A stretch of DNA of 64,000 nucleotides from Sneathiella sp. P13V-1 (GCF_015143595.1 NZ_WYEU01000001.1:1240001-1304000); one strand, 5' to 3'. Counted from the stretch's first letter, positions 1 to 64,000 are shown. Numbers and translations: made by a program. The notes: a model not told the origin generated them from the sequence alone.

Positions 1-2
1 AA

Positions 3-266
3 GGTTCATTAGAAATACCAATAGGTTATGATTTGCCTATATCCGTCATGGAAAAACTTGGGCTGTATATCTCCAATCCAAGGTCTCCTGAAGAAACAGA
101 CAGGCCATTCCCTGAGCCTGGCCTTTTCTTGATCAGACCAGACGGAAATGTGCAGATCGTGGACATATCCAACGCACCTTTCTCAAGGCCAGATCTTGCG
201 ATGATTTTGCGTGGAAGTACTTTTGCTAGAGAGAAAAACTATCCGATCCGTGGAACCTACAGCTAA
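3..266 (+). CDS. Peroxiredoxin-like (AhpC/TSA family) protein, 3' end only
   Basis: This is an open frame running in from the left edge, so the start codon and the N-terminal part with the peroxidatic cysteine lie outside the window. The visible 87 residues include IPIGYDLPISVMEKLGLYI, then a PEPGLFLI / PDGNVQIVDISNAPFSRPDL stretch and a terminal YPIRGTYS. This resembles the C-terminal half of peroxiredoxin-like thioredoxin-fold proteins of the AhpC/TSA group, in which a strand pair is followed by a helix. Such proteins reduce peroxides in the cytoplasm using a thiol. Because the catalytic region is missing, activity cannot be judged. The ATG at 48 is an internal Met, not a start. Confidence 0.7.
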   Translation, partial: GSLEIPIGYDLPISVMEKLGLYISNPRSPEETDRPFPEPGLFLIRPDGNVQIVDISNAPFSRPDLAMILRGSTFAREKNYPIRGTYS

Positions 267-695
267 TTGTTTGTGATAAAATTGTTACATCTTTTTTGGT
301 TGAATTGAGGGCCACAGAAATTTCTCGAGAACACAATTAAGGGATGTGATAGAAAATCGCTCAGACAAGTATTATGTTTGTTTGGAGCGAATCAAACGAC
401 GATCAATGCTTTAGTGGCGCGGGATGAGGGTTGATCTCAACTTTTCATGCTTTCCGGGCCACATTTTGTTGTGAAAATTCCAAATTCGCTTTCGGCAATA
501 AAAAAGTAACAAAAGATGTTTCAAATACAACATCTTAGAACTAGTACATTGTGAGGGGTAACCCATTCGAATCCAACCAGTGCGAGGTTATTTTGTGGGA
601 TTTGAACGGGTTCTGAATTTTATGCTGGTCAATTTTGTTGGCTGGTGAAAGAATTAACACCAAAGTGTTGATTGCTAAGTTGGGGACTGGGCAAT
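267..695. other. Intergenic region, likely long leader of the cold-shock gene
   Basis: The 429 bases between the peroxiredoxin-like gene and the cold-shock gene hold no convincing reading frame; the antisense frame at 541-735 lacks recognisable content. A long untranslated leader would fit a cold-shock mRNA, because such leaders often control translation by temperature. I could not identify a clear promoter or a named RNA element here. Confidence 0.4.
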
Positions 696-1187
696 ATGCA
701 AGAGGAAAATGCTGTACAGTCGACTGTGGAGACACGTGACGGCATAGAGTGCAAGGTTAAGTGGTTCAATACAGCGAAGGGGTTCGGTTTTGTAGAACCA
801 ACTGACGGATCTGGAGATGCGTTCGTTCATATTTCTGTTTTGCAAGGCGAAGGTCTGCAAGGCTTGCCTGAAGGCGCGCCTATTGTTTGTGATTTAACCG
901 CTGGTGTCCGCGGGCAGCAGGTATTGCGCATTGTTACACTGGGCCCGGCGCCAGTCCTTGATCAAAGGGACGGGGATACAGAACTGATTGAAGGCACTGT
1001 TAAATTCTTTAATTCTGAAAAGGGCTTTGGTTTCGTTACACCTGACGATGAAAGCCGCGATATCTTTGTTCACATGAAAGCGTTGGAGCGTTCAGGGTTG
1101 GGAATGCTGGAGACTGCACAACGGGTTCGTTTGAACGTGAAAAGTGGTGAAAAAGGCCCATTGGCTGAAGGTGTTGAGCTGCTTTAA
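696..1187 (+). CDS. Two-domain cold-shock protein
   Basis: The 163-residue product contains two cold-shock (OB-fold) domains, at about residues 15-75 and 97-160. Each has an RNP1-like KGFGFV motif and an RNP2-like motif (DAFVHI in the first, DIFVHM in the second). Such proteins bind single-stranded RNA or DNA in the cytoplasm and act as RNA chaperones. Duplicated domains in one chain are common in alphaproteobacteria, whereas the classical CspA is a single domain of about 70 residues. I chose ATG 696 because a G-rich stretch precedes it; the upstream TTG at 672 would add eight unconserved residues. A hairpin terminator follows about 30 bases after the stop. The gene stands alone. Confidence 0.85.
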   Translation: MQEENAVQSTVETRDGIECKVKWFNTAKGFGFVEPTDGSGDAFVHISVLQGEGLQGLPEGAPIVCDLTAGVRGQQVLRIVTLGPAPVLDQRDGDTELIEGTVKFFNSEKGFGFVTPDDESRDIFVHMKALERSGLGMLETAQRVRLNVKSGEKGPLAEGVELL

Positions 1188-1217
1188 AAACAGACGCGAA
1201 TTGATGTGTTGCATTAA

Positions 1218-1245
1218 ACCTGTCATTCTTGTGGCAGGTTTTTTT
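1218..1245 (+). terminator. Rho-independent terminator of the cold-shock gene
   Basis: A 7-bp stem (ACCTGTC pairing with GGCAGGT, one G-T wobble) with an 8-base loop is followed by a run of seven T. It lies 30 bases after the cold-shock stop codon. Confidence 0.75.
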
Positions 1246-1358
1246 GTGTCTAAAGCTACTGAAATCTTGCAAATCCAGACGTTGGAAGGCACCCTAATGT
1301 CAATGGAGATGGAAGCGTCGCCTTTATAAAAACAAAAACAAAAATGAGGAGAAGATCA

Positions 1359-2543
1359 ATGTCAGGCATCCTGGAGGGGATTCGCGTTCTCGATTTCGGC
1401 CGTTATATAGCTGGACCTTACTGTGCCACCATTCTGGGGCAGCTCGGGGCTGAAGTTATCCGTATTGAGAAGCTGGACGGTAGTGAAGATCGTTTCACGA
1501 CACCAGTGATTGAAAGTGGTGATGGTGGCATGTTCATGCAGATTGGACATGGAAAGAAAGGCCTTACCCTTAATCCAATGAAGCCGGAAGGCCGAGAAGT
1601 GGTGAAACGACTGGTGAAAACCGCAGATGTTGTGGTCGCTAACCTGCCGCAAGAGACGTTAGCTGCGATGGGGCTTGATTATGAAAGCCTGAAAGCCATC
1701 AAAGAAGACATTATCCTGACGCACCAATCAGCTTTTGGAGACAAAGGCCCGTATAAAAACCGTGTTGGATTTGACGGTATTGGTCAGGCGATGTCGGGCG
1801 CCATGTATATGTCAGGCGATGAAAATGGCCCTCGTAAACTGGCGGCACCATGGGTGGATTTCTCGACAGCCATGGCAGGGTGTATTGGTACGCTCGCGGC
1901 AATTATTCATCGTCAGAAAACGGGAGAAGGGCAGATTGTCACGGGCTCTCTGTTTGGCTCCTCCGCCCTCATTGCCAGCGTTACCATGATTGAGCAGGAT
2001 CTTTTGAAACTCGATCGTGTTGGGACGGCAAACCGGGGGCAGAATGGCGGCCCTTCAGATACATATAAAACTAAAGACGGATGGATCTTGGTTCAGGTAA
2101 TCGGGCGGCCTTTATTTGAGCGTTGGGCCAAGCTGATGGGAGAAGATCACTGGCTTGAAGATCCACGCTTTGATAGCGATCAAGACCGCGGAGATCATGG
2201 TCAGATCCTTTCAGAACGTATGGGCAAATGGTGTGCGGAGAGAACCAATAGTGAAGCGATCGCAGAATTGGAAGCGGCTCGATTGCCATGTGGTCCAGTT
2301 TATTCTCCACAGGAGCTGAGAGATGACCCACATCTTGCGGCCATGGGCCTGATTAATGAAATGGAATATCCGGGACTTGAAGGGAAAGCACCTATTGTGG
2401 ATTTCCCTGTGAAAATGTCCAAGGCAGATATCTCAGTCAAGCACCGGGCGCCAACGCTTGGTGAACATACTGACGAGTTGATGCAGGAGCTTGGATATTC
2501 AGCAGAAGAAGTTGCTGAACTAAGAGAAAAGCGGGTCGTTTAA
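1359..2543 (+). CDS. CaiB/BaiF family (family III) CoA transferase
   Basis: The 394-residue product is full length for family III CoA transferases, which move CoA between acyl-CoA and a carboxylic acid through an aspartyl-CoA thioester. The N-terminal GIRVLDFGRYIAGPYCATIL is the typical Rossmann entry with the family R-x-AGP signature. The Asp in APWVDFSTAMAG (residue 167) sits where the catalytic Asp of formyl-CoA transferase (Asp169) is expected. The C-terminus carries the usual HRAPTLGEHTDE motif. The start at ATG 1359 is preferred because AGGAG ends eight bases before it; the ATG at 1344 would place that site inside the gene. The substrate is unknown. Its stop overlaps the stop of the convergent amidotransferase within a shared TTAA. 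Confidence 0.88.
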   Translation: MSGILEGIRVLDFGRYIAGPYCATILGQLGAEVIRIEKLDGSEDRFTTPVIESGDGGMFMQIGHGKKGLTLNPMKPEGREVVKRLVKTADVVVANLPQETLAAMGLDYESLKAIKEDIILTHQSAFGDKGPYKNRVGFDGIGQAMSGAMYMSGDENGPRKLAAPWVDFSTAMAGCIGTLAAIIHRQKTGEGQIVTGSLFGSSALIASVTMIEQDLLKLDRVGTANRGQNGGPSDTYKTKDGWILVQVIGRPLFERWAKLMGEDHWLEDPRFDSDQDRGDHGQILSERMGKWCAERTNSEAIAELEAARLPCGPVYSPQELRDDPHLAAMGLINEMEYPGLEGKAPIVDFPVKMSKADISVKHRAPTLGEHTDELMQELGYSAEEVAELREKRVV

Positions 2544-3268
2544 CGCACCGGCAAATGCGCTTCCTGTTCCTGTTGGGTCAAGGACGTCCAATGGGACAGG
2601 AAGTTTCGGCACCATTTATCCATTTCACCGTCATGTTTGAAGCGATCAGCAAGCTGTTCTTCAGCGGATTGGGCGCCCGGCTCGACGAGCATATGTGCCG
2701 CTTTTCGAAGCCATTTTCGGCTCATTGCTTCGGTGACTTCCGGATGAAACTGGATACCGTAGGCTGTTTTTCCATAGCGATAGGCCTGATTGGGAAAAGC
2801 CGCGCCGCGAGCGAGTAATACACTGCCTCTTGGTAAATCAAACCCTTCCTTGTGCCATTGATAGGCATGCAGATCTCGGGCGAAATAGTCGGCCCCCTGA
2901 TCCGTTGGTTGGACGAGGTGATAGCCGATTTCCATCTGTCCCTCAGGGTGGAGATTGACACCCGCCCCCAGGACACGAGCCATGATCTGGGCGCCGAGGC
3001 AAATACCAAAGAAAGGAACTTCTTCCCTTAATACCCTTTCCACATATTTGGCTTCATCCCTGATGAAACTCTCATGATCATCATTAGCGCTCATAGGGCC
3101 ACCAAAGATAACCGCACCTGCATGTTCGCGAACATCATGAGGGAGAGAGTGCCCTATTGCAGGTATGCGAATATCCAGTTGATAGCCAAGAGTGCGCAAA
3201 ACTTCGCCTACGCGTCCCGGATCGGATCCCGCCTGATGCAATATCAGTAATATCTTCTTGTTGGGCAC
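2540..3268 (-). CDS. Class I glutamine amidotransferase (GMP-synthase-like GATase domain protein)
   Basis: This is a stand-alone class I GATase of 242 residues. It shows the nucleophile elbow FFGICLGAQ (Cys at residue 90) and the catalytic His-Glu pair in QFHPEV. GGPMSANDD near residue 57 is the oxyanion-side loop of these enzymes. Such proteins hydrolyse glutamine to glutamate and ammonia, but there is no fused synthetase here, so the acceptor is unknown. I chose GTG 3268 because GGAGAG lies six bases before it; a GTG at 3280 would extend it by four residues. It follows the SDR gene at a distance of 31 bases on the same strand and is probably co-transcribed. It ends tail-to-tail with the CoA transferase. 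Confidence 0.8.
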   Translation of the reverse strand: MPNKKILLILHQAGSDPGRVGEVLRTLGYQLDIRIPAIGHSLPHDVREHAGAVIFGGPMSANDDHESFIRDEAKYVERVLREEVPFFGICLGAQIMARVLGAGVNLHPEGQMEIGYHLVQPTDQGADYFARDLHAYQWHKEGFDLPRGSVLLARGAAFPNQAYRYGKTAYGIQFHPEVTEAMSRKWLRKAAHMLVEPGAQSAEEQLADRFKHDGEMDKWCRNFLSHWTSLTQQEQEAHLPVR

Positions 3269-3299
3269 TTTACTCTCCACTCATCCATCTTGACTTAGC

Positions 3300-4061
3300 T
3301 TACATTGCGCTAATGCCGCCATCCAGCACCAACTCCGCCCCCGTCATAAAGCGGGATTCGTCAGACGCCAGATATAACACACCATAGGCAATGTCATTAG
3401 GTTCCCCCAGATGCCCAATGGGGATTTGGCGCGCCAATTTGGCTTCCCCATTTTCCGGACCTACCTTTGCGAACATGGCCTCCAGAATAGGGGTGCGTAC
3501 AAATGTGGGGTGGACGGAGTTGCTGCGAATGCCATTTTTCTTCTTAGCGCAATGAAGCGCAACAGATTTGCTTAAATGCCGAACACCCGCTTTCGCAGAG
3601 TTGTAGGCAGCCATATTGTGTCCCGCAATGATACCGGCGATAGAAGAAATGTTAACAATAGACCCGAGTCCTTCGGTTTCTTCCATATAGGAAATGGCAT
3701 ACTTACACCCAAGAAACACACTATCGAGATCGATGGAATGAACCCGTTTCCAGGTGTCGAAATCCGTGCTTTCTACATCAGATCCATCACCAATGCCGGC
3801 ATTATTCACCAGAATATTCAGGCCACCGAATGTTTCTTTTGTCTGGCGAAGAACTTCTTGCCAGCCTTCCTCGCTTGTTACATCCTGCTTAAGAGCAATA
3901 GCATTGTCACCAATGAGTTTGACTGTTTCCTCTACGCCTTCAACATTGATGTCCGTGGCAACCACTTTTGCGCCCTCCTTTGCAAGAAGGATGGAAATGG
4001 CGCGGCCCAATCCACTACCGGCACCGGTCACCAATGCTACTTTCCCGTCTACGCGTCCCAT
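3300..4061 (-). CDS. Short-chain dehydrogenase/reductase (classical SDR)
   Basis: The 253-residue protein is a complete classical SDR. The cofactor motif TGAGSGLG is near residue 14, followed by D-I-N at the end of beta-2, which favours NAD over NADP. NNAGIGD is at about 88, and the catalytic Ser-Tyr-Lys set is in NISSIAG and AAYNSAKAG. The C-terminal GAELVLDGG is typical. These enzymes oxidise or reduce alcohol/ketone groups in the cytoplasm; the substrate cannot be read from sequence. The ATG is preceded by GGAGAG at good spacing. A perfect inverted repeat lies 24-37 bases upstream of the start and may be an operator. The amidotransferase follows in the same direction. Confidence 0.87.
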   Translation of the reverse strand: MGRVDGKVALVTGAGSGLGRAISILLAKEGAKVVATDINVEGVEETVKLIGDNAIALKQDVTSEEGWQEVLRQTKETFGGLNILVNNAGIGDGSDVESTDFDTWKRVHSIDLDSVFLGCKYAISYMEETEGLGSIVNISSIAGIIAGHNMAAYNSAKAGVRHLSKSVALHCAKKKNGIRSNSVHPTFVRTPILEAMFAKVGPENGEAKLARQIPIGHLGEPNDIAYGVLYLASDESRFMTGAELVLDGGISAM

Positions 4062-4084
4062 TATTCTCTCCGTTTTTATTATTG

Positions 4085-4098
4085 GTACCTTTTGGTAC
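4085..4098. promoter_or_regulatory. Inverted repeat upstream of the SDR gene (possible operator)
   Basis: GTACC-TTTT-GGTAC is a perfect 5-bp inverted repeat with a 4-base spacer. It lies 24-37 bases upstream of the SDR start and about 100 bases upstream of the divergent membrane-protein gene. Position and symmetry fit a small repressor site, but no regulator gene is adjacent. Confidence 0.3.
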
Positions 4099-4194
4099 TG
4101 TCATTATGTTTTTTTGTTATCCATTTATTGTGATGGTTGGATCAGAGACAATATGAGGGTAAAAGGATACGCTGTCATCCCTTAGAAAGGTTAT

Positions 4195-4917
4195 TTGTCC
4201 GTGGATCACATCAATAGCAGTACCCAGAAATATGAATTGCCTTGGTGGATCTGGATTCTGCCAGCCCCTTTATTTGTAGGGTTTCAGATTGCGGTCAGAG
4301 GATATTCGCCGGAACTGGCAAGGGCATTGCTGGCCGGAGAAGGGGGATGGTACGAAAACCTAACGGTTATTATTCTGTTTCCTGCTATATATTTCGCCGT
4401 GAGGCTCGTTCTTGATCATAAAAAACTACCTGCCCGCTGGCTCAGTTGCTGGTACGCATTGCTTGGTCTTGCCTGTGTATATTTCGCAGGGGAAGAAGCG
4501 AGTTGGGGGCAGCATTGGTTTGGCTGGGAAACACCTGAATGGTTCGGCGAGAGGAATGATCAGGGGGAGACAAATTTTCACAATATGTCGTCTTGGTTTG
4601 ACCAAAAACCACGCCTGATTGTTGAGTTGTCTGCGATATTTGCAGGCGTCATTTTCCCAATATATCGCCGCCGCAAAAAGATCATCTATAAAGTAAACCA
4701 ATGGCAGTCATATTTTTGGCCAGCCTGGGTGTGCCTTCCTGTGTCCCTGGTGGTAGGTATTATTAAATTGCCCGATCGGATCATTGGAACCCACAATATT
4801 CCTTACCCGTTCAATATTGGTGTCAGTGAAACTCAGGAATTGTATGTGGCGATTGGGTTTTTAATCTATCTTGCATCCGTTTGGGTCCGCCACAAAAGAG
4901 GCATGGATAACCGCTGA
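4195..4917 (+). CDS. Uncharacterised multi-pass inner-membrane protein
   Basis: The 240-residue product has about six hydrophobic segments (near residues 17-35, 55-73, 82-98, 140-155, 173-190 and 215-232). I recognise no named function. The most distinctive part is the loop FAGEEASWGQHWFGWETP followed by ETNFHN. It is rich in Glu, His and Trp and looks like a conserved functional loop facing one side of the membrane, perhaps binding metal or substrate (inference). The start is probably the TTG at 4195, with AGAAAGG just upstream; GTG 4201 is an alternative. It diverges from the SDR gene and is followed by gcrA on the same strand after 119 bases. Confidence 0.65.
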   Translation: MSVDHINSSTQKYELPWWIWILPAPLFVGFQIAVRGYSPELARALLAGEGGWYENLTVIILFPAIYFAVRLVLDHKKLPARWLSCWYALLGLACVYFAGEEASWGQHWFGWETPEWFGERNDQGETNFHNMSSWFDQKPRLIVELSAIFAGVIFPIYRRRKKIIYKVNQWQSYFWPAWVCLPVSLVVGIIKLPDRIIGTHNIPYPFNIGVSETQELYVAIGFLIYLASVWVRHKRGMDNR

Positions 4918-5036
4918 TTTAAGCGGTTAATGATGGACAGCAAGGTCAACGAAAGTTATACCATGAACTCGGCCGCAGCTTCGGGGTTGCGGTAATTTTG
5001 GTATGAGACACGGCAAATGCTTGAAAGAGGCAAAGG

Positions 5037-5363
5037 ATGAGCTGGACGGAAGAGCGTATTGAAACCCTGAAAAAGCTGTGGGGTTCCGGTAAAACAGCAG
5101 CCGAGATCGCAGAAGAACTGGGGGGCGTGACCAGAAATGCGGTGATCGGTAAGGCAAACCGTCTTGGTCTTTCCAACAAATCCTCCACTACGGCCGCACC
5201 AAAGCAGAAGAAGAAAAAGGTGCCCGCTCACAAAGCCTGCCAGTGGCCAATTGGTCATCCGGGAGAGGCTGGGTTTCATTTCTGTGAAGATGAATCTGTT
5301 CCTGGTAAGCCTTACTGCCTGAAACACTGCAATATGGCTTACCAGTCACGCGATAACAGCTAG
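5037..5363 (+). CDS. gcrA: GcrA family cell-cycle transcriptional regulator
   Basis: The N-terminal 45 residues (MSWTEERIETLKKLW through GGVTRNAVIGKANRLGL) match the GcrA helix-turn-helix. The C-terminus has the conserved CQWPIGHPGE-FHFC-GKPYCLKH pattern, which in GcrA contacts sigma-70. In alphaproteobacteria GcrA recruits sigma-70 to methylated GANTC promoters and drives cell-cycle genes together with CcrM. At 108 residues it is shorter than the Caulobacter protein (about 170), because the lysine-rich linker between the two domains is very short. AAAGG lies directly before the ATG, with GAGG further upstream. It ends two bases from the convergent orphan gene. Confidence 0.85.
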   Translation: MSWTEERIETLKKLWGSGKTAAEIAEELGGVTRNAVIGKANRLGLSNKSSTTAAPKQKKKKVPAHKACQWPIGHPGEAGFHFCEDESVPGKPYCLKHCNMAYQSRDNS

Positions 5364-5365
5364 CA

Positions 5366-7417
5366 TCAATTTATGAGAAAGCCTCTCAGGTCTTTCTCGT
5401 TTTGATATTGGTAATTCAGATAACGGCCGAGTGGTTCTCCTTCAATGACCATCCGGCCTTTTTTGTCTCTATTATATAGCAGACCGATCTGCTCAGCTTT
5501 TAAGGCTCGCCCCAGATTGTCTTTACTGATGATTTTCGCGCCGTGGTATGTGAACTCGGTTTTCTCATCTCCGGAGACGCGGGTCCAGCCGATCAGGCGG
5601 TTTTTCTCATCATATCTGAAGCTGTCTTTCCAATCCCGTTTAACAAAGAGCTGGGGGTCGCTGTAGCTCCCGGCAGGTTCTCTATGATCAATTGAGAGCA
5701 AATTGCCGCTCGGGTCATATACCCGTTCCTGATACGGCGGGTAATAGAAGTTTAAAATCGCTGGCGCAGATACTTCCTTGCCATTATCAGCGAAAACGGC
5801 AATCTCAACCCGCCCTGAATAGTGGCCTTTAATGGTCAGATCTTTCCGGGTGTGCCACTGAACCTTGATTTCTGCCTTGGCGCCATCGTCTTCACTATTG
5901 ATGGATATCTTCTCTGGATTTCCGCGTAATATCACCCATCTAAAAGTCACATCCCCTTTTTGATCAGAGCGGGATGCAGTCGTTTCAATATTGATCGTTT
6001 TTTCAAACGCACTGCTTCGGATCACCCGGGAAAGAGAAGAGGGCGTTGTAAATAAGGGTTCCGGCATTTGACCCACGAAATTATCAATCCCGGCAATGGG
6101 TTTATTCTCTGAATTTACCTTTAACAAAGGAAGGCCTGGATAATCCCCCATGTTCAAACCGTTTGCATGTTCGATCATTTTCTCAAGCTGCAATTGGTCG
6201 GCTGCAAAAGCAATCGGATGGGCTTTTGTGCTGAAGTAATGTTCAGGTTTTTTAACGGTTTTCAGATTTTTGCGCAAAATCATCTGAACCGCGCTCATGA
6301 GCTGCCCGTCCTTGGCTAGCCTTTCCTTCACTTCAGGTTTAAACGCGGCAAGGATACTGGCGACGGCTCTTAAATAGGGTTTATCAGAGCCTGATTTTCC
6401 GATGGTTGTGATCAGAAAAGGTGTGTTCGCCGGAAGCAGATCTTCTGTATCTGAATAATCTTTTACCGCTGGATATACATATAGGTGGTTTCGCACATGC
6501 TGAAGATAAAGTTTTTGGGCGCCTCCGGGTGTCGTGTAACCAAGACGTGAATGACTGCGCCAGAAAGCGCCAGATGTAACGGCCGTGGAAGAGTTGCCAA
6601 GTGTCGGTGCATCAAACAGGATTCTGGTGTTAAAGCCGTAGTCCGTATTAAGTTTAGCCGCGACGGGGCTATAGCGAACATGTGCCAGTTGCGGATATTG
6701 CTTCTCCGTCAATTTTGAATGGTCGCGATCCCTGTTATCATAGAGATCCCCATTATTCCCGGCGGCCAATCCCCTTTGAAAAAGAGTGTTTAGTTTTTTT
6801 GCGGCGGGATCATTGAACGACTGGACTGTTGCGGGGGCCACCTTGCGATCATTGAAAACAAACTGAGACCACAGCATTTCAAATCGAGGTTCCCAGAGTG
6901 TGTTCGTGCCGTCGACCATTGCCTGTTGACTGCTCACCGTTTTGGGGACCGTTTGAGTTGCGGCTTCAGCTTTATTCTTGCTTTCTGTTTTATTCAGAAG
7001 CGCTTCCACCATCTTCTGAAAACGTGGTTCTTTCTGGATATTTGCCAGATTGGCGTCTTTAAACAGAATTTGCCGATTATCAAAACCGTTATCAATAGCC
7101 ATTTGCAGGGCATCCAATGCCTCTTCTTTATGGCCTTTCACTGCTAAAACAGATGCGTATAGATACTGACTATCCATATGCCATGGGTAAGTTGCCGTAA
7201 TTTTTTCAAGTGATTTCAGGGCCCCGTCAATTTGTCGGCGGGAGAGAGCTGAAATCACGCTTCTAACCCTGTCGTTTGCAGATGGCATGGCGAACAACTG
7301 CTGAGGGGACAGGTGCTGTTGTTCCTGGCCGTGAGATATCTGAGGAGAGAAAACAAGCGGAACAGCCGCAACCATCAGGCAAAGGGTTACGGCAAGTTTC
7401 TTATGTTGATGTCTCAT
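5366..7417 (-). CDS. Large periplasmic protein of unknown function with N-terminal TPR-like region
   Basis: This 683-residue protein is not recognised. It begins with a Sec signal peptide (charged start, hydrophobic stretch LAVTLCLMVAAVPLVFS, cleavage probably after SHG near residue 30). Residues about 55-135 look like two helical TPR-type repeats (alternation of small and aromatic residues, DSQYLYASVLAVKGHKEEAL). Residues 150-430 are a mixed region. About 470-580 reads as a beta-sandwich, close to an Ig-like or PKD-like fold. The last 110 residues carry repeated short beta-hairpin motifs with Tyr and Gly (DPSGNLLS, DEKNRLIGW, DKKGRMV) reminiscent of YD/RHS-type strands. It is probably soluble in the periplasm or on the surface. 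Its neighbours give no hint of function. Confidence 0.65.
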   Translation of the reverse strand: MRHQHKKLAVTLCLMVAAVPLVFSPQISHGQEQQHLSPQQLFAMPSANDRVRSVISALSRRQIDGALKSLEKITATYPWHMDSQYLYASVLAVKGHKEEALDALQMAIDNGFDNRQILFKDANLANIQKEPRFQKMVEALLNKTESKNKAEAATQTVPKTVSSQQAMVDGTNTLWEPRFEMLWSQFVFNDRKVAPATVQSFNDPAAKKLNTLFQRGLAAGNNGDLYDNRDRDHSKLTEKQYPQLAHVRYSPVAAKLNTDYGFNTRILFDAPTLGNSSTAVTSGAFWRSHSRLGYTTPGGAQKLYLQHVRNHLYVYPAVKDYSDTEDLLPANTPFLITTIGKSGSDKPYLRAVASILAAFKPEVKERLAKDGQLMSAVQMILRKNLKTVKKPEHYFSTKAHPIAFAADQLQLEKMIEHANGLNMGDYPGLPLLKVNSENKPIAGIDNFVGQMPEPLFTTPSSLSRVIRSSAFEKTINIETTASRSDQKGDVTFRWVILRGNPEKISINSEDDGAKAEIKVQWHTRKDLTIKGHYSGRVEIAVFADNGKEVSAPAILNFYYPPYQERVYDPSGNLLSIDHREPAGSYSDPQLFVKRDWKDSFRYDEKNRLIGWTRVSGDEKTEFTYHGAKIISKDNLGRALKAEQIGLLYNRDKKGRMVIEGEPLGRYLNYQYQNEKDLRGFLIN
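5375..5403 (+). terminator. Possible terminator hairpin after gcrA
   Basis: GAGAAAG and CTTTCTC form a perfect 7-bp stem around a 10-base loop, followed by GTTTT. It starts 12 bases after the gcrA stop, inside the 3' end of the convergent gene. The T run is weak. Confidence 0.3.
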
Positions 7418-7460
7418 TTAGGGATCCGGTTTCGGTTGAAAAAACGTCTCCCTAAATTCT

Positions 7461-7799
7461 CTACAGTTTCTCTAGGTCAAGGTCCAGTTTTTCCCCCAGC
7501 CACATTGCGTGGTGACTATGGTCATCAATGTCATTGCCTGTCTCAGGGTGAACCAAGATGGAGAGACCCGAACGGTTGAGCATCAACCAGGGGACCAGTT
7601 TGTTGAATTCACCAATTCCAAACATCACCAAGTACATTGAAGCTGTATGTGGGCCGACAGACTGGTCATGTACACGACCCAGTTTAACCGCGAATTTCTG
7701 ACCTAACTCCTCACGAACTTTCAGGGCTGTTTCCTTGTTCGTTTCGGTAAAGTAGATATGGGCGTGGTAGCCCTTGATAACCGAAATTGGTTTAGACAC
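7461..7799 (-). CDS. DOPA 4,5-dioxygenase family protein
   Basis: This 112-residue protein fits the small DOPA 4,5-dioxygenase family. It shows the family's YHAHIYF start motif, VGPHTASMY in the middle, WLMLNRSGLSILVHPETG and a C-terminal DHSHHAMWLGEKL. The conserved histidines in these segments are the expected iron ligands. The family includes plant and fungal extradiol ring-cleaving enzymes, and most bacterial members have no proven substrate. It is cytoplasmic (no signal peptide). It lies downstream of nothing on its strand and starts a 420-base gap, so it is probably expressed from its own promoter. Confidence 0.82.
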   Translation of the reverse strand: MSKPISVIKGYHAHIYFTETNKETALKVREELGQKFAVKLGRVHDQSVGPHTASMYLVMFGIGEFNKLVPWLMLNRSGLSILVHPETGNDIDDHSHHAMWLGEKLDLDLEKL

Positions 7800-7945
7800 G
7801 ACTTAATACTCTCTAACAAAACAAATTATACTGCGCCCGTTTAAAACGTATCGCGAAAATCTCTTTAATCAAGAGACTTTATTTGCAAGATATAAGAAAA
7901 TCTTCAAGTAAGGCGGCCCATCTCTCATATTTTGAGTGATTCGGT

Positions 7946-7959
7946 CAGGTAATCACCTG
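7946..7959. repeat. Inverted repeat, possible operator
   Basis: CAGGT-AATC-ACCTG is perfectly symmetric (5-bp arms). It lies between two divergent genes, 147 bases upstream of the dioxygenase-like gene. Its function is unknown. Confidence 0.25.
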
Positions 7960-8088
7960 GCAAGTCATAGTTGTTAATAGATATGGTTAATTTCCCTTGC
8001 TGTTCACACCTGAGTGTTGCGCAGGCACACGGCTTTGGAGAAAACAGCAAAAAAAACCTCTTGAACAGTGGCTCCTGCGCTTCGTGCG

Positions 8089-8117
8089 TTGACATGTATG
8101 TATAAGGGGAAAATAAT
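8089..8117 (+). promoter_or_regulatory. Candidate sigma-70 promoter for the VPLPA-CTERM gene
   Basis: A perfect -35 box TTGACA (8089-8094) is separated by 17 bases from AATAAT (8112-8117), which matches five of six bases of the -10 consensus. It would give a leader of roughly 95 bases before the ATG at 8220. Confidence 0.4.
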
Positions 8118-8219
8118 ATATTAATGGTTTGTTAACCTTCTAAAGGGGCAATCGAACGCGAGTGCAGAGGTATAAGGGGGTGTGGCGACATTCCTGTTTT
8201 ACAACTAGGGAAATTGGAC

Positions 8220-8906
8220 ATGAAAATCATGCTTAAAAGAGGCATCGCAGTATTGGCCGCCGCCACTGCTGCAACAGTTATGAGTGCTTCCATATCAAGT
8301 GCAGCGATCGTAGGTGTGAGCAATAACACAAGTTCACTTGGCGCTCAGGCGGAAATTCTGGATCCATCCACGACACCTTTCTCTGTTCTGAACGGAACAG
8401 TTGAAAATCGCGGTCAGCAGGGATTTGATGAGCAACAGAATGTGTTTCTGACAAGTGCTTTGGATGTTGATGGCGGGTCTATCGCGGCTGGAACAAGCGT
8501 AGCCAGCCACATGATCTTCTTCAACCAGAACTCACAATCAACCGCTCTTAACACCCATACCAATGTTATCTGGACATTCAGCCATAAGATTTTGGGTGTG
8601 ATGTCGGATCGCAACGGTGTTTTAGAAGGTAAATCCACCGGAATTCTCGGGCATGATGACGTGACTTATCCTTCTGTTACACCGGGTGACCCGATTTTCA
8701 GTGCACGTGGTATGGAAGGTGACGACACTTATCAGATTATCGATCCATACACTTTGAGCGTCAGCATGTACCTGACACAGCCAGGTGACTGGATCCGTGT
8801 AGTAACAGCTGTTCCGCTGCCTGCGGCTCTTCCGCTTTACGGTGCTGGTATGGCGCTGCTCGGTTTTATCGGCTGGCGTAGAAAACAGAAAGCGGCGGCT
8901 GCCTAA
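8220..8906 (+). CDS. Secreted VPLPA-CTERM sorting-domain protein
   Basis: The 228-residue product has an N-terminal signal peptide (KRGIAVLAAATAATVMSASISSA, cleavage near residue 29). It has a beta-rich body of about 170 residues without a recognised domain. The C-terminal sorting signal is VPLPAALPLYGAGMALLGF followed by IGWRRKQK. This tripartite tail (VPLPA motif, hydrophobic segment, basic end) is the recognition signal of exosortase XrtD-type enzymes. The protein is therefore expected to be processed at the inner membrane and placed on the cell surface or in the matrix. The matching exosortase is at 37419-38978. ATG 8220 is preferred over TTG 8214 because AGGG lies nine bases before it. 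A strong terminator follows. Confidence 0.85.
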   Translation: MKIMLKRGIAVLAAATAATVMSASISSAAIVGVSNNTSSLGAQAEILDPSTTPFSVLNGTVENRGQQGFDEQQNVFLTSALDVDGGSIAAGTSVASHMIFFNQNSQSTALNTHTNVIWTFSHKILGVMSDRNGVLEGKSTGILGHDDVTYPSVTPGDPIFSARGMEGDDTYQIIDPYTLSVSMYLTQPGDWIRVVTAVPLPAALPLYGAGMALLGFIGWRRKQKAAAA

Positions 8907-8930
8907 ATCTTCTAAAAAACTAACTTGGAA

Positions 8931-8958
8931 ACGGCGCTACTTTCATAGCGCCGTTTTT
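8931..8958 (+). terminator. Rho-independent terminator after the VPLPA-CTERM gene
   Basis: ACGGCGCTA pairs perfectly with TAGCGCCGT around a 6-base loop, and a T run follows. It lies 25 bases after the stop codon. Confidence 0.85.
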
Positions 8959-9026
8959 TATGCGTTGTCACTTAGGTGTATCTAATGCAAACTTGGGTTA
9001 AGGATAACAAAGAATAAGGAACAAGA

Positions 9027-9887
9027 ATGTCCTACTCAGAAATCACATACCAAAAAGAGGGACCTATTCTGACAATTACCCTCTACCGCCCGGATCGCAT
9101 GAACGCTTTTACTCATGTCATGCGGGATGAGTTGATTGATGCTTTCGATCAAGCAGACAACGATGATGAGGTGCGGGCCATTATCATAACAGGGCATGGG
9201 AAAGCATTTTGTGCGGGCGCTGATTTGGGGGCGGGTAAAGATACTTTCAACTACGAAAAACGAGGTCTGAAAGAAAAAAAAGCCATAAACCGTGATGGCG
9301 GCGGTCAGGTGACGTTACGCATGTTTAATTGCAAGAAGCCGGTAATTGGCGCGATCAATGGTGCCGCGGTGGGCATTGGTGCTACTATGACATTGCCTAT
9401 GGATATCCGCATCGCCTCAGAAAAGGCGCGGTTTGGTTTTGTGTTCTCGAAGCGCGGAATTGTACCAGAAGCGTGCAGTAGCTGGTTCCTTCCGCGTGTT
9501 GTTGGTATTTCGCAGGCGTTGGATTGGGTGTATTCAGGGCGCGTATTCTCGGCTGAAGAAGCGAAAGCGGGCGGGTTGGTGAAATCTATTCATGCAGAAG
9601 AAGACTTGCTGGAAGCTGCCCGTGCAATTGCCCTTAGTTATGCAGAGCAAACATCTGCCGTGTCAGTAGCGCTCGCGCGTCAAATGATGTGGAAAATGTT
9701 AGGGGCGGATCACCCTATGGAGGCACACAAAGTTGATAGCCGCGGCATTTCTTATATGGGGCAAAGTGCGGATGTGGCAGAAGGGGTGCAATCCTTCCTT
9801 GAAAAACGCCCCGCAGAGTTCTCTATGAAAGTGTCAGAAGATATGCCGGAATATTATCCTTGGTGGGATGAGCCGGAGTTCAAATAA
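9027..9887 (+). CDS. Crotonase-fold enoyl-CoA hydratase/isomerase family protein
   Basis: The 286-residue protein has the complete crotonase fold. RPDRMNAF is near residue 21. The oxyanion-hole loop is AFCAGADLG at about 60, and NGAAVGIGATM at 111 gives the second backbone NH. ARFGFVFSKRGIVPEACSSW carries Glu148 as the likely acid/base. Family members act on acyl-CoA thioesters in beta-oxidation and related routes. The paired glutamates of true hydratases are not both obvious, so a hydratase call is provisional and an isomerase or other crotonase is possible. AAGGA lies six bases before the ATG. It sits between the two VPLPA-CTERM genes but shows no functional link to them. Confidence 0.85.
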   Translation: MSYSEITYQKEGPILTITLYRPDRMNAFTHVMRDELIDAFDQADNDDEVRAIIITGHGKAFCAGADLGAGKDTFNYEKRGLKEKKAINRDGGGQVTLRMFNCKKPVIGAINGAAVGIGATMTLPMDIRIASEKARFGFVFSKRGIVPEACSSWFLPRVVGISQALDWVYSGRVFSAEEAKAGGLVKSIHAEEDLLEAARAIALSYAEQTSAVSVALARQMMWKMLGADHPMEAHKVDSRGISYMGQSADVAEGVQSFLEKRPAEFSMKVSEDMPEYYPWWDEPEFK

Positions 9888-9888
9888 A

Positions 9889-9914
9889 AAAAGGGGCCTT
9901 CAAAGGCCCCTTTT
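9889..9914. terminator. Bidirectional terminator between the crotonase and second VPLPA-CTERM gene
   Basis: AAAAGGGGCC-TTCAAA-GGCCCCTTTT is a symmetric hairpin with A on the left and T on the right, so it can end transcription from both convergent genes. Confidence 0.8.
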
Positions 9915-9933
9915 CACTTACTGAATAATCAAA

Positions 9934-10578
9934 TTATGCAGCTTTTTTGCGTTTGCCCAGCCAGCCAAGGCCAAACAGCGCGGCACCAAACAGAACCAGG
10001 GCTGGTGGCAACGGAACAACAGAGATACGGATTGCCATATCGTCATAGTCCTGATCGCCAGCACCATCGCCAAACAGTGCGATAACAGAGTTATTCACGA
10101 TGTCTGTAAAGGCGATTGCAAGTGGATTTGTAATATTGCCGTTTTCCGCATCCGCAGGGTTTCCACCGCCGGATGTGCTGAACTTAAATGGCAATAGACC
10201 ATTTGCGTTTGGAGAGAGAGTTACCGTTACGCTTTGACCTGGAGTGGATGTTTTGTTGTTAAACAGAACACCAAAACCTTCCAGTTCGATAGCTTTGTTT
10301 GTGTAACCCGCTTCTGTGCCAAGGTAATCGAAACGAATGGTTGCTGGACCAGATAGGGCGAGGCCTTCATTTGCAGCGTTGCTGCTGTTGAAAACCGTTA
10401 CCTGATCAACACCTGCCTGCAGGCCTGTTAAGGCCAGCTGAGGATTACCACTGAAATTAGCAGGGAGAGTTACATTTGACGTTCCCCCGACCAATGACAA
10501 AGTGGCTGATTGCGCTGCAGCTGTTGGCAATACCATGAGTGCCAGACCCACAAACGCTGCTTTAATCAACTTCATCAT
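9934..10578 (-). CDS. Secreted VPLPA-CTERM (VPLPPA variant) sorting-domain protein
   Basis: The 214-residue product starts with a clear signal peptide (MMKLIKAAFVGLALMVLPTAAAQS, cleavage near residue 24). It continues with a beta-rich, Asn/Gly/Thr-rich body and ends in VVPLPPALVLFGAALFGLG followed by WLGKRKKAA. That is a sorting signal of the same class as the protein at 8220-8906, with Pro replacing Ala in the motif. Near its end DGAGDQDYDDMAI could bind calcium (inference). The open frame extends to 10713, but the Met pair at 10578/10575 directly precedes the signal peptide and is taken as the start. It is likely anchored or released by the XrtD-type exosortase. Confidence 0.82.
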   Translation of the reverse strand: MMKLIKAAFVGLALMVLPTAAAQSATLSLVGGTSNVTLPANFSGNPQLALTGLQAGVDQVTVFNSSNAANEGLALSGPATIRFDYLGTEAGYTNKAIELEGFGVLFNNKTSTPGQSVTVTLSPNANGLLPFKFSTSGGGNPADAENGNITNPLAIAFTDIVNNSVIALFGDGAGDQDYDDMAIRISVVPLPPALVLFGAALFGLGWLGKRKKAA

Positions 10579-11139
10579 TACGCGACTCTTCAATTGTTGA
10601 TGTGTGTACTCGTACTCAATGCTTGAACGTGTATAGGTTGCGAATTGGGGATATGCATCCCTCATTTGTGCGACAGAGGGGAAAAATGAGAAAAAAATAT
10701 GGTTAATTTTCAATTAATTTGCGTTTTTTGGATTTTTTTTCTTAAACCCATTCCGTGGGGGGTGAAGTAATGAATACGTGAGCCAAGTATCATAAGGAAA
10801 ATGAAATCGATAATTTTGAAATGCGAAAATATTTATCTGTGTATATTGACAAAAACATTAATAAAAAATCATTTTATAAGTAATTATAATTTATAATTAA
10901 ATAAGTATAAATAAATAATAAATAATTATATCTTACAATATAGAATTAAATACTTACATTTACTTTGAAAGATACAATTTTATATAAAATTCTCGATAAA
11001 TGTAGAAAAAATATACTGGAATTTCTCTCTATGGGTAAGAAATCATCAACTTGTCTTCTGTAGTTTTTGCATCAGATTTTGATCATCGATTCATTTCCGT
11101 GCGGTTTTGCCGACATCGGATACGGGAGACGACAAGAAA
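10579..11139. other. AT-rich regulatory region upstream of the giant secreted-protein gene
   Basis: No gene is supported in these 561 bases. The centre is extremely AT-rich: only 3 of 60 bases at 10861-10920 are G or C. It contains a perfect 19-bp palindrome (10881-10899). The 13-mer ATATGGTTAATTT (10698-10710) is shared with the region upstream of the first VPLPA gene. Two divergent genes, the VPLPA-CTERM gene and the giant gene, are expected to take their promoters from here. Such DNA is a typical target for nucleoid-binding silencing proteins. Confidence 0.5.
10881..10899. repeat. Perfect AT-only palindrome upstream of the giant gene
   Basis: TAATTATAA-T-TTATAATTA has 9-bp arms around one central base. 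It lies about 240 bases before the ATG at 11140. In DNA this AT-rich some symmetry arises by chance, but a 9-bp perfect arm is long. Confidence 0.4.
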
Positions 11140-14100
11140 ATGAGTGTAACGCTTTCTCAGACTGAACAGGACTTTCTTAACCAAGCTAGTCAGGATTTCG
11201 GTAATGGAGTCGTAAATCTCGGCCGTAGTGCGAACCTTTTCGGAATGAACAGCTTTACATTAAGTGTCACGCTTAATCTGAATAGCCTGTCAGGCGGCAA
11301 TCAACGTGTGCTGTGGAACCACACACAGTATGGCATTGTTGTTAATAATGATGATCTTCAAGTGGCGCTTCGGGGTGCCGATGGAAATTTAAACTATTAC
11401 ACAGTTCCAAATGCTTTTGATGCAACGGGATGGCACGATATTCAGGTTGTCTATGATGATACGTCTGACGCTCTGAAGCTGTATGTTGATGGTGAAGAGG
11501 TTTATTCAACGATCACAAGTGATGTTGATATTTCAGAACCAAGTTATTGGGATGTGACCGCGGGTGGTACCCTTTGGGGGGATATGTTGGATGGTGAAGT
11601 GGCCGATGTGTCTATTTTGGATACAGCGGAGGAAATTGATCCGTCGCAGTCATTGGTCGAACGTATGATGACGCTGGATGAGACCGATACAGCATCCAAA
11701 ATTGAAGTTGCAGCGCCAGATACGACACCTACAACCGAGCCTAAAACCCAAGAAGAACTGTTGGCTGAAGCTGCTGTCGAGTTCGGTGATGGAACGGTCA
11801 GCCTTGGTAATGATCCTTCCCTGTTTAATCTGGATGACCTGACAATTAGCGCAACTTTCTCATTGGATACGTTGTCCGGTGGCAAGCAGATGCTGGTTCA
11901 TAGTCAGGGTCAATATGCAGTGTATGTATATCGCGACGATTTATTTGTTCGCTTCCGGGATGAAAACGGCAAACAGATCCGCACACGTATTCGAGACGCC
12001 TTTGAAGAAACCGGTTGGCACGATGTTCAGGTAACCGTGGATAAAGCAGCCAATGCACTGAATATCTTCCTGGACGGTGATTTGCTGCTGACAAAAAGTG
12101 CCAATTGGATCGAACTTGGTGTTGGCACGAATTACGGAGTGACAGCGGGTGGAAATCAATGGGGTAATGAACTTCAAGGTGATATCGCTGATGTTTCCAT
12201 TCACAGCGAAGCACTGGACGTTGATTCCAGTTTGAGCCTGTATGATCGCATGTATGCGCTGGATGATGGAAATCTCGCGCCGAAATACGAGGTTCCTTCT
12301 GAAAATACAGCAGCCGTCATTGGTGGTGAAGATACAGTCTTTATGGCCGAAGATGATCTGGCTGTTTCCGGTAAGCTTTCAATCGAAGATGCGGACGCAG
12401 GAGAGGCATTGTTTGCTGCGGGAACATATGCAGCGGCTCACGGTCAACTTGTGCTGGACGCAGACGGCAACTGGACCTTTGTGCCAGACAGCGCGTCTCT
12501 TCAATCTCTTGGTGAAGGCGATACAGCCACAGATACTGTCACCATTACATCTGTAGATGGGACAGAGCACACCATTACTGTGACCTTTGAAGGCAGCAAT
12601 GATGTTCCTGTTATCACTGGTGTCGCCAGTGGATCTGTTGCTGAAGAAGGTCCACTTTCAACGTCCGGTAAATTGGATATCGCAGATGTTGATGCAGGTG
12701 AAAGCGCATTTGTCGCCGCTGCCGTCGATGGTGTTTACGGCACGCTTGTCATCGATGCGGATGGCAATTGGTCTTACAATGCTTCCGGAAATGCAGAACT
12801 AGCGGCGCTTGGTGCCGGTGAAAATGCCATTGATGCCATTACTGTTAAAACCGTCGATGGGACTAGCCAGCTCATTGCAATCAACGTGACAGGCTCTGAT
12901 AGTCAGGCTGTTATCTCTGGTGTTGATACCGGTGTGATCGAAGAAGATGGTGCGCGTCACGCCTCAGGAAAATTGGATGTTGTGGACGCGGACGCTGGCG
13001 AGAGCAGCTTTGTTGCCAGCTCTGTTGAAGGGAATTACGGGGTTCTCAGCATTGATGCTGCGGGCAATTGGTCTTACAGCATCGTTAATCAGGCAGCTGT
13101 TGAAGCCATGTCTGAAGGTGATGTTGCAGTTGAAACGCTTACTGTTGAAACACTGGGCGGCGCTTCACACCAGATTTCCATTGAACTTCGCGGCAGTAAC
13201 GATGCTGCCGAGATTACGGGAAGCAGCAGTGCTCAGCTTGTTGAAGATGGAGACTTATCCGCGTCAGGGAAGCTGGATATTGCGGATGTAGACGCTGGTG
13301 AAGCCGCGTTTGTCGCGGGTTCCACTGGTGGGACTTATGGTAATCTTGTCATTGATGCGGCCGGTAACTGGACCTATACCGCGGCGACAACGGCCGCAGT
13401 ACAGGCATTGGCGGCGGGTGAGATTGCAACAGAAACCTTTACGGTTGAAAGTCTGGATGGCACCGCCCACACCCTTACCATGACCATGGAAGGCACTAAT
13501 GATACGGCTGTTATCTCTGGCGTCGCGGTGGGATCAGTTGCTGAAGATGGTCCACTGACAACATCCGGTAAACTGAATGTCAGTGATGTGGATACTGGTG
13601 AAGGTGCGTTTGAAGCCGCAGCTTTGAGCGGGACATATGGCACCCTTGTTATCGATGCCGAAGGTAACTGGAGCTATAGCGCAACAGAAACCGAAGCGTT
13701 GCAGGCGTTGTCCGCTTCTGATTCTGTAGCAGAAGCCATTACAGTTCGTTCACTTGATGGGACTGAGCAGGTCATTACGATCACTGTCTCTGGTAGTGAT
13801 AGCGAAGCAGTTATTACCGGTGTGGATACTGGTTTGGTTGTGGATGATGGCACGCCAACGGTTTCCGGTAAGCTGGATGTGACGGATGAAGATGCAGGAC
13901 AAAGTGCGTTTGTCGCCGACACAATTGACGGTGATCTTGGCACCCTTGTGATTGATGCCGCGGGTAACTGGATCTATCAGGCAAATGAAAGTACAGCTTT
14001 GTCCGCTTTGGGTGCCGGCGAAACACTCACCGATACTGTGCAGGTACTAACTGTCGGCGGAACAAGCCACACGATTACCATTACGTTGGAAGGCACCGAT

Positions 14101-17100
14101 GATGTTCCGGTTATCACGGGCATTGCGACCGGAAATATCGGAGAAGACGGCCCCCTTACGGCTGCTGGTAAGCTGGATATTGTAGATCTGGATGCGGGTG
14201 AAAGTGCCTTTGTTGCAGGCACTGTGAACGGTACATTTGGCGTGTTGACTATTGATGCGGCGGGTAACTGGACCTATGACGCTTCTGGTAATGCAGCCCT
14301 TGAAGCCTTGGGTGCTGGCGATGTGGTGACGGATGATGTGCAGGTAAGATCCGTTGACGGAACCATTAAAACCATCACTATTACAGTGACAGGAAGCGAC
14401 AGCGAAGCTGTGATCAGTGGAGTTGATACGGGCACTATTACAGAAGATGCCGTTGTGAGCGCATCCGGCAAACTTGATGTTACCGACAAGGATAGCGGCG
14501 AAAGCAGCTTTGTTGCAGGCACAGTCACAGGTGTTTACGGTGCACTTGCCATTGATGCATTGGGCAATTGGACTTATGAAGCTAATAATGCCTCTTTGCA
14601 GTCACTGGGTGCGGGCGATGTTGCTGTTGAAAATCTAACAGTTCAAACCGCAGATGGCAGCACACATGTGATTGCCATCAGTCTGGAAGGCGCAAATGAT
14701 GCCGCCGTTATTACAGGCAGCAGCACTGGTCTGGTTGAGGAAGATGGCAACCTCACTGCAAATGGTAAGCTGGATATTACAGACGCGGACCAAGGTGAAG
14801 CGGCCTTTGAAGCGGGGACAGTGGTTGGCGCTTACGGCTCCGTTGAAATCGATGCAGTAGGTAACTGGACCTACACAGCCAACAATGGCGCTAATATGCA
14901 GGCGCTTAATACCGGCGATGTTGCAACAGATACGCTAACCGTTCACGCTCTCGACGGTACGGCGCATCAGATTAATATTGCTGTGACTGGTCAGGATGAA
15001 CCGGTGGATCCCGGAACAGGTGACGTAATTATCGTTTCCACTTCTGAGGAGCTTTTGGCTGCACTTAAAAACGCTGAGGGCGGAGAAGAGATCCAGTTGA
15101 TGCCTGGTGAATATGGGCGGGTTGACATAATGAACCTGGCACCAGCTCAGCAGGTTACTATCTCAGCTTTTGATGATGCAAATCCACCAACATTTACACA
15201 GTTTGTAATCAGTAATTCACATAATTTGACCATAGATAACGTGGAAGTCAGACCGCTAGATGTTCCCCCAGTTTATATGGACAAATATCTGATGCTAATT
15301 GATGGCGGAAGTAACATTGAGATAACAAATTCCCTTATTCAAGGGGATCCATCAATTGACTACGCTCATTTCGCAGGTGTTTTCTATCAAAATACGACGG
15401 ATGTGGAGTTTTCTGGAAATGAGCTGAGATATCTTGAGCGTGGTGCCATTTTTAATGGGGTAACCAGAGCCGACATAACAGAAAATAATGTACATTCAAA
15501 TACAATGGACGGATTTAACTTTGTACAGGTTAAAGATCTTCTCATTGAAAAGAATCTGTTCCATGAATTTTATCCGGCAGAAGGAGTTCATCCGGATTAC
15601 ATCCAATTCTGGACTACAGGATCGACCGAATCCTCTGAGAACGTGATTATTCGTGATAATCAAATGTATCAATCTGAAGGTGGATTTACTGAAAGTATAT
15701 TCATGCGAGATCAGCTTGGAAATATGCCTTACAAGAATTTCCTTATTGAGAATAATTTGATTTATCAAGAGCATTATCATGGAATCACTGTAATGAATGT
15801 TGAAGGCTTTGATATCCTTAACAATACAGTGATATCCCAGACAGATACTTCTCAACTAGTTGCCATTCGTGTTCTCGAAGGAAACGATGTCACTATTGAA
15901 GGAAATATAACAAGCAAGCTGGTAACAGAAGGAATCACAGAATTAACTGTTGATAATAATATTATTGCCACGAAAGACGGCCTCTATGGATCGGAAAAAT
16001 ATGAAGATATTTTTGTAGGATCTCTCGAAAAAGCCTCTATGGATCCGTCTCTTTTTGATACATTTGGAAGTATCGCTTCCGGTGCAGATGTTGATATTTT
16101 CGTTAATTCAGACCTTGAGCATATCGGCTCTGGACTAAGTGATGTTGTATTCGGTGAAGATACAAATGACACAATTTTTGGTTTTAGAGGGGACGATACG
16201 CTCTACGGTGAAGCTGGAGATGATCTACTAGTTGGCGGTGCAGGGCGTGATATCCTGTTTGGCGGTGAAGGCGCTGATACGTTCCTTTTTGAGAAAATAG
16301 ATGATGGTGGAATTTCTTCAGATACCATTGCCGATTTTAATGCCAGTATGGATAAGGTTAGTTTTGAAGGACTTGCCGATATCCCACTTGAATATGTCGG
16401 GAGCAGTGAGTTCAACGCTGTTGATTTTTCTACTAAAACTGCAGAAGAGTGGTTCGATATCGCCTCAAATCAATATCCGAGTGGTGGCACAGAGGTAGAA
16501 GTCCCTGACCTAACCTCAAATGGTAGTGAGTTTACGATTAGTGCAACCTATTTTGTCAATGAACTCAAGACGACTTCCCAGACTATTCTGTGGAAGGAAG
16601 GCCATTTTGGTATCGTTACAAAGAACGAGTATCTCTTCATTGCCCTTCGAAACCAATCTGGCGGAATGGATTACATAACTGTCAATGGGGTGATGTCTCC
16701 TGGAGAGTGGCATGATACTCAAATTGTAGTCAACGGAGATCAGCTAGAGATTGTTTTTGATGGAACATCTGTCTTCGCAGGAGATGCCACAAAGTACGAT
16801 TTGTTTGCTGATGTTGATCAGCCAGTTTTTGCAGGTGCTAAACAATATGGAAGCGAACTGGATGGTCAGGTTGCAGATGTTTCATTCGTAGATCGTGCGT
16901 TGGATCTTTCGGAGCAAGCAACTCTGCTAGAAAGAACGACCGATATTGATGATCAGGATCTATGGGAGCACATGAATTTCTCAGAAGGATCTGGCGAAAT
17001 TAGATTTGATGACCAAACAAATATGCTACAAGTTGATCTGGATGGTGATACGAAAATTGATTTCGAGGTTGAAATGCTTGGGGTTCAATCATCAGACTTG

Positions 17101-17124
17101 AATTCAGAATCGTTCATTTTCTAA
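11140..17124 (+). CDS. Giant type I-secreted LamG/VCBS/beta-helix/RTX protein, putative polysaccharide-modifying enzyme
   Basis: This 1994-residue protein has no N-terminal signal peptide. Order: two LamG-type beta-sandwich domains (about 26-167 and 221-361, each with GWHDIQV/GWHDVQV and a GEVADVS/GDIADVS end); nine VCBS-like units of about 100 residues (391-1286); a right-handed beta-helix (about 1296-1648) with HPDYIQFW (1484-1491) and HYHGI (1545-1549); four or five RTX nonapeptides (about 1664-1718, GGAGRDILFGGEGADTF); a third LamG (about 1788-1928); and a C-terminus with VDLDGD, IDFEVEMLG and terminal SFIF, typical of type I secretion signals. It should leave the cell through the ABC/HlyD pair at 33937-37365, fold with calcium and bind or modify polysaccharide. 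Catalysis is inferred. The start is ATG 11140; TTG 11107 is less likely. Confidence 0.85.
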   Translation: MSVTLSQTEQDFLNQASQDFGNGVVNLGRSANLFGMNSFTLSVTLNLNSLSGGNQRVLWNHTQYGIVVNNDDLQVALRGADGNLNYYTVPNAFDATGWHDIQVVYDDTSDALKLYVDGEEVYSTITSDVDISEPSYWDVTAGGTLWGDMLDGEVADVSILDTAEEIDPSQSLVERMMTLDETDTASKIEVAAPDTTPTTEPKTQEELLAEAAVEFGDGTVSLGNDPSLFNLDDLTISATFSLDTLSGGKQMLVHSQGQYAVYVYRDDLFVRFRDENGKQIRTRIRDAFEETGWHDVQVTVDKAANALNIFLDGDLLLTKSANWIELGVGTNYGVTAGGNQWGNELQGDIADVSIHSEALDVDSSLSLYDRMYALDDGNLAPKYEVPSENTAAVIGGEDTVFMAEDDLAVSGKLSIEDADAGEALFAAGTYAAAHGQLVLDADGNWTFVPDSASLQSLGEGDTATDTVTITSVDGTEHTITVTFEGSNDVPVITGVASGSVAEEGPLSTSGKLDIADVDAGESAFVAAAVDGVYGTLVIDADGNWSYNASGNAELAALGAGENAIDAITVKTVDGTSQLIAINVTGSDSQAVISGVDTGVIEEDGARHASGKLDVVDADAGESSFVASSVEGNYGVLSIDAAGNWSYSIVNQAAVEAMSEGDVAVETLTVETLGGASHQISIELRGSNDAAEITGSSSAQLVEDGDLSASGKLDIADVDAGEAAFVAGSTGGTYGNLVIDAAGNWTYTAATTAAVQALAAGEIATETFTVESLDGTAHTLTMTMEGTNDTAVISGVAVGSVAEDGPLTTSGKLNVSDVDTGEGAFEAAALSGTYGTLVIDAEGNWSYSATETEALQALSASDSVAEAITVRSLDGTEQVITITVSGSDSEAVITGVDTGLVVDDGTPTVSGKLDVTDEDAGQSAFVADTIDGDLGTLVIDAAGNWIYQANESTALSALGAGETLTDTVQVLTVGGTSHTITITLEGTDDVPVITGIATGNIGEDGPLTAAGKLDIVDLDAGESAFVAGTVNGTFGVLTIDAAGNWTYDASGNAALEALGAGDVVTDDVQVRSVDGTIKTITITVTGSDSEAVISGVDTGTITEDAVVSASGKLDVTDKDSGESSFVAGTVTGVYGALAIDALGNWTYEANNASLQSLGAGDVAVENLTVQTADGSTHVIAISLEGANDAAVITGSSTGLVEEDGNLTANGKLDITDADQGEAAFEAGTVVGAYGSVEIDAVGNWTYTANNGANMQALNTGDVATDTLTVHALDGTAHQINIAVTGQDEPVDPGTGDVIIVSTSEELLAALKNAEGGEEIQLMPGEYGRVDIMNLAPAQQVTISAFDDANPPTFTQFVISNSHNLTIDNVEVRPLDVPPVYMDKYLMLIDGGSNIEITNSLIQGDPSIDYAHFAGVFYQNTTDVEFSGNELRYLERGAIFNGVTRADITENNVHSNTMDGFNFVQVKDLLIEKNLFHEFYPAEGVHPDYIQFWTTGSTESSENVIIRDNQMYQSEGGFTESIFMRDQLGNMPYKNFLIENNLIYQEHYHGITVMNVEGFDILNNTVISQTDTSQLVAIRVLEGNDVTIEGNITSKLVTEGITELTVDNNIIATKDGLYGSEKYEDIFVGSLEKASMDPSLFDTFGSIASGADVDIFVNSDLEHIGSGLSDVVFGEDTNDTIFGFRGDDTLYGEAGDDLLVGGAGRDILFGGEGADTFLFEKIDDGGISSDTIADFNASMDKVSFEGLADIPLEYVGSSEFNAVDFSTKTAEEWFDIASNQYPSGGTEVEVPDLTSNGSEFTISATYFVNELKTTSQTILWKEGHFGIVTKNEYLFIALRNQSGGMDYITVNGVMSPGEWHDTQIVVNGDQLEIVFDGTSVFAGDATKYDLFADVDQPVFAGAKQYGSELDGQVADVSFVDRALDLSEQATLLERTTDIDDQDLWEHMNFSEGSGEIRFDDQTNMLQVDLDGDTKIDFEVEMLGVQSSDLNSESFIF
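12310..14997 (+). repeat. Nine tandem VCBS-like repeats of about 300 bp within the giant gene
   Basis: The conserved GKL codons begin at 12370, 12667, 12967, 13267, 13567, 13867, 14167, 14467 and 14764, so the units are 300 bp, with two of 297 bp. Each unit encodes SGKLDI-D-DAGE, then GTLVIDA-GNW-Y, then T-DG-H-ITI. Alternate units look more alike (GSDSEAVI versus G-ND--VI endings). They form an extended beta-rich stalk between the LamG pair and the beta-helix. Confidence 0.9.
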
Positions 17125-17157
17125 TTTGTTTAGTTGCATCAACTGGGCTGAGGAAAA

Positions 17158-17658
17158 ATGCCTAAGAAAAACAGACCACGTTCCTTTAAGTTGAGTTTGA
17201 ACCGATTGTCTTATCTTAGAAAGCTACTGGTTGGGGCAAAGAGGGCGTATCTAACAAAACTATGGAAGATGGATATACATCCGACGTGCGAGCTTTCATT
17301 AAGTGCGAAATTTGACACAACATATCCCGCAGGGGTGCATATAGGCGAGTATTCTTATATTGCTTTCGAGGCTAGAATATTGTGCCATGATTTGACCCGA
17401 GGGCTTTATGCACATACGAGAATAGGTAAAAACTGCTTTATTGGTGGCAGAAGCATGATAATGCCAAATGTGACAATTGGTGATGGATGTATTGTAGGTT
17501 CTGGCGCAATAGTGACAAAATCAGTGCCAGATAACTGCATAATTGCAGGAAATCCCGCCAAAATAATTTCAAGAAACATTAAAACTGGTAGATATGGCAA
17601 ATTGGATACAGCCGACGAAACAACACATCGACTGATAGCAGAAGGTGAGATCGTCTGA
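17158..17658 (+). CDS. Hexapeptide-repeat acyltransferase (WcaF/LbetaH family)
   Basis: The 166-residue protein carries a left-handed beta-helix made of hexapeptide repeats (about residues 55-135: [40 protein letters not shown]). It ends with the family's NPAKII cap. Such enzymes transfer acetyl or other acyl groups from acyl-CoA to sugars. His in ILCHDL is a plausible catalytic residue. It starts 33 bases after the giant gene, with AGGA before the ATG, and probably shares its transcript. The polysaccharide gene neighbourhood suggests O-acetylation of a repeat-unit sugar. It ends directly against the convergent pyruvyl-transferase gene with no intervening terminator. Confidence 0.8.
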
Positions 17659-18984
17659 TCAAATTTGCTTTCTAAACTTGTTTAATAGATAAAAATATAT
17701 TCCTCCGAGTGATTGTGTGTTTTTAGTAAATTTAAACAAAAATCGCTTTAGAGAATTGGTTACACCTTCTATTTCTGATCTGTCTAGTTTGCATATTTCT
17801 TCAACCAACTTAGTGATATCGATTTCGCTGCTCCTGTTCGGGGTGGGAGATCGTAACTTTGTAATCAGTTGATGAAAATCGTTTAAAGCCCTTTGCTTTG
17901 CTTTATCGCTTAGCTCGTGCATATTCTGTTTAATGCAATTGTCGAAATGGTTGCTGATTTCGCTTATGTTATATGCTGTGATATTCGGGATTCTCAGGGC
18001 TTCCATGACACTATTGTGTTTTCCCTTTGCTCCTTTTCCTAGAAGAGCAAACGGCTTTGCGAATGACAGTGCGACAACCCCTCCGTGAAGGCTCGAGCCA
18101 ACATATCCCGCGCATCCTTCAAATAATGAGGTGGTTTGGAGAACATCGAGTTTTTTTTCAACAATGAATGCGTTTATTCCTTTCTGCTTTAGTATCTTCT
18201 TTGCTGATTTCAGAACGATGAGGTCGTGTAGGAAGAGGCAAATGGGAAGTAGTAGTATTTCGGCATCTAATTTACGTGCAATTTTCCCAATCTCGTCGCA
18301 CCATTCACTAAGATCGTTTTGCAGGTATGGAAGAGAAATCTGGGCTAACAGATATTTTTTACCCTTTAGTTCCAAAGGTAAACAATTGTCAGCTGTTTTC
18401 TGCCAATATTCAGCGGACCATAGATCTGAACTTAATAGAACAGGGTCGGCGGCAAGATCAGAATGGCAGTTTGCTTTTTCCAGTTTAATTCTTGAGTGAA
18501 TGTCACGAACTGAAATGTAAGAGCATCGGCTTAACATATGTCCAATGTTTGATTGGATCTTTTCCGGCATCGCTTGTGCTCCGACGCAATGAAAAGAAAT
18601 GTGAGGGCGGCTTTTTTCGGAAAGAGAAATTAGCGGAGCTAACCAGAGTCTAAGACTATGACTGAATGTTTCTTTAGGGAGTATGTAAGTGCCCAGACCG
18701 TGACCTATAGAAAGCGTTTCCCCTCCCGCAAGAATGTACGCATCTAAATCATGGAAAGCTGAAGCTGCTTTTTCCCGCGTATCGGGTAAAGAGGTGATAC
18801 TATCCAGTTTTACAATTTCCGCTAACTCTCCGGTTGGGGAGTAATACTTAATTACTGTATTGGGGTGGAATCTGGACAGTAATTCTCTGTAAATTACAGG
18901 AAACAAGCAATCGCCATAGTTGTTTACGTCAAACGTTCCGGCTATACCTACTGTAAAACTAGATTCTATCAATTTGCTTTTCAT
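17659..18984 (-). CDS. Polysaccharide pyruvyl transferase family protein
   Basis: The 441-residue product matches the pyruvyl transferase family: N-terminal GIAGTFDVNNYGDCLFP, an ILAGGETLSIGHGLG glycine loop near residue 110, VRDIHSRIKLE, and the C-terminal SSLHGGVVALSFAKPFAL signature. These enzymes move a pyruvyl group from phosphoenolpyruvate to a sugar hydroxyl, giving an acidic ketal on exopolysaccharides (CsaB, WcaK and GumL are members). The C-terminal 100 residues are a less conserved helical extension. Its start overlaps the flippase stop by four bases (ATGA), so the two genes are translationally coupled. Base composition is clearly AT-richer than in the flanking housekeeping genes. 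Confidence 0.82.
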   Translation of the reverse strand: MKSKLIESSFTVGIAGTFDVNNYGDCLFPVIYRELLSRFHPNTVIKYYSPTGELAEIVKLDSITSLPDTREKAASAFHDLDAYILAGGETLSIGHGLGTYILPKETFSHSLRLWLAPLISLSEKSRPHISFHCVGAQAMPEKIQSNIGHMLSRCSYISVRDIHSRIKLEKANCHSDLAADPVLLSSDLWSAEYWQKTADNCLPLELKGKKYLLAQISLPYLQNDLSEWCDEIGKIARKLDAEILLLPICLFLHDLIVLKSAKKILKQKGINAFIVEKKLDVLQTTSLFEGCAGYVGSSLHGGVVALSFAKPFALLGKGAKGKHNSVMEALRIPNITAYNISEISNHFDNCIKQNMHELSDKAKQRALNDFHQLITKLRSPTPNRSSEIDITKLVEEICKLDRSEIEGVTNSLKRFLFKFTKNTQSLGGIYFYLLNKFRKQI

Positions 18985-20384
18985 TTTTTAGTTCCAAGCC
19001 TTGGTAGGTGTTTTATTGTTGTTGCGTAAATTGCCAATGAAAAACAGAGCAATATTACTACTGACAATAGTCTGTACCCAAATTCATCAATCATGTTGAA
19101 AGCAAAATAGGTAAGCAGAGAAAACACTATGTAGATTAATGGGTTGAAGGTCTGCTGAAAGAAAGAGGTGCTTCGATTTGCAAGTCGGTGGAAAACAATT
19201 TTTCCGTAAAGTATCGATAAAACTTCTCCGGCGCAGGAGGATACAATAATTGTTTCCAGTTTGCCGGTTATCATAACCGCTGGTAAGCCTATTACTAAAC
19301 CGCTGAGCCGTACTACTGCCATGTAGAGGGTGAGTTTTGACAAGCCTAAACCTAGAAATATAGTGTTATAGTTTGCTCGAATAACGCGTAAAGATTGATA
19401 GATGCAGATCGAAAATATGAGTGTGTTGCTAACAGTAAAATCGTTCCCATAAAAAAGAACAGTTATATCGGTTAAGAGTAAAACGGAACCGATGAGCAGA
19501 GAAACAGATATTAGATAGTGAAAGTTGGTGGTTAGGGGAAGTGTATTATTCGTGTCTGCTTCTTGTGACATTGAGTTGGAGGTGACAGACAAGAATAAGG
19601 GCTGCACTACACTGATAAGGATTGAGCAACCCAGAAAAACAATTCCAAAAGGTGCGCTAAACCTGCCAAACTCTTCTAAAGAAAAAAAGCTACTTATAAG
19701 CAGTTTGTCTCCGTTAACAATGAGGCAAAAAAGCATACCATTTAGTATCAAAGGCCAACCAAAATTCCATATCTCGGTCAAAGTAGATTTTTGGGGAACC
19801 ACAGAATATCGTTGATTTGATACAATGTGCGAAGTGATGGCGAAAACAAAAGCTTGGCTAATGGAGGCAACAATAACGGACTTATAGTCAGCAGAATACA
19901 CAAAAGAGAGATATAGTACTGGGATAGCTATCAATTGAGATGCAAGTCCACAAATCACCACCGGAACAAACTTCATTTGCTTTTGTTGGAAGAAGATTTG
20001 ATGGTGGACGAGACTTCTCGCTATTGGAATGCAAGCGAGCAAATACAGACCCGTCGAATATTCTATCATATTCATAAGGTGCGCCCATAGAGGCACTGTA
20101 ACTATTATCAAAACTGCGCTTGCCACTCCTTTTGCCAAGCTCACAGAATGTACAGTCGATAAGAATTTGCTCTCAAACACTCCTTTTTTCTGGATGATGT
20201 AACGATCAAGTCCAATATCAGAAGCCAATTCAATTATTGCTATAATGAGTGCAAAGATAGATGCGGCTCCGTAGTCTTCAACACCAAGCAGGCGAGCCGT
20301 CAGCACATTCCGGAAGAATCCGAACATTGAACTTAAGGTATTGCCGAAAGCGAGTGTAAATCCGCCTTTTAGGAATAGGGACAA
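18981..20384 (-). CDS. Polysaccharide flippase (Wzx/MOP superfamily)
   Basis: The 467-residue product has about 12-14 membrane segments and begins with the typical flippase pattern: GGFTLAFGNTLSSMFGFFRN, then TARLLGVEDYGAASIFALI. This places it in the oligosaccharide-flippase branch of the MOP exporters. These move lipid-linked repeat units from the cytoplasmic to the periplasmic face of the inner membrane. The start is uncertain: the TTG at 20384 has only a weak upstream AGGCG, and no better start is visible. It is the first gene of a two-gene unit with the pyruvyl transferase and diverges from the polymerase gene across 134 AT-rich bases. Confidence 0.83.
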   Translation of the reverse strand: MSLFLKGGFTLAFGNTLSSMFGFFRNVLTARLLGVEDYGAASIFALIIAIIELASDIGLDRYIIQKKGVFESKFLSTVHSVSLAKGVASAVLIIVTVPLWAHLMNMIEYSTGLYLLACIPIARSLVHHQIFFQQKQMKFVPVVICGLASQLIAIPVLYLSFVYSADYKSVIVASISQAFVFAITSHIVSNQRYSVVPQKSTLTEIWNFGWPLILNGMLFCLIVNGDKLLISSFFSLEEFGRFSAPFGIVFLGCSILISVVQPLFLSVTSNSMSQEADTNNTLPLTTNFHYLISVSLLIGSVLLLTDITVLFYGNDFTVSNTLIFSICIYQSLRVIRANYNTIFLGLGLSKLTLYMAVVRLSGLVIGLPAVMITGKLETIIVSSCAGEVLSILYGKIVFHRLANRSTSFFQQTFNPLIYIVFSLLTYFAFNMIDEFGYRLLSVVILLCFSLAIYATTIKHLPRLGTKK

Positions 20385-20518
20385 ATTTTTACGCCTAGCC
20401 AGTAGAAGAAAAGGAAACTATTAAGTAATCAGAGGTTATGTTTAGATGAATTGTCTTAACAAAAAAACTAGTTGTATCAATTTGTTTGCATTGAAAAAAG
20501 CAAAAGTAACTAAACCCT

Positions 20519-21844
20519 ATGCTCATTGAAACTATTGCGATAGCCGTTCTACTCAGTCTGATAGTTCTCTATGTAAAACCTGGGACAGCTTTGGCAATTG
20601 TACTCGCTTCTACGTTATTGTGGCCAGAATATCTAAGGATACCTATGGGGCCAGCCTTAATGTCTGTGTCCAGAATTCTAGCTTTAGTTCTGTTTACAAA
20701 GTTCCTGTTAAACGGCCGATTCCGCGGCATGAGAGGTAATCTAGCAGATGTGTTGATGCTAGTGTATTGGGTTTGGTTACTTGCTGCGAATATCATTGAA
20801 AATCAAAGTCTAGATTATCTGACACGAGCAATTGGAGAACTATTGGATTTGATCTTGATTTACTTTGTTGCTCGTTTGAGTCTGCAAAGGGAAGTCGATT
20901 TCAAACAACTCGTTGTCGTATTGTCTGTTTTGGCCATTTACATAGGAGCATTGGCGGCATATGAGGCTGTAACAGGCTCAACTTTCTACAAGCAGTTTCT
21001 ACAGTATCGTCCTTGGGTTACTGTTTTTGGTGAAGTTGAAATTGAAAAAAGATTGGGGTTTTATAGAGCAACAGTAAGTGAATCTATTCATATCTACTTC
21101 GGGATTACCATGTCGATAATTGGGGGATTACTCGTCACGTTACATACAATGACGAGGAAGAAACTGCTAACTCTTGTCGGCATTGCGTTCGCGTATTTGG
21201 GAGTTGTAAGCAGTTTTTCTACAGGTCCTTGGATTGCAGCCCTATCATTCTTGTTGTTCAGACAGATGAAAAATCATACTGCAAAAATAAAGCCTCTTCT
21301 TCTGACCGGGCTAGCATTACTGTCAATACTTCATCTGATTTCGGAAAGAGGTATTCATTATGTTGGAAGTTACCTAGGGTTAAACTCAGCAACGGCTTGG
21401 TATCGCGGGAGGCTAATTGATGTCGCTTTTTCTGAACTCGGTTCATATTGGCTGTTTGGATATGGTAGCAATCTCCCTCACTATTGGGGAGGTATGGTAG
21501 ATGGCAGGCCAATTATTGATATTGTAAACCATTACATTCTGGTTGCGGTATATGGTGGCTTGATGGCTTTGGTTCTGTTTCTCTCAATCACATGGTTGGC
21601 ATACAGAAACATATTCAAATTAAAGCTCCATACACTACCAAAAAAAGAGAGATATGTTGGTTTCTCATTGATCGCTATTTTGTTTTCTCTCAATGTTGCC
21701 ATGCTTTCCGTGAGCTTCTACGACACGCCAAACAAGTACTATTTTGCTTTACTTGGGATCATGATTAGCTATCCATATATGGTGAAGAAAGAAGTCAAAA
21801 TGAAAAGGATAGCTTACGAGTTTAAAGAGAAGCATGATGACTAA
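20519..21844 (+). CDS. O-antigen polymerase/ligase family membrane protein (Wzy-like)
   Basis: The 441-residue integral membrane protein has about 10-11 hydrophobic segments. A large periplasmic loop near residues 145-190 contains RPWVTVFGEVEIEKRLGF. FSTGPWIA at about 235 and WYRGRLIDVAF plus LFGYGSN at about 290-320 follow the pattern of the O-antigen ligase/polymerase domain. In a Wzx/Wzy locus without lipopolysaccharide core genes, polymerisation of undecaprenyl-linked repeats in the periplasm is the likely role. A ligase cannot be excluded. Its 3' end overlaps the next gene by 11 bases, so the three + strand genes here form one transcription unit. Confidence 0.82.
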   Translation: MLIETIAIAVLLSLIVLYVKPGTALAIVLASTLLWPEYLRIPMGPALMSVSRILALVLFTKFLLNGRFRGMRGNLADVLMLVYWVWLLAANIIENQSLDYLTRAIGELLDLILIYFVARLSLQREVDFKQLVVVLSVLAIYIGALAAYEAVTGSTFYKQFLQYRPWVTVFGEVEIEKRLGFYRATVSESIHIYFGITMSIIGGLLVTLHTMTRKKLLTLVGIAFAYLGVVSSFSTGPWIAALSFLLFRQMKNHTAKIKPLLLTGLALLSILHLISERGIHYVGSYLGLNSATAWYRGRLIDVAFSELGSYWLFGYGSNLPHYWGGMVDGRPIIDIVNHYILVAVYGGLMALVLFLSITWLAYRNIFKLKLHTLPKKERYVGFSLIAILFSLNVAMLSVSFYDTPNKYYFALLGIMISYPYMVKKEVKMKRIAYEFKEKHDD

Positions 21845-22325
21845 AACAGTTCTTGCAATAGCTTCAGCCGGGGGGCATTGGGTTCAGTTGCAGCGGTTAA
21901 GGCCTGCATGGGATGGGTGTCACGTCATATACGTGACGACTAAGCAAGGATACTATTCCCAGGTAATAAAAGATGCCGAAGCTCGCAACCAGACGAACGT
22001 TAAGTATTTTTGTGTTCAAGATGCGAATAGGTGGCAAAAATTGAAGTTGTTGCACCAACTTTTTCAAATCGGTTGGATTATTCTAAAGAACAGACCTAAC
22101 GTTATTATTTCAACCGGGGCGGCTCCAGGATTTTTTGCGCTGAAAATTGGCAAATTGCTAGGAGCAAAGACAATTTGGCTTGATAGCATTGCAAATGCGG
22201 AAGAACTCTCACTATCAGGTGAGAAGGTCAGTACTAGCGCAGATTTATGGCTGACACAGTGGCCAGAGTTGGCCGGTAAAATGGCGAAAGAGAGAAAAAC
22301 AAACCAGCATATCGAGGAAAAGTAA
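21834..22325 (+). CDS. Alg14/PssD-like glycosyltransferase subunit (membrane-anchor half)
   Basis: The 163-residue protein is the N-terminal half of a split GT-B enzyme. It shows IASAGGHWVQLQRLRPAW at the start, a hydrophobic anchor near LFQIGWIILKNRPNVIISTG, and APGFFALKIGKLLGAKTIW. In Alg13/Alg14 and in rhizobial PssD/PssE, this half binds the membrane and the acceptor lipid-sugar, and the partner half binds the nucleotide sugar. The partner follows one base downstream. Start ATG 21834 overlaps the polymerase stop; ATG 21837 is an equal alternative. It probably adds the second sugar to the undecaprenyl-diphosphate-linked primer. Confidence 0.8.
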   Translation: MMTKTVLAIASAGGHWVQLQRLRPAWDGCHVIYVTTKQGYYSQVIKDAEARNQTNVKYFCVQDANRWQKLKLLHQLFQIGWIILKNRPNVIISTGAAPGFFALKIGKLLGAKTIWLDSIANAEELSLSGEKVSTSADLWLTQWPELAGKMAKERKTNQHIEEK

Positions 22326-22326
22326 T

Positions 22327-22821
22327 TTGATTTTTTTGACACTTGGAACACAACTGCCCTTCGAGCGGTTAGTAAGAGCAATGGATAGCTGGTGCGCACA
22401 GAATCCTAAAGAAACAGTGTTTGGTCAAATTGCATCTGTTGAAGAAGGGAGTTATGAACCCAAGAATTTTAAGTGGGTGGAGTTTCTGGAGCCGGATGAG
22501 TTTTCCAAAATGTACGAAGAGTCGAAACTGGTTGTTGGACATGCAGGCATGGGTACAATTATCACAGCTTTAGTCCAAGCGAAGCCACTGCTTATTATGC
22601 CAAGAAAAGCGTCTTTGGGGGAACATCGCAATGACCACCAAATGGCTACCGCGCAAAAGTTTCAAGATCGACAATTAATTACAACAGTTTTTGATGACGC
22701 GTTTTTTGATGCAGGTATGATGGATGCAATTGGAGGGTTAGATCACGAACGGAACTCCGAAAGCGGGAAGTTCGCAGATGATAGTCTGATTGAAGAGATA
22801 AGGCACTTTATACATAGCTGA
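22327..22821 (+). CDS. Alg13/PssE-like glycosyltransferase subunit (catalytic half)
   Basis: The 164-residue protein begins MIFLTLGTQLPFERLVRAMD. It carries VVGHAGMGTIITAL and KPLLIMPRKASLGEHRNDHQ, the nucleotide-sugar binding signature of the Alg13 half of split GT-B enzymes. It works with the product of the preceding gene, which supplies the membrane anchor. The start is a TTG, with GAGGAAAAG upstream at reasonable spacing; no ATG is available before the conserved TLGT. It ends seven bases from the convergent AsnB gene. Confidence 0.8.
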   Translation: MIFLTLGTQLPFERLVRAMDSWCAQNPKETVFGQIASVEEGSYEPKNFKWVEFLEPDEFSKMYEESKLVVGHAGMGTIITALVQAKPLLIMPRKASLGEHRNDHQMATAQKFQDRQLITTVFDDAFFDAGMMDAIGGLDHERNSESGKFADDSLIEEIRHFIHS

Positions 22822-22827
22822 TGTCCA

Positions 22828-24723
22828 TCATAGAAGGCTTTCGGCCCACAATTCTATAGAGAGCAGTTGGTATATCTTGGCTGAGTTATCTCGCGTCCCA
22901 TTGACGTGATCCGATATAAGTTTGGAAATTGCATCCGGGTTATACCAACCCCGCTTTTTCACTCTTTCTGCGGATAGTAGGTCCATAACCATTTCATTTA
23001 GGTCTGTTGCCAACCAACTTCTAATGGGAAGAGAGAAGTTTGATTTCGGACGATAGATGACTTCTTTTGGCAAATATTTTTCTGCCACTTTTTTCAGAAT
23101 ATACTTAGATTCACCTTTCTGGAACTTAAACCTGCTATTTATGCTCATAGCCGCTTCAACAAACAACTTATCGATAAATGGAACTCTTGCTTCAATGGAT
23201 TTGGCCATTGTGGCACGGTCAGTATAAGTGAGATTTAGGCCGGACATATATAACTTGATGTCAGTTTGACAAAAATTATTGATCGGATCATCTATGAATA
23301 GAGATCTCATAACTGTTTCATGATAGTCAGCAAAACTACGTAGGTGATCTCCGTCGAGTACCTTCACAAGGCCAAGTAATTCATCATCTTCATATTGACT
23401 GTAACTTCTCTGAAAACCTTGGCTTATGGGGAGGTTAGCAAATGAATTGAATTTTTTTGCCCACCTTCCCAATCGAAACCCACTATTACCAATTCGAACC
23501 GGCATGACATTAACGGATCTGCCGATAGCGTTACGAAGGATTGCTGGTAATTTTTGGTATCTTTGGGCGTATAGGAGCGCTTTATGTCGCCTGTATCCAA
23601 AGAACAGTTCGTCAGCTCCCATGCCGGATAAAAGTACTTTTAGTCCCGAAGCATTGGCTAATTCGCATATCAAGGCGGTATTAATCGCGGCAGGATCGCC
23701 GATTGGCTCATCAAGCGAATAAGCCAGCTTTGGAAGCTCATCAACAACATTTGGTTCAACCACAATTGATTTATGATTGAACCCTTCTTTCTTAGCGATT
23801 AATTCCGCATAGAATTGGTCGTCAGCCATTTTTTCAATTTTCTTGTCTTCTTGGCGCATCCCAATAGTAAATGTACTAATAGAACCTGTTTTTCTTCCAG
23901 CAATTGTGCTTACCAAGGAAGAGTCTAGGCCACCGCTTAAAAAACTACCTACTTCGACATCCGAAACCAAATGCCGAGAAATGGTGTTTTCCAGCTCAGT
24001 TGACAGATAATCGATGGTGTCTTGTAAAGACAAATTGGCAATATCTGGTGTTGGTTGCTCAGACAATTTCCAGTATTCGTGACATTGAACTTGGCCATTT
24101 GAGTCAACCAATAAATAATGTCCAGGTTGCAGCCTGGAAACCCCCTCGAATATGCAATAGTGGTCAGGTAGCCATTGAAGCTGGATACAAGCTGCCAGCG
24201 CTGTGAAATTTACGGAGTTGTCCTTTGCGACAAGCTTTCTCAAAGTTTTTAACTCAGAGGAAAAAGCAAACTTTTTGCCTTGCTGAACATAAAACAATGG
24301 CTTGATACCAAAATGGTCTCTCGCAATAAACGTATTGCCCGTAGCAGGATTATAAATTGCAAACGCAAACATTCCGATAAGATGATCCAAGCATTTTTCA
24401 CCGTAAAAGCGGTATAGCTCCAGGATAACTTCGGTATCCGATGTAGTAGTAAACTCAACTCCGCAACTGTCTTGGAGAAACTTTCTTTTTTCGGCATAGT
24501 TGTACACTTCGCCATTGTAGACAATAACCAAACCGTCTTTAATAAATGGTTGGTCAGAGCGAGGATCTAAATCAATGATTGATAATCTCTGATGAGCAAA
24601 ACTCAAATTGTCTGAGCTCCAAACGCCATTGGAATCTGGGCCCCGATGAGATTGAATCAAATTTGATTTTTCCGCAAGAGACCGATGTTCATCATAGTTT
24701 AGAAACCCTGCGATTCCGCACAT
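22828..24723 (-). CDS. Asparagine synthase (glutamine-hydrolysing) family amidotransferase in the polysaccharide locus
   Basis: The 631-residue product has an N-terminal Ntn-type glutaminase domain starting MCGIAGF, whose Cys2 is the nucleophile. A C-terminal AsnB synthetase domain has the ATP-pyrophosphatase loop SGGLDSS near residue 260. The start must be ATG 24723, because cleavage of Met exposes Cys2; the open frame upstream to 24759 is not coding. AsnB homologues in capsule and exopolysaccharide loci are thought to amidate uronic acids or similar carboxyl groups, using ATP and glutamine. That role is inferred from position, and ordinary asparagine synthesis is the alternative. It overlaps or abuts the GT2 gene upstream and is the last gene of a three-gene - strand unit. 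Confidence 0.85.
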   Translation of the reverse strand: MCGIAGFLNYDEHRSLAEKSNLIQSHRGPDSNGVWSSDNLSFAHQRLSIIDLDPRSDQPFIKDGLVIVYNGEVYNYAEKRKFLQDSCGVEFTTTSDTEVILELYRFYGEKCLDHLIGMFAFAIYNPATGNTFIARDHFGIKPLFYVQQGKKFAFSSELKTLRKLVAKDNSVNFTALAACIQLQWLPDHYCIFEGVSRLQPGHYLLVDSNGQVQCHEYWKLSEQPTPDIANLSLQDTIDYLSTELENTISRHLVSDVEVGSFLSGGLDSSLVSTIAGRKTGSISTFTIGMRQEDKKIEKMADDQFYAELIAKKEGFNHKSIVVEPNVVDELPKLAYSLDEPIGDPAAINTALICELANASGLKVLLSGMGADELFFGYRRHKALLYAQRYQKLPAILRNAIGRSVNVMPVRIGNSGFRLGRWAKKFNSFANLPISQGFQRSYSQYEDDELLGLVKVLDGDHLRSFADYHETVMRSLFIDDPINNFCQTDIKLYMSGLNLTYTDRATMAKSIEARVPFIDKLFVEAAMSINSRFKFQKGESKYILKKVAEKYLPKEVIYRPKSNFSLPIRSWLATDLNEMVMDLLSAERVKKRGWYNPDAISKLISDHVNGTRDNSAKIYQLLSIELWAESLL

Positions 24724-24724
24724 G

Positions 24725-25624
24725 TTAGCTTTGTCTCCAATATTTGACTGGGTCCACAACTTTTTCGGGTTGTAGTAGCAACCGTAACATTAATTGTGCA
24801 CGAAACCACCTGCACCAAAATAGCACATGAATTGCTTTTAACTTATATCTAATCTTACTTACACGATCGCTTCGAAGTGCTTTAATGGTATGAACAAAAG
24901 GAGATGCAATGACCGCAAGGATCAAAAAGATCCAGATATAGAAAAAGTGCTCTTGAGGCCTTAGTTCATTGAACTTCATAACTGTTTGACGGCCCCATTT
25001 CTCTCTCAGTTCACAGAATTTTTGTCGTCCTGGATGGAAAACCAAGCAATTCTTGTTAAACGAAAAACTAGCGCCAGCTTGTGCAGCTCTTCGGCACCAG
25101 TCGGTGTCTTCAGCAACGAATTGTCTGAACTCACCAACTTCCCTAAATAAAGATGAACTCGTCCACAGATTGCCGGTCGCTCCGTCTTTTCTCGCGGCAC
25201 ATTTCTCCTGATCCATTAAAAAAATCATTTCGAATGCTTCAACACTGTTGGGGGTAGGGTGATGGCTATAAATTATGACATCCCCCAGCATCACATGGTG
25301 AACGGGTAAGGCTTGAATTTCCCTAATGCCAGTGTTGACAAAATTTGGATCAAGTAAGCAGTCGCAATCGGTGAAAGCCAGATATTTGCCTTTTGCTTCC
25401 TTTATGCCAGCATTTCTCGCAGCAGCAGCACCACGGTTTTTTTCAATTACTAGCTTTAGGTTAAAATTATATTTTTCGAATTCAATGTTGAAGTCTGTGC
25501 TACCGTTATCGCACACGATGACTTCAAACTCGCAAGCGACATTTTTTTGGCTCGAAATAGACTTTAAGCAAAGCTCAAGATTCTGCTGATCATTGATATG
25601 CGGGATGATGATGCTCAAATCCAT
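24725..25624 (-). CDS. Family 2 glycosyltransferase
   Basis: The 299-residue protein has a GT-A fold: LSIIIPHINDQQNLELCLKS at the start, VCDNGSTD near residue 40, NRGAAAARNAGIKEA, the DxD-type metal site FTDCDCLLD near 92, and AEDTDWCRRA for the acceptor side. One or two hydrophobic segments near residues 230-250 may tether it to the inner membrane. It uses a nucleotide sugar to extend the lipid-linked repeat unit on the cytoplasmic side. It directly precedes the AsnB-like gene. Donor and linkage cannot be predicted. Confidence 0.82.
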   Translation of the reverse strand: MDLSIIIPHINDQQNLELCLKSISSQKNVACEFEVIVCDNGSTDFNIEFEKYNFNLKLVIEKNRGAAAARNAGIKEAKGKYLAFTDCDCLLDPNFVNTGIREIQALPVHHVMLGDVIIYSHHPTPNSVEAFEMIFLMDQEKCAARKDGATGNLWTSSSLFREVGEFRQFVAEDTDWCRRAAQAGASFSFNKNCLVFHPGRQKFCELREKWGRQTVMKFNELRPQEHFFYIWIFLILAVIASPFVHTIKALRSDRVSKIRYKLKAIHVLFWCRWFRAQLMLRLLLQPEKVVDPVKYWRQS

Positions 25625-25681
25625 AGAGTTTCTACTTCAATTGTCGGCGATAGGATAGCTTGTTCAAATTGCATGATACCT

Positions 25682-26605
25682 TTAATAACCTTTGAGCCAG
25701 CTAGTCTTTTGTTTCCACACTTCATGCCATTGAGATTGTTTCTTAAAAGTTAAAAGGGCAGCAAATTTTCGCACGGTTATCCAACAGAAGAACAGTAACA
25801 GCCCGATCGGCGCGCTAACACTGCTCCAATGATCTTTGATTAAGGAGATGCGAGCTTTAGAAACAAGGACCGTCTTGTCAGCTCTGTTTTTAGTTGATGC
25901 CCCTACCAAATGCATGATTTGTGCATCTGGGGTGATCATGGGCTGATAACCTTCTTTTTGGGCGCGCAGGCAGAGGTCAGCTTCCTCACCATACATGACA
26001 TATTTAAGGTTAAATCCGCCAAATTCGCGCCAAAGATCAGTTTTCAGCATAAAAAAACAACCACTTACGATATCGACCTTGCGAACGGTATCTCTTTTCC
26101 AGCCTCCGATGGCCTCAGTGTTAAAGAGGGGAGAGTTAGGGAAAATCGCAGTCAGTCCAAATGCGTGACAGAACATGCTCCACGGGGTGATCTTCATCCA
26201 GCAGGAAGCAATATTCAAAGAGCCGTCTGGAAAAACTGTGCGGCCGCCTGTAATTCCTGCTTCCGGATGTTTTTTTGAAAACTCCAGAAGATTATCGATC
26301 GCGCCAGGATGTGTTTCTGTATCTGGATTTAAAAGAAGAAGCCATTCACTAGACACATTTTCTGCAGCCAAATTGTTTGCTTTTGCAAATCCCAGATTTT
26401 CTTCGCATCTAACGAGTTTCACTTGCGGGTAAGCCGCTGCGACTGCGTCCGCGGATCCATCGTGAGAATCATTATCCCAAAGGATAACTTCGAAATTGGT
26501 GTGTTTGGTGTTTTGATAAAGAGTTTCCAGGCATTTAAGCGTCAGTTCTCGGGTATTGTAACTGACAATAATGATACTGAGCTCTGCATTTTCGCTTTTG
26601 GTCAT
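25682..26605 (-). CDS. Family 2 glycosyltransferase, rhamnosyltransferase-like
   Basis: The 307-residue GT-A enzyme shows LSIIIVSYNTRELTLKCLE, ILWDNDSHDGSAD, NLGFAKANN, the metal site LLLNPDTE and MYGEEADLCLRAQKEGY. This pattern is typical of the rhamnosyltransferase/WcaA-type subgroup of family 2. A hydrophobic segment near residue 265 suggests membrane association. It is the first gene of a - strand unit with the other GT2 and the AsnB-like gene. A 245-base gap separates it from the divergent PrsT gene and should hold both promoters. Confidence 0.83.
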   Translation of the reverse strand: MTKSENAELSIIIVSYNTRELTLKCLETLYQNTKHTNFEVILWDNDSHDGSADAVAAAYPQVKLVRCEENLGFAKANNLAAENVSSEWLLLLNPDTETHPGAIDNLLEFSKKHPEAGITGGRTVFPDGSLNIASCWMKITPWSMFCHAFGLTAIFPNSPLFNTEAIGGWKRDTVRKVDIVSGCFFMLKTDLWREFGGFNLKYVMYGEEADLCLRAQKEGYQPMITPDAQIMHLVGASTKNRADKTVLVSKARISLIKDHWSSVSAPIGLLLFFCWITVRKFAALLTFKKQSQWHEVWKQKTSWLKGY

Positions 26606-26850
26606 TGAATTGATACGCTTACGGGCTGGAATGTGGTTTCTGCTCTATGCTATATATGATGCTATTGTTAAACAAAGATTTATTCTATGTTTGGGGGAAA
26701 GGGGCGCGGTTTTTTAACTTCCTCTTCAGGTTTATCCCCTTAAGTTGTGCGTTCTTTGTGACACACGGTATGGCAGTTTGTTTCGTCATAAAGCAGTATC
26801 CGGTACTTCCTCATTAACTTTGGACAAAATAAAAAGCGTTGGCGGGATCT

Positions 26851-29271
26851 ATGAAAAAAATGGTTAAGGGCAATCTGGGGCGGAAAACACTCATTCCTCT
26901 ACTTGTTGGAACAGCAATGCTGGGACTTGCTGCGTGTGATTCCCCCGAGGAAAAAGCGCAGGCCTATTATCAAAACGCTGTTCAGCTTTTTGAAGAAGAA
27001 AATTACGAGAAGGCCGGACTCGAGTTCAGAAATGCGCTGCAGCTGAACGAAACGATTGCAGATGCCTGGTATCACCTAGCTCTTCTGGAAGAGAAGGCTG
27101 GCAAAGTACGTGAATATGCAGGGGATTTGTTCAAGACTGTTGAACTGGATCCAAACCATGTGCCGGCGCAGGTGCGTATCGGCAAATTGATGCTGTTCTC
27201 AGGCCGTCTGCCGGAGGCTGAAGAGAAATCCAACATGGCCATGCGTCTGGACCCTTCGAACCCCGATGTGTGGTCCTTGCGGTCAGCGCTTCTACTGCGT
27301 CAGGAACAACATGAAGAAGCCACGAAAGCGGCGATGAAGGCGCTTGAGCTTGAAGCCGGTCATGTGGAAGGGTCGCTTATTCTGGCAGCGCAAGCTCTGA
27401 CAAAAAAAGATGCTGAGACCGCGATCAAATATGTTGAAGAGGCATTGAAAATCCATCCAGACAATGTGTCTTTGCATTTGACCAAAATGCGTTCTTTGGA
27501 ATCCGTTGGGGATTTGGATGGTATTGAAGCCGTTTTTAGAACGCTGATTGAACAGAATCCGGATAATCGCGAGTTCAGAAATAACCTAGTTCGTTTCTAT
27601 CTAACGCGGGATGAGAAGGGCAAGGCGGAAGCAGAGGTACGCAAGATCGTTGCGGATAATCCAGATGATCAGGATGCGAAAATTGATTTGATCCGCTTCC
27701 TCCAGGTGGTGAACGGAACAGACGACGCCATTGCCGAACTTGATAAAATCATTGCCGCCAACCCAAGCGGGTACGTGTATCAACTTGCCAAAGCGGAACT
27801 GGTTCTCTCAACAAGGGATGTTGCTGGGGCAAAAGAGATTCTCAATCAGGTTATTCAACAGGCAGGAACTGAAGAAGATGGTCTTAGTGCGCGTGTGAAT
27901 TTGGCAGAGATGTTGTTGAGAGAACAGGATCGCGCTGGGGCGGAAAAGCTGATTGAAGAGACTATTGCGGCTGATCCTTTTCACACTAATGCGCTTTTGA
28001 TCCGCGCCGGTTTGAAACTGGATGACGGTAAAGTAGAAGACGGCATCACAGATCTTAGATCTGCGTTGAAGGATCAGCCGGATTCGGTCCAGGCAACATT
28101 ATTGTTGGCCCGTGCCCACGAAATGAACGGCGCGGTAGAGCTTGCGGAAGATCGTTTTGATGCAGCTTATAAAATCTCCAACGCTGGTGCGCTGGCTTCT
28201 ATGCAGTATGCTCAGTTCCTGGGTCGGCGCGGTGAATATGAACGTGCCGAGGATATCTTGAAAAGAGCCCTGCGCGCTTCTCCACGTGATACAGGGCTGC
28301 TAACCGCGTTGGCGCAGGCAAAACTCATTCAAAAGGACTGGGACGGCGCTGCGGAGGTTGCGGAACAGTTACGCAAGCTGGATAAAGACAATGTGGTGTC
28401 TGACCAGATTCTTGCGCGTTCTTACGCAGGGCAGCAGGATTTCGATAAGAGTATCGAGAGTTTCCGTCAGGCTTATGAAAATGTACCAAACGGGGCCAAT
28501 ACCATTGTCTCCTTGGTGAGGCTCTATATGTCTCAGGGAAAGCCTGAAGAGGCTGAGAAATTCTTGAGAGATATTGTGGCACAGGACCAAGGGAATTTAC
28601 CTGCCCGTATCCTGTTGGCGCAATTGCTCATCGTGCTGGACCGGGAAGATGAGGCGGTTCAGGAATATGAAAAACTGGTCGCCGAAGCGCCAAAAGAGCA
28701 AAATGTCTACTACACATATGTCACCTATAAAATCCGCAAAAAAGATTTTGAGGGTGCAAAGACTGTGTTGGATAAAGGGCGTGCCGTACTGCCCGAAAGC
28801 TTCACGCTGTTGCTGACTGAAGCTGGTATTTATGAACTTCTAAAAGACTATCCAAAAGCCATTGCTGTGTATGAAGAAGCATTGAAAACTAGACCGAATT
28901 CGGATGTCGTAGCAAATAATCTGGCAAGTCTGATCTCTCAGGTTTATGACGATGAAGAAAATCTGCGTAAAGCGTACACTTATGCGAAGCGCTTCCGGTC
29001 TTCTACAGTGCCACATTTTCAGGATACTCTAGGGTGGATCCATTATCGCCTGGGTGAATACCAACTTGCAGTGACGCTTTTGGAAGATGCGGTGGAGAAA
29101 GCACCTGACTTTGGGCTTTTAAGGTATCATTTGGGGATGTCTTATAAGGCACAAAATGACAAAAAACAGGCGATTGAACATTTGAGCAAAGCCGTTGAGA
29201 TTGCGAAACAACGGCCGTTTGAAGAGGCAAAAGAGGCCCAAAAAGCTCTTGATGCCTTGAAAGCGTCTTAA
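26851..29271 (+). CDS. prsT: PrsT-like PEP-CTERM/exosortase system TPR lipoprotein
   Basis: The 806-residue product is a lipoprotein: the signal peptide ends in the lipobox LGLAAC with Cys29. It then consists almost entirely of TPR repeats (over 20 helical pairs, for example AQAYYQNAVQLFEEENYEKAG and AIAVYEEALKTRPNSDVVANN). Length, lipobox and position match PrsT, the TPR protein that accompanies exosortase/EPS loci. It is expected to sit on a periplasmic membrane face and scaffold export, like the PelB/BcsC/AlgK TPR proteins (family-level inference). ATG 26851 was chosen; TTG 26839 and ATG 26860 are alternatives. It heads the + strand unit with the ATPase and the beta-helix protein. Confidence 0.82.
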   Translation: MKKMVKGNLGRKTLIPLLVGTAMLGLAACDSPEEKAQAYYQNAVQLFEEENYEKAGLEFRNALQLNETIADAWYHLALLEEKAGKVREYAGDLFKTVELDPNHVPAQVRIGKLMLFSGRLPEAEEKSNMAMRLDPSNPDVWSLRSALLLRQEQHEEATKAAMKALELEAGHVEGSLILAAQALTKKDAETAIKYVEEALKIHPDNVSLHLTKMRSLESVGDLDGIEAVFRTLIEQNPDNREFRNNLVRFYLTRDEKGKAEAEVRKIVADNPDDQDAKIDLIRFLQVVNGTDDAIAELDKIIAANPSGYVYQLAKAELVLSTRDVAGAKEILNQVIQQAGTEEDGLSARVNLAEMLLREQDRAGAEKLIEETIAADPFHTNALLIRAGLKLDDGKVEDGITDLRSALKDQPDSVQATLLLARAHEMNGAVELAEDRFDAAYKISNAGALASMQYAQFLGRRGEYERAEDILKRALRASPRDTGLLTALAQAKLIQKDWDGAAEVAEQLRKLDKDNVVSDQILARSYAGQQDFDKSIESFRQAYENVPNGANTIVSLVRLYMSQGKPEEAEKFLRDIVAQDQGNLPARILLAQLLIVLDREDEAVQEYEKLVAEAPKEQNVYYTYVTYKIRKKDFEGAKTVLDKGRAVLPESFTLLLTEAGIYELLKDYPKAIAVYEEALKTRPNSDVVANNLASLISQVYDDEENLRKAYTYAKRFRSSTVPHFQDTLGWIHYRLGEYQLAVTLLEDAVEKAPDFGLLRYHLGMSYKAQNDKKQAIEHLSKAVEIAKQRPFEEAKEAQKALDALKAS

Positions 29272-29358
29272 AAAAGTAGTTACCGGTCGTTATTTGTTAA
29301 CAGATCAACTATATAGCTGGAAGAAGATTTCGTTTGAAGGCGATCGGTAAACCAACTC

Positions 29359-30291
29359 ATGTATGAAGAGTTTTACGGCTTAGAAAACAAGCCTTTTTCA
29401 ATCCAACCAGACCCCGATTTTCTATATTGGGGCCGCACCCATTCTATGGCTTATGCCATGTTGGAGTATGGGGTGATGAACCACGCGGGTTTTACTGTTA
29501 TTACCGGTGAGATCGGCTGCGGGAAAACAACACTTATTCGTCACCTCCTTAATCGTTTGGCGGATGAGTATACGGTTGGATTGGTCTCAAATATTCAAGG
29601 GGGAGAACTCCTTCAATGGGTTCTGTCCGCCTTTGATCAGCCATATGATGGGCTTAGCCAGGTTGCCTTACATGATCGTCTGCAGGATTTTCTAATCGAG
29701 CAATATGCGCTGGGAAAAAGAACGATATTGATCGTTGATGAGGCTCAAAATCTTGGCCCAAAATTGTTGGAACAACTGCGCTTGTTGTCCAATATTAATG
29801 CCGATAGCGATCAACTGTTACAGTTGATCCTGGTGGGGCAGCCGCAGTTGAAAGATCTTCTTCAGTCTCCAGAGTTGATCCAGTTTGCACAGCGTGTTGC
29901 ATCTGACTTTCATGTGGTGCCACTGAGCTTGGAAGATGTGAAAGATTACATCAAGCACCGTTTGGAAGTCGCGGGACGACATGAGCCGTTATTTACCGAT
30001 GTAGCGTGTGAACATATTCACGAGGCAAGTCGGGGAGTACCACGTATCATCAATATTCTATGTGATACTTGTCTTGTGTATGGTTTTGCTCAGATGTCGG
30101 AAGAAATCGACAGTAGTATTGTCGATGAAGTCATTGAAGACAAAAAAGAACATGGCGTTTTCAAGCTGGGGGAAAGCGTCTCCGCACCCAAGACGGCCCC
30201 GATAGAGATCCGGGAATCCGAGGAAGAGGCTGCCCTTATCATCCGTGACAAAGATCTAGCCAAAATGTTGTTGGAGAAATTGCAGGGTTGA
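29359..30291 (+). CDS. ExeA-like AAA ATPase of exosortase/EPS systems
   Basis: The 310-residue protein begins MYEEFYGLENKPFSIQPDP, the classic opening of ExeA/GspA-type ATPases. It has Walker A GEIGCGKTT (residues 50-58) and Walker B LIVDEAQ (124-130). SRGVPRIINILCD is the C-terminal sensor region. This matches the ATPase regularly found beside XrtA/PEP-CTERM exopolysaccharide genes, whose exact mechanism is unknown. It probably powers assembly of the envelope export complex from the cytoplasmic side. The last 50 residues are charged and less conserved. Its stop overlaps the region just before the beta-helix protein start. Confidence 0.85.
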   Translation: MYEEFYGLENKPFSIQPDPDFLYWGRTHSMAYAMLEYGVMNHAGFTVITGEIGCGKTTLIRHLLNRLADEYTVGLVSNIQGGELLQWVLSAFDQPYDGLSQVALHDRLQDFLIEQYALGKRTILIVDEAQNLGPKLLEQLRLLSNINADSDQLLQLILVGQPQLKDLLQSPELIQFAQRVASDFHVVPLSLEDVKDYIKHRLEVAGRHEPLFTDVACEHIHEASRGVPRIINILCDTCLVYGFAQMSEEIDSSIVDEVIEDKKEHGVFKLGESVSAPKTAPIEIRESEEEAALIIRDKDLAKMLLEKLQG

Positions 30292-30305
30292 CCGCTGGAG
30301 GGTGT

Positions 30306-31583
30306 ATGACTGGTTTCAAAGTGGCTCTAGTTGTTGGGCTTTTTTTATTCTCCACCTTTGCCAATGCAAAAGATATCTATGTTGACCCCTCCGCCACGTC
30401 GGGGGGAGATGGCAGTCAAGCACATCCTTTTAATGATCTCAAACGGGTCGTAAAATCGGGTTCCATAATGGATGGAAGGCTTTATTTGGCTCCGGGGAAT
30501 TATGGAAATTTGGTAATTTCTAAAAAAGTGCCATCTCAAGGCGTAGAGATTATTTCCATACAAAAACACCAAGCCGTGTTTTCTAGTATAAAAATACTTT
30601 CATCAAAAAACTGGAAAATTGATGGCGTGAAAGTACGCTACGATAGTGAAACACCAAAAAAAGTTAAGTATCTAGTGGAAGTTGGATACAATTCAAGAAA
30701 CATTACTGTTCAGAATGTACTTGTCACCTCTTCCGAAAATATTGAAGCTTGGAACAAAAGTGATTGGAATAATAAAACAAAATCTGGAATTGGTTCTTAC
30801 GCGCCAGGAGTGAAGATTCTTGATAATATTGTCGAGAATATTGACTTCGGTATTCTAGCGCTGGGCCAGAACTCGGTGGTCTCAGGAAACTTAATAAACC
30901 ATTTTTCTGGAGATGGGTTGCGTGGGTTAGGAGATAATTCACTGTTTGAAAAAAACGTGGTGAAGAATTGCCATGCTGTGAATGACAATCATGATGACGG
31001 TTTCCAATCCTGGTCTCTTGGAGACGATCTTAAATCTGGTGGTGGTGTTATCCGAAATGTCAGCCTGAGAGATAACTTATTCATTGGAAATGAAACTGAG
31101 GATAATTCACCCAAATGTTACATGCAGGGAATAGGACTTTATGATGGTATGTATGAGGGATGGGAAATATCAAATAACATAGTTGTCGTAGACCATTGGC
31201 ATGGCATTATTGTGGCTGGTGCTAAAAATGTCAGAATAACGAATAACACTGTGTTTGACCCAACAGGCCGAAAGCCGGGACCAGCGTGGATCAGAGTTGA
31301 AGACCATAAGAACGGTAAGAAATCCACAGGTAATCTGGTTGCCAATAATCTCGCAAATTCGTTTCAATTTCCCGATGGGGGTGTTCTGCAGTTACAGAAC
31401 CAGATTATCCGAAATCCACATTTATTATTTGTCGATCCGGATAATCATGATTACCGCCTAAAGCCAGGCGCCCGGGCGATCGATGCCGGGATGGATGGCG
31501 TTGGGCCCAAGGTTGATTTTTATGGCAATCCCCGACCATCTGGTGAGAAAACCGATGTAGGGGCGGCTGAGTTTGTGAAGTAA
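30306..31583 (+). CDS. Sec-exported right-handed parallel beta-helix protein, putative polysaccharide lyase/epimerase-like
   Basis: The 425-residue protein has a signal peptide (TGFKVALVVGLFLFSTFANA). Its beta-helix starts with DIYVDPSATSGGDGSQAHPF, the usual entry of polysaccharide-active beta-helices. The coils carry NDNHDDGFQSW (H229, D231, Q234, W236) and HWHGI (H297, H299), then VRITNNTVFDP, with a DVGAAEF end. These motifs line up with HPDYIQFW and HYHGI of the giant protein at 11140. Cleavage or epimerisation of the nascent polysaccharide in the periplasm is plausible, as for AlgG or AlgL in alginate loci. Actual chemistry is unproven. GGAGGG lies just before ATG 30306. It abuts the convergent barrel gene with three bases between stops. 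Confidence 0.8.
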   Translation: MTGFKVALVVGLFLFSTFANAKDIYVDPSATSGGDGSQAHPFNDLKRVVKSGSIMDGRLYLAPGNYGNLVISKKVPSQGVEIISIQKHQAVFSSIKILSSKNWKIDGVKVRYDSETPKKVKYLVEVGYNSRNITVQNVLVTSSENIEAWNKSDWNNKTKSGIGSYAPGVKILDNIVENIDFGILALGQNSVVSGNLINHFSGDGLRGLGDNSLFEKNVVKNCHAVNDNHDDGFQSWSLGDDLKSGGGVIRNVSLRDNLFIGNETEDNSPKCYMQGIGLYDGMYEGWEISNNIVVVDHWHGIIVAGAKNVRITNNTVFDPTGRKPGPAWIRVEDHKNGKKSTGNLVANNLANSFQFPDGGVLQLQNQIIRNPHLLFVDPDNHDYRLKPGARAIDAGMDGVGPKVDFYGNPRPSGEKTDVGAAEFVK

Positions 31584-31586
31584 ACT

Positions 31587-33047
31587 CTAGAAGGTTTTTC
31601 GAATGGAGAGAGTGAAAGCATTTTCCTCCACATTGCCACCGATTTTTTCGTCGCGCAGCAAGTAGTTATACGCCGCAGAGGCGGCTAAGCCGCGACTGAA
31701 CTCATACCGATAATCCACACCAAAACTATATGTTGTTATTTCGTCTGTTGGCAATTGACCGTCAATCACGTCACTGTAATTGCCGGACAGCGAAAGGTCC
31801 GCGCGAGGCGTCAGTTGCCGAGAGAAATTACCGCCGATGGAAAGCACTTTATCCTTGGCTCCATCGCTGAGTACTTCTCTGTCAATGAAGCTCACATTGG
31901 CACCGTAACTGTTGCGACGACGCTCTCCGCGCCAGGCGAGTGTAAAGCGAGACGACTTGGTGACATCATCAACGTAGGCAGCTGTTGAGAAATCTGGCCG
32001 GATAAGTTCATCATCTGCGTTGAGGATATCTGTATTTGCAAGACTTGTATCTGAGTTTTGAATATTCACAGAGTATTCTGCGGTAAGCGTGTCCAGACTG
32101 GTTGGAGCATACTCCATCTTCAGATCATAAATCAGATCATCAAAACGATAGCCGATCTGTAAACTTGCATCAGTCCTGGAGTTTGGATGGAAACGCACTC
32201 CGCCGCCACCGTAGAAGCCACTAATGGCTTCGTCGTCGACATTATCAATGTCAAAATCGTCATACCCCACGGCACCAATAATGGAAAATAACCGATTTAT
32301 AGGGATTTCAGCACTCGCCTGCCCATTGAAATGATTGAACTTTTCATCGTCATCGGACTCGGACATTGTATAATTTGCAAGCGTTTGCCATTGCAGATTT
32401 GCAAATCTGGATCCGCTATTTGCCTGCACTTCAAACTCATTGGTGCGCTGGTCAGCGGGCGGGTTGCTACCATTACCAACATCTGTTTCGAGGAAACGTG
32501 TTTCTGAATATCCGTATCTTGCAACACCGGTTACCCAGTTTCCAAAATTTTGAACAAAATAAGGGCTGATGCGACCGTTAAAGACCTGCGTTCGATCAGT
32601 GGACAGGGTTCTGTTGCCGGCAGAAGTCCGTCCTACATCTTCCAGGGTTTCTTCGGTGAAGGTGATGCGACCATCGATAAAGAAGCGATCTTCAAAGATC
32701 TCAATTTGTCCGCCACCGACTAGATTTTGTCGAAAACCGTTCAACTCGTCAAAATCCAGATAGATATCCTGTGAAAAATCGTAGGCCAGATTAATTTGTG
32801 TACGCCTTGTTTCCCCTGTGATCGCAAAACCTAAATCCAGGCTGGTGACCAGATCACCATCTTTGCCATCACCGGTCGATAGCACATTATCCGTATATTG
32901 AATGCTACTGCCAATATAGGGATCAATGGTCCATTCAGCGGCGATTGCTGATGACGAGATCGTTGAAAAAGCGCAAGCGACACCAAGCGCGATGTAGGAA
33001 CAACGCGACAACGGCCGAAAGCGGGATGCTTGAAACTGCTTTTTCAC
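31587..33047 (-). CDS. Outer-membrane beta-barrel protein of exosortase/EPS systems
   Basis: The 486-residue product has a signal peptide ending near SSSAIAAEW. It continues as a long series of amphipathic strands with alternating aromatic and polar residues (GSSIQYTDNVLSTGDG, DLGFAITGETRR) and ends FTLSIRKTF, with the terminal Phe typical of outer-membrane barrels. The size fits an 18-20 strand barrel. It resembles the uncharacterised barrel that accompanies PEP-CTERM/EPS loci (BBP2-like). It may be the pore or a partner of the export lipoprotein. GTG 33047 is favoured because AGGTGA lies eight bases before it; GTG 33059 has no such site. It follows the export lipoprotein by 30 bases. Confidence 0.8.
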   Translation of the reverse strand: MKKQFQASRFRPLSRCSYIALGVACAFSTISSSAIAAEWTIDPYIGSSIQYTDNVLSTGDGKDGDLVTSLDLGFAITGETRRTQINLAYDFSQDIYLDFDELNGFRQNLVGGGQIEIFEDRFFIDGRITFTEETLEDVGRTSAGNRTLSTDRTQVFNGRISPYFVQNFGNWVTGVARYGYSETRFLETDVGNGSNPPADQRTNEFEVQANSGSRFANLQWQTLANYTMSESDDDEKFNHFNGQASAEIPINRLFSIIGAVGYDDFDIDNVDDEAISGFYGGGGVRFHPNSRTDASLQIGYRFDDLIYDLKMEYAPTSLDTLTAEYSVNIQNSDTSLANTDILNADDELIRPDFSTAAYVDDVTKSSRFTLAWRGERRRNSYGANVSFIDREVLSDGAKDKVLSIGGNFSRQLTPRADLSLSGNYSDVIDGQLPTDEITTYSFGVDYRYEFSRGLAASAAYNYLLRDEKIGGNVEENAFTLSIRKTF

Positions 33048-33077
33048 GAATAAACTCACCTGATAAATCAGAGGATC

Positions 33078-33710
33078 CTAGAACCAGCTCTCTGGAATAA
33101 TGATAATGTCACCAGGTAGAAGGGGAACATTCGCGGAGACGTCACCATCTAGCAGAAGATCATCGAGCCTAATCCGATAAGATTTTTCCTGCCCGTTTTC
33201 TTTCCTCACGATGATAGACCGATTGCCAGCAGCAAATTCAGTAATACCGCCAACTGCAATCATGGCATCAAGAAGTGTCATCCGGTCATTAAAAGCGATA
33301 GCCATTGGTTCTACCGCCTGACCAACAATACGAACCTGTCGGGAGTAGGGGCCTGCAAATCGTGTAACAGAAACGGTTACGACGGGATCCACAATATAGG
33401 CGGTCAGCTTCTGAGCAATTTCCTTACCCAGCTCTTCTGGTGTCTTTTGTGCCGCGACCACATCTCCAATAAGAGGCGTAGAGACTTTTCCGTCCGGACG
33501 CACTGGAACGGTGACGGAAAGATCGGGGTTTTGCCAGACGAAAACCTTTAATTCGTCTCGGGGACCAATGACGTAGTCCGGCGTCTCTTTCAAGGTTGCC
33601 GGAGCGGAGCCAGCAAGTTCCGGCGGTGTGGCGCAAGCGGCCAGCAGAAATACGCTGAGCGCGGCCAGCAGGCTTGCGCCCGTTTTAATAATTGAACGGT
33701 TATTTTTCAC
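33078..33710 (-). CDS. Wza/EpsA-like polysaccharide export lipoprotein (exosortase-associated type)
   Basis: The 210-residue lipoprotein has a lipobox FLLAAC (Cys26). It contains a polysaccharide export sugar-binding domain (YVIGPRDELKVFVWQNPDLSVTVPVRPDGK...) followed by one SLBB domain (RQVRIVGQAVEPMAIAFNDRMT...), and ends LLPGDIIIIPESWF. At this length it is the short form typical of exosortase-linked EPS loci, lacking the C-terminal transmembrane helix of E. coli Wza. It should form the periplasmic/outer-membrane part of the polysaccharide exit channel, working with the adjacent barrel protein and the Wzz-like protein. GGGAGG precedes the start. It diverges from the type I transporter gene. 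Confidence 0.87.
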   Translation of the reverse strand: MKNNRSIIKTGASLLAALSVFLLAACATPPELAGSAPATLKETPDYVIGPRDELKVFVWQNPDLSVTVPVRPDGKVSTPLIGDVVAAQKTPEELGKEIAQKLTAYIVDPVVTVSVTRFAGPYSRQVRIVGQAVEPMAIAFNDRMTLLDAMIAVGGITEFAAGNRSIIVRKENGQEKSYRIRLDDLLLDGDVSANVPLLPGDIIIIPESWF

Positions 33711-33936
33711 TTCTGCCTCCCGCAGGAAAAATTCAGCAAAGTTAAAGCAATATTCACTAACGCGAGACTATAACCAAACACAGGAAATTGTAAAAGTTTA
33801 TGTCCGCACTAAATCAGTTCTTGCAGGAGCCAAGTTGTTAATTGGCAACGACTGATGGAAGGCGAATTAATCATATTTTTTGGGTGCTTTCGCGTAATTC
33901 CGGGCCTTCCGGGTAAACAGGACGTTTGATAGAACA

Positions 33937-36051
33937 GTGAAAGATAAAGGTAAAGACGTACTAAGGGAAACCATTGGTAAGTGTAAGCGTGTCTTTTTGC
34001 TTATCGCGATTTTTGGTTTGTGTATCAATATGTTGATGCTGACGGCACCACTTTACATGATGCAGGTGTTTGATCGCGTTATTTCCAGTCACAATACGGA
34101 CACCTTGATCATGTTGTTTCTGATCGCCACCCTGGCGCTGGTAACCATGGCGATGCTGGAGGGGGTTCGTACGTTTATTCTTGTGCGATTAAGCAGCTGG
34201 ATTGACCGCCAGCTTGGCCCCGGATCGTTGAATAGCAGTATTTTCTCTCAATTGAAGCAGGGGGAAAATCCCAATACGCAAGGGTTGAGAGATTTAGGTA
34301 CGTTCCGTGGCTTCTTGACGGGTGCAGGGATTTTTCCGATTCTTGACGCTCCATTTGCCCCGCTATTTTTAGGCATCATGTTTCTCCTCCACCCCCTGTT
34401 GGGAGGAATTGCCCTGGCGGGTGCCGGAATACTGTTTTCCTTTGCGCTGATGAATGAGATTTTAACCCGGCGCCCTCTTGCGATGTCAGGGCAATATACG
34501 ATCAAAGCGATGGAACAGGCAGAAGCCTCAGCAAGAAATGCGGATGTTATTGAGGCAATGGGCATGATGCCGGCCCTGACAGCGCGGTGGAATAAAATCA
34601 ATCACGAAGCCATGATATTGCAGGCGAAAGCGAGTGACCGTGGCGGTATCATCTCTTCATTCTCAAAATTTTTCCGGATGATCTTGCAGATCGGGATCTC
34701 TACCGCTGCAGCTTGGTTGGTGATACAGGGCGACTTAACTGCAGGCGCCATGATAGCGGCATCGCTGATCATGGGGCGGGCGTTGGCGCCCGTGGAACAG
34801 GCCATCGGAACCTGGAAAGGATTTGTCGGGGCGCGGGCAGCATATGGGCGTTTGAAAAGCCGGATTGAGAAAGTGGAGGAGGATGAGCCCGGGATGCCGT
34901 TACCTCGTCCGAAAGGGGCAATTTCCGTTGAAAATGTGAGTTTTGTCCATCCAGGTGCGAAGAAACCAGTTTTAAAAAATATCAGCTTCAAGATTAATCC
35001 TGGTGAAATTGTTGGTCTGATCGGACCAACGGCAGCGGGGAAGTCTACCCTCTCCAGAATTATGATCGGCAATCTCCATCCCACTTCTGGTCATTCCCGA
35101 TTGGACAATATGGATGTAAGCGAGTGGCCTTCTTCGGATCGTGGACAGTATGTCGGTTATTTGCCTCAGGATATTGAGCTTTTTGCAGGTACCATTAAAG
35201 ATAACATTTCCCGTATGAGGGAAGGTGATCCTGATCTAGTGGTGGAAGCCGCAAAGAAAGCCGGTGTCCATGAGATGATCCTTCGCATGGAAAAGGGATA
35301 TGAGACAGAAATCGGTGAAGGCGGGGCGGCACTCTCCGGAGGACAGCGTCAGCGAATAGCCTTGGCACGTGCGATTTATGGGAACCCTTGCCTGCTTGTT
35401 CTGGATGAGCCGAACGCCAATCTGGATAGCGATGGGGAAGCTGCCTTGATGAAAGCGATGGACGCCCTCGCTAATGATGGAATGACCATCATAATCGTGG
35501 CGCATCGCCCGAATGTTCTAAGATATGCGGACAAGATTATTGTTCTGAGAGACGGAATGCTTGATGATTACGGCTTTAGAGATGATATCCTTGATAAACT
35601 TCAGGGAGCGTCCCGGCCGGTTCTGCAAAAACTCACCAAGCCAAGTGAAGAAAAAGTGTCTGCGCAGCCACATGCGCTCCCTTCCGAGAAAGATGATAAC
35701 CAGAACTCGGAAACGATAAAAACCAAAGAAGAGGGGGTGAACAGTAATATTGCCCGCATTCAAAGGTTGAAATCTATTCAAAACAAAGCAGCGCGACGTT
35801 CAAGGCAGGCAGGCAACCTCAAAAATTCCGAAGATAAAGTTGTGGGAATGAAGCCTGAGCAGGAATCCGGAAAAATACGTTCTGAAGAGCGACGGTCATC
35901 CACACCACCTCCGATAACCGAGGCGGTGAGGGAAGAGATTATTTCTTTGGCAGATCGTGATCTGAGTGAACAGGAAATTCAAGAGATCTATGGCTTCTAC
36001 GCTTCTGGAGACAGAAATTCTATGCTGAAAAAACTCAAGGGGCTTGGATAA
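33937..36051 (+). CDS. Type I secretion ABC transporter permease/ATPase (PrtD family) with C-terminal extension
   Basis: The 704-residue protein has a membrane domain of about six helices (residues 20-300), then an ABC ATPase: Walker A GPTAAGKST (363-371), signature LSGGQRQRIALARA (467-480), Walker B LLVLDEP (486-492), His-loop AHRP (522-525). It lacks an N-terminal C39-like domain, as in PrtD/AprD, which export RTX proteins. The nearest substrate is the RTX protein at 11140-17124. Residues 558-704 form an unusual charged tail, predicted disordered then helical, ending in a compact segment (AVREEIISLADRDLSEQEIQ...). Typical PrtD proteins end soon after the ATPase. The start is GTG 33937, with no good ribosome site visible. 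The stop touches the adaptor start codon. Confidence 0.87.
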   Translation: MKDKGKDVLRETIGKCKRVFLLIAIFGLCINMLMLTAPLYMMQVFDRVISSHNTDTLIMLFLIATLALVTMAMLEGVRTFILVRLSSWIDRQLGPGSLNSSIFSQLKQGENPNTQGLRDLGTFRGFLTGAGIFPILDAPFAPLFLGIMFLLHPLLGGIALAGAGILFSFALMNEILTRRPLAMSGQYTIKAMEQAEASARNADVIEAMGMMPALTARWNKINHEAMILQAKASDRGGIISSFSKFFRMILQIGISTAAAWLVIQGDLTAGAMIAASLIMGRALAPVEQAIGTWKGFVGARAAYGRLKSRIEKVEEDEPGMPLPRPKGAISVENVSFVHPGAKKPVLKNISFKINPGEIVGLIGPTAAGKSTLSRIMIGNLHPTSGHSRLDNMDVSEWPSSDRGQYVGYLPQDIELFAGTIKDNISRMREGDPDLVVEAAKKAGVHEMILRMEKGYETEIGEGGAALSGGQRQRIALARAIYGNPCLLVLDEPNANLDSDGEAALMKAMDALANDGMTIIIVAHRPNVLRYADKIIVLRDGMLDDYGFRDDILDKLQGASRPVLQKLTKPSEEKVSAQPHALPSEKDDNQNSETIKTKEEGVNSNIARIQRLKSIQNKAARRSRQAGNLKNSEDKVVGMKPEQESGKIRSEERRSSTPPPITEAVREEIISLADRDLSEQEIQEIYGFYASGDRNSMLKKLKGLG

Positions 36052-37365
36052 ATGGTGCCACAATCAGGTCTTGCTAAAGATAAAATCGGTATTGGAAAAC
36101 CTGTGTTTTTCGGCGTTCTTGTTATCGCGTTGTTTTTTGGTGGTCTCGGGGGCTGGGCAGCGTTGGCACCGCTTGGAAGCGCTGCTATAGCCCAGGGCAC
36201 CGTCAGTGTGGAAGGTAGCAGGAAAACTGTACAACATCTGGAAGGTGGTATCGTTGCCGAAATCCTTGTGAAAGATGGAGATCAGGTCAAAAAAGGAGAG
36301 CCTCTGCTCAGATTGGAACGCACTCAGGCAGAAGCCTCGCTTAAACTGATTTATGGCCGCAAAATGATCACGCTTGCAGAAATTGCAAGGCTTACCGCTG
36401 AGCAAAATGGGGATGCGACCCTCGTTTTTCCAAAATGGTTGTTAGATCGTAAAGAGGATCCTAGCGTTCAAAAAACGATGGAAAGTCAGCAGAATATTTT
36501 CGCTGCCCGTCTGCAGGCCCGCAAAAGTCAGGCAACCATCCTCCAACAAAAAGTCGCTCAGTTGGAGGAGGAGATCAAAGGTTTGTCGGGACAGGTCGCT
36601 TCCACACGAGAGCAAATAAAACTGATCCGTCTTGAGCTAAAAGATGTGGAAGTATTGGTGAAGAAAAAACTCGCCAAAAGGACGCGGTTGCGGTCCCTTG
36701 AGCGGAATGAGGCTGAACTTGCCGGACGCATCAGCCAAAGTGTGGCACGAATTGCACAATCGCGTCAGGCAATTGGAGAAATTCAGCTTCAAATTGCAGA
36801 AATTGATAACGCTGTTCTTAATGAAGCAGTGGCTGGCCTTCGCGATATGCAGGCACAACTCTATGATCTGGAAGAGCAGGAGCGGGCGTCAATCGATATT
36901 CTGGAGCGAACGGAAATTCTTGCCCCAACAAACGGCATTATTGTGAATATGCAGGTGACGACAACTGGTGGTGTGATTTCAAGTGGGCAGGAGTTGATGG
37001 ATATTCTGCCTGTAGACCAGAAACTTATCGTCGAAGCGCAGGTGGATCCATCTGATATTGACGTGGTTAATATCGGTGCTCAGGCGAGAATTACCTTCCC
37101 TGCCTTTAGTCAAAGAACAACATCTCCCGCCGTGGGGTCAGTGATCGGAGTGTCGGCAGATAGCCTTGTTAATGAAAGAACCGGGGCAACTTACTATCAG
37201 GCGACAGTCCAAATTGACAATCTTGAGCAAGCTAATCTGACCCTTGATCAGCTAAAGCCTGGAATGCAGGCGGATGTCATGATTTCAACAGGTGAGAGAA
37301 CGGCACTTGAATATATCATGAACCCGGTGATCGCGAGTTTCAATCGCGCCATGACAGAACAATAA
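36052..37365 (+). CDS. HlyD/PrtE family type I secretion membrane-fusion adaptor
   Basis: The 437-residue protein has one N-terminal membrane helix (about residues 18-40, VFFGVLVIALFFGGLGGWAAL). It has a lipoyl/barrel region (VEGSRKTVQHLEGGIVAEILVKDGDQV) and a long coiled coil of about 200 residues. The C-terminal beta-barrel ends IMNPVIASFNRAMTEQ. This is the standard PrtE/HlyD plan; it bridges the ABC transporter and a TolC-type outer-membrane channel. No TolC gene is in the window, so a shared TolC is expected from elsewhere in the genome. Its ATG follows the transporter stop with no gap, indicating coupled translation. A strong terminator lies just after it. Confidence 0.9.
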   Translation: MVPQSGLAKDKIGIGKPVFFGVLVIALFFGGLGGWAALAPLGSAAIAQGTVSVEGSRKTVQHLEGGIVAEILVKDGDQVKKGEPLLRLERTQAEASLKLIYGRKMITLAEIARLTAEQNGDATLVFPKWLLDRKEDPSVQKTMESQQNIFAARLQARKSQATILQQKVAQLEEEIKGLSGQVASTREQIKLIRLELKDVEVLVKKKLAKRTRLRSLERNEAELAGRISQSVARIAQSRQAIGEIQLQIAEIDNAVLNEAVAGLRDMQAQLYDLEEQERASIDILERTEILAPTNGIIVNMQVTTTGGVISSGQELMDILPVDQKLIVEAQVDPSDIDVVNIGAQARITFPAFSQRTTSPAVGSVIGVSADSLVNERTGATYYQATVQIDNLEQANLTLDQLKPGMQADVMISTGERTALEYIMNPVIASFNRAMTEQ

Positions 37366-37371
37366 ACACAT

Positions 37372-37401
37372 AAAAAAGCCGCCAGCTTGGCGGCTTTTTT
37401 T
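37372..37401 (+). terminator. Rho-independent terminator after the type I secretion operon
   Basis: GCCGCCA pairs with TGGCGGC around a 3-base loop, flanked by A residues on the left and a run of seven T on the right. Because of the flanking A run it can also serve the convergent exosortase gene. Confidence 0.85.
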
Positions 37402-37418
37402 ACTTGAAATGAAATCCC

Positions 37419-38978
37419 TCATTCATCTGGTACATATTTCGGAAGGACTTTGAATAGCTCAGTTGCAAAGTCATTAAGGCGTTTGTCTGCAACAACTTCC
37501 GACATTTCAGTGTCAACAGGCATGGAGAGGCGGACCAAAGCACCATCAGTTCTGTTCGATGTCAGGCCCCCCAGCAGAAGGTTAAATTTGGCGGCATATT
37601 CATTGGCAATAAACTTACCGCGTTGCTGGAACCAGTAATAAACAAGCAGTCTTTGTTCGCCCTTGCCGATCATAACGCGGTTCACAGGGACGGATTGGCC
37701 GCCTTTGGTTAGCTGAATGGTCTGCAGATCCTCTATTTGCCAGCCGCCGGATGGGATGCAGACACGAGGGCTATGGGGTGTTTTTCCCGCTGACTGAACG
37801 TCATAATATCCAATAAACAGAGAGATCGGTGACAGGCCATCCTCACGGTAATGCCCGAGAAAATAATCTGACATTTGCAGAATTTCCTGCTCGATCCCGG
37901 GTATTTGATCCTCTTCCGCAATCATATTGTTAATCTGAAGTGGAAAACTTGCAAAAGATGCGCGCTCGGGGATAACCGGATCAATTGAGCGCAGTAAAAA
38001 TGTCAGTGGGATCAGAAGAACACATAGACCAACGGCGGCATAAAGCGCCCCTTTTTTTGATGTTCTTCCTGCGGGGTTAGGTTTGGCAGGCGGGTGAGTG
38101 ACGAGCATCCCGTTACCGACAGTAGCTTTTTCTTTCTTTGTCAGCGTGAGCCAACAAACCCCGAGTGTCACAGCGAACGAAATCAGGAAGAACACCCAAC
38201 CTTCAAACAAGTGGAAGAAGCCTTCAGAGACGCCCATATCCGTAAACTCAACAAAGGCACCAGTTAGGAAGATACGCACTGAGTTCATAAAGATCGAAAT
38301 GCCGGCTGCCAGGATAAGGAACAGACCACGTTTCCACATGGGAATGTCAAATAGCATTCCCGACAGGGCACCAAGACCCACCATTGGATAAAGATAACGA
38401 AGGCCACTACAGGCTTCCGCAACTTCGAGCTTCATTTTTCCAAGGTCAATGATGTTGCCATCTTGAAAAACGGTTACCCCAATCGCTCTCAGTCCAAAGA
38501 CACTGACGTCGGTAGAGAATAACTGCAATCCGTATGACAGGTTCGAGTTTAGAAAACTTGGGGGAGGGACCACAAATGGCAACAGGAAAAGCGCAGGAAA
38601 GACGTAACGTGCGTAAGTAAACCCGCCAAATGTCAAAAACAGGCCGAAAATAAGGGAAAGCGTCGCGATTTGGCGCATGTTTTGTACGCCAGCCTTGATT
38701 GCCAAAGCATAGATCAGGATGCTGACAAAAAGGGTGAGGACACCAAGTGTTCTTCCCCGGTCATCAGGATAATTGAGCAGATCTTTTCTTTTCCACAAAA
38801 GAAAAAGAGAGACGGCAAACATTAAAGGACCGTGGCTGAACTCTTCCTGTTCCATCCAGGCTGTCCAGATAAAATCAGCGTCAGGAATATAGAAAATCGC
38901 CACAAGTAACAGGCCGAGTGGTAGCAGCCATTTTGATAAATCAAAACCCCCTAAAGGCATGCTTTCAACTTTTGTCAC
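37419..38978 (-). CDS. xrtD: Exosortase, XrtD-type (exosortase fused to EpsI domain)
   Basis: The 519-residue protein combines two parts. Residues 15-280 form the multi-pass exosortase (EpsH) domain with the catalytic set Cys190 in EACSGLRYLYP, Arg235 in NSVRIFLTG and His256 in FFHLFEGW. Residues 315-519 form an EpsI-type periplasmic domain with HSPRVCIPSGGW and YYWFQQRG. This fused architecture is what I know for VPLPA-CTERM-specific XrtD enzymes. They act as transpeptidase-like proteases on C-terminal sorting signals at the inner membrane. The two VPLPA-CTERM proteins at 8220-8906 and 9934-10578 are the obvious clients. The start is GTG 38978 with AAGGA seven bases upstream. The assignment to XrtD rather than another fused exosortase is by motif and substrate context. 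Confidence 0.87.
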   Translation of the reverse strand: MTKVESMPLGGFDLSKWLLPLGLLLVAIFYIPDADFIWTAWMEQEEFSHGPLMFAVSLFLLWKRKDLLNYPDDRGRTLGVLTLFVSILIYALAIKAGVQNMRQIATLSLIFGLFLTFGGFTYARYVFPALFLLPFVVPPPSFLNSNLSYGLQLFSTDVSVFGLRAIGVTVFQDGNIIDLGKMKLEVAEACSGLRYLYPMVGLGALSGMLFDIPMWKRGLFLILAAGISIFMNSVRIFLTGAFVEFTDMGVSEGFFHLFEGWVFFLISFAVTLGVCWLTLTKKEKATVGNGMLVTHPPAKPNPAGRTSKKGALYAAVGLCVLLIPLTFLLRSIDPVIPERASFASFPLQINNMIAEEDQIPGIEQEILQMSDYFLGHYREDGLSPISLFIGYYDVQSAGKTPHSPRVCIPSGGWQIEDLQTIQLTKGGQSVPVNRVMIGKGEQRLLVYYWFQQRGKFIANEYAAKFNLLLGGLTSNRTDGALVRLSMPVDTEMSEVVADKRLNDFATELFKVLPKYVPDE

Positions 38979-39070
38979 TTTTTAGTCCTTATTCGTTAGC
39001 TCATTTTTATTACTTTATACTAAACCATAACCGCATTGAAAATCACATAAACTTGCACTCGTAGATGTTG

Positions 39071-39889
39071 TTAATAGTAATATCGCTTTTGTTTTTCAGC
39101 GGATTTATTAAGAACTACACCAAGAAGATTGGCGGATTGAAGTTGTCGCCTTGCTTCTTTTATTTCAACTGGTTTGGTCTGATTACTGGCGACAACCAGC
39201 AGCACACAATCCACTTGAGGCATAAAGGCAATGGCATCATCCCCCGCCATAAGCGGTGGCAGATCAAAGATGATAATGCGCTCCTGATATCTGTCTCTCA
39301 AGTCAGATACCAGATTTTTTACCTTACGCGAGGTCAATGTTTCCGCAGAATTTCGAATGGGCACCCGGTTGGGTAACAACACAAGACGAGGGAAGCTCGG
39401 ATTGACCAGAATATCTTTGATTTCTGTGTCGTGCTCCAGATAATCCACAAGACCTTTTTGTGTTTTAAGGCCCATATAATCGGCGACCTTTGGCTTCTTC
39501 AGGTCAAAATCGACAACCAAAGCTGTTTTGTCTGTTTGTTTGGCAATACTCATCGCCAGATTTAAGGACAGAACAGTTTTCCCGCACTCAGGTGTTGGAC
39601 TTGTAATGGCGATTGTTTTCCAACCATTTTCTTCCATTTTGCTCAAGACCTGAGTTCTTAAGACATCGAAAGAGATTGAGTCAGGATCCTCGCTGTCAAA
39701 AGTGACAATGCGATGGGCTTCCAGATGTTTGGTGTCCAATTCAACGACCTGGGTCTGGTCATATGCAATGGGTTCATTTTCCTGCAGCTTCCTGCGAGGA
39801 GCTTCGATGTTTTTTCGCGGGCGCGAACCTTCAGGTTTATTCGGCCGTTCCTGTTTGGCTTTGGAAATGGCCTGTTTGATACGTTCCAT
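39071..39889 (-). CDS. CpsD/CapB-type tyrosine-kinase-like ATPase of the EPS locus
   Basis: The 272-residue cytoplasmic protein has a basic N-terminus. Its P-loop reads TSPTPECGKT (residues 96-105), where most relatives have SPxPGEGKS. The A-prime motif is ALVVDFDLKKPKVADYM and the B-like region IIIFDLPPL. It ends KRYYY, a short tyrosine cluster of the kind phosphorylated in BY-kinases. It matches the autokinase regularly paired with exosortase-linked chain-length proteins. It should regulate polymerisation by cycles of phosphorylation together with the Wzz-like protein, nine bases upstream in the same unit. GAGAGAG precedes the start. The P-loop change is modest and does not remove Lys or Thr. 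Confidence 0.83.
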   Translation of the reverse strand: MERIKQAISKAKQERPNKPEGSRPRKNIEAPRRKLQENEPIAYDQTQVVELDTKHLEAHRIVTFDSEDPDSISFDVLRTQVLSKMEENGWKTIAITSPTPECGKTVLSLNLAMSIAKQTDKTALVVDFDLKKPKVADYMGLKTQKGLVDYLEHDTEIKDILVNPSFPRLVLLPNRVPIRNSAETLTSRKVKNLVSDLRDRYQERIIIFDLPPLMAGDDAIAFMPQVDCVLLVVASNQTKPVEIKEARRQLQSANLLGVVLNKSAEKQKRYYY

Positions 39890-39898
39890 CTCTCTCTC

Positions 39899-41557
39899 CT
39901 AGTAAGGCAGGACGCCCAATTTTTGTAAGTGGGCCCAGATCTGATAGAAAAGAAGATCCAGTGGTTTGTAAAAACTATGTATGGCGACTAACCCCAGAAG
40001 GCCAATCGTTGTAGGGATGGCCAAAACCGCCAAAAGCTTATAGCGTTTCTTTTGGATATCACGCCGCGTCTTGATGTAGGGAATGGTTGCCAAAGGGGGA
40101 TGCTTTAAAAGCGATTCCAGTTCTCTTGCGGTTCGAACCCTTCGATCTACAAGCTCCATCAAGACAGCGGTTCCAATTCCCATTGCAAAGGCAATGAAAG
40201 CGCCAATACCATAGAATTTTGGTTTGTTGGGCCAAACAGGTTCTGTTGGTGCGACAGGGGGTTCCAACAGAATAAAGCGTTCTGCCTTCTTCTCTTCTTC
40301 CAGGTTTTGGGCTAGTTGGGCTTTACCTTGCTTTGCTTCCAGTTCTTGGTATTTGGCAAAAATTTCCTGATGGTTTCTGATCAGAACTCTCAAATCCCTC
40401 TCAACTTCGGGGGTTTTGAGAATTTGACCTTCAATTTCTAGAGCTTCCTTTTTTAATCGTGCCAGTTCGTTTTGCGCTGTCGCTTGAGCTTTTTCATTTG
40501 AACTCATGCGCAATTGCAATTGTTGCACGAGACGTTTCAAGGCCGGGGTCAGGCCAGATGTATTTGGATCAACCTCATCGCCGCTCGCATCTGCCTGTTC
40601 CTGCAGTAGTTTTTCTTCTAAAGCCGCGATACGGCGCTTCAGCGCCTTGATATCCGGGTGGCGATCCGTAAGACGTGTTGAGAGTTGAATTAAACTATCT
40701 TTTGCTTTTTCAAGTTCAAGTTCAGTCGTGTTGTCTGGAGTTTCTACATTCTTAGTTGTGTCTTGGCCTGAGCGAGCGGATGAAAGTTCAATTTCCAGAT
40801 AACGCTTTTCATCCCGAAGCGTGGAAATTTGCTGAGTATATCCTTTAATCTCTGCCTTGGTGCGCTCCAAAATACTCATCTTGATTTCAAGCTGCTCAGG
40901 CAAACTGTCACGATATTCCTGTTTGAAGTCGGAGATGGCCTTCTCTGCTTTGTCTAGTCCTTCACGAAGTTTCTGGGCTTCTTGCTCCAAAAACTCAGTG
41001 GTTTCTGAGGCGCGAGCTGTTCTGGTTTTGACGTTTTCACTCAGAAATAATGTAACCAGCTCATTTGCCACCTTTGCCGCAATTGCTGGATTTTCATGCT
41101 GGAAGCCAACTTTAAATGCAATGGTTGTTGCGTTCCTGCGGTGACCGCCAATATTCGCTGTGATGACATCAACCCGGATAAGTTTTTCCATTTCCTCTAT
41201 CAGTTTGCTGACTGACAGTTTTTTCCGTTCTTCTTTGAAAACCTCGTATTTATCGATGATCTTCAACAGATTGTTTCGTGTCATGACCCGTTGCTTGATA
41301 ATGGTAATGCGCTGGTTTGGGTCTGAAGTGACGGTTGATTGGACAAGCTCTACAGGGATCTGTTGGGATTCCACCAGGACAGTTGCTAATGACTCATACC
41401 GCGGCGGAATGAGATAGACCACAGCCACAGCAATGATGGCTCCCAATATAGTGGGTATAAGGAAAAACAGGAAACGGCGTTTGGCAATATCGATGATCTG
41501 AGTCAGATCAAAGCCCTGCCCTTCCTCTTCTTCTTGCTGATAATAGTCCGCGGTCAT
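39899..41557 (-). CDS. Wzz/GumC-like polysaccharide chain-length determinant (GNVR type)
   Basis: The 552-residue inner-membrane protein has an N-terminal Wzz domain with a first membrane helix near residues 32-50 (FFLIPTILGAIIAVAVVYLIPP). A long periplasmic coiled-coil part runs about 150-420, with the GNVR-like RDLRVLIRNHQEIFAKYQELEAKQ segment. A second helix lies near 450-470 (GIGAFIAFAMGIGTAVLMELVD). An unusual third hydrophobic segment lies near 510-530, before a short cytoplasmic tail. It controls chain length and links the polymerase to the export channel. The kinase-like partner is the next gene. The extra C-terminal membrane helix is typical of exosortase-linked versions rather than GumC itself. 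Confidence 0.85.
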   Translation of the reverse strand: MTADYYQQEEEEGQGFDLTQIIDIAKRRFLFFLIPTILGAIIAVAVVYLIPPRYESLATVLVESQQIPVELVQSTVTSDPNQRITIIKQRVMTRNNLLKIIDKYEVFKEERKKLSVSKLIEEMEKLIRVDVITANIGGHRRNATTIAFKVGFQHENPAIAAKVANELVTLFLSENVKTRTARASETTEFLEQEAQKLREGLDKAEKAISDFKQEYRDSLPEQLEIKMSILERTKAEIKGYTQQISTLRDEKRYLEIELSSARSGQDTTKNVETPDNTTELELEKAKDSLIQLSTRLTDRHPDIKALKRRIAALEEKLLQEQADASGDEVDPNTSGLTPALKRLVQQLQLRMSSNEKAQATAQNELARLKKEALEIEGQILKTPEVERDLRVLIRNHQEIFAKYQELEAKQGKAQLAQNLEEEKKAERFILLEPPVAPTEPVWPNKPKFYGIGAFIAFAMGIGTAVLMELVDRRVRTARELESLLKHPPLATIPYIKTRRDIQKKRYKLLAVLAIPTTIGLLGLVAIHSFYKPLDLLFYQIWAHLQKLGVLPY

Positions 41558-41713
41558 TGCGATATGCTCTTTTCACTCATCCAGTTTTTGACATTTGTTA
41601 CGCCGCGATTGTGACGAAACTACGGTTACAGCCCACTGACACTAACTTGCTGGTTGAATGTTTTTACGTTGAATAGGTAAACAAAAGGTGGCTGTACCTG
41701 AAGTATTTGCTTT

Positions 41714-42619
41714 TCACACAAGTCCTTTCAAAAATGAAATACGCTTTAGAAAATATATGATTGCGGTTGAGAACAGGGTTGCAACAACTGCGATTATCAA
41801 GTTCGAAGAGAATTCCCCTAAAGACTTAGAAATCACCCAAATGACAGCTGGATGAATCAGGTAAATTCCTAAGGCCAAGTTACTCAATGTTCCTGATTGG
41901 CTGAATTTAATGTCAGGCAACAAAAAACATAAAGCAATAACTGCAATGCCAACGTAGTATTGCAAAATTAAGCCACTTCCAAACAACAAAGCAATGAAAC
42001 AAATTGGAACTTGCACATAAAAAAGGAGCGCCAATAATTTTCTATTGTTTCTAACAAAGTATAACGCCAATCCTGTAATCGTAGATGGCAGAACAGCAAG
42101 CCACTGAATGTAAGGGGTAGGTATAGAAAACTTGGAAATGTTAAAGGCGATCAAGCTGGCTAATGCCCCAACGGTCAAGATTGCCATTATCAGGATCGTG
42201 TTATTGCCGCTCTTCAGATTTACAATGTCATTGAAGACTTTCATTAAAATCGAGCAGCAAAACGCATAGGGAAGAAACCAAAGGTGAATTGCTGGTCCTG
42301 TTAGCAACATCCAAGGTTCAAAAAAATTAAGAGCTTTGCCTTCTATTGCTTTGATAATGATCAATCCGAAAGCGTAGACAATTGACCAAGCTATCCAAGG
42401 TAAAACTATTCTGTTAAATCTGTTGAATATAAATTCACCCAGCTTTAGCTTCTCACCTGACACAAGAGAAAAATAAATTGTCAAAGCTGTAAAGGTTTGA
42501 AGTGCTGCATATCCAATAAAATCCCCGGGTGCTTGGGCGTGGAACCACAAGATACCGATTGCTCCAACAAAGCGAGCAAGTTCAATATTTAAGTTTCTGT
42601 TGTTTGATTTAGTACGCAT
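41714..42619 (-). CDS. Acyltransferase 3 family membrane protein
   Basis: The 301-residue protein has about 10 membrane segments and the acyltransferase-3 opening NIELARFVGAIGILWFHAQ, with the conserved His near residue 27. A second conserved part is HLWFLPYAF near residue 113. Such proteins O-acylate extracytoplasmic sugars using cytoplasmic acyl-CoA; OafA and NodX-type proteins are relatives. Its start lies 11 bases inside the end of the WcaJ-like gene, so translation is coupled. In this locus it most likely acetylates or succinylates the exopolysaccharide. It is shorter than many members (about 350) but appears complete. Confidence 0.82.
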   Translation of the reverse strand: MRTKSNNRNLNIELARFVGAIGILWFHAQAPGDFIGYAALQTFTALTIYFSLVSGEKLKLGEFIFNRFNRIVLPWIAWSIVYAFGLIIIKAIEGKALNFFEPWMLLTGPAIHLWFLPYAFCCSILMKVFNDIVNLKSGNNTILIMAILTVGALASLIAFNISKFSIPTPYIQWLAVLPSTITGLALYFVRNNRKLLALLFYVQVPICFIALLFGSGLILQYYVGIAVIALCFLLPDIKFSQSGTLSNLALGIYLIHPAVIWVISKSLGEFSSNLIIAVVATLFSTAIIYFLKRISFLKGLV

Positions 42620-44069
42620 TCTTGTTCAAGAAACCCACAAATGCAGTCATCACAAGTATTTTCAGATCAAAGAAAAGAGACCAATGTTCGCAATAGTATG
42701 AATCATACTCTACACGGGATTCCATCTTCTCCAAGGTATCGGTTTCACCTCTTAACCCGTTCACCTGGGCCCATCCTGTGATACCGGGTTTCATGCGGTG
42801 CCGGGCAAAATAGCCGTCGATCAATGCAGAATATTCTTCATTATGGTCAACAGCGTGAGGGCGGGGGCCTACCAATGACATGCTGCCTAAAAACACATTG
42901 AACAGCTGGGGGAGTTCATCAAGGCTCGTCCGGCGGATAAACTTACCAACCCGCGTGATGCGAGGGTCATCTTTCGTGGCCTGTACCGTTTTTTTCGGGA
43001 CCTCTCCATTGTGGTACATGGATCTGAATTTGTAGATCTCGAAAACGTGGTTGTTATACCCATATCGTTTTTGTTTGAACAGCACAGGACCCCGGCTCTC
43101 CAGCTTAATGGCAAGGGCTACGCATAATAAGACGGGTCCAAAAATCAGAATAAGGAGGGTGCTGAGGATCCTGTCTTCGAGCCATTTTCCCATGACACTC
43201 CAGTCAGAGAGGGGGCTGTCGACCACTTCTATCATGGGCAAGTTGCCAAAATGATCCGGGGATGGTTTGTTTGGAAAGCGAAAACCAACAAGATCTGACA
43301 CCAGATGGACGTGGGCAGGAAGTTCCCTTAGTTTGGACACCAGATGACTTTGGCGTTCGTCCGCATTCCAGGGTAGGGCGACAATTACATCGTCAACATT
43401 GTTCTGACGGCAGAATTTCATCATGTCTTTGAGGTTCCCTTGAACCTCCAGCCCTTCAATTTCGGTCGAGCCACGGGTTTTGCGATCATCAAAGATGCCG
43501 ACAATCCGGTTTAGTGGCGCGCGGCGACTGTCATTGAGGAGAGTAACAAGGCGTTTGGTTTGCTCACCTGCCCCAAAAATCACAATATTCCGGGAAAAAA
43601 CTCCCTTTTTTGCAAAGAAATAGATAATCCCAAAGCCGGTCAGGCGAACGGTGAATAAAGATGCAACTGTTATCAGAAAATAGCTGTAAAGCCAAACACG
43701 GGAATATTCTTCGGAAATACTGATGGAGAAACCAAGCGCCATAAGTAGTAGAAAAATGGTGAGGACGGCCCCGGCTATTCGGATGAGATGCATCCCCGGT
43801 GACATCAGCGCGCTGAAAGTATAGAGGCCCGCGTAACGCCCGATGAAGAAAAAGGAAGTAAACGCAAAAATCATCGCAAAGTAATAAATATCCCGCATAT
43901 AAAACGGGTTTCCGATGACTATTTTGTAAGCGATAAATCCGGCGATTGCGATCGCAAGCGTATCGAAAATACTGAACAAACCGATGATAACAGGGGAAGA
44001 AAGCGGATAGTTGGTTCCAACTTTCCCTGAATGCTGAGTGGTTGCCATTATGTCTGCAGGTTTGTTCAT
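42609..44069 (-). CDS. Undecaprenyl-phosphate sugar phosphotransferase (WcaJ/PssY-like)
   Basis: The 486-residue protein has four or five N-terminal membrane helices, a Rossmann-like CoA-binding-type domain ([17 protein letters not shown], about residue 165-290), and the C-terminal bacterial sugar transferase domain. That domain contains [33 protein letters not shown] and [11 protein letters not shown]. This is the full architecture of initiating enzymes that transfer a hexose-1-phosphate, usually glucose, from a UDP-sugar to undecaprenyl phosphate. It would start the repeat unit of this locus. The polymer built by the glycosyltransferases at 21.8-26.6 kb therefore probably begins with glucose (family-level inference). 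It is the first gene of the - strand unit that ends at the exosortase. Confidence 0.9.
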
Positions 44070-44267
44070 TGCGTAGCTGATGTAGAAATTAGTCCAATCC
44101 CCAAAGGTGGATAACTGATGCCATTTAAAAATGAATTTATGATTACCTTAATCCGGTAAAATGATATCAATGTTTCCCAAGGCCCATTGGGTTGAACCTG
44201 AACAATACCATGAGAGCGGATAGTTAAGCCAATTCTCAAGCGTGGTGGATCAGAATTAGAGGACAGT

Positions 44268-44642
44268 GTGACAAAATTAAATCGCTATGCGCTGAATGCC
44301 TGGTTGCTGAGTCTGACTGCTGTCGCTGTGGGCTCTTTGCTGCCCCTGAACAAAGTTCCTTCCGATGTCTTTATGTTGGGGGATAAATTTCTCCATGCCG
44401 GTGGCTATGCAGTTGTCTCCATTTTTGCCCTTGGAGCCTCAATGAAAAACAGTAGACAAGTTACGCTTCTGCTTGTGACTTTTGGGGCTTCTGTGGTCAT
44501 TGAATTCCTGCAGCCCTATTCCGGGAGATCCTTTGAGATTTGGGACATTCTGGCAAATGGGTTTGGCGTAATACTCGCTGTTTTCATATTTCAGTATGCT
44601 ATCTTTCCTTTGGTTGAAAAATATAAATTGAACAAAATCTAA
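44268..44642 (+). CDS. VanZ-like family membrane protein
   Basis: The 124-residue protein has four hydrophobic segments and the VanZ-type pattern LGDKFLHAGGYAVVSIFALG near residue 38, then EFLQPYSGRSFEIWDILANGFGV. VanZ-like proteins are widespread, and their general biochemical role is not established. Proteins of this type are common at the edges of exosortase/EPS loci. It starts at GTG 4 bases after GAGGA and diverges from the WcaJ-like gene across about 200 bases. It could mark the right border of the matrix locus (inference). Confidence 0.78.
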   Translation: MTKLNRYALNAWLLSLTAVAVGSLLPLNKVPSDVFMLGDKFLHAGGYAVVSIFALGASMKNSRQVTLLLVTFGASVVIEFLQPYSGRSFEIWDILANGFGVILAVFIFQYAIFPLVEKYKLNKI

Positions 44643-44685
44643 AGTAGATTAAATCCACTCTCCCTATTGCAAAAGGAGAGGGTCG

Positions 44686-45336
44686 ATGAATTTAAAGAAA
44701 ATGGCCATTGCCGGTTTGGCCTTATTTGTAGTCGTTGCCGGGGGTGGGTCTTATTGGTTTCTCAAAAGTAAGGCGCGTTCCTTTGAGACAGTCGTCCAAC
44801 AACAGCTGGCGCAAGCAACCGGGCGGAATGTCCAGTTGGAGGATGTTTCCTTTGACATGGCATCGACGACAGGCCGGATTGGAAAGCTGAAAATCTATGA
44901 CAGCGTTGGTGCTGATAAGCCGCTTTTCACCTTTTCTGATGTGACAGTTGATATCGTGCCCAATACGATTTTTATGGGTGTCGTTCGGGTGAGGAGCATT
45001 ACCGCCAGTGCCATCGCAGTTAATATCTCCGGGAATGGGGCGCGGGTGCTTGATCTTGCAAAATCAGCTACAAATGCCTCTAAGAATATTTCCACGTTGG
45101 CGTCAAAACCTCTTGTTATTGTTGAAAGTGTTTCCTTCCCTGCGGGGGTTGTTACTGTTGGCGGAAGTATGTTTGGTATGTCCGTTGAACAGAAATTTAA
45201 CTTTGCCCCGTTGAAGATGGCGGCACTCGGTGAAAGTTCCGGCGGTCAACCTCTTCCAAGGATTCTCAACCAGATCACCGGTAATATGACAGGCCGCGTG
45301 CTCAGTCTGCCTCATTTCAGATCCATTCTTCGATAA
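44686..45336 (+). CDS. AsmA-like envelope protein (short)
   Basis: The 216-residue protein has an N-terminal membrane anchor (MAIAGLALFVVVAGGGSYWFL). It then resembles the first part of AsmA/DUF748-type proteins: ATGRNVQLEDVSFDMAST, FSDVTVDIVPNTIFMGVVRVRSITAS. AsmA-like proteins are usually far longer and are linked to lipid transport or outer-membrane homeostasis. This short form contains only the N-terminal repeat-like segment. It lies 43 bases after the VanZ-like gene on the same strand and 114 bases before yggT, so co-expression is possible. Function is unknown beyond periplasmic localisation. Confidence 0.6.
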   Translation: MNLKKMAIAGLALFVVVAGGGSYWFLKSKARSFETVVQQQLAQATGRNVQLEDVSFDMASTTGRIGKLKIYDSVGADKPLFTFSDVTVDIVPNTIFMGVVRVRSITASAIAVNISGNGARVLDLAKSATNASKNISTLASKPLVIVESVSFPAGVVTVGGSMFGMSVEQKFNFAPLKMAALGESSGGQPLPRILNQITGNMTGRVLSLPHFRSILR

Positions 45337-45450
45337 CGCATATATCTGGATCGTCAGGGCAATAAAATGGACGGGATATGACCTCACCTCTTGCCCTAAC
45401 CCACAGAGACCATTAAATGTAGGGGAAACTTACCAACAAGCGGGGTAACT

Positions 45451-45732
45451 ATGGTCTCAGTGGTAACTTTGATCAGTATGATTATCCAGATTTTTATCTG
45501 GTTGTTAATTGCAAATGCCATCCTAAGCTGGCTTGTGGCCTTTAATGTGGTCAACACAAGAAACCAGTTTGTCGCAACAGTGGGCACGTTTCTGTATAAA
45601 ATTACAGAACCCTTGTTGCGGCCGCTTCGAAATATTATTCCCAATTTCGGGGGGATTGATATTTCTCCGATTGTTTTGATTCTGCTACTCATATTTGTGC
45701 AGAATCTCATGTGGGAATATTTGGTCCGATGA
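45451..45732 (+). CDS. YggT family membrane protein
   Basis: The 93-residue protein has two hydrophobic segments around the motif ITEPLLRPLRNIIPNFGGIDISP, the hallmark of YggT proteins. These have been linked to osmotic or envelope stress and to cell-division genes, but no reaction is known. Its stop overlaps the start of the DUF167 gene (ATGA), and folD follows, an arrangement common in alphaproteobacteria. Confidence 0.87.
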   Translation: MVSVVTLISMIIQIFIWLLIANAILSWLVAFNVVNTRNQFVATVGTFLYKITEPLLRPLRNIIPNFGGIDISPIVLILLLIFVQNLMWEYLVR

Positions 45733-46058
45733 CAAAAACGCCTCTTGATGACATATCAGGGGGCGTTTGTCTTTTTATACGTTTGCAGCCGGGCGCTTCT
45801 TCCAACAAATTCGACGGGCTTATGGAAGATGCCTCGGGTAAGGTTTGGTTGAAGGCGCGCGTGACGGCGGTGCCGGAAAAAGGAAAAGCGAACAAGGCTC
45901 TTTTGAAGCTGTTATCCAAAAGTTTCAAAATCGCAGCCTCTCATATGAAGATCATCGCCGGTGAGACGGACCGGAACAAAACAATTCTCATCGCGCCGGA
46001 GGCGGACAGGGCGCTGATGATGAAAGAGGTGCAGATGTTCGCCAATATTGCGAAGTGA
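45729..46058 (+). CDS. DUF167 (YggU) family protein
   Basis: The 109-residue cytoplasmic protein shows the YggU signature: LFIRLQPGASSNKFDGL at the start and VTAVPEKGKANKALLKLLSKSF, then IIAGETDRNKTILI. The fold is known from structural genomics but the function is not. The start at ATG 45729 overlaps the yggT stop by four bases; an upstream ATG at 45711 lies inside yggT and is less likely. It precedes folD by 15 bases in one operon. Confidence 0.85.
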   Translation: MTKTPLDDISGGVCLFIRLQPGASSNKFDGLMEDASGKVWLKARVTAVPEKGKANKALLKLLSKSFKIAASHMKIIAGETDRNKTILIAPEADRALMMKEVQMFANIAK

Positions 46059-46073
46059 AAGCGAATATAACGA

Positions 46074-46964
46074 ATGTCGGCGCATATTATTGATGGTCGT
46101 GAATTTTCGGCAAAAGTGAAAGACACTGTGGCCAAACAGGTTGCGGTTCTGAAAGACAAATATCAGGTGACACCGGGGCTTGCGGTTGTCCTGGTCGGTG
46201 AAGATCCTGCAAGTCAGGTCTATGTGCGAAACAAGAACCACTCCACCGTTGAAGCAGGCATGAAATCGGAGGAGATCAAACTTCCTGATACTGCCACAGA
46301 AGAAGAAGTTCTCGCGGTGGTCAATCGCCTGAACGAAGATGACAGCATTCATGGCATTCTTGTGCAACTGCCTTTGCCGGATCAAATTGATGAAACAGCG
46401 GTTATTGATGCCATTTCCCCGGAAAAAGATGTAGATGGCTTTCATGTCATTAACACGGGTCGTCAGGCCGTGGGATTGCCAGCCATGGTTCCCTGTACGC
46501 CGCGCGGCTGCATCATGATGCTGCAGGATTATCTGGGTGATCTGTCTGGATTAAATGCGGTGGTCGTGGGCCGATCAAACATTGTGGGAAAACCAATGGC
46601 GAGCCTGCTGCTTGAGCAAAGCTGCACGGTCACCATTGCCCATTCGCGCACAAAAGATTTACCGGACGTTTGCCGTCGGGCTGATATTCTGGTGGCCGCG
46701 GTCGGACGTCCTGAAATGATCAAAGGGGACTGGGTCAAGCCGGGCGCGACAGTGATTGACGTGGGGATTAACCGCATCCCGAAAGAGGATGGCAAAACCC
46801 GCCTTGTGGGCGATGTGGAGTTTGAAACCGCCAAAGAGGTTGCCGGTGCGATCACACCCGTGCCGGGCGGAGTTGGTCCGATGACAATTGCCTGTTTGCT
46901 TGCTAACACAATTACAGCGGCCTGCCGCATCCATGATGTGGATGAGGACGGGTTACTGCTTTAA
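46074..46964 (+). CDS. folD: Bifunctional methylenetetrahydrofolate dehydrogenase/methenyltetrahydrofolate cyclohydrolase
   Basis: The 296-residue protein has the full FolD pattern: [17 protein letters not shown] with the catalytic Lys, [10 protein letters not shown] near residue 103, [36 protein letters not shown] as the NADP site, and [12 protein letters not shown]. It interconverts 5,10-methylene-, 5,10-methenyl- and 10-formyl-tetrahydrofolate in the cytoplasm, feeding purine and thymidylate synthesis. It is full length. It lies in the yggT-yggU-folD operon, and a small membrane protein gene follows nine bases later. Confidence 0.95.
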
Positions 46965-46973
46965 GGAAAGAGA

Positions 46974-47279
46974 ATGCAGAGACGTACCGTAAATCCGTTT
47001 CAATTGTTGAAATCTGCGTCCGTTGGTGCGCTGACCGGTATCGTCTTTGCCATAGTCTTTTTGGCTGTTCCCGGGGCTCTTCTTCTGTTTGTCGCGGGGA
47101 CGCTGGATCTTGCGTGGGATTTAAGCTGGATCCCGGATGTGATGGATGTGATTTTGATTGGTGCGATTGCAGGAGGGGGGCTTGCAATAGCGCTTTTTAT
47201 CAAGGATCAGTATGTGCCTTACGTGGAAGAGGTGCAGGACTTTGAAGAAGAAGCCGAAAGAGACATTAAACGGCACTAA
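46974..47279 (+). CDS. Small two-helix membrane protein, unknown function
   Basis: The 101-residue product has two predicted membrane helices (about residues 17-45 and 55-77). The acidic C-terminal tail YVEEVQDFEEEAERDIKRH probably faces the cytoplasm. I recognise no family. It starts nine bases after folD, with AAGGAAAGAG before the ATG, and ends the operon before a terminator. The real start looks secure. Confidence 0.65.
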   Translation: MQRRTVNPFQLLKSASVGALTGIVFAIVFLAVPGALLLFVAGTLDLAWDLSWIPDVMDVILIGAIAGGGLAIALFIKDQYVPYVEEVQDFEEEAERDIKRH

Positions 47280-47282
47280 CAA

Positions 47283-47309
47283 AAAAACCCGGCAGATCGC
47301 CGGGTTTTT
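47283..47309. terminator. Terminator between the folD operon and argG
   Basis: CCCGGC pairs with GCCGGG around a 5-base loop. A run of A on the left and T on the right lets it act in both directions. It sits between two convergent genes. Confidence 0.85.
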
Positions 47310-47326
47310 CATTGTATATGTTCTGA

Positions 47327-48535
47327 TTAGTTTTTCTGACGGTGCAGAAGACGCAGGCGAAGGGCGTTTAGCTTGATAAAGCCTTCCGCATCCCGCTGGT
47401 CGTAAACTGTATCTTCTTCGAAGGTCACATGTTCCATGGAGTAGAGAGAGAATTTACTCTTACGTCCCACAACGGAAACACGGCCTTTGTAAAGTTTCAG
47501 GCGAACAACACCGCATACTTTTTCCTGGCTCTTGTCGATCAGGGCCTGCAGCATTTCGCGCTCTGGTGAATACCAGAGACCATTATAGATCAGCTCTGCA
47601 TAGCGCGGCATGATGTCGTCTTTAAGATGCATCGCACCACGGTCCAGTGTGATCTGCTCAATGCCGCGATGGGCTTCAAGCATAATGGTGCCGCCCGGTG
47701 TTTCATAGATGCCACGGGATTTCATGCCCACAAAGCGCCCTTCAACCAGATCAAGACGACCAATGCCGTTTGCACCTGCAAGACGGTTCAGCTCTGTCAG
47801 CATTGTTGCCGGGCTGAGACGCTTGCCGTCCAGACCAACAGGATCGCCTTTTTCATATTCGATTTCGATATATGTTGGCTCATCCGGTGCATCTTCTGGG
47901 GCAACGGTGCGTGTGTAAACATATTCACCGGCTTCTTCCCATGGATCTTCCAGAGCTTTACCTTCCGCTGAAATGTGCAGCAGGTTCGCATCCACAGAGA
48001 AAGGCGCTTCGCCGCGTTTGTCTTTTGGAATTGGAATCTGGTTCTTTTCCGCAAAGTCGATCAGCTTGGTACGGGAGTTCAGATCCCATTCACGCCAAGG
48101 AGCAATCACTTTAATGTCCGGGTTCAGCGCGTAGTAGCCAAGCTCGAAACGAACCTGATCATTGCCTTTACCTGTCGCGCCGTGGGAGACGGCATCGGCT
48201 CCTACTTCACGGGCGATTTCGATCTGGCGCTTGGAGATCAATGGACGCGCAATGGACGTTCCCAGAAGGTACTGACCTTCGTAAACAGCATTAGCGCGGA
48301 ACATTGGGAACACGAAATCACGAACAAATTCTTCGCGAAGATCATCAATGAAAATTTCTTTGATGCCGAGCATTTCTGCTTTCTGGCGGGCTGGTTCCAA
48401 CTCTTCTCCCTGACCGAGGTCAGCGGTGAAAGTAACCACTTCGCAGTTATAAGTTGTCTGCAGCCATTTCAGGATAACGGAGGTATCAAGACCGCCGGAA
48501 TAGGCCAGAACAACTTTTTTGATGTCTTGTGACAT
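47327..48535 (-). CDS. argG: Argininosuccinate synthase
   Basis: The 402-residue enzyme has the ATP loop [18 protein letters not shown] at the start. [16 protein letters not shown] at about 120-135 and [19 protein letters not shown] are further family signatures. It joins citrulline and aspartate using ATP in arginine biosynthesis, in the cytoplasm. It is full length compared with the family (about 400). It stands alone on the - strand, bounded by the terminator on its 3' side; a 124-base gap upstream should hold its promoter. Confidence 0.96.
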
Positions 48536-48659
48536 GGCGTGTTCCTTTAATGGAAATCAAATCTCTATGTGAATTAGAAGCGCGCAAAATAGGGGAAAAG
48601 GTGCGTCCCTGCAAGGAAAAGACACGCGGCTCAATTGCATCTGAATTTGACGCTAAAAA

Positions 48660-48914
48660 TTACAGCTCTTGCCGACCCTGTGCTTCCATCGTTTTAAGGA
48701 TCTGGGAGCGAACCGTCAGATAGGCAGAGATGCTGGAGACGAGAAAGGGAACGCAGTAAGTGAGAGCAATTTTAGGCCAATCGATCGGGGCCTCTCCTGT
48801 AAGGCCCTGCCACTGATTAATCAGGCAAAGCAGGGTTCCGGCAATAACTGCAACCATCAGAGATCGCTGCATTAAAGGGCGACTGAAATAAAGGCCAAGT
48901 CCAGTGTTTGGCAT
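48660..48914 (-). CDS. NrtS-like small membrane protein
   Basis: The 84-residue product has two hydrophobic helices: RSLMVAVIAGTLLCLINQ and IALTYCVPFLVSSISAYL. The combination with WPKIALTYCVPF between them matches the NrtS family of small putative nitrate/nitrite transport proteins. A role in nitrate uptake is claimed only for the family. The start at ATG 48914 has GGAG nine bases upstream; the longer frame to 48998 starts with unconserved residues. There is no nitrogen-assimilation gene nearby to support the role. Confidence 0.65.
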   Translation of the reverse strand: MPNTGLGLYFSRPLMQRSLMVAVIAGTLLCLINQWQGLTGEAPIDWPKIALTYCVPFLVSSISAYLTVRSQILKTMEAQGRQEL

Positions 48915-49049
48915 TGTTTGACACTCCGTTCTTACGAATACGGTATTCGATTTCTCAATGTGCCCAAAAACCCGCTCCTGTGACATGATCTCGGTCAACA
49001 GTCCTGACTACACTAGATTGGGATGGTCATGTGGAATTCAAGGGAGTGT

Positions 49050-49661
49050 TTATTTCGGTCTCTGTGAAAAAAGTTTGTTAGACGTATTCTCAGGAATCGT
49101 AGTTCGTCGCCAAAGCACCACAATCCAAATGACGAAAGCAATAAACATGATAACTGCCAGCTCCTGCCAGATTTCTAACAAATAGGTTTCAAGTTTGGCC
49201 CCAAACAAGTATCCCCCTCCCACAAGAAGACATGCCCAAATAAGAGTGGATAAGGCATTCAACACGGTGAAGTGGGCCCAGGCAATATCTGTGATGCCAA
49301 TGGGGAGTGCGCCTATTGTCCGCATCCCTTTGGGATAACGGTAGAGAAGAATATAAAGGGCACCATACTTTTCGAACATGGATTGCGCACGAAGAAACAT
49401 GGATTTAATCCGTGGACGATTATTTACCAAGCTAAGACCATATTTTCGCGACAGATAAAATCGAAGCTCATCTCCAAGATAGCCACCTAGTATGACAGCG
49501 GAGATAACAGAGGGAGTGTCCAACCATCCAAGCTGGGCTCCATAACCTGCTAGCAGAGGAAGAAGTCCACTTTTTAAAAAGCAGTAGCCGAAGATTATGA
49601 GATATATACCCACCCCGTAATCACGGATGATGTTTTCAATGACGTCCAAAATCCACTCCAT
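49050..49661 (-). CDS. DedA family membrane protein
   Basis: The protein is 203 residues from ATG 49661 (219 if GTG 49709 is used; neither has a convincing ribosome site). It has four to five hydrophobic segments and the DedA pattern FLKSGLLPLLAGYGAQLGWL, AVILGGYLGDELRFYLSRKYG, then RAQSMFEKYGALYILLYRYPKGMRTIGALPIGI. The Arg-Tyr-Pro-Lys-Gly loop replaces the more usual GRFIPGVR form. DedA proteins are thought to flip membrane lipids, some carrying undecaprenyl phosphate. This one stands alone; a link to the EPS lipid carrier is speculative. Confidence 0.8.
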   Translation of the reverse strand: MEWILDVIENIIRDYGVGIYLIIFGYCFLKSGLLPLLAGYGAQLGWLDTPSVISAVILGGYLGDELRFYLSRKYGLSLVNNRPRIKSMFLRAQSMFEKYGALYILLYRYPKGMRTIGALPIGITDIAWAHFTVLNALSTLIWACLLVGGGYLFGAKLETYLLEIWQELAVIMFIAFVIWIVVLWRRTTIPENTSNKLFSQRPK

Positions 49662-49855
49662 GTAACAGGAGAATTTACGATGCAGGGGGGAATTTGGATT
49701 TATCGGCACTGCCTTTTAAAATCAATAATGGGGGCAGCCTTACTTTTCCGGTTTTTTTGAACCTTTTCTCTTGAAGCTTCGACCAACCTTTAGACACCCG
49801 GTTAGTTGTCATAAACGTATGTTCATATTAAGCTAATATTAGAGGGGTATTGAAG

Positions 49856-51622
49856 ATGAAGAATTACAAGCACATGCTAAAGTGCAGCACTTTGTTGGGG
49901 CTGTTATCTCCAGTTTTGTTGTTTTCCCCGAACGCTTATTCAGCTGAATTTCACGACTCTCAAGTGGTGAGGATTCTGACGCCCACAATGACAGTTCAGT
50001 CGGACGGAAAAAAGTACACACAAAGCAACGATGGGCATTTTCGAGCTGAAATCGCAGTTGGAATGGCTGCAGGGTTTTCGGGTCGCGTAGAAAGCTGGAA
50101 AACCTGGCTGGTTATCAGGCCTCAATATCAGGATTATTCTCGTGAATTTCCTAATGGTGGGTATCAAAAAGTTTATGCGTCTGGTGATCGGCCGAAGGAA
50201 GTTGATCGAACCGTACCCGTATTGGCGCCCGCCAATGAAATTGAACAACTGATGTTGGGGCAATGCAATACCCTTGCAAGACGTCTTAAAGATCAGGGCA
50301 TTAGAGATGAGGTTGTCTTCGGCCAAGATCGCCCTTTGACTTTCTTCGCAACAAGCAAGCTGGATTACTCATTTACCGGTATTAGCGGGACCCATTTTAT
50401 TGGTGGCCAGCAGGAGAAAGAATTTACGGTTATTTGTAAAAAACACAGGGACTTCTCTGGCTCAGCTACGATCGCACAAGTGCCATCCAAGGTGACAGAT
50501 GTATCCAACAATCTTATCGAAGGTGACAATCGTCAACCGGGCAATTGCCGCCTTAACATTGCAGGTGTTTTCAGAACAGACCGTGCGAATACGGAAGTGA
50601 AATACAAATATGTTTACCGGAAACAAGCAGGCGCTTCGAAACGCTATAGTGAGGTGAAAACGGTAACAACCGATCATTCAAAAGTTGCCATGGTCTCTCA
50701 TGCCTATGATGTGCCGATCGTTCCGGGAAAAGAACGCGGTCAAATCCGAATTGAAACAACTAGTCCAAATGTAGAGAAAAGCGTCTGGCGTAATTTTGAA
50801 ATGGATTGTGCCGGTGGGTTATCTGTCGCAACCAATCATCCTATCCAGCGTACTGTAAAATTTGTTCCAAAAACTTTCTCAAGGTTGGGAAATCAATCTT
50901 GCCCGATTACAGGCAATATTGTGGTGATTCTGAAATCAACGGGAACTCCATTTGAGGGCACAGGCCGAATTACGGTGAAAGATGAGAAAGGGCAGCTTTT
51001 CTCAAGTGGTCCAAATGATGTTTCTTTAACGGCAAATACGACCCGTTTCTTTGGAATGCCGTTTAATCCGAAATGGGGTAACCCTGGAGCGCTTGTGGAA
51101 GCTGGCAGCCTCGGCTCCTCCCCGCAGCGGAAGCAGACATTGAAATATGCATTGGCTTTGGCGAAGACAGGACAAGGCACATCCGCATCACCACCTGAAA
51201 AAGAGCTGGAAATTGAATGCAGTATGATTGCACAAAGTGTCACAGCAAACACGATGGCTTTGTCGGGTGCGCAGGCCTCCGGAACGGGTGGGGGCAGCAA
51301 GCCTAAAACGACAACGGCTTTAAAAGTGGTGGCTTTGCCAGACCTGATTATCAAAAAGGCGGTTCAGTCGGACCCAGATAAGTTAAAAGTTCTGATTGCC
51401 AATGTGGGCCAGTCAAATGCCGGGAAAAATCTGCTCAAGATAGATGCCAACCCTGGCAAGAGTAAGTTTAAAACGATTGGTGCGCTGGCAGCTGGCAAGC
51501 AAAATTGGGTGACCATTAATCTTCCCAAAGGGGCGAAGACAGTTGATCTGACCATTGATGCCAAGAAAAAAATCAAAGAGAAAAATGAGAGCAACAACCA
51601 ACTGACACAAAAAGTAAATTAG
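49856..51622 (+). CDS. Large secreted protein with C-terminal CARDB-like domain
   Basis: The 588-residue protein has a signal peptide (LKCSTLLGLLSPVLLFSPNAYSA, cleavage near residue 31). The body is beta-rich, with two similar-looking segments (each with a Cys-containing GNCRLNIAGVF or NQSCPITGNIVV strand), suggesting a duplicated Ig-like fold. The last 105 residues read as a CARDB-type adhesion domain: LPDLIIKKAVQ, VLIANVGQSNAGKN, GALAAGKQNWVTINL, KEKNESNNQ. Surface or periplasmic adhesion is inferred; no enzyme motif was found. GAGGGG is eight bases before ATG 49856. A terminator follows. Confidence 0.7.
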   Translation: MKNYKHMLKCSTLLGLLSPVLLFSPNAYSAEFHDSQVVRILTPTMTVQSDGKKYTQSNDGHFRAEIAVGMAAGFSGRVESWKTWLVIRPQYQDYSREFPNGGYQKVYASGDRPKEVDRTVPVLAPANEIEQLMLGQCNTLARRLKDQGIRDEVVFGQDRPLTFFATSKLDYSFTGISGTHFIGGQQEKEFTVICKKHRDFSGSATIAQVPSKVTDVSNNLIEGDNRQPGNCRLNIAGVFRTDRANTEVKYKYVYRKQAGASKRYSEVKTVTTDHSKVAMVSHAYDVPIVPGKERGQIRIETTSPNVEKSVWRNFEMDCAGGLSVATNHPIQRTVKFVPKTFSRLGNQSCPITGNIVVILKSTGTPFEGTGRITVKDEKGQLFSSGPNDVSLTANTTRFFGMPFNPKWGNPGALVEAGSLGSSPQRKQTLKYALALAKTGQGTSASPPEKELEIECSMIAQSVTANTMALSGAQASGTGGGSKPKTTTALKVVALPDLIIKKAVQSDPDKLKVLIANVGQSNAGKNLLKIDANPGKSKFKTIGALAAGKQNWVTINLPKGAKTVDLTIDAKKKIKEKNESNNQLTQKVN

Positions 51623-51641
51623 ATCGTTCACTTGCCTTTCT

Positions 51642-51669
51642 TTCCCGGCCCTGTGCCGGGATTTTTTTT
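51642..51669 (+). terminator. Rho-independent terminator after the CARDB-like protein gene
   Basis: CCCGGC pairs with GCCGGG around CCTGT, followed by A and a run of eight T. It lies 20 bases after the stop. Confidence 0.85.
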
Positions 51670-51725
51670 GAACCTCTTGCAGGGCTGGATCGTCTTAACA
51701 GTAGAAACCTTAAGAGGAGAGATAC

Positions 51726-52151
51726 ATGTTTCTACTGACTAAAAAGGCAACGTTATTCGGCTCAGCCCTTCTGTTCGGTATGTCATTGGCTGGTGACACT
51801 TTTGCAGCTCCAAAACGTACTAACCCCACGCATGAGCCTGTCCGAACCAACCCCGCACCGAAGGTCGGTGGCAATGGAACATTTGGAACCCAGTTCCAGC
51901 AGACATGTTATCAAGGGTTCTATAAGGGGCCCAAGGTCATGCAAAACTCAGCGATGATTGATCATTATATCTGCTATTCAGACGTGATTTATTGCCCGCC
52001 TTATTTCCAGAAAAATGATGGACGATGGGCAAATGTGCATCCGATAGTGATAGTAAAACAGATTGGCGGAAATCCGGAAAGTGGTCAGGCTAAACGTTTT
52101 CAAATTCAATATAAATGTGATTACTCACCAAATTACAAACCTGAAGGCTAA
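51726..52151 (+). CDS. Small secreted cysteine-containing protein, unknown function
   Basis: The 141-residue protein has a signal peptide (LFGSALLFGMSLAGDTFAAP, cleavage near residue 28) and a Pro/Asn/Thr-rich linker. The compact core holds four cysteines (in QTCYQG, HYICYS, VIYCPP and QYKCDY), which should form two disulfides in the periplasm. No family is recognised. It follows the CARDB-like gene after a terminator, so it is separately transcribed; AGAGGAGAG gives a strong ribosome site. It ends inside a hairpin shared with the convergent rlmN. Confidence 0.65.
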   Translation: MFLLTKKATLFGSALLFGMSLAGDTFAAPKRTNPTHEPVRTNPAPKVGGNGTFGTQFQQTCYQGFYKGPKVMQNSAMIDHYICYSDVIYCPPYFQKNDGRWANVHPIVIVKQIGGNPESGQAKRFQIQYKCDYSPNYKPEG

Positions 52152-52163
52152 GCCATCAGGTTT
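52137..52163. terminator. Probable hairpin terminator between the small secreted protein gene and rlmN
   Basis: AAACCTGA and TCAGGTTT form a perfect 8-bp stem enclosing a smaller GGC-TAA-GCC hairpin. The stop codon of the secreted-protein gene lies in the loop. The T run is short, so efficiency is uncertain. Confidence 0.45.
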
Positions 52164-52185
52164 GAAAATTCAGACTTTTAGCAAC

Positions 52186-53373
52186 TTACCCAGCAGCGCG
52201 CTTTCTTTCAGAAGCGCGTTCTTTTGTGCTTTCCGTCTTAAGCTGACCACAAGCGGCCATGATGTCTTCACCGCGCGGAACGCGTACAGGTGATGAATAA
52301 CCCGCGTCATTGACGATCTTGGCAAAACGGTGGATGGCGTTGTTGCTGGAACGTTTGTAGTTACTGCCCGGCCATGGGTTGAACGGAATAAGGTTCACTT
52401 TGGCTGGAATGTTTTTCAACAGGCGGACCAGTTCGCGGGCGTCTGCAGGGCTGTCATTGATGCCATCCAGCATTACATATTCAAATGTAATGCGGCGCGC
52501 ATTGTTGCTGGCAGGATAATCCTTGCAGGCTTTGAGAAGTTCCTTGATCGGGTACCGTTTGTTGATCGGCACCAGAATATCACGCACATCATCTGTAACG
52601 GCGTGTAGTGAAATGGCAAGGTTCACGCCCAGCTCTTCACCACACTGGTAAATCTTTGGAACGACACCGGATGTGGACAATGTAATCCGGCGCTTGGAAA
52701 GGGAAATGCCTTCTCCGTCCATGATGATTTTCAGCGCTTTGGACACATTGTCATAATTCAGAAGCGGCTCGCCCATACCCATCATAACAATGTTGGAAAT
52801 CATGCGATTGCCTTTAGGGCTCGGCCATTCATTGATCGTGTCGCGGGCAACCAGCATCTGGGAGATAATCTCTCCCGCGGTGAGATTGCGAACGAGCTTC
52901 ATTGTACCTGTATGACAGAAGCTGCAGGTCAGGGTGCACCCCACCTGACTTGAGACACAAAGAGCCCCGCGATCTTCTTCCGGAATATGAACCGATTCGA
53001 CTTCCTGTCCGTCTGGAAATTTCACCAACCATTTACGTGTGCCGTCCGTTGATTTCTGAAGGCTCGTAATTTCAGGGCGGGCAACGGTGAAATGTTCAGG
53101 CAGGCTGCTGCGCATATCCTTGGAGATCGACGTCATGTCTCCAAAGTCACTGGCCCCACGATAATAGAGCCAATGAAAGAGCTGTCTGGCTCTCATTTTG
53201 GCAGATTTCTCCGGTTGTCCGGCCTCAATCAGGGCCGCAGCGATATCCGCACGGTCAAGCCCAACAAGGTTTTTCCGAATAGCCAACAGTTCAGGCTGCC
53301 GGTCCACAGCCTCTACATCGGGAATCAAATGATCCATGGGTACTATACTTCTGTCCATCACACCCGCCGACAT
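52186..53373 (-). CDS. rlmN: 23S rRNA (adenine-2503-C2)/tRNA methyltransferase
   Basis: The 395-residue radical-SAM enzyme has the iron-sulfur motif [11 protein letters not shown] near residue 148. [17 protein letters not shown] and the C-terminal [17 protein letters not shown] carry the mechanistic cysteines of the family. It methylates C2 of A2503 in 23S rRNA and A37 of some tRNAs. The start is ATG 53373, with GGA upstream at seven bases; the internal Met13 is an alternative, because the first dozen residues are unconserved. It stands alone on the - strand next to an IalB-family gene. Confidence 0.93.
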
Positions 53374-53414
53374 GTCAGGCAGGTTCCATTATCCACTGAT
53401 ATTGTGGATTTCGA

Positions 53415-53942
53415 CTAATTGCAGCTTTTTCTAATCTGCTTATGCGCAGCTGTAAAGCCTTGTAATGAATATGTGTCCGTTGTTTTTGTCCCGCGAGAGG
53501 AAATTCCATCTACCGACATCTTGGATCCGCGGCGCATTGCGTTGACCATTTTGGCATCCATATCCGTGCCCGGCAGCCAGGCAGCGTCTCCATCGGTTGC
53601 CATCTTGAATTTTTGTTTGTCGATGGTCACATCCACAACGGATTTGTTTTTATACGGATACCCGGTAACGTGACTCACCTCTTCTTTTAGGCGGGCTTTC
53701 GGGCGATATGTGATCATCATATAGATGTCCCCGCGACGGACATTTTTAGGTAGAGACTTAGTCGGACGTGACAGCATGTAGCAGATTTTCTGCCCGTTTT
53801 CGACCCAGGTGTAAGCGCTCCAGTCTTTAAAAACACCAAGGGCACGGGGGTCGCCTTTTGCAGCGTCAGCAGTTGCAGCGGTGAGGAGAAGGCCACTTGT
53901 CAGGCAAGCAGCAAAACAGGTCTTCACTTTTGAAAATGTCAT
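53415..53942 (-). CDS. Invasion-associated locus B (IalB) family periplasmic protein
   Basis: The 175-residue protein has a signal peptide (TCFAACLTSGLLLTAATADA, cleavage near residue 27). Its beta-rich body matches IalB-family proteins: LGVFKDWSAYTWVENGQKICYM at the start and VSLQGF-type ending DTYSLQGFTAAHKQIRKSC. Two cysteines in the mature part (QKICYM and RKSC) are placed for a disulfide. The family is common in alphaproteobacteria and named from Bartonella, but in free-living species it is a general periplasmic protein of unknown role. It lies between rlmN and an RNA methyltransferase on the same strand. Confidence 0.85.
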   Translation of the reverse strand: MTFSKVKTCFAACLTSGLLLTAATADAAKGDPRALGVFKDWSAYTWVENGQKICYMLSRPTKSLPKNVRRGDIYMMITYRPKARLKEEVSHVTGYPYKNKSVVDVTIDKQKFKMATDGDAAWLPGTDMDAKMVNAMRRGSKMSVDGISSRGTKTTDTYSLQGFTAAHKQIRKSCN

Positions 53943-53977
53943 TACGCTAATCTTCTATCCCTTATCCGTTACACGGT

Positions 53978-54523
53978 TTATTCTTCCAGATTTCGCAGTT
54001 TTCGGCTCAGTGGTTTGCCCTGAATATGATCAGGAAGCGGCACCGCTTTGCCAAGTTCACTTGTTGGGCGGGTCGCAAATCGACCATGTGCCACGATCCG
54101 ATCATACATGACAATGGCACCCGCAGTTGCAACATTCAAACAGAATTTTGTCGGAATTTTGATGAAGTAATCACATTTCTCCCGCATAGCAGGAGAGAGG
54201 GAGCCTCGCTCCCGCCCCAGAACGTAGACGGCGCTCAAGGGATGAAAAAAGCTGGGCAGCTCTTCTGCTTCATCCAACAATTCCACACCTACGACCTTGC
54301 AATGCTTCGGGAGCAGCATGTCGTCAACAGTGTCATACTCATACCAGGGAATGTTTTTTGGTGCGAGTGAGGTGTCGGATTTCGCTTTGCGAACGGCATA
54401 TTCTGCATTGATTGTGAAAACAAAACTAGCACCAAAGGCGTGGGCTGTGCGGAACAGGTTACCCGCATTCATGGGTTTACTGACCCCTTCAATTCCAATA
54501 CCAAAAAAGCCTCTTGAAGACAT
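53978..54523 (-). CDS. SpoU/TrmH family RNA 2'-O-methyltransferase
   Basis: The 181-residue protein is a minimal SPOUT-fold methyltransferase. It has motif 1 GVSKPMNAGNLFRTAHAFGA near residue 13, motif 2 VYVLGRERGSLSP near 105 and motif 3 FCLNVATAGAIVMYDR near 128. These residues form the trefoil-knot SAM site. The substrate RNA is not predictable, though tRNA position 34 (TrmL) or 18 (TrmH) are common targets in this size class. There is no N-terminal RNA-binding extension. It has the typical short length. Confidence 0.87.
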   Translation of the reverse strand: MSSRGFFGIGIEGVSKPMNAGNLFRTAHAFGASFVFTINAEYAVRKAKSDTSLAPKNIPWYEYDTVDDMLLPKHCKVVGVELLDEAEELPSFFHPLSAVYVLGRERGSLSPAMREKCDYFIKIPTKFCLNVATAGAIVMYDRIVAHGRFATRPTSELGKAVPLPDHIQGKPLSRKLRNLEE

Positions 54524-54598
54524 TAAACCTATTCACCTTCACCTTAAACACAGATAATGTACGCGCGTGTGGCGCACTATATATGCAGGATGATATAA

Positions 54599-55636
54599 AT
54601 GACAAAAACTTCCGACACCTTTATCTCGGAAAATCCGCTAACGATTGATGTTTGGCGTGGAAATATGGTGGAAAGCCGCCATCAGGTTCACGCTGTGGTC
54701 ACTGATGCGGACGGTGGTCTATTGCGTCAGTGGGGCACCATTGATGATCCCGTTTATTTGCGTTCCGCCATCAAGCCTGTGCAAGCCCTTCCCCTTATTG
54801 AAAGTGGGGCAGCCGACGCGTTTTCAGTGAGTGAAAAAGAACTGTCATTAGCCTGTGCCTCCCATACGGGTGAGGATATTCATGTAGAAGCCGTGACAGC
54901 CTGGCTGGATCGCATTGGATTGTCCGTTAATGATCTGGAATGTGGTGCTCACTGGCCGTCTTACCGTCCTGCAGAACGTGCCCTCGCCGCAAAAGGGCAG
55001 GAGCCAACGGCAGCGAACAATAATTGCTCAGGTAAACATACTGGCTTCCTTACTACGTCTGTTCATCTGGGCGAAAATCCCAAAGGCTATATCAATCTGG
55101 ATCATCCGGTTCAGAAGCGTATCCAGAAAATTCTGGAAGACTTTACCGATTTGGATTTATCGAACGCGCCAATGGGGATTGACGGCTGTTCCATCCCGAC
55201 TTTTGGTGTGCCTTTGAAAAATGCAGCCATGGCAATCGCCCGATTTGCAAATCCTGAAAAACTTGGCGCGGATCGTGCGGCAGCTTGTCTTCGTATCCAG
55301 AATGCGATCGCGGCTTATCCTGAAATGATTGCCGGATCTGACCGTTTATGCACTGCGCTTAACGGATCGGCAAAAGGAACTGTCATTGCGAAGGTCGGGG
55401 CGGAAGGGGTGTATCTTGCCGCGCTCCCGACACTTGGCCTTGGCATTGCCATGAAAACGGCTGATGGCAATACGCGCGGTGTTGAGGCGGCGCTTGGCAG
55501 TCTGCTTGATCATTTTGGTTTGATGACTGATGAGATGAAAGCGGCTATGAGCGAATTTACAAATCCGGTGCTGGAAAACTGGAATAAGTTCAAGGTTGGC
55601 AAAATCGAGACCCATCTTGAGGGCAGTGGTCTTTGA
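54599..55636 (+). CDS. L-asparaginase II family protein (thermolabile type)
   Basis: The 345-residue protein belongs to the asparaginase II family found in rhizobia (not the E. coli AnsB fold). It shows the LRSAIKPVQALPLIESGAA motif near residue 60, the site of the Ser-x-x-Lys pair. LACASHTGEDIHV, NNNCSGKHTGFL and GIDGCSIPTFGVPL follow. It hydrolyses asparagine to aspartate and ammonia in the cytoplasm. AGGA precedes the ATG at eight bases. It stands alone, with no asparagine-utilisation partner genes visible. Confidence 0.88.
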   Translation: MTKTSDTFISENPLTIDVWRGNMVESRHQVHAVVTDADGGLLRQWGTIDDPVYLRSAIKPVQALPLIESGAADAFSVSEKELSLACASHTGEDIHVEAVTAWLDRIGLSVNDLECGAHWPSYRPAERALAAKGQEPTAANNNCSGKHTGFLTTSVHLGENPKGYINLDHPVQKRIQKILEDFTDLDLSNAPMGIDGCSIPTFGVPLKNAAMAIARFANPEKLGADRAAACLRIQNAIAAYPEMIAGSDRLCTALNGSAKGTVIAKVGAEGVYLAALPTLGLGIAMKTADGNTRGVEAALGSLLDHFGLMTDEMKAAMSEFTNPVLENWNKFKVGKIETHLEGSGL

Positions 55637-55729
55637 AAATTTGACCTTTTGCCTAGGGTTGGACTATTTTATTGCAGCGCAAAATAAATAACCCCGTCAG
55701 GGACACAAACAAAACGGAAAAATAATAAA

Positions 55730-56710
55730 ATGAAAGCACTACTCTGTAAGGAATTTGGGGGTCCAGATGATCTGGTCCTTGAGGATATCCCGGAACCTAA
55801 AGTTTCCGCCGGCATGGTCAAAATTGAAATTCACTCTGTTGGTTTGAATTTCCCTGACACGCTTATCATTGCGGGTAAATATCAGTTTAAACCTGAATTC
55901 CCATTTGCCCCTGGTATGGAAAGCTCCGGCATTATTACTGAAGTTGGTGAAGGCGTAACTGACCTTAAAGTTGGTGATCGTGTCATGTCCAACCATGGTC
56001 ATGGTGGCTTCGCTGAATATGTGGTGGCGCCCGCAGAAGCAACTTACAAAATCCCTGATAACATGCCTTATGATCAGGCGGCAGGTTTCCCTGTAACATA
56101 CGGTACAACCTACCACGCTCTGGTTGATCGCGGTGAACTGAAGAAAGGCGAAGTTCTTCTGGTTCATGGCGCCGCCGGCGGTGTTGGTCTCAACGCAGTT
56201 GAACTTGGTAAGGCGCTGGGGGCAACTGTAATCGGTACTGTTGGTTCTGACGAGAAAATGGATATTGTTCGTCAGTACGGTGCGGACCATGTGATCAACT
56301 ATTCCACTGAAAGTATTAAAGACCGCGTTAAAGAACTGACCGGTGGTAAAGGCGCAGACGTCATTTATGATCCGGTGGGCGGTGATGCCTTTGATCAGTC
56401 CATGCGCTGCATTAACTGGGAAGGTCGTCTGTTGGTGATCGGTTTCGCATCCGGCCGGATTGCGGAGCTTCCAACTAACCTGACATTGCTTAAAGGCTGT
56501 TCTGTTGTGGGTGTGTTCTGGGGTGAATTTGCCCGCCGGACACCTGAAAAGAACCGTGCAAATTTCCAGACCATGCTGGATATGGTTGAGAAAGGTGAGA
56601 TCAAGCCTCACGTGTCAGCAAACTTCCCGCTTGAAAAAGGTGGGGATGCGATGAAGGCGCTGCTTTCACGTAAATACACAGGTAAGATCACAATCACTGT
56701 GAAGGACTAA
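55730..56710 (+). CDS. Zinc-independent NADPH:quinone oxidoreductase family (MDR) protein
   Basis: The 326-residue medium-chain reductase shows NFPDTLIIAGKYQFKPEFPF near residue 40, GMESSGIITEVGEGV, and the nucleotide-binding VHGAAGGVGLNAVELGKALGA near 142. It lacks the catalytic-zinc Cys/His set, so it is a quinone reductase-like enzyme rather than an alcohol dehydrogenase. It transfers hydride from NADPH to quinones or enones in the cytoplasm. It is followed six bases later by a methyltransferase gene, so the two may be co-transcribed. The start is secure. Confidence 0.87.
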   Translation: MKALLCKEFGGPDDLVLEDIPEPKVSAGMVKIEIHSVGLNFPDTLIIAGKYQFKPEFPFAPGMESSGIITEVGEGVTDLKVGDRVMSNHGHGGFAEYVVAPAEATYKIPDNMPYDQAAGFPVTYGTTYHALVDRGELKKGEVLLVHGAAGGVGLNAVELGKALGATVIGTVGSDEKMDIVRQYGADHVINYSTESIKDRVKELTGGKGADVIYDPVGGDAFDQSMRCINWEGRLLVIGFASGRIAELPTNLTLLKGCSVVGVFWGEFARRTPEKNRANFQTMLDMVEKGEIKPHVSANFPLEKGGDAMKALLSRKYTGKITITVKD

Positions 56711-56716
56711 TTATCT

Positions 56717-57964
56717 ATGGCACGGGGGAGAGAGAAGCGGGATCGCGCGGTCAAAAACCAGTATGAAGATTTCCCCTATCCTCCCCGTAATCCAGAAGAT
56801 GAACGTCATCGCCTCATCACGGGTAGCCCAAGCCATCTGGATGAGGTGAACCACTATATCTATGCGGGACGGCGCGATTATTCGAAGCCGTTTCGCGCCC
56901 TTGTCGCTGGGGGCGGCACTGGTGATGCAGTGATCATGCTGGCACAGCAGCTAGCCGATCGATGTGCTGACAGCACGGTGACCTACGTGGATATGTCCTC
57001 CGCCAGCCGCAAAGTCGTAGAAGCCCGCGCCAAGGTCCGCGGCCTCACCAATATCGAATTTCACACAGCCTCACTGCTTGAACTTCCCAATATGGGGTTT
57101 GAACCGTTCGATTATATTGATTGTTGCGGTGTTCTTCATCATCTGGAAGACCCCGAAGAGGGGCTTAAATCCTTAAATGCAGTCCTGAAAGAGGATGGCG
57201 GTATGGGATTGATGCTGTATGCGACGCTAGGGCGCATAGGGGTCTATTCTACGCAGCGTGCTTTGAAATCATTGGTGGGTGATCTGCCACAGAAGAAACA
57301 GGTCCCTCTTGCCAAAAAATTTGTAGATCAACTACCGCAAACCAATTGGCTGGTGCGAAACCCGTTTGTAGGCGACCATAAAATGGGGGAGGATGCCGCC
57401 TTTTTTGATCTGCTTCTGCATCCCCGGGATAGAAGTTATCTGGTCCCTGAAGTTGTTGATTTCTTGGGCGCTGCCGACATGGAAGTCGCCACTTTCATTG
57501 AGCCGGTAAAATATGATCCTGCAGTTTTCTTAAAAGATCCGGATCTTATCAAGAAAGCGCGGGCGCTGGATCCCATGGATCAGGCCGCGCTTGCGGAAAA
57601 TATCACCGGTAGCTTGAAAACACATGTTTTCTACGTGAAGAAGGCCGGAAAAGGTGCGGGAGCGGCGAAGCTTGCCCCCAATATGATTCCGATCTTGAAA
57701 GAGGGTAATCCGCCTGACCAATTGGCAAAAGCCTTCAAAGGCCGGAAGAGTTTCGAGGTGTCGTTCGATGGCGTGAAAATAGATTTCCCGTTGCCCGCGC
57801 GCGCCTCAGAGATGGTGGCCTTGATGGATGGTACGCGAACTTTTGCGGATATTCAGGCGGAATTTGGCATGAGTTGGAATGATTTCAGGCAGCTCGCTGC
57901 AGCCCTGTTAAAAGTGATGAGCGGGTGGAATATCCTGTGGCTAAAAGACGCAGGGGCATCCTGA
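56717..57964 (+). CDS. Class I SAM-dependent methyltransferase with extra C-terminal domain
   Basis: The 415-residue protein starts with the motif QYEDFPYPPRNPEDE, seen in a family of proteobacterial methyltransferases. The SAM-binding ALVAGGGTGDAVIML is near residue 62, VTYVDMS at the end of strand 2, and DCCGVLHHLEDPEEGL as motif 4-5. The methyl acceptor is unknown. Residues about 300-415 form an added C-terminal region with a winged-helix-like ending (MDGTRTFADIQAEFGMSWNDFRQLAA), which may bind substrate or partner. It follows the quinone reductase gene closely and precedes a 206-base gap before scoA. Confidence 0.82.
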   Translation: MARGREKRDRAVKNQYEDFPYPPRNPEDERHRLITGSPSHLDEVNHYIYAGRRDYSKPFRALVAGGGTGDAVIMLAQQLADRCADSTVTYVDMSSASRKVVEARAKVRGLTNIEFHTASLLELPNMGFEPFDYIDCCGVLHHLEDPEEGLKSLNAVLKEDGGMGLMLYATLGRIGVYSTQRALKSLVGDLPQKKQVPLAKKFVDQLPQTNWLVRNPFVGDHKMGEDAAFFDLLLHPRDRSYLVPEVVDFLGAADMEVATFIEPVKYDPAVFLKDPDLIKKARALDPMDQAALAENITGSLKTHVFYVKKAGKGAGAAKLAPNMIPILKEGNPPDQLAKAFKGRKSFEVSFDGVKIDFPLPARASEMVALMDGTRTFADIQAEFGMSWNDFRQLAAALLKVMSGWNILWLKDAGAS

Positions 57965-58170
57965 TATTTGGTGTGTTAGAGAGACATAACAGCAAATTGA
58001 AAAAGATATGACAAATTGCATTTCCTAATGTGGCGAATGCCGCTATGATCCCGGCGAATTTCAAGTCTGCCGGGTCAGCCAAAGGGAACAATTTGACAAC
58101 CCGAGTGGTTCTTCATTGAAGGGCCGTTGACTAAACCTTTAAGACGAGAAAAGGCAGGAGTCATATAAAT

Positions 58171-58869
58171 ATGGCAAACAAAGTTTACTCCGACGCATCC
58201 GCAGCACTGGAAGGGTTGCTTTTTGATGGAATGACCATCGCCGCTGGCGGTTTTGGTTTGTGTGGTATTCCAGAAAATCTAATCACCGCAATCCGCAATT
58301 CAGGCGTCAAAGACCTCACCGTATATTCCAACAACGCTGGCGTTGATGATTTCGGTCTGGGTGTTCTTCTTCAAACCCGTCAGGTTAAGAAGATGGTTTC
58401 TTCTTATGTGGGTGAAAACGCGGAATTTATGCGTCAGTATCTCTCCGGTGAGCTGGAACTTGAATTTAATCCGCAGGGCACATTGGCGGAGCGTATGCGT
58501 GCTGGCGGTGCAGGTATTCCGGGCTTCTATACAAAAACAGGTGTTGGAACGCTGGTTGCAGAAGGTAAGGAAGAAAAAGAATTTGACGGAGAGCGTTACA
58601 TTCTTGAGCGCGGCATCGTTGCTGACCTTGCCATCGTGAAAGCCTGGAAAGGTGATAATCACGGTAATCTTGTATATCGTAAAACGGCTCGTAACTTTAA
58701 CCCAATGGCCGCAACATGTGGCAAGGTCACTGTGGCGGAAGTTGAAGAAATGGTGCCACTTGGAACACTGGATCCAGATAACATCCATACACCAAGCGTA
58801 TACGTGCAGCGCATTATCAAAGGCGAGCATGAAAAACGCATTGAGCAACGCACTATTCGGGAAGCCTGA
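58171..58869 (+). CDS. scoA: 3-oxoacid CoA-transferase subunit A
   Basis: The 232-residue alpha subunit shows [13 protein letters not shown] near residue 26, [17 protein letters not shown] and [15 protein letters not shown], as in succinyl-CoA:3-ketoacid CoA transferase subunit A. It forms a complex with the next gene product. The pair moves CoA from succinyl-CoA to acetoacetate, allowing ketone-body or PHB-derived acetoacetate use. GGAG lies upstream of the ATG at about ten bases. It is full length for the split bacterial form; scoB follows 16 bases later. Confidence 0.92.
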
Positions 58870-58885
58870 GAGAAGGAGATAGATT

Positions 58886-59515
58886 ATGGCTTGGGATCGT
58901 AATCAAATGGCTGCCCGCGCAGCGCAAGAACTGGAAGATGGAACATATGTGAACCTGGGTATCGGTATTCCGACACTGGTTTCCAACTACATTCCTGAAG
59001 GTGTAGATGTGACCCTGCAGTCTGAAAATGGCATGCTGGGTATGGGCCCTTTTCCAACAGAAGACGAAATTGACGCTGACCTGATTAACGCAGGTAAGCA
59101 GACAATTACGGAACTTGACCGCACCAGCTATTTCAACTCAGCAGACAGCTTTGCCATGATCCGCGGCGGTCATATTGCCCTGTCCATCCTGGGTGCCATG
59201 GAAGTATCCGAAGAAGGCGATCTTGCCAACTGGATGATCCCTGGCAAGCTTGTGAAGGGTATGGGCGGTGCCATGGATCTGGTAGCCGGCGTGAAGCGTG
59301 TGGTTATCATCATGGACCACACAAACAAAGCTGGTGAAACCAAAGTTCTGAAGAAATGTACATTGCCACTGACCGGTATCAAGGTTGTGGATCGCATTAT
59401 TTCAAATCTGGGTGTGTTTGACGTTGTTGAGGGCGGCCTCAAGGTTGTTGAAATGGCACCGGATGTGACACTGGACGAAATTCGCGAAAAAACAGACGCG
59501 ACTTTGGTCGAATAA
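58886..59515 (+). CDS. scoB: 3-oxoacid CoA-transferase subunit B
   Basis: The 209-residue beta subunit has [19 protein letters not shown] near residue 22 and the catalytic Glu in [14 protein letters not shown] near 50. [16 protein letters not shown] and the C-terminal [14 protein letters not shown] follow. The Glu forms the CoA-thioester intermediate. It works with scoA, 16 bases upstream, and AGAAGGAGAT precedes its start. A terminator follows. Confidence 0.93.
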
Positions 59516-59534
59516 CGCAAATTATCTTGTGGTG

Positions 59535-59563
59535 AAAAGGGTCGCTTTTGCGGCCCTTTTTTT
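59535..59563 (+). terminator. Rho-independent terminator after scoB
   Basis: AAAAGGGTCGC pairs with GCGGCCCTTTT (one T-G wobble) around TTTT, and a T run follows. It lies 20 bases after the scoB stop. Confidence 0.82.
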
Positions 59564-59639
59564 GTGCCCGCGTTTTCTGCAACGCTGCGTTGCAAATAAT
59601 TGGCTTTCCATTCATGAGTATGCGAACTAATGTAAACTA

Positions 59640-60575
59640 ATGTCCTATTCTCGCACGCTTTTTAAGCCTCTATCTACTCTTCCAGTTGCCTTTCAAGCTG
59701 CCCTTCTGATGGTGGTTGGTTGCTTTTTTCTGGCAGCTTTAGGGGGCTTTATTCGCGAGCTGTCCAATAGTGGTATGCATGTTTTCGAAATCGTTTTCTT
59801 GCGAAATGTCGCAGGCTTTGCGGTTCTTCTGCCATGGTTGATGAAAAGTGGTCCGTCCGTTCTTAAAACCAATCGGCCGGGTCTTTATCTGGTCCGTGGC
59901 CTGTTTGGTTTTGTGTCTATGGTGGCGTGGTTTTACGCGGTGACGGAGATCCAACTCGCCGAAGCAGTTGCGCTTAACTTTACGGCCCCAATTTTTGGCA
60001 CCTTGCTGGCGATTATCTTTTTGCGAGAAGTTGTACGCTTGCGACGTTGGGCCGCTGTGATTGTCGGTTTTGCCGGCGCCATGCTGATCCTTCGTCCGGG
60101 AGCTATTGAAATGAGCCCGGGGGCTTATGCTGCGGTTTTCTCGGCCGCGACCATGGCGTGTTCGATCACATGTGTGAAATTGCTGTCGCGCACGGAAAGT
60201 ACGCCGGCTATTGTTGCCTGGACGCAGATTATCATTATGCCCATGTCCTGTTTGCCAGCTCTATATTACTGGACCATGCCGACCATGGAGCAGCTTTACT
60301 ATGTTGTCGCCATGGGTATTTGCGCCACATTAGGTCATCTTCTCTTTACCAAAGCCTATTCCATCGCGGACGCGACCTATGTGATGCCGTTTGATTTCTC
60401 CCGACTTGTCTTCTCAGCCATCATTGGTTTCATTTTCTTCGCGCAGGAGCCTGATATCTTCGTCTGGATCGGTGCGGCGGTTATTTTCGGATCAGCTGTC
60501 TACATTGCCATGCGAGAAGCCAAAGCGGGTCAGGAAAGCGAAAAACTGGCGTCCTCTACTCCAAAAGCCAACTGA
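59640..60575 (+). CDS. EamA/DMT family transporter
   Basis: The 311-residue protein has ten membrane helices in two EamA repeats. The first starts with ALLMVVGCFFLAALGGFIREL and the second with AVFSAATMACSITCVKLLSR. Loop motifs include FLRNVAGF and LNFTAPIFGTLLAIIFLREVVRLRRWAAV. Such inner-membrane carriers export small metabolites; the substrate is unknown. It precedes a closely related transporter gene by two bases, so the pair arose by tandem duplication and is co-transcribed. Confidence 0.87.
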   Translation: MSYSRTLFKPLSTLPVAFQAALLMVVGCFFLAALGGFIRELSNSGMHVFEIVFLRNVAGFAVLLPWLMKSGPSVLKTNRPGLYLVRGLFGFVSMVAWFYAVTEIQLAEAVALNFTAPIFGTLLAIIFLREVVRLRRWAAVIVGFAGAMLILRPGAIEMSPGAYAAVFSAATMACSITCVKLLSRTESTPAIVAWTQIIIMPMSCLPALYYWTMPTMEQLYYVVAMGICATLGHLLFTKAYSIADATYVMPFDFSRLVFSAIIGFIFFAQEPDIFVWIGAAVIFGSAVYIAMREAKAGQESEKLASSTPKAN

Positions 60576-60577
60576 TC

Positions 60578-61483
60578 ATGTCAACTGAGCCTGCAGGCCT
60601 TCACCAAAAACTAGCGAGCCTTCCTGCGAATGTGCAAGGAGCCTTGTGGATGCTTGTGGCCTGTGTTGTGTTTTCGGCCATGGGACTTGGCGTCAAATAT
60701 GTCGGAGAGGGGATGGACAGTTTTCAGATCGGCTTTATCCGTGCCTTGTTTGGATTGATCTTCGTGATCCCCATAATCCTTTATCGCGGAGTTGGGCAAC
60801 TTAAGACCAATAGAATGGGCCTTCATATTACCCGGTCGATTTTTGGCATCACGGGTATGTTATCGGTCATGTATACACTGACCAATATGCCGCTGGCAGA
60901 TTCTGTTGCTCTTACATTTACCCGCCCTTTGTTCGTTATCGTGTTGGCGGTCATTTTCTTGGGCGAAGTGGTGCGCTGGCGGCGCTGGATGGCAACCATT
61001 GTTGGGTTTGGTGGCGTCTTGCTTATGGTGCAGGCGTCCGCTGAAATCGGTTTTGCAACGGCGGTTGGTTTGTTTGGTGCGTTGATGGTGGGCTGCGTTT
61101 CGGTGTTTTTGAAAAAGCTCAGCAGCAGTGAAGCCCCGACCACTATCATGTTCTATTTTGGCCTCTACGGATCATTGATTGCGGCGGTGCCGGCCTATTT
61201 TGTGTGGCAAACCCCATCCGTTGAACAAGTGTTTCTATTAGGCCTGACAGCCGCGGCGGGAACCTGTGGCAACTACTGTGTGATCCGCGCTATCAGCGTG
61301 GGCGAGACTACCGCCGTTATGCCTTATGATTATACACGCCTTATTTTCTCGGCGATCATGGCGTATTTCGTCTTTGGAGAAATCCCAACCATGGGCATGG
61401 TGGCCGGTGCGTGCGTGATCGTGGCCTCCAGCCTCTACATCATGCGACGTGAAGCGGCATTGAAGAAAAAAGGCGCGCTCTAG
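60578..61483 (+). CDS. EamA/DMT family transporter (tandem paralogue)
   Basis: The 301-residue protein is again ten helices with two EamA repeats (MLVACVVFSAMGLGVKYVGE and GLFGALMVGCVSVFLKKLSS). It aligns with the preceding gene at several loops (FIRALFGL, LTFTRPLFVIVLAVIFLGEVVRWRRWMA). The two could act as a heterodimer or as separate carriers. Start ATG 60578 follows the first gene's stop by two bases. It ends five bases from the convergent DUF1232 gene. Confidence 0.87.
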   Translation: MSTEPAGLHQKLASLPANVQGALWMLVACVVFSAMGLGVKYVGEGMDSFQIGFIRALFGLIFVIPIILYRGVGQLKTNRMGLHITRSIFGITGMLSVMYTLTNMPLADSVALTFTRPLFVIVLAVIFLGEVVRWRRWMATIVGFGGVLLMVQASAEIGFATAVGLFGALMVGCVSVFLKKLSSSEAPTTIMFYFGLYGSLIAAVPAYFVWQTPSVEQVFLLGLTAAAGTCGNYCVIRAISVGETTAVMPYDYTRLIFSAIMAYFVFGEIPTMGMVAGACVIVASSLYIMRREAALKKKGAL

Positions 61484-61488
61484 GCCAC

Positions 61489-61848
61489 TTATTTATTCAA
61501 AAACTCCCGCGCTTTGTCGCGGTGGCTATCATTGATGTGAGATCTAACCGCAGCGATGGCTGCGGCAATGACGCTGGCATCATCGGTAAATCCAAGGCCA
61601 ACAATAAAATCAGGGACCACATCTGCCGGCATGATGAAATAAGCCAGTGCCCCAAACAGGATCGCCTTGACCGATGCAGGGGTACTGCCATCCATAGCAC
61701 AATAAAAAGCAGCGGTTACTTCATCGGCAAAAGGGATTTTACCAATGTTGGTTTTCAGCTTGTGCGCAAATTCCCGCATGACAAGTTTCTTGTCGGCTTG
61801 CATTTTGTCCGCATCAAATGCTGAAATATCTTCGTCATCAATTGTCAT
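61489..61848 (-). CDS. YkvA (DUF1232) family protein
   Basis: The 119-residue protein carries the DUF1232 core in the middle: ILFGALAYFIMPADVVPDF followed by IVGLGFTDDASVIAAAIAAV. The core is a short membrane-embedded hairpin around the PADVVPDF motif. The family is widespread and has no known biochemical function. The N-terminal 40 residues are charged and unconserved. It is transcribed alone, divergent from the HSD10-like gene. Confidence 0.85.
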   Translation of the reverse strand: MTIDDEDISAFDADKMQADKKLVMREFAHKLKTNIGKIPFADEVTAAFYCAMDGSTPASVKAILFGALAYFIMPADVVPDFIVGLGFTDDASVIAAAIAAVRSHINDSHRDKAREFLNK

Positions 61849-61965
61849 GACCTGTATATGAGCAAAGCGCCGGAAAAATGCAACGCAAGACTTTTCTTTT
61901 GATGGTTCACAGTGTATGCAGTAAGCAGCTAAACATAACGTTTGTTAGATTTTGGGAGAAGTGAA

Positions 61966-62727
61966 ATGGATATCAGTGGTAAGGCTGCTATCGTAACCGG
62001 CGGTGCTTCCGGTCTGGGCGCTGCAACAGCCCGTGCATTGGCAGAAGCTGGTGCCAAGGTTGCTATTTTTGACATGAACGAAGATGCTGCGAACGCAATG
62101 GCGTCTGAAATCGGTGGTGTTGCATGTGTGACCAACGTTGCGGATGATGCGTCTGTGGAAGCTGCATTTGACAAAGCACGTGATGCCCACGGTGCGGCAC
62201 GTATTCTGGTAAACTGCGCAGGCATCGGCCCAGCTGCAAAAACTGTTTCCAGCAAAGGTATGCACCCACTGGATAAATTTCAGCAGGTGATTAACGTAAA
62301 CCTGATCGGTACTTTTAACTGCATCCGCCGTGCATCTGCCGACATGATCGAACAAGAGCCAATGGAAAGCGGTGAGCGCGGTGTTTGTATCAACACAGCA
62401 TCTGTAGCCGCATTTGACGGCCAGATCGGCCAGGCTGCTTATTCCGCATCCAAAGGCGGTATCGTTGGCATGACACTCCCGATTGCCCGTGATTTGGCGA
62501 ATGTTGGTGTTCGTATCATGACAATTGCCCCAGGTCTGTTCAAAACACCACTTCTTCTGGGTTTGCCACAGGAAGTACAGGATAGCCTTGGCGCGTCTGT
62601 TCCTTTCCCAAGCCGTCTTGGCGATCCATCTGAATATGCGGCACTTGCCAAGCATATCGTGGAAAACCAGATGCTGAACGGTGAAGTGATCCGCCTTGAT
62701 GGTGCGATCCGTATGGCACCAAAATAA
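61966..62727 (+). CDS. SDR family 3-hydroxyacyl-CoA dehydrogenase, HSD17B10-like
   Basis: The 253-residue SDR shows [20 protein letters not shown] at residue 11, with Asp at the end of beta-2 (FDMNED) for NAD binding. VNCAGIGPA at about 85 and the catalytic AAYSASKGG near 168 follow. A C-terminal [17 protein letters not shown] with [14 protein letters not shown] is characteristic of the type 2 3-hydroxyacyl-CoA dehydrogenase (human HSD10) group. It probably oxidises short 3-hydroxyacyl-CoA in fatty-acid or isoleucine breakdown. ATG 61966 follows GGGAG at eight bases; the frame upstream to 61942 is not supported. Confidence 0.88.
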
Positions 62728-62741
62728 GAAATACTGACGAG

Positions 62742-62772
62742 ATAAGCGCCGACTATTCGGCGCTTATTTTTT
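62742..62772 (+). terminator. Rho-independent terminator after the HSD10-like gene
   Basis: ATAAGCGCCGA pairs perfectly with TCGGCGCTTAT around CTAT, followed by a T run. The right arm also encodes the last residues and stop of the convergent pterin dehydratase gene. Confidence 0.85.
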
Positions 62773-63046
62773 CCATGAGTGCCGCCAATTGCAGGTCAAG
62801 CGAACTGACCCCGCCCACGTCATGGGTAGCCAGGGTAACATCAACTCGGGCGTAGACATTGAACCACTCTGGATGATGGTTTATTTGCTCCGCATATAAG
62901 GCGACCCGGCTCATAAATCCGAAGGCTTCGTTGAAATCCTTGAAAGTGAATGATTTCCGGATGGCATCACGGTCTTCCTGAAGGTGCCACCCGGGTAATT
63001 CCAGAAGAAGTGTTTCAATATCTTCCCGGCTTAATTTTTCTGTCAT
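62753..63046 (-). CDS. phhB: 4a-hydroxytetrahydrobiopterin dehydratase (pterin carbinolamine dehydratase)
   Basis: The 97-residue protein matches the family in full: LPGWHLQEDRDAIRKSFTFKDFNEAFGFM, the active-site AEQINHHPEWFNVYARVDVTL with its His pair, and ATHDVGGVSSLDLQLA. It dehydrates 4a-hydroxy-tetrahydropterin, recycling the cofactor of aromatic amino-acid hydroxylases, in the cytoplasm. No phenylalanine hydroxylase gene lies nearby. The open frame extends to 63430, but the start is ATG 63046, where similarity begins and GGGAG lies upstream. The frame beyond it is the antisense of the phosphatase gene. Confidence 0.92.
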   Translation of the reverse strand: MTEKLSREDIETLLLELPGWHLQEDRDAIRKSFTFKDFNEAFGFMSRVALYAEQINHHPEWFNVYARVDVTLATHDVGGVSSLDLQLAALMEKISAE

Positions 63047-63120
63047 TTTTTCGTCGTCTCCCAGCCCCTTAAAGAGTATATGTGGCGCAAGGACTGCAAA
63101 TCCAGCTAAAGGAAGTTTTG

Positions 63121-63594
63121 ATGACCCGTGTCCTTTTTGTTTGCCTTGGTAATATCTGCCGCTCTCCCTCTGCCGAAGCTGTCTTTCGCGGACTTGTCCG
63201 TGAACGGGGATTGGAAGATACCATTCTGACCGACAGCGCCGGAACGGGCGCGTGGCATGTGGGCAATCCACCGGATGAGAGGGCCCAACTTGTAGGTCGC
63301 CATTATGGGTATGATATGTCTGATCTTCGGGCGCGAAAAGTGGAAGACACTGACTTTGCGGAATTTGACTATATCCTTGCAATGGACAATAGCAATTTCC
63401 GAAACCTGGAACGAATGCGCCCATCTGCATATGCCGGTACTTTGGCGATGATGATGGATTTTGCCGGGCGAAATGGGGAAGAGGTTCCAGATCCTTATTA
63501 TGGGGATCTCTCTGATTATGAAACTGTATTTGATATGCTAAAACCCGCCGCAGAAGGCCTGCTGGCGCATATCCTTGATGAGATGAAGAAATGA
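63121..63594 (+). CDS. Low-molecular-weight protein-tyrosine phosphatase
   Basis: The 157-residue protein opens with the P-loop VCLGNICRSP (Cys8 nucleophile, C-x5-R to Arg14) and ends with the general-acid loop PDPYYGD near residue 122. These are the complete catalytic residues of the LMW-PTP family. In many bacteria such enzymes dephosphorylate exopolysaccharide tyrosine kinases (Wzb/Wzc), but here the kinase gene is 23 kb away and the gene adjoins speE, so the link is open. AAGGAAG precedes ATG 63121; the open frame upstream to 63082 is unconserved. Confidence 0.9.
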   Translation: MTRVLFVCLGNICRSPSAEAVFRGLVRERGLEDTILTDSAGTGAWHVGNPPDERAQLVGRHYGYDMSDLRARKVEDTDFAEFDYILAMDNSNFRNLERMRPSAYAGTLAMMMDFAGRNGEEVPDPYYGDLSDYETVFDMLKPAAEGLLAHILDEMKK

Positions 63595-64000
63595 CGAAAA
63601 TCAGCGAACTTAGCCGAAACTGGTGGCATGAAGAGACCGAAGGCGTTGCCTTTACCCATGCGCTGGATATGAAGAAGTTGCATGAGGAGCAAAGCCCTTA
63701 CCAGAAGATCGAGATTTTCGAACATGAGACTTTTGGTCGGGTTTTGACGCTGGATGGATTGGTTCAGGCATCCGAGGCTGATGAATATATGTATCACGAG
63801 ATGGCGGTTCATGTTCCACTTCTGGGCCGTGATTGGGATGATGTGAGTGTTCTGATTGTCGGTGGCGGGGATGGCGGTATCCTTCGTGAAGTGCTGGTCC
63901 ATGACTTTGTCAGCCGCGTCGTGATGGTGGAAATTGACCAGCGTGTTGTTGAATTGTCCCAGGAATATCTGGGGATCAATGGGGATTACAATGACCCTCG
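63591..64000 (+). CDS. speE: Polyamine aminopropyltransferase (spermidine synthase), 5' part only
   Basis: The frame starts at ATG 63591, overlapping the phosphatase stop by four bases (ATGA), and runs out of the window after about 136 codons. The N-terminus includes WWHEETEGVAFTH, the substrate-site segment QKIEIFEHETFGRVLTLDG and DEYMYHEMAVHVPLL. The SAM-type motif is VLIVGGGDGGILREVL, followed by VEIDQRVVELSQEYL. All are standard for SpeE, which transfers an aminopropyl group from decarboxylated SAM to putrescine. The C-terminal half with the catalytic Asp is outside. Translational coupling with the phosphatase is likely. Confidence 0.92.
   Translation, partial: MTKISELSRNWWHEETEGVAFTHALDMKKLHEEQSPYQKIEIFEHETFGRVLTLDGLVQASEADEYMYHEMAVHVPLLGRDWDDVSVLIVGGGDGGILREVLVHDFVSRVVMVEIDQRVVELSQEYLGINGDYNDP

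Follow-up and report, generated by a model that had tools for sequence, protein, structure and literature searches.

The giant protein G and the Sec-exported protein S of the marine bacterium Sneathiella sp. P13V-1 share a homologous β-helix domain. We hold with moderate confidence that the two domains are old branches of an unclassified family of right-handed parallel β-helices that acts on the exopolysaccharide of an XrtA locus, S in the periplasm and G outside the cell. Both proteins are encoded in one stretch of 64,000 nucleotides (GCF_015143595.1 NZ_WYEU01000001.1:1240001-1304000), hereafter the window, from whose first letter all positions are counted.

Protein G is encoded on the forward strand (11107..17124), with a TTG start at 11107 and an alternative ATG start at 11140. 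It consists of LamG domains, nine VCBS/cadherin-like repeats, a β-helix domain (residues 1304-1672; 15016..16122), RTX calcium-binding repeats (16126..16230) and a C-terminal LamG domain; no signal peptide was found in G. Protein S (30288..31583, forward strand; 431 residues) is a single-domain protein without any other module. The ATG at 30306 (residue 7) is its likelier start, and its Sec signal peptide, which runs to 30365, ends with TFANA-KD. The combination of RTX repeats, no signal peptide and exporter genes nearby that marks RTX type I secretion substrates was found for G only. Two different export routes had been claimed by the initial annotation: S indeed carries a Sec signal peptide, and G, which has none, combines RTX and LamG domains with a PrtD/HlyD exporter nearby.

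Both genes reside in an exosortase (XrtA/PEP-CTERM-type) exopolysaccharide locus. Its reverse strand encodes a polysaccharide pyruvyl transferase (17659..18984), a Wzx-type flippase (18981..20384), a PEP-CTERM-associated outer-membrane protein with a polysaccharide export protein (31587..33710), and an exosortase with DUF3485 together with a ParA-like ATPase, Wzz, an acyltransferase and an initiating sugar transferase (37419..44069). The forward strand encodes a pair of PssD-like and PssE-like glycosyltransferases of the glucuronosyltransferase type (21834..22821, scoring below curated cut-offs), an XrtA-system PrsT-like TPR protein and an XrtA-associated ATPase directly upstream of S (26839..30291), and a PrtD-type permease/ATPase with a HlyD-type adaptor (33937..37365), the candidate type I exporter of G. 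The gene of S starts at, or adjoining, the end of the ATPase gene. The PssD/PssE-like transferases also resemble the glucuronosyltransferase WelK, again below curated cut-offs, and two genes of the UDP-sugar-dehydrogenase family are found elsewhere in the genome, so that a uronate in the polymer is plausible. The genes at 1344-10713 of the window (CoA-transferase, TPR, enoyl-CoA hydratase and neighbours) stand beside G in other species too (L087, L092, L096); being common to several species, they would mark a shared left boundary of the locus.

Sequence comparison indicates that the helix domains of S and G are homologous, beyond the mere sharing of motifs. They are 26% identical over 268 aligned positions (~260 residues; BLASTP, E=7e-14), and a search of the genome with S returned S and G as the sole matches. 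Profile-profile comparison of the S family (31 members) against the G family (15 members) gave a probability of 99.9% over 307 columns, and still 99.4% after both profiles had been cut to the core.

Two motif pairs had drawn attention to the proteins. In G, HPDYIQFW (15589..15612; H1495, D1497, Q1500 and W1502, on strand 194-199 of the model) is followed by HYHGI (15772..15786), and in S, HDDGFQSW (30990..31013; H235, D237, Q240 and W242) is followed by HWHGI (31194..31208), all on the forward strand. All four starts were verified, as was the spacing of 61 residues in G and 68 in S. The proposed common pattern H-x-D-x-[IF]-Q-x-W stood for motif 1: coded as CAYNNNGAYNNNWTNCARNNNTGG (H-x-D-x-[hydrophobic]-Q-x-W), it has exactly two occurrences in the genome of 3.7 Mb, namely the G and S sites, and its reversed control has none. 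Motif 2, proposed as H-[YW]-H-G-I, had to be narrowed to the second His and the Gly (H1558 and G1559 in G, H305 and G306 in S). H1556 is not conserved; the relatives of G read Q-S-[GA]-[YF]-H-G at this site, hence the first His of HYHGI is private to the G of the window. The matching I-x-NNTV coil is present as claimed, but it belongs to an invariant Asn ladder on successive coils (N1483/N223, N1518/N263, N1550/N297, N1573/N320 and N1600/N354) and is thus structural and uninformative on function. A third conserved position, overlooked by the initial annotation, lies in the coil between the motifs, at Q280 of S (31125..31127) and E1529 of G (15691..15693, both forward strand). Nearly all S and G relatives carry Gln at this position, and the window's own G carries Glu.

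We ranked conservation in a joint alignment of 46 relatives by Jensen-Shannon divergence over 345 scored columns, giving S and G equal weight. The rank was 1 for H235/H1495, 2 for H305/H1558, 4 for Q240/Q1500, 7 for Q280/E1529, 8 for W242/W1502 and 21 for D237/D1497. One G subfamily (L018, L067 and L070, from genomes G004, G023 and G009) has Gln and His swapped between positions 1500 and 1558. Its motifs read HGDYIHFW with HQTI, or HGDNIHFW with HRQAI, with Met replacing the middle Gln, and its genes still adjoin a type I exporter and polysaccharide export genes. The swap hints that positions 1500 and 1558 act jointly. Separately, a protein of genome G008 (L090:3-2882) contains two tandem G-type helix domains, the second of which lacks the His and Asp of motif 1.

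AlphaFold2 predicted both structures confidently, with a pLDDT of 94 for S and 92 for the G helix. In both models, motifs 1 and 2 open strands of one sheet, two coils apart, with the middle-coil Gln position between them. D237, Q280 and H305 of S each lie two residues ahead of an inward hydrophobic residue on successive strands; the same register holds for D1497, E1529 and H1558 of G. By this strand register, rather than by side-chain distances, the conserved residues are predicted on the same face of the helix, in coils n, n+1 and n+2; the opposite outcome, residues on different faces, was not seen. The earlier proposal of one catalytic family therefore stands as one homologous family with conserved polar residues on the same sheet.

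The conserved residues might instead bind sugar or metal, the helix being a lectin-like module of a non-catalytic matrix protein, which we regard as unlikely. The remainder of G consists of binding or adhesin modules (LamG, VCBS), one subfamily has the 1500/1558 swap and no HG, and the second helix of the tandem protein has no motif 1, all of which fit such a role. On the other hand, H, H, Q, Q, W and D occupy the best-conserved columns, a set typical of a working site, and S has a single domain and no other module.

Profile searches did not place the S/G family in any of the known lyase or epimerase families among which the initial annotation had proposed to look. It belongs to the β-helix superfamily (Pfam PF13229/NosD), with a profile score above the cut-off, the parallel fold and the Asn ladder, and the only Pfam matches at a useful level were the generic Beta_helix/NosD models. 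Neither S nor G alone matched any PDB sequence, and profile searches of the PDB returned weak, generic β-helix matches, including GH110-type galactosidases and NosD. Structural similarity search with S revealed lacto-N-biosidases, PL6, PL9 (1ru4, TM 0.49/0.49), AlgE6/AlgE4 and RbmB. The G helix most resembles the alginate lyase PsAly (6kfn, TM 0.58/0.70), which we take to be PL31; AlgE6 (0.56/0.54) and RbmB (up to 0.52) are also among its fold matches. These TM-scores are modest (0.3-0.7 across the fold matches), and β-helices have a generic likeness to one another. Among the closest folds are enzymes of acidic polysaccharides, namely PL9, PL6, PL31, AlgE6 and RbmB.

A link to PL9 (Pel9A 1ru4, rhamnogalacturonan lyase 5olq) was considered because its ADGF/DDGFD stacking resembles GDGL/HDDGFQ of S, and was rejected. 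Compared with PL9 sequences taken from planctomycete genomes, the N-terminal cap aligns and is shared, whereas the core does not align. The Asp of the PL9 DDGxD calcium site is Gln here, and Gly or Phe stands in place of the Lys of G[FI]KLG; S has [DAS]DG[FI]Q and lacks the PL9 catalytic Lys in coil n+1. The Pel9A-like profile PF22842 matched none of the 31 S and 15 G members at E<=10, nor anything in 142 class genomes. PL6 is likewise a structural likeness, the Chondroitinase B/PL6 profile PF14592 having matched one member of 31 (E 0.0016).

A pair of C5-epimerases, with S as a periplasmic AlgG and G as a secreted RTX AlgE that alter uronates and leave the chain uncut, is somewhat less probable than the lectin-like role. 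The deployment matches closely: in the mannuronan C5-epimerases of Azotobacter, also a β-helix pair, AlgG is Sec-exported to the periplasm within the polymer locus and AlgE leaves by type I secretion with RTX repeats. AlgE likewise has a His-Gly two coils past its first site, since DPHE and R-H-G-F of AlgE4 (letters checked against the PDB) are two coils apart; a weak alignment puts RHGF opposite WHGI, and the fold matches of G include AlgE6. Nevertheless, the signature YGFDPHE/DPHD of AlgE and AlgG is absent from the S and G alignments, and by register D, Q and W take the places of Y149, D152 and H154. Profile-profile probabilities against AlgE were only 0.4-27%, which led us to reject the link, and an AlgE4 query at 1e-15 matched nothing in 289 class genomes. 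Nor did the scanned genes of the locus, which is Wzx-type, include an Alg8/Alg44-type synthase. As the catalytic cores of both PL9 and AlgE gave insignificant profile comparisons, the chemistry cannot be read from relatives; we infer that chain cleavage, by a lyase or hydrolase, is most likely and epimerisation less likely. That the motifs are generic β-helix ladders or a chance resemblance is very improbable: Asn ladders such as I-x-NNTV are indeed common to β-helix proteins, but H-x-D-x-x-Q and H-G do not recur from coil to coil and head the conservation ranking, the motif 1 pattern is found only twice in the genome, and the homology over the full domain is highly significant.

Other enzymes resemble the family in fold or in use. 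PsAly is, like the G helix, a small single β-helix, and was absent from the PDB sequence matches; its catalytic pair Tyr184/Lys221 (PMC6796002) has no evident conserved counterpart in S or G. RbmB of Vibrio cholerae is a polysaccharide lyase of the biofilm matrix cluster (PMC11637428), a β-helix enzyme whose substrate is the exopolysaccharide of that cluster. It is similar to G in fold (TM ~0.5) and was not among the PDB profile-search matches at E<=10. The PlyA and PlyB glycanases of Rhizobium leguminosarum are exported by the type I system PrsDE, have Ra/cadherin-like domains, with plyA beside prsDE, and govern the length of the exopolysaccharide chains at the cell surface (PMC5061743, PMC2275737). 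Unlike G, they are reported as non-RTX (PMC3034196). Their likeness to G lies in type I export and cadherin-like domains; one Rhizobium plasmid searched had no member of the S/G family. We know of no Sec-exported partner of PlyA or PlyB. Altogether, the S/G family is unclassified: by sequence it is neither PL9 nor AlgE, and PL6, PL31 and RbmB are fold neighbours only. By analogy, the best-supported comparison would be with AlgG/AlgE in deployment and with PlyA/PlyB or RbmB in purpose.

Relatives of S occur in Sneathiella (58% identity in S. glossodoripedis, L025) and further in deltaproteobacterial, myxococcal, planctomycete, verrucomicrobial and other assemblies; in other phyla, homologues of the locus machinery were found near them at a few loci only. 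An uncultured Demequina (Actinomycetota; L049:2219-5539) has two adjoining S-type genes with the motif HDD[GA]FQHF. The G-helix profile matched in 18 of 26 genomes of the taxonomic family, all within the genus, a count that includes matches to S. Besides the window, the surroundings of G were examined in G002, G003, G004, G005, G006, G008, G009, G012 and G021, and in all nine G stands beside exopolysaccharide or exporter genes. S lies inside the locus in the window, G002, G005, G006, G008 and G021, and elsewhere in G003, G009, G012 and G013; the two genes are within ~20 kb of each other in 6 of the 14 Sneathiella genomes that have both. The claim that both proteins act on the same polymer thus agrees with their shared locus here and is weakened by the genomes in which S lies outside it. 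The typical G helix is 31-37% identical to the window copy, similar to the Wzx/Wzy candidates (20-38%) and unlike XrtA, the polysaccharide export protein and PrtD/HlyD (56-80% across the same comparison), which is suggestive of G tracking the polymer.

Beyond the genus, members turned up in several further families of alphaproteobacteria when 385 class and 399 phylum genomes were searched with profiles, and many of these copies adjoin polysaccharide or exporter genes. Nearly all members retain motif 1, as does every member listed from the class and phylum genomes. The H-G of the second site is present in roughly half of the distant members, so motif 2 is not required family-wide. Members lie in plasmid exopolysaccharide loci of Alloyangia pacifica, Roseobacter litoralis, Dinoroseobacter shibae and Pseudorhodobacter turbinis, next to exosortases, glycosyltransferases, a nucleotide sugar dehydrogenase, sulfotransferases or type I exporters; the neighbours of the Roseobacteraceae plasmid members include exosortases, a nucleotide sugar dehydrogenase or a glucuronosyltransferase. 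On pDSHI04 of D. shibae (NC_009958.1), two helix domains at 3210-4316 and 62385-63491 (L154 and L157), in open frames of 1260 and 828 aa, have identical profile scores, which suggests a recent duplication; the plasmid also carries a third, distant helix domain. In P. turbinis, a Sec-type member (L150:11776-13040) is split into two overlapping frames of 179 and 250 aa and looks broken; a long member with LamG is encoded ~10 kb from it, close to a type I exporter.

Sec-type members are mostly single-domain, and signal-less members mostly have long C-terminal tails, often with RTX repeats. A tree of 70 rows separates the S clade from the G clade (support 100/99); they are old sister clades, and the tree rejects a recent S-to-G duplication inside Sneathiella. 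Sec-type members re-emerge within the G clade, and the well-supported branches imply at least four changes of export type, a type called approximately, by hydropathy, with some Sec rows being long branches. Pairs of Sec and non-Sec members in one region combine an S-clade with a G-clade protein in Sneathiella and Alloyangia, and are sister copies in R. litoralis (100/95) and in genome G683, an alphaproteobacterium (100/99). Such pairs of Sec and secreted members therefore recur in other biofilm-forming bacteria, partly through independent export switches.

In the mechanism that we propose for two branches of one polysaccharide-active family, probably a depolymerase, one sheet would line a cleft, to which coil n would contribute H-x-D-x-[I/F]-Q-x-W, coil n+1 a Gln and coil n+2 H-G, and a polymer chain running along the helix axis would be bound and attacked there. 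Within the periplasm, Sec-exported S would process the nascent polymer. G would be exported by PrtD/HlyD and fold on Ca2+ via its RTX repeats, and its LamG and VCBS/cadherin-like domains would hold it in the matrix, where it would trim or modify the mature polymer. The putative substrate, one polymer for S and G, is suggested by gene neighbourhood, and the individual residues are assigned their roles only provisionally.

Exosortase-linked exopolysaccharide loci are common, and to our knowledge no polymer-modifying enzyme has been assigned to them. β-Helix enzymes of exopolysaccharides are known as such; the S/G family and its recurrent paired export were not found in the literature searched. 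More tentatively, the family may be an unrecognised polysaccharide-active one with its own catalytic site (H-x-D-x-x-Q in coil n, Q in coil n+1 and usually H-G in coil n+2), common in alphaproteobacterial biofilm-polymer loci, in which pairs of Sec and type I members arose more than once by switching the export route, so that the same chemistry is applied before and after export. A signature family in exosortase loci, with members also carried on Roseobacteraceae plasmids along with exopolysaccharide genes, would give a direct handle on these loci, and the enzyme could serve to cleave the polymer for its characterisation. The Sec/type I pairs would offer a way to ask why the polymer is processed on both sides of the outer membrane.
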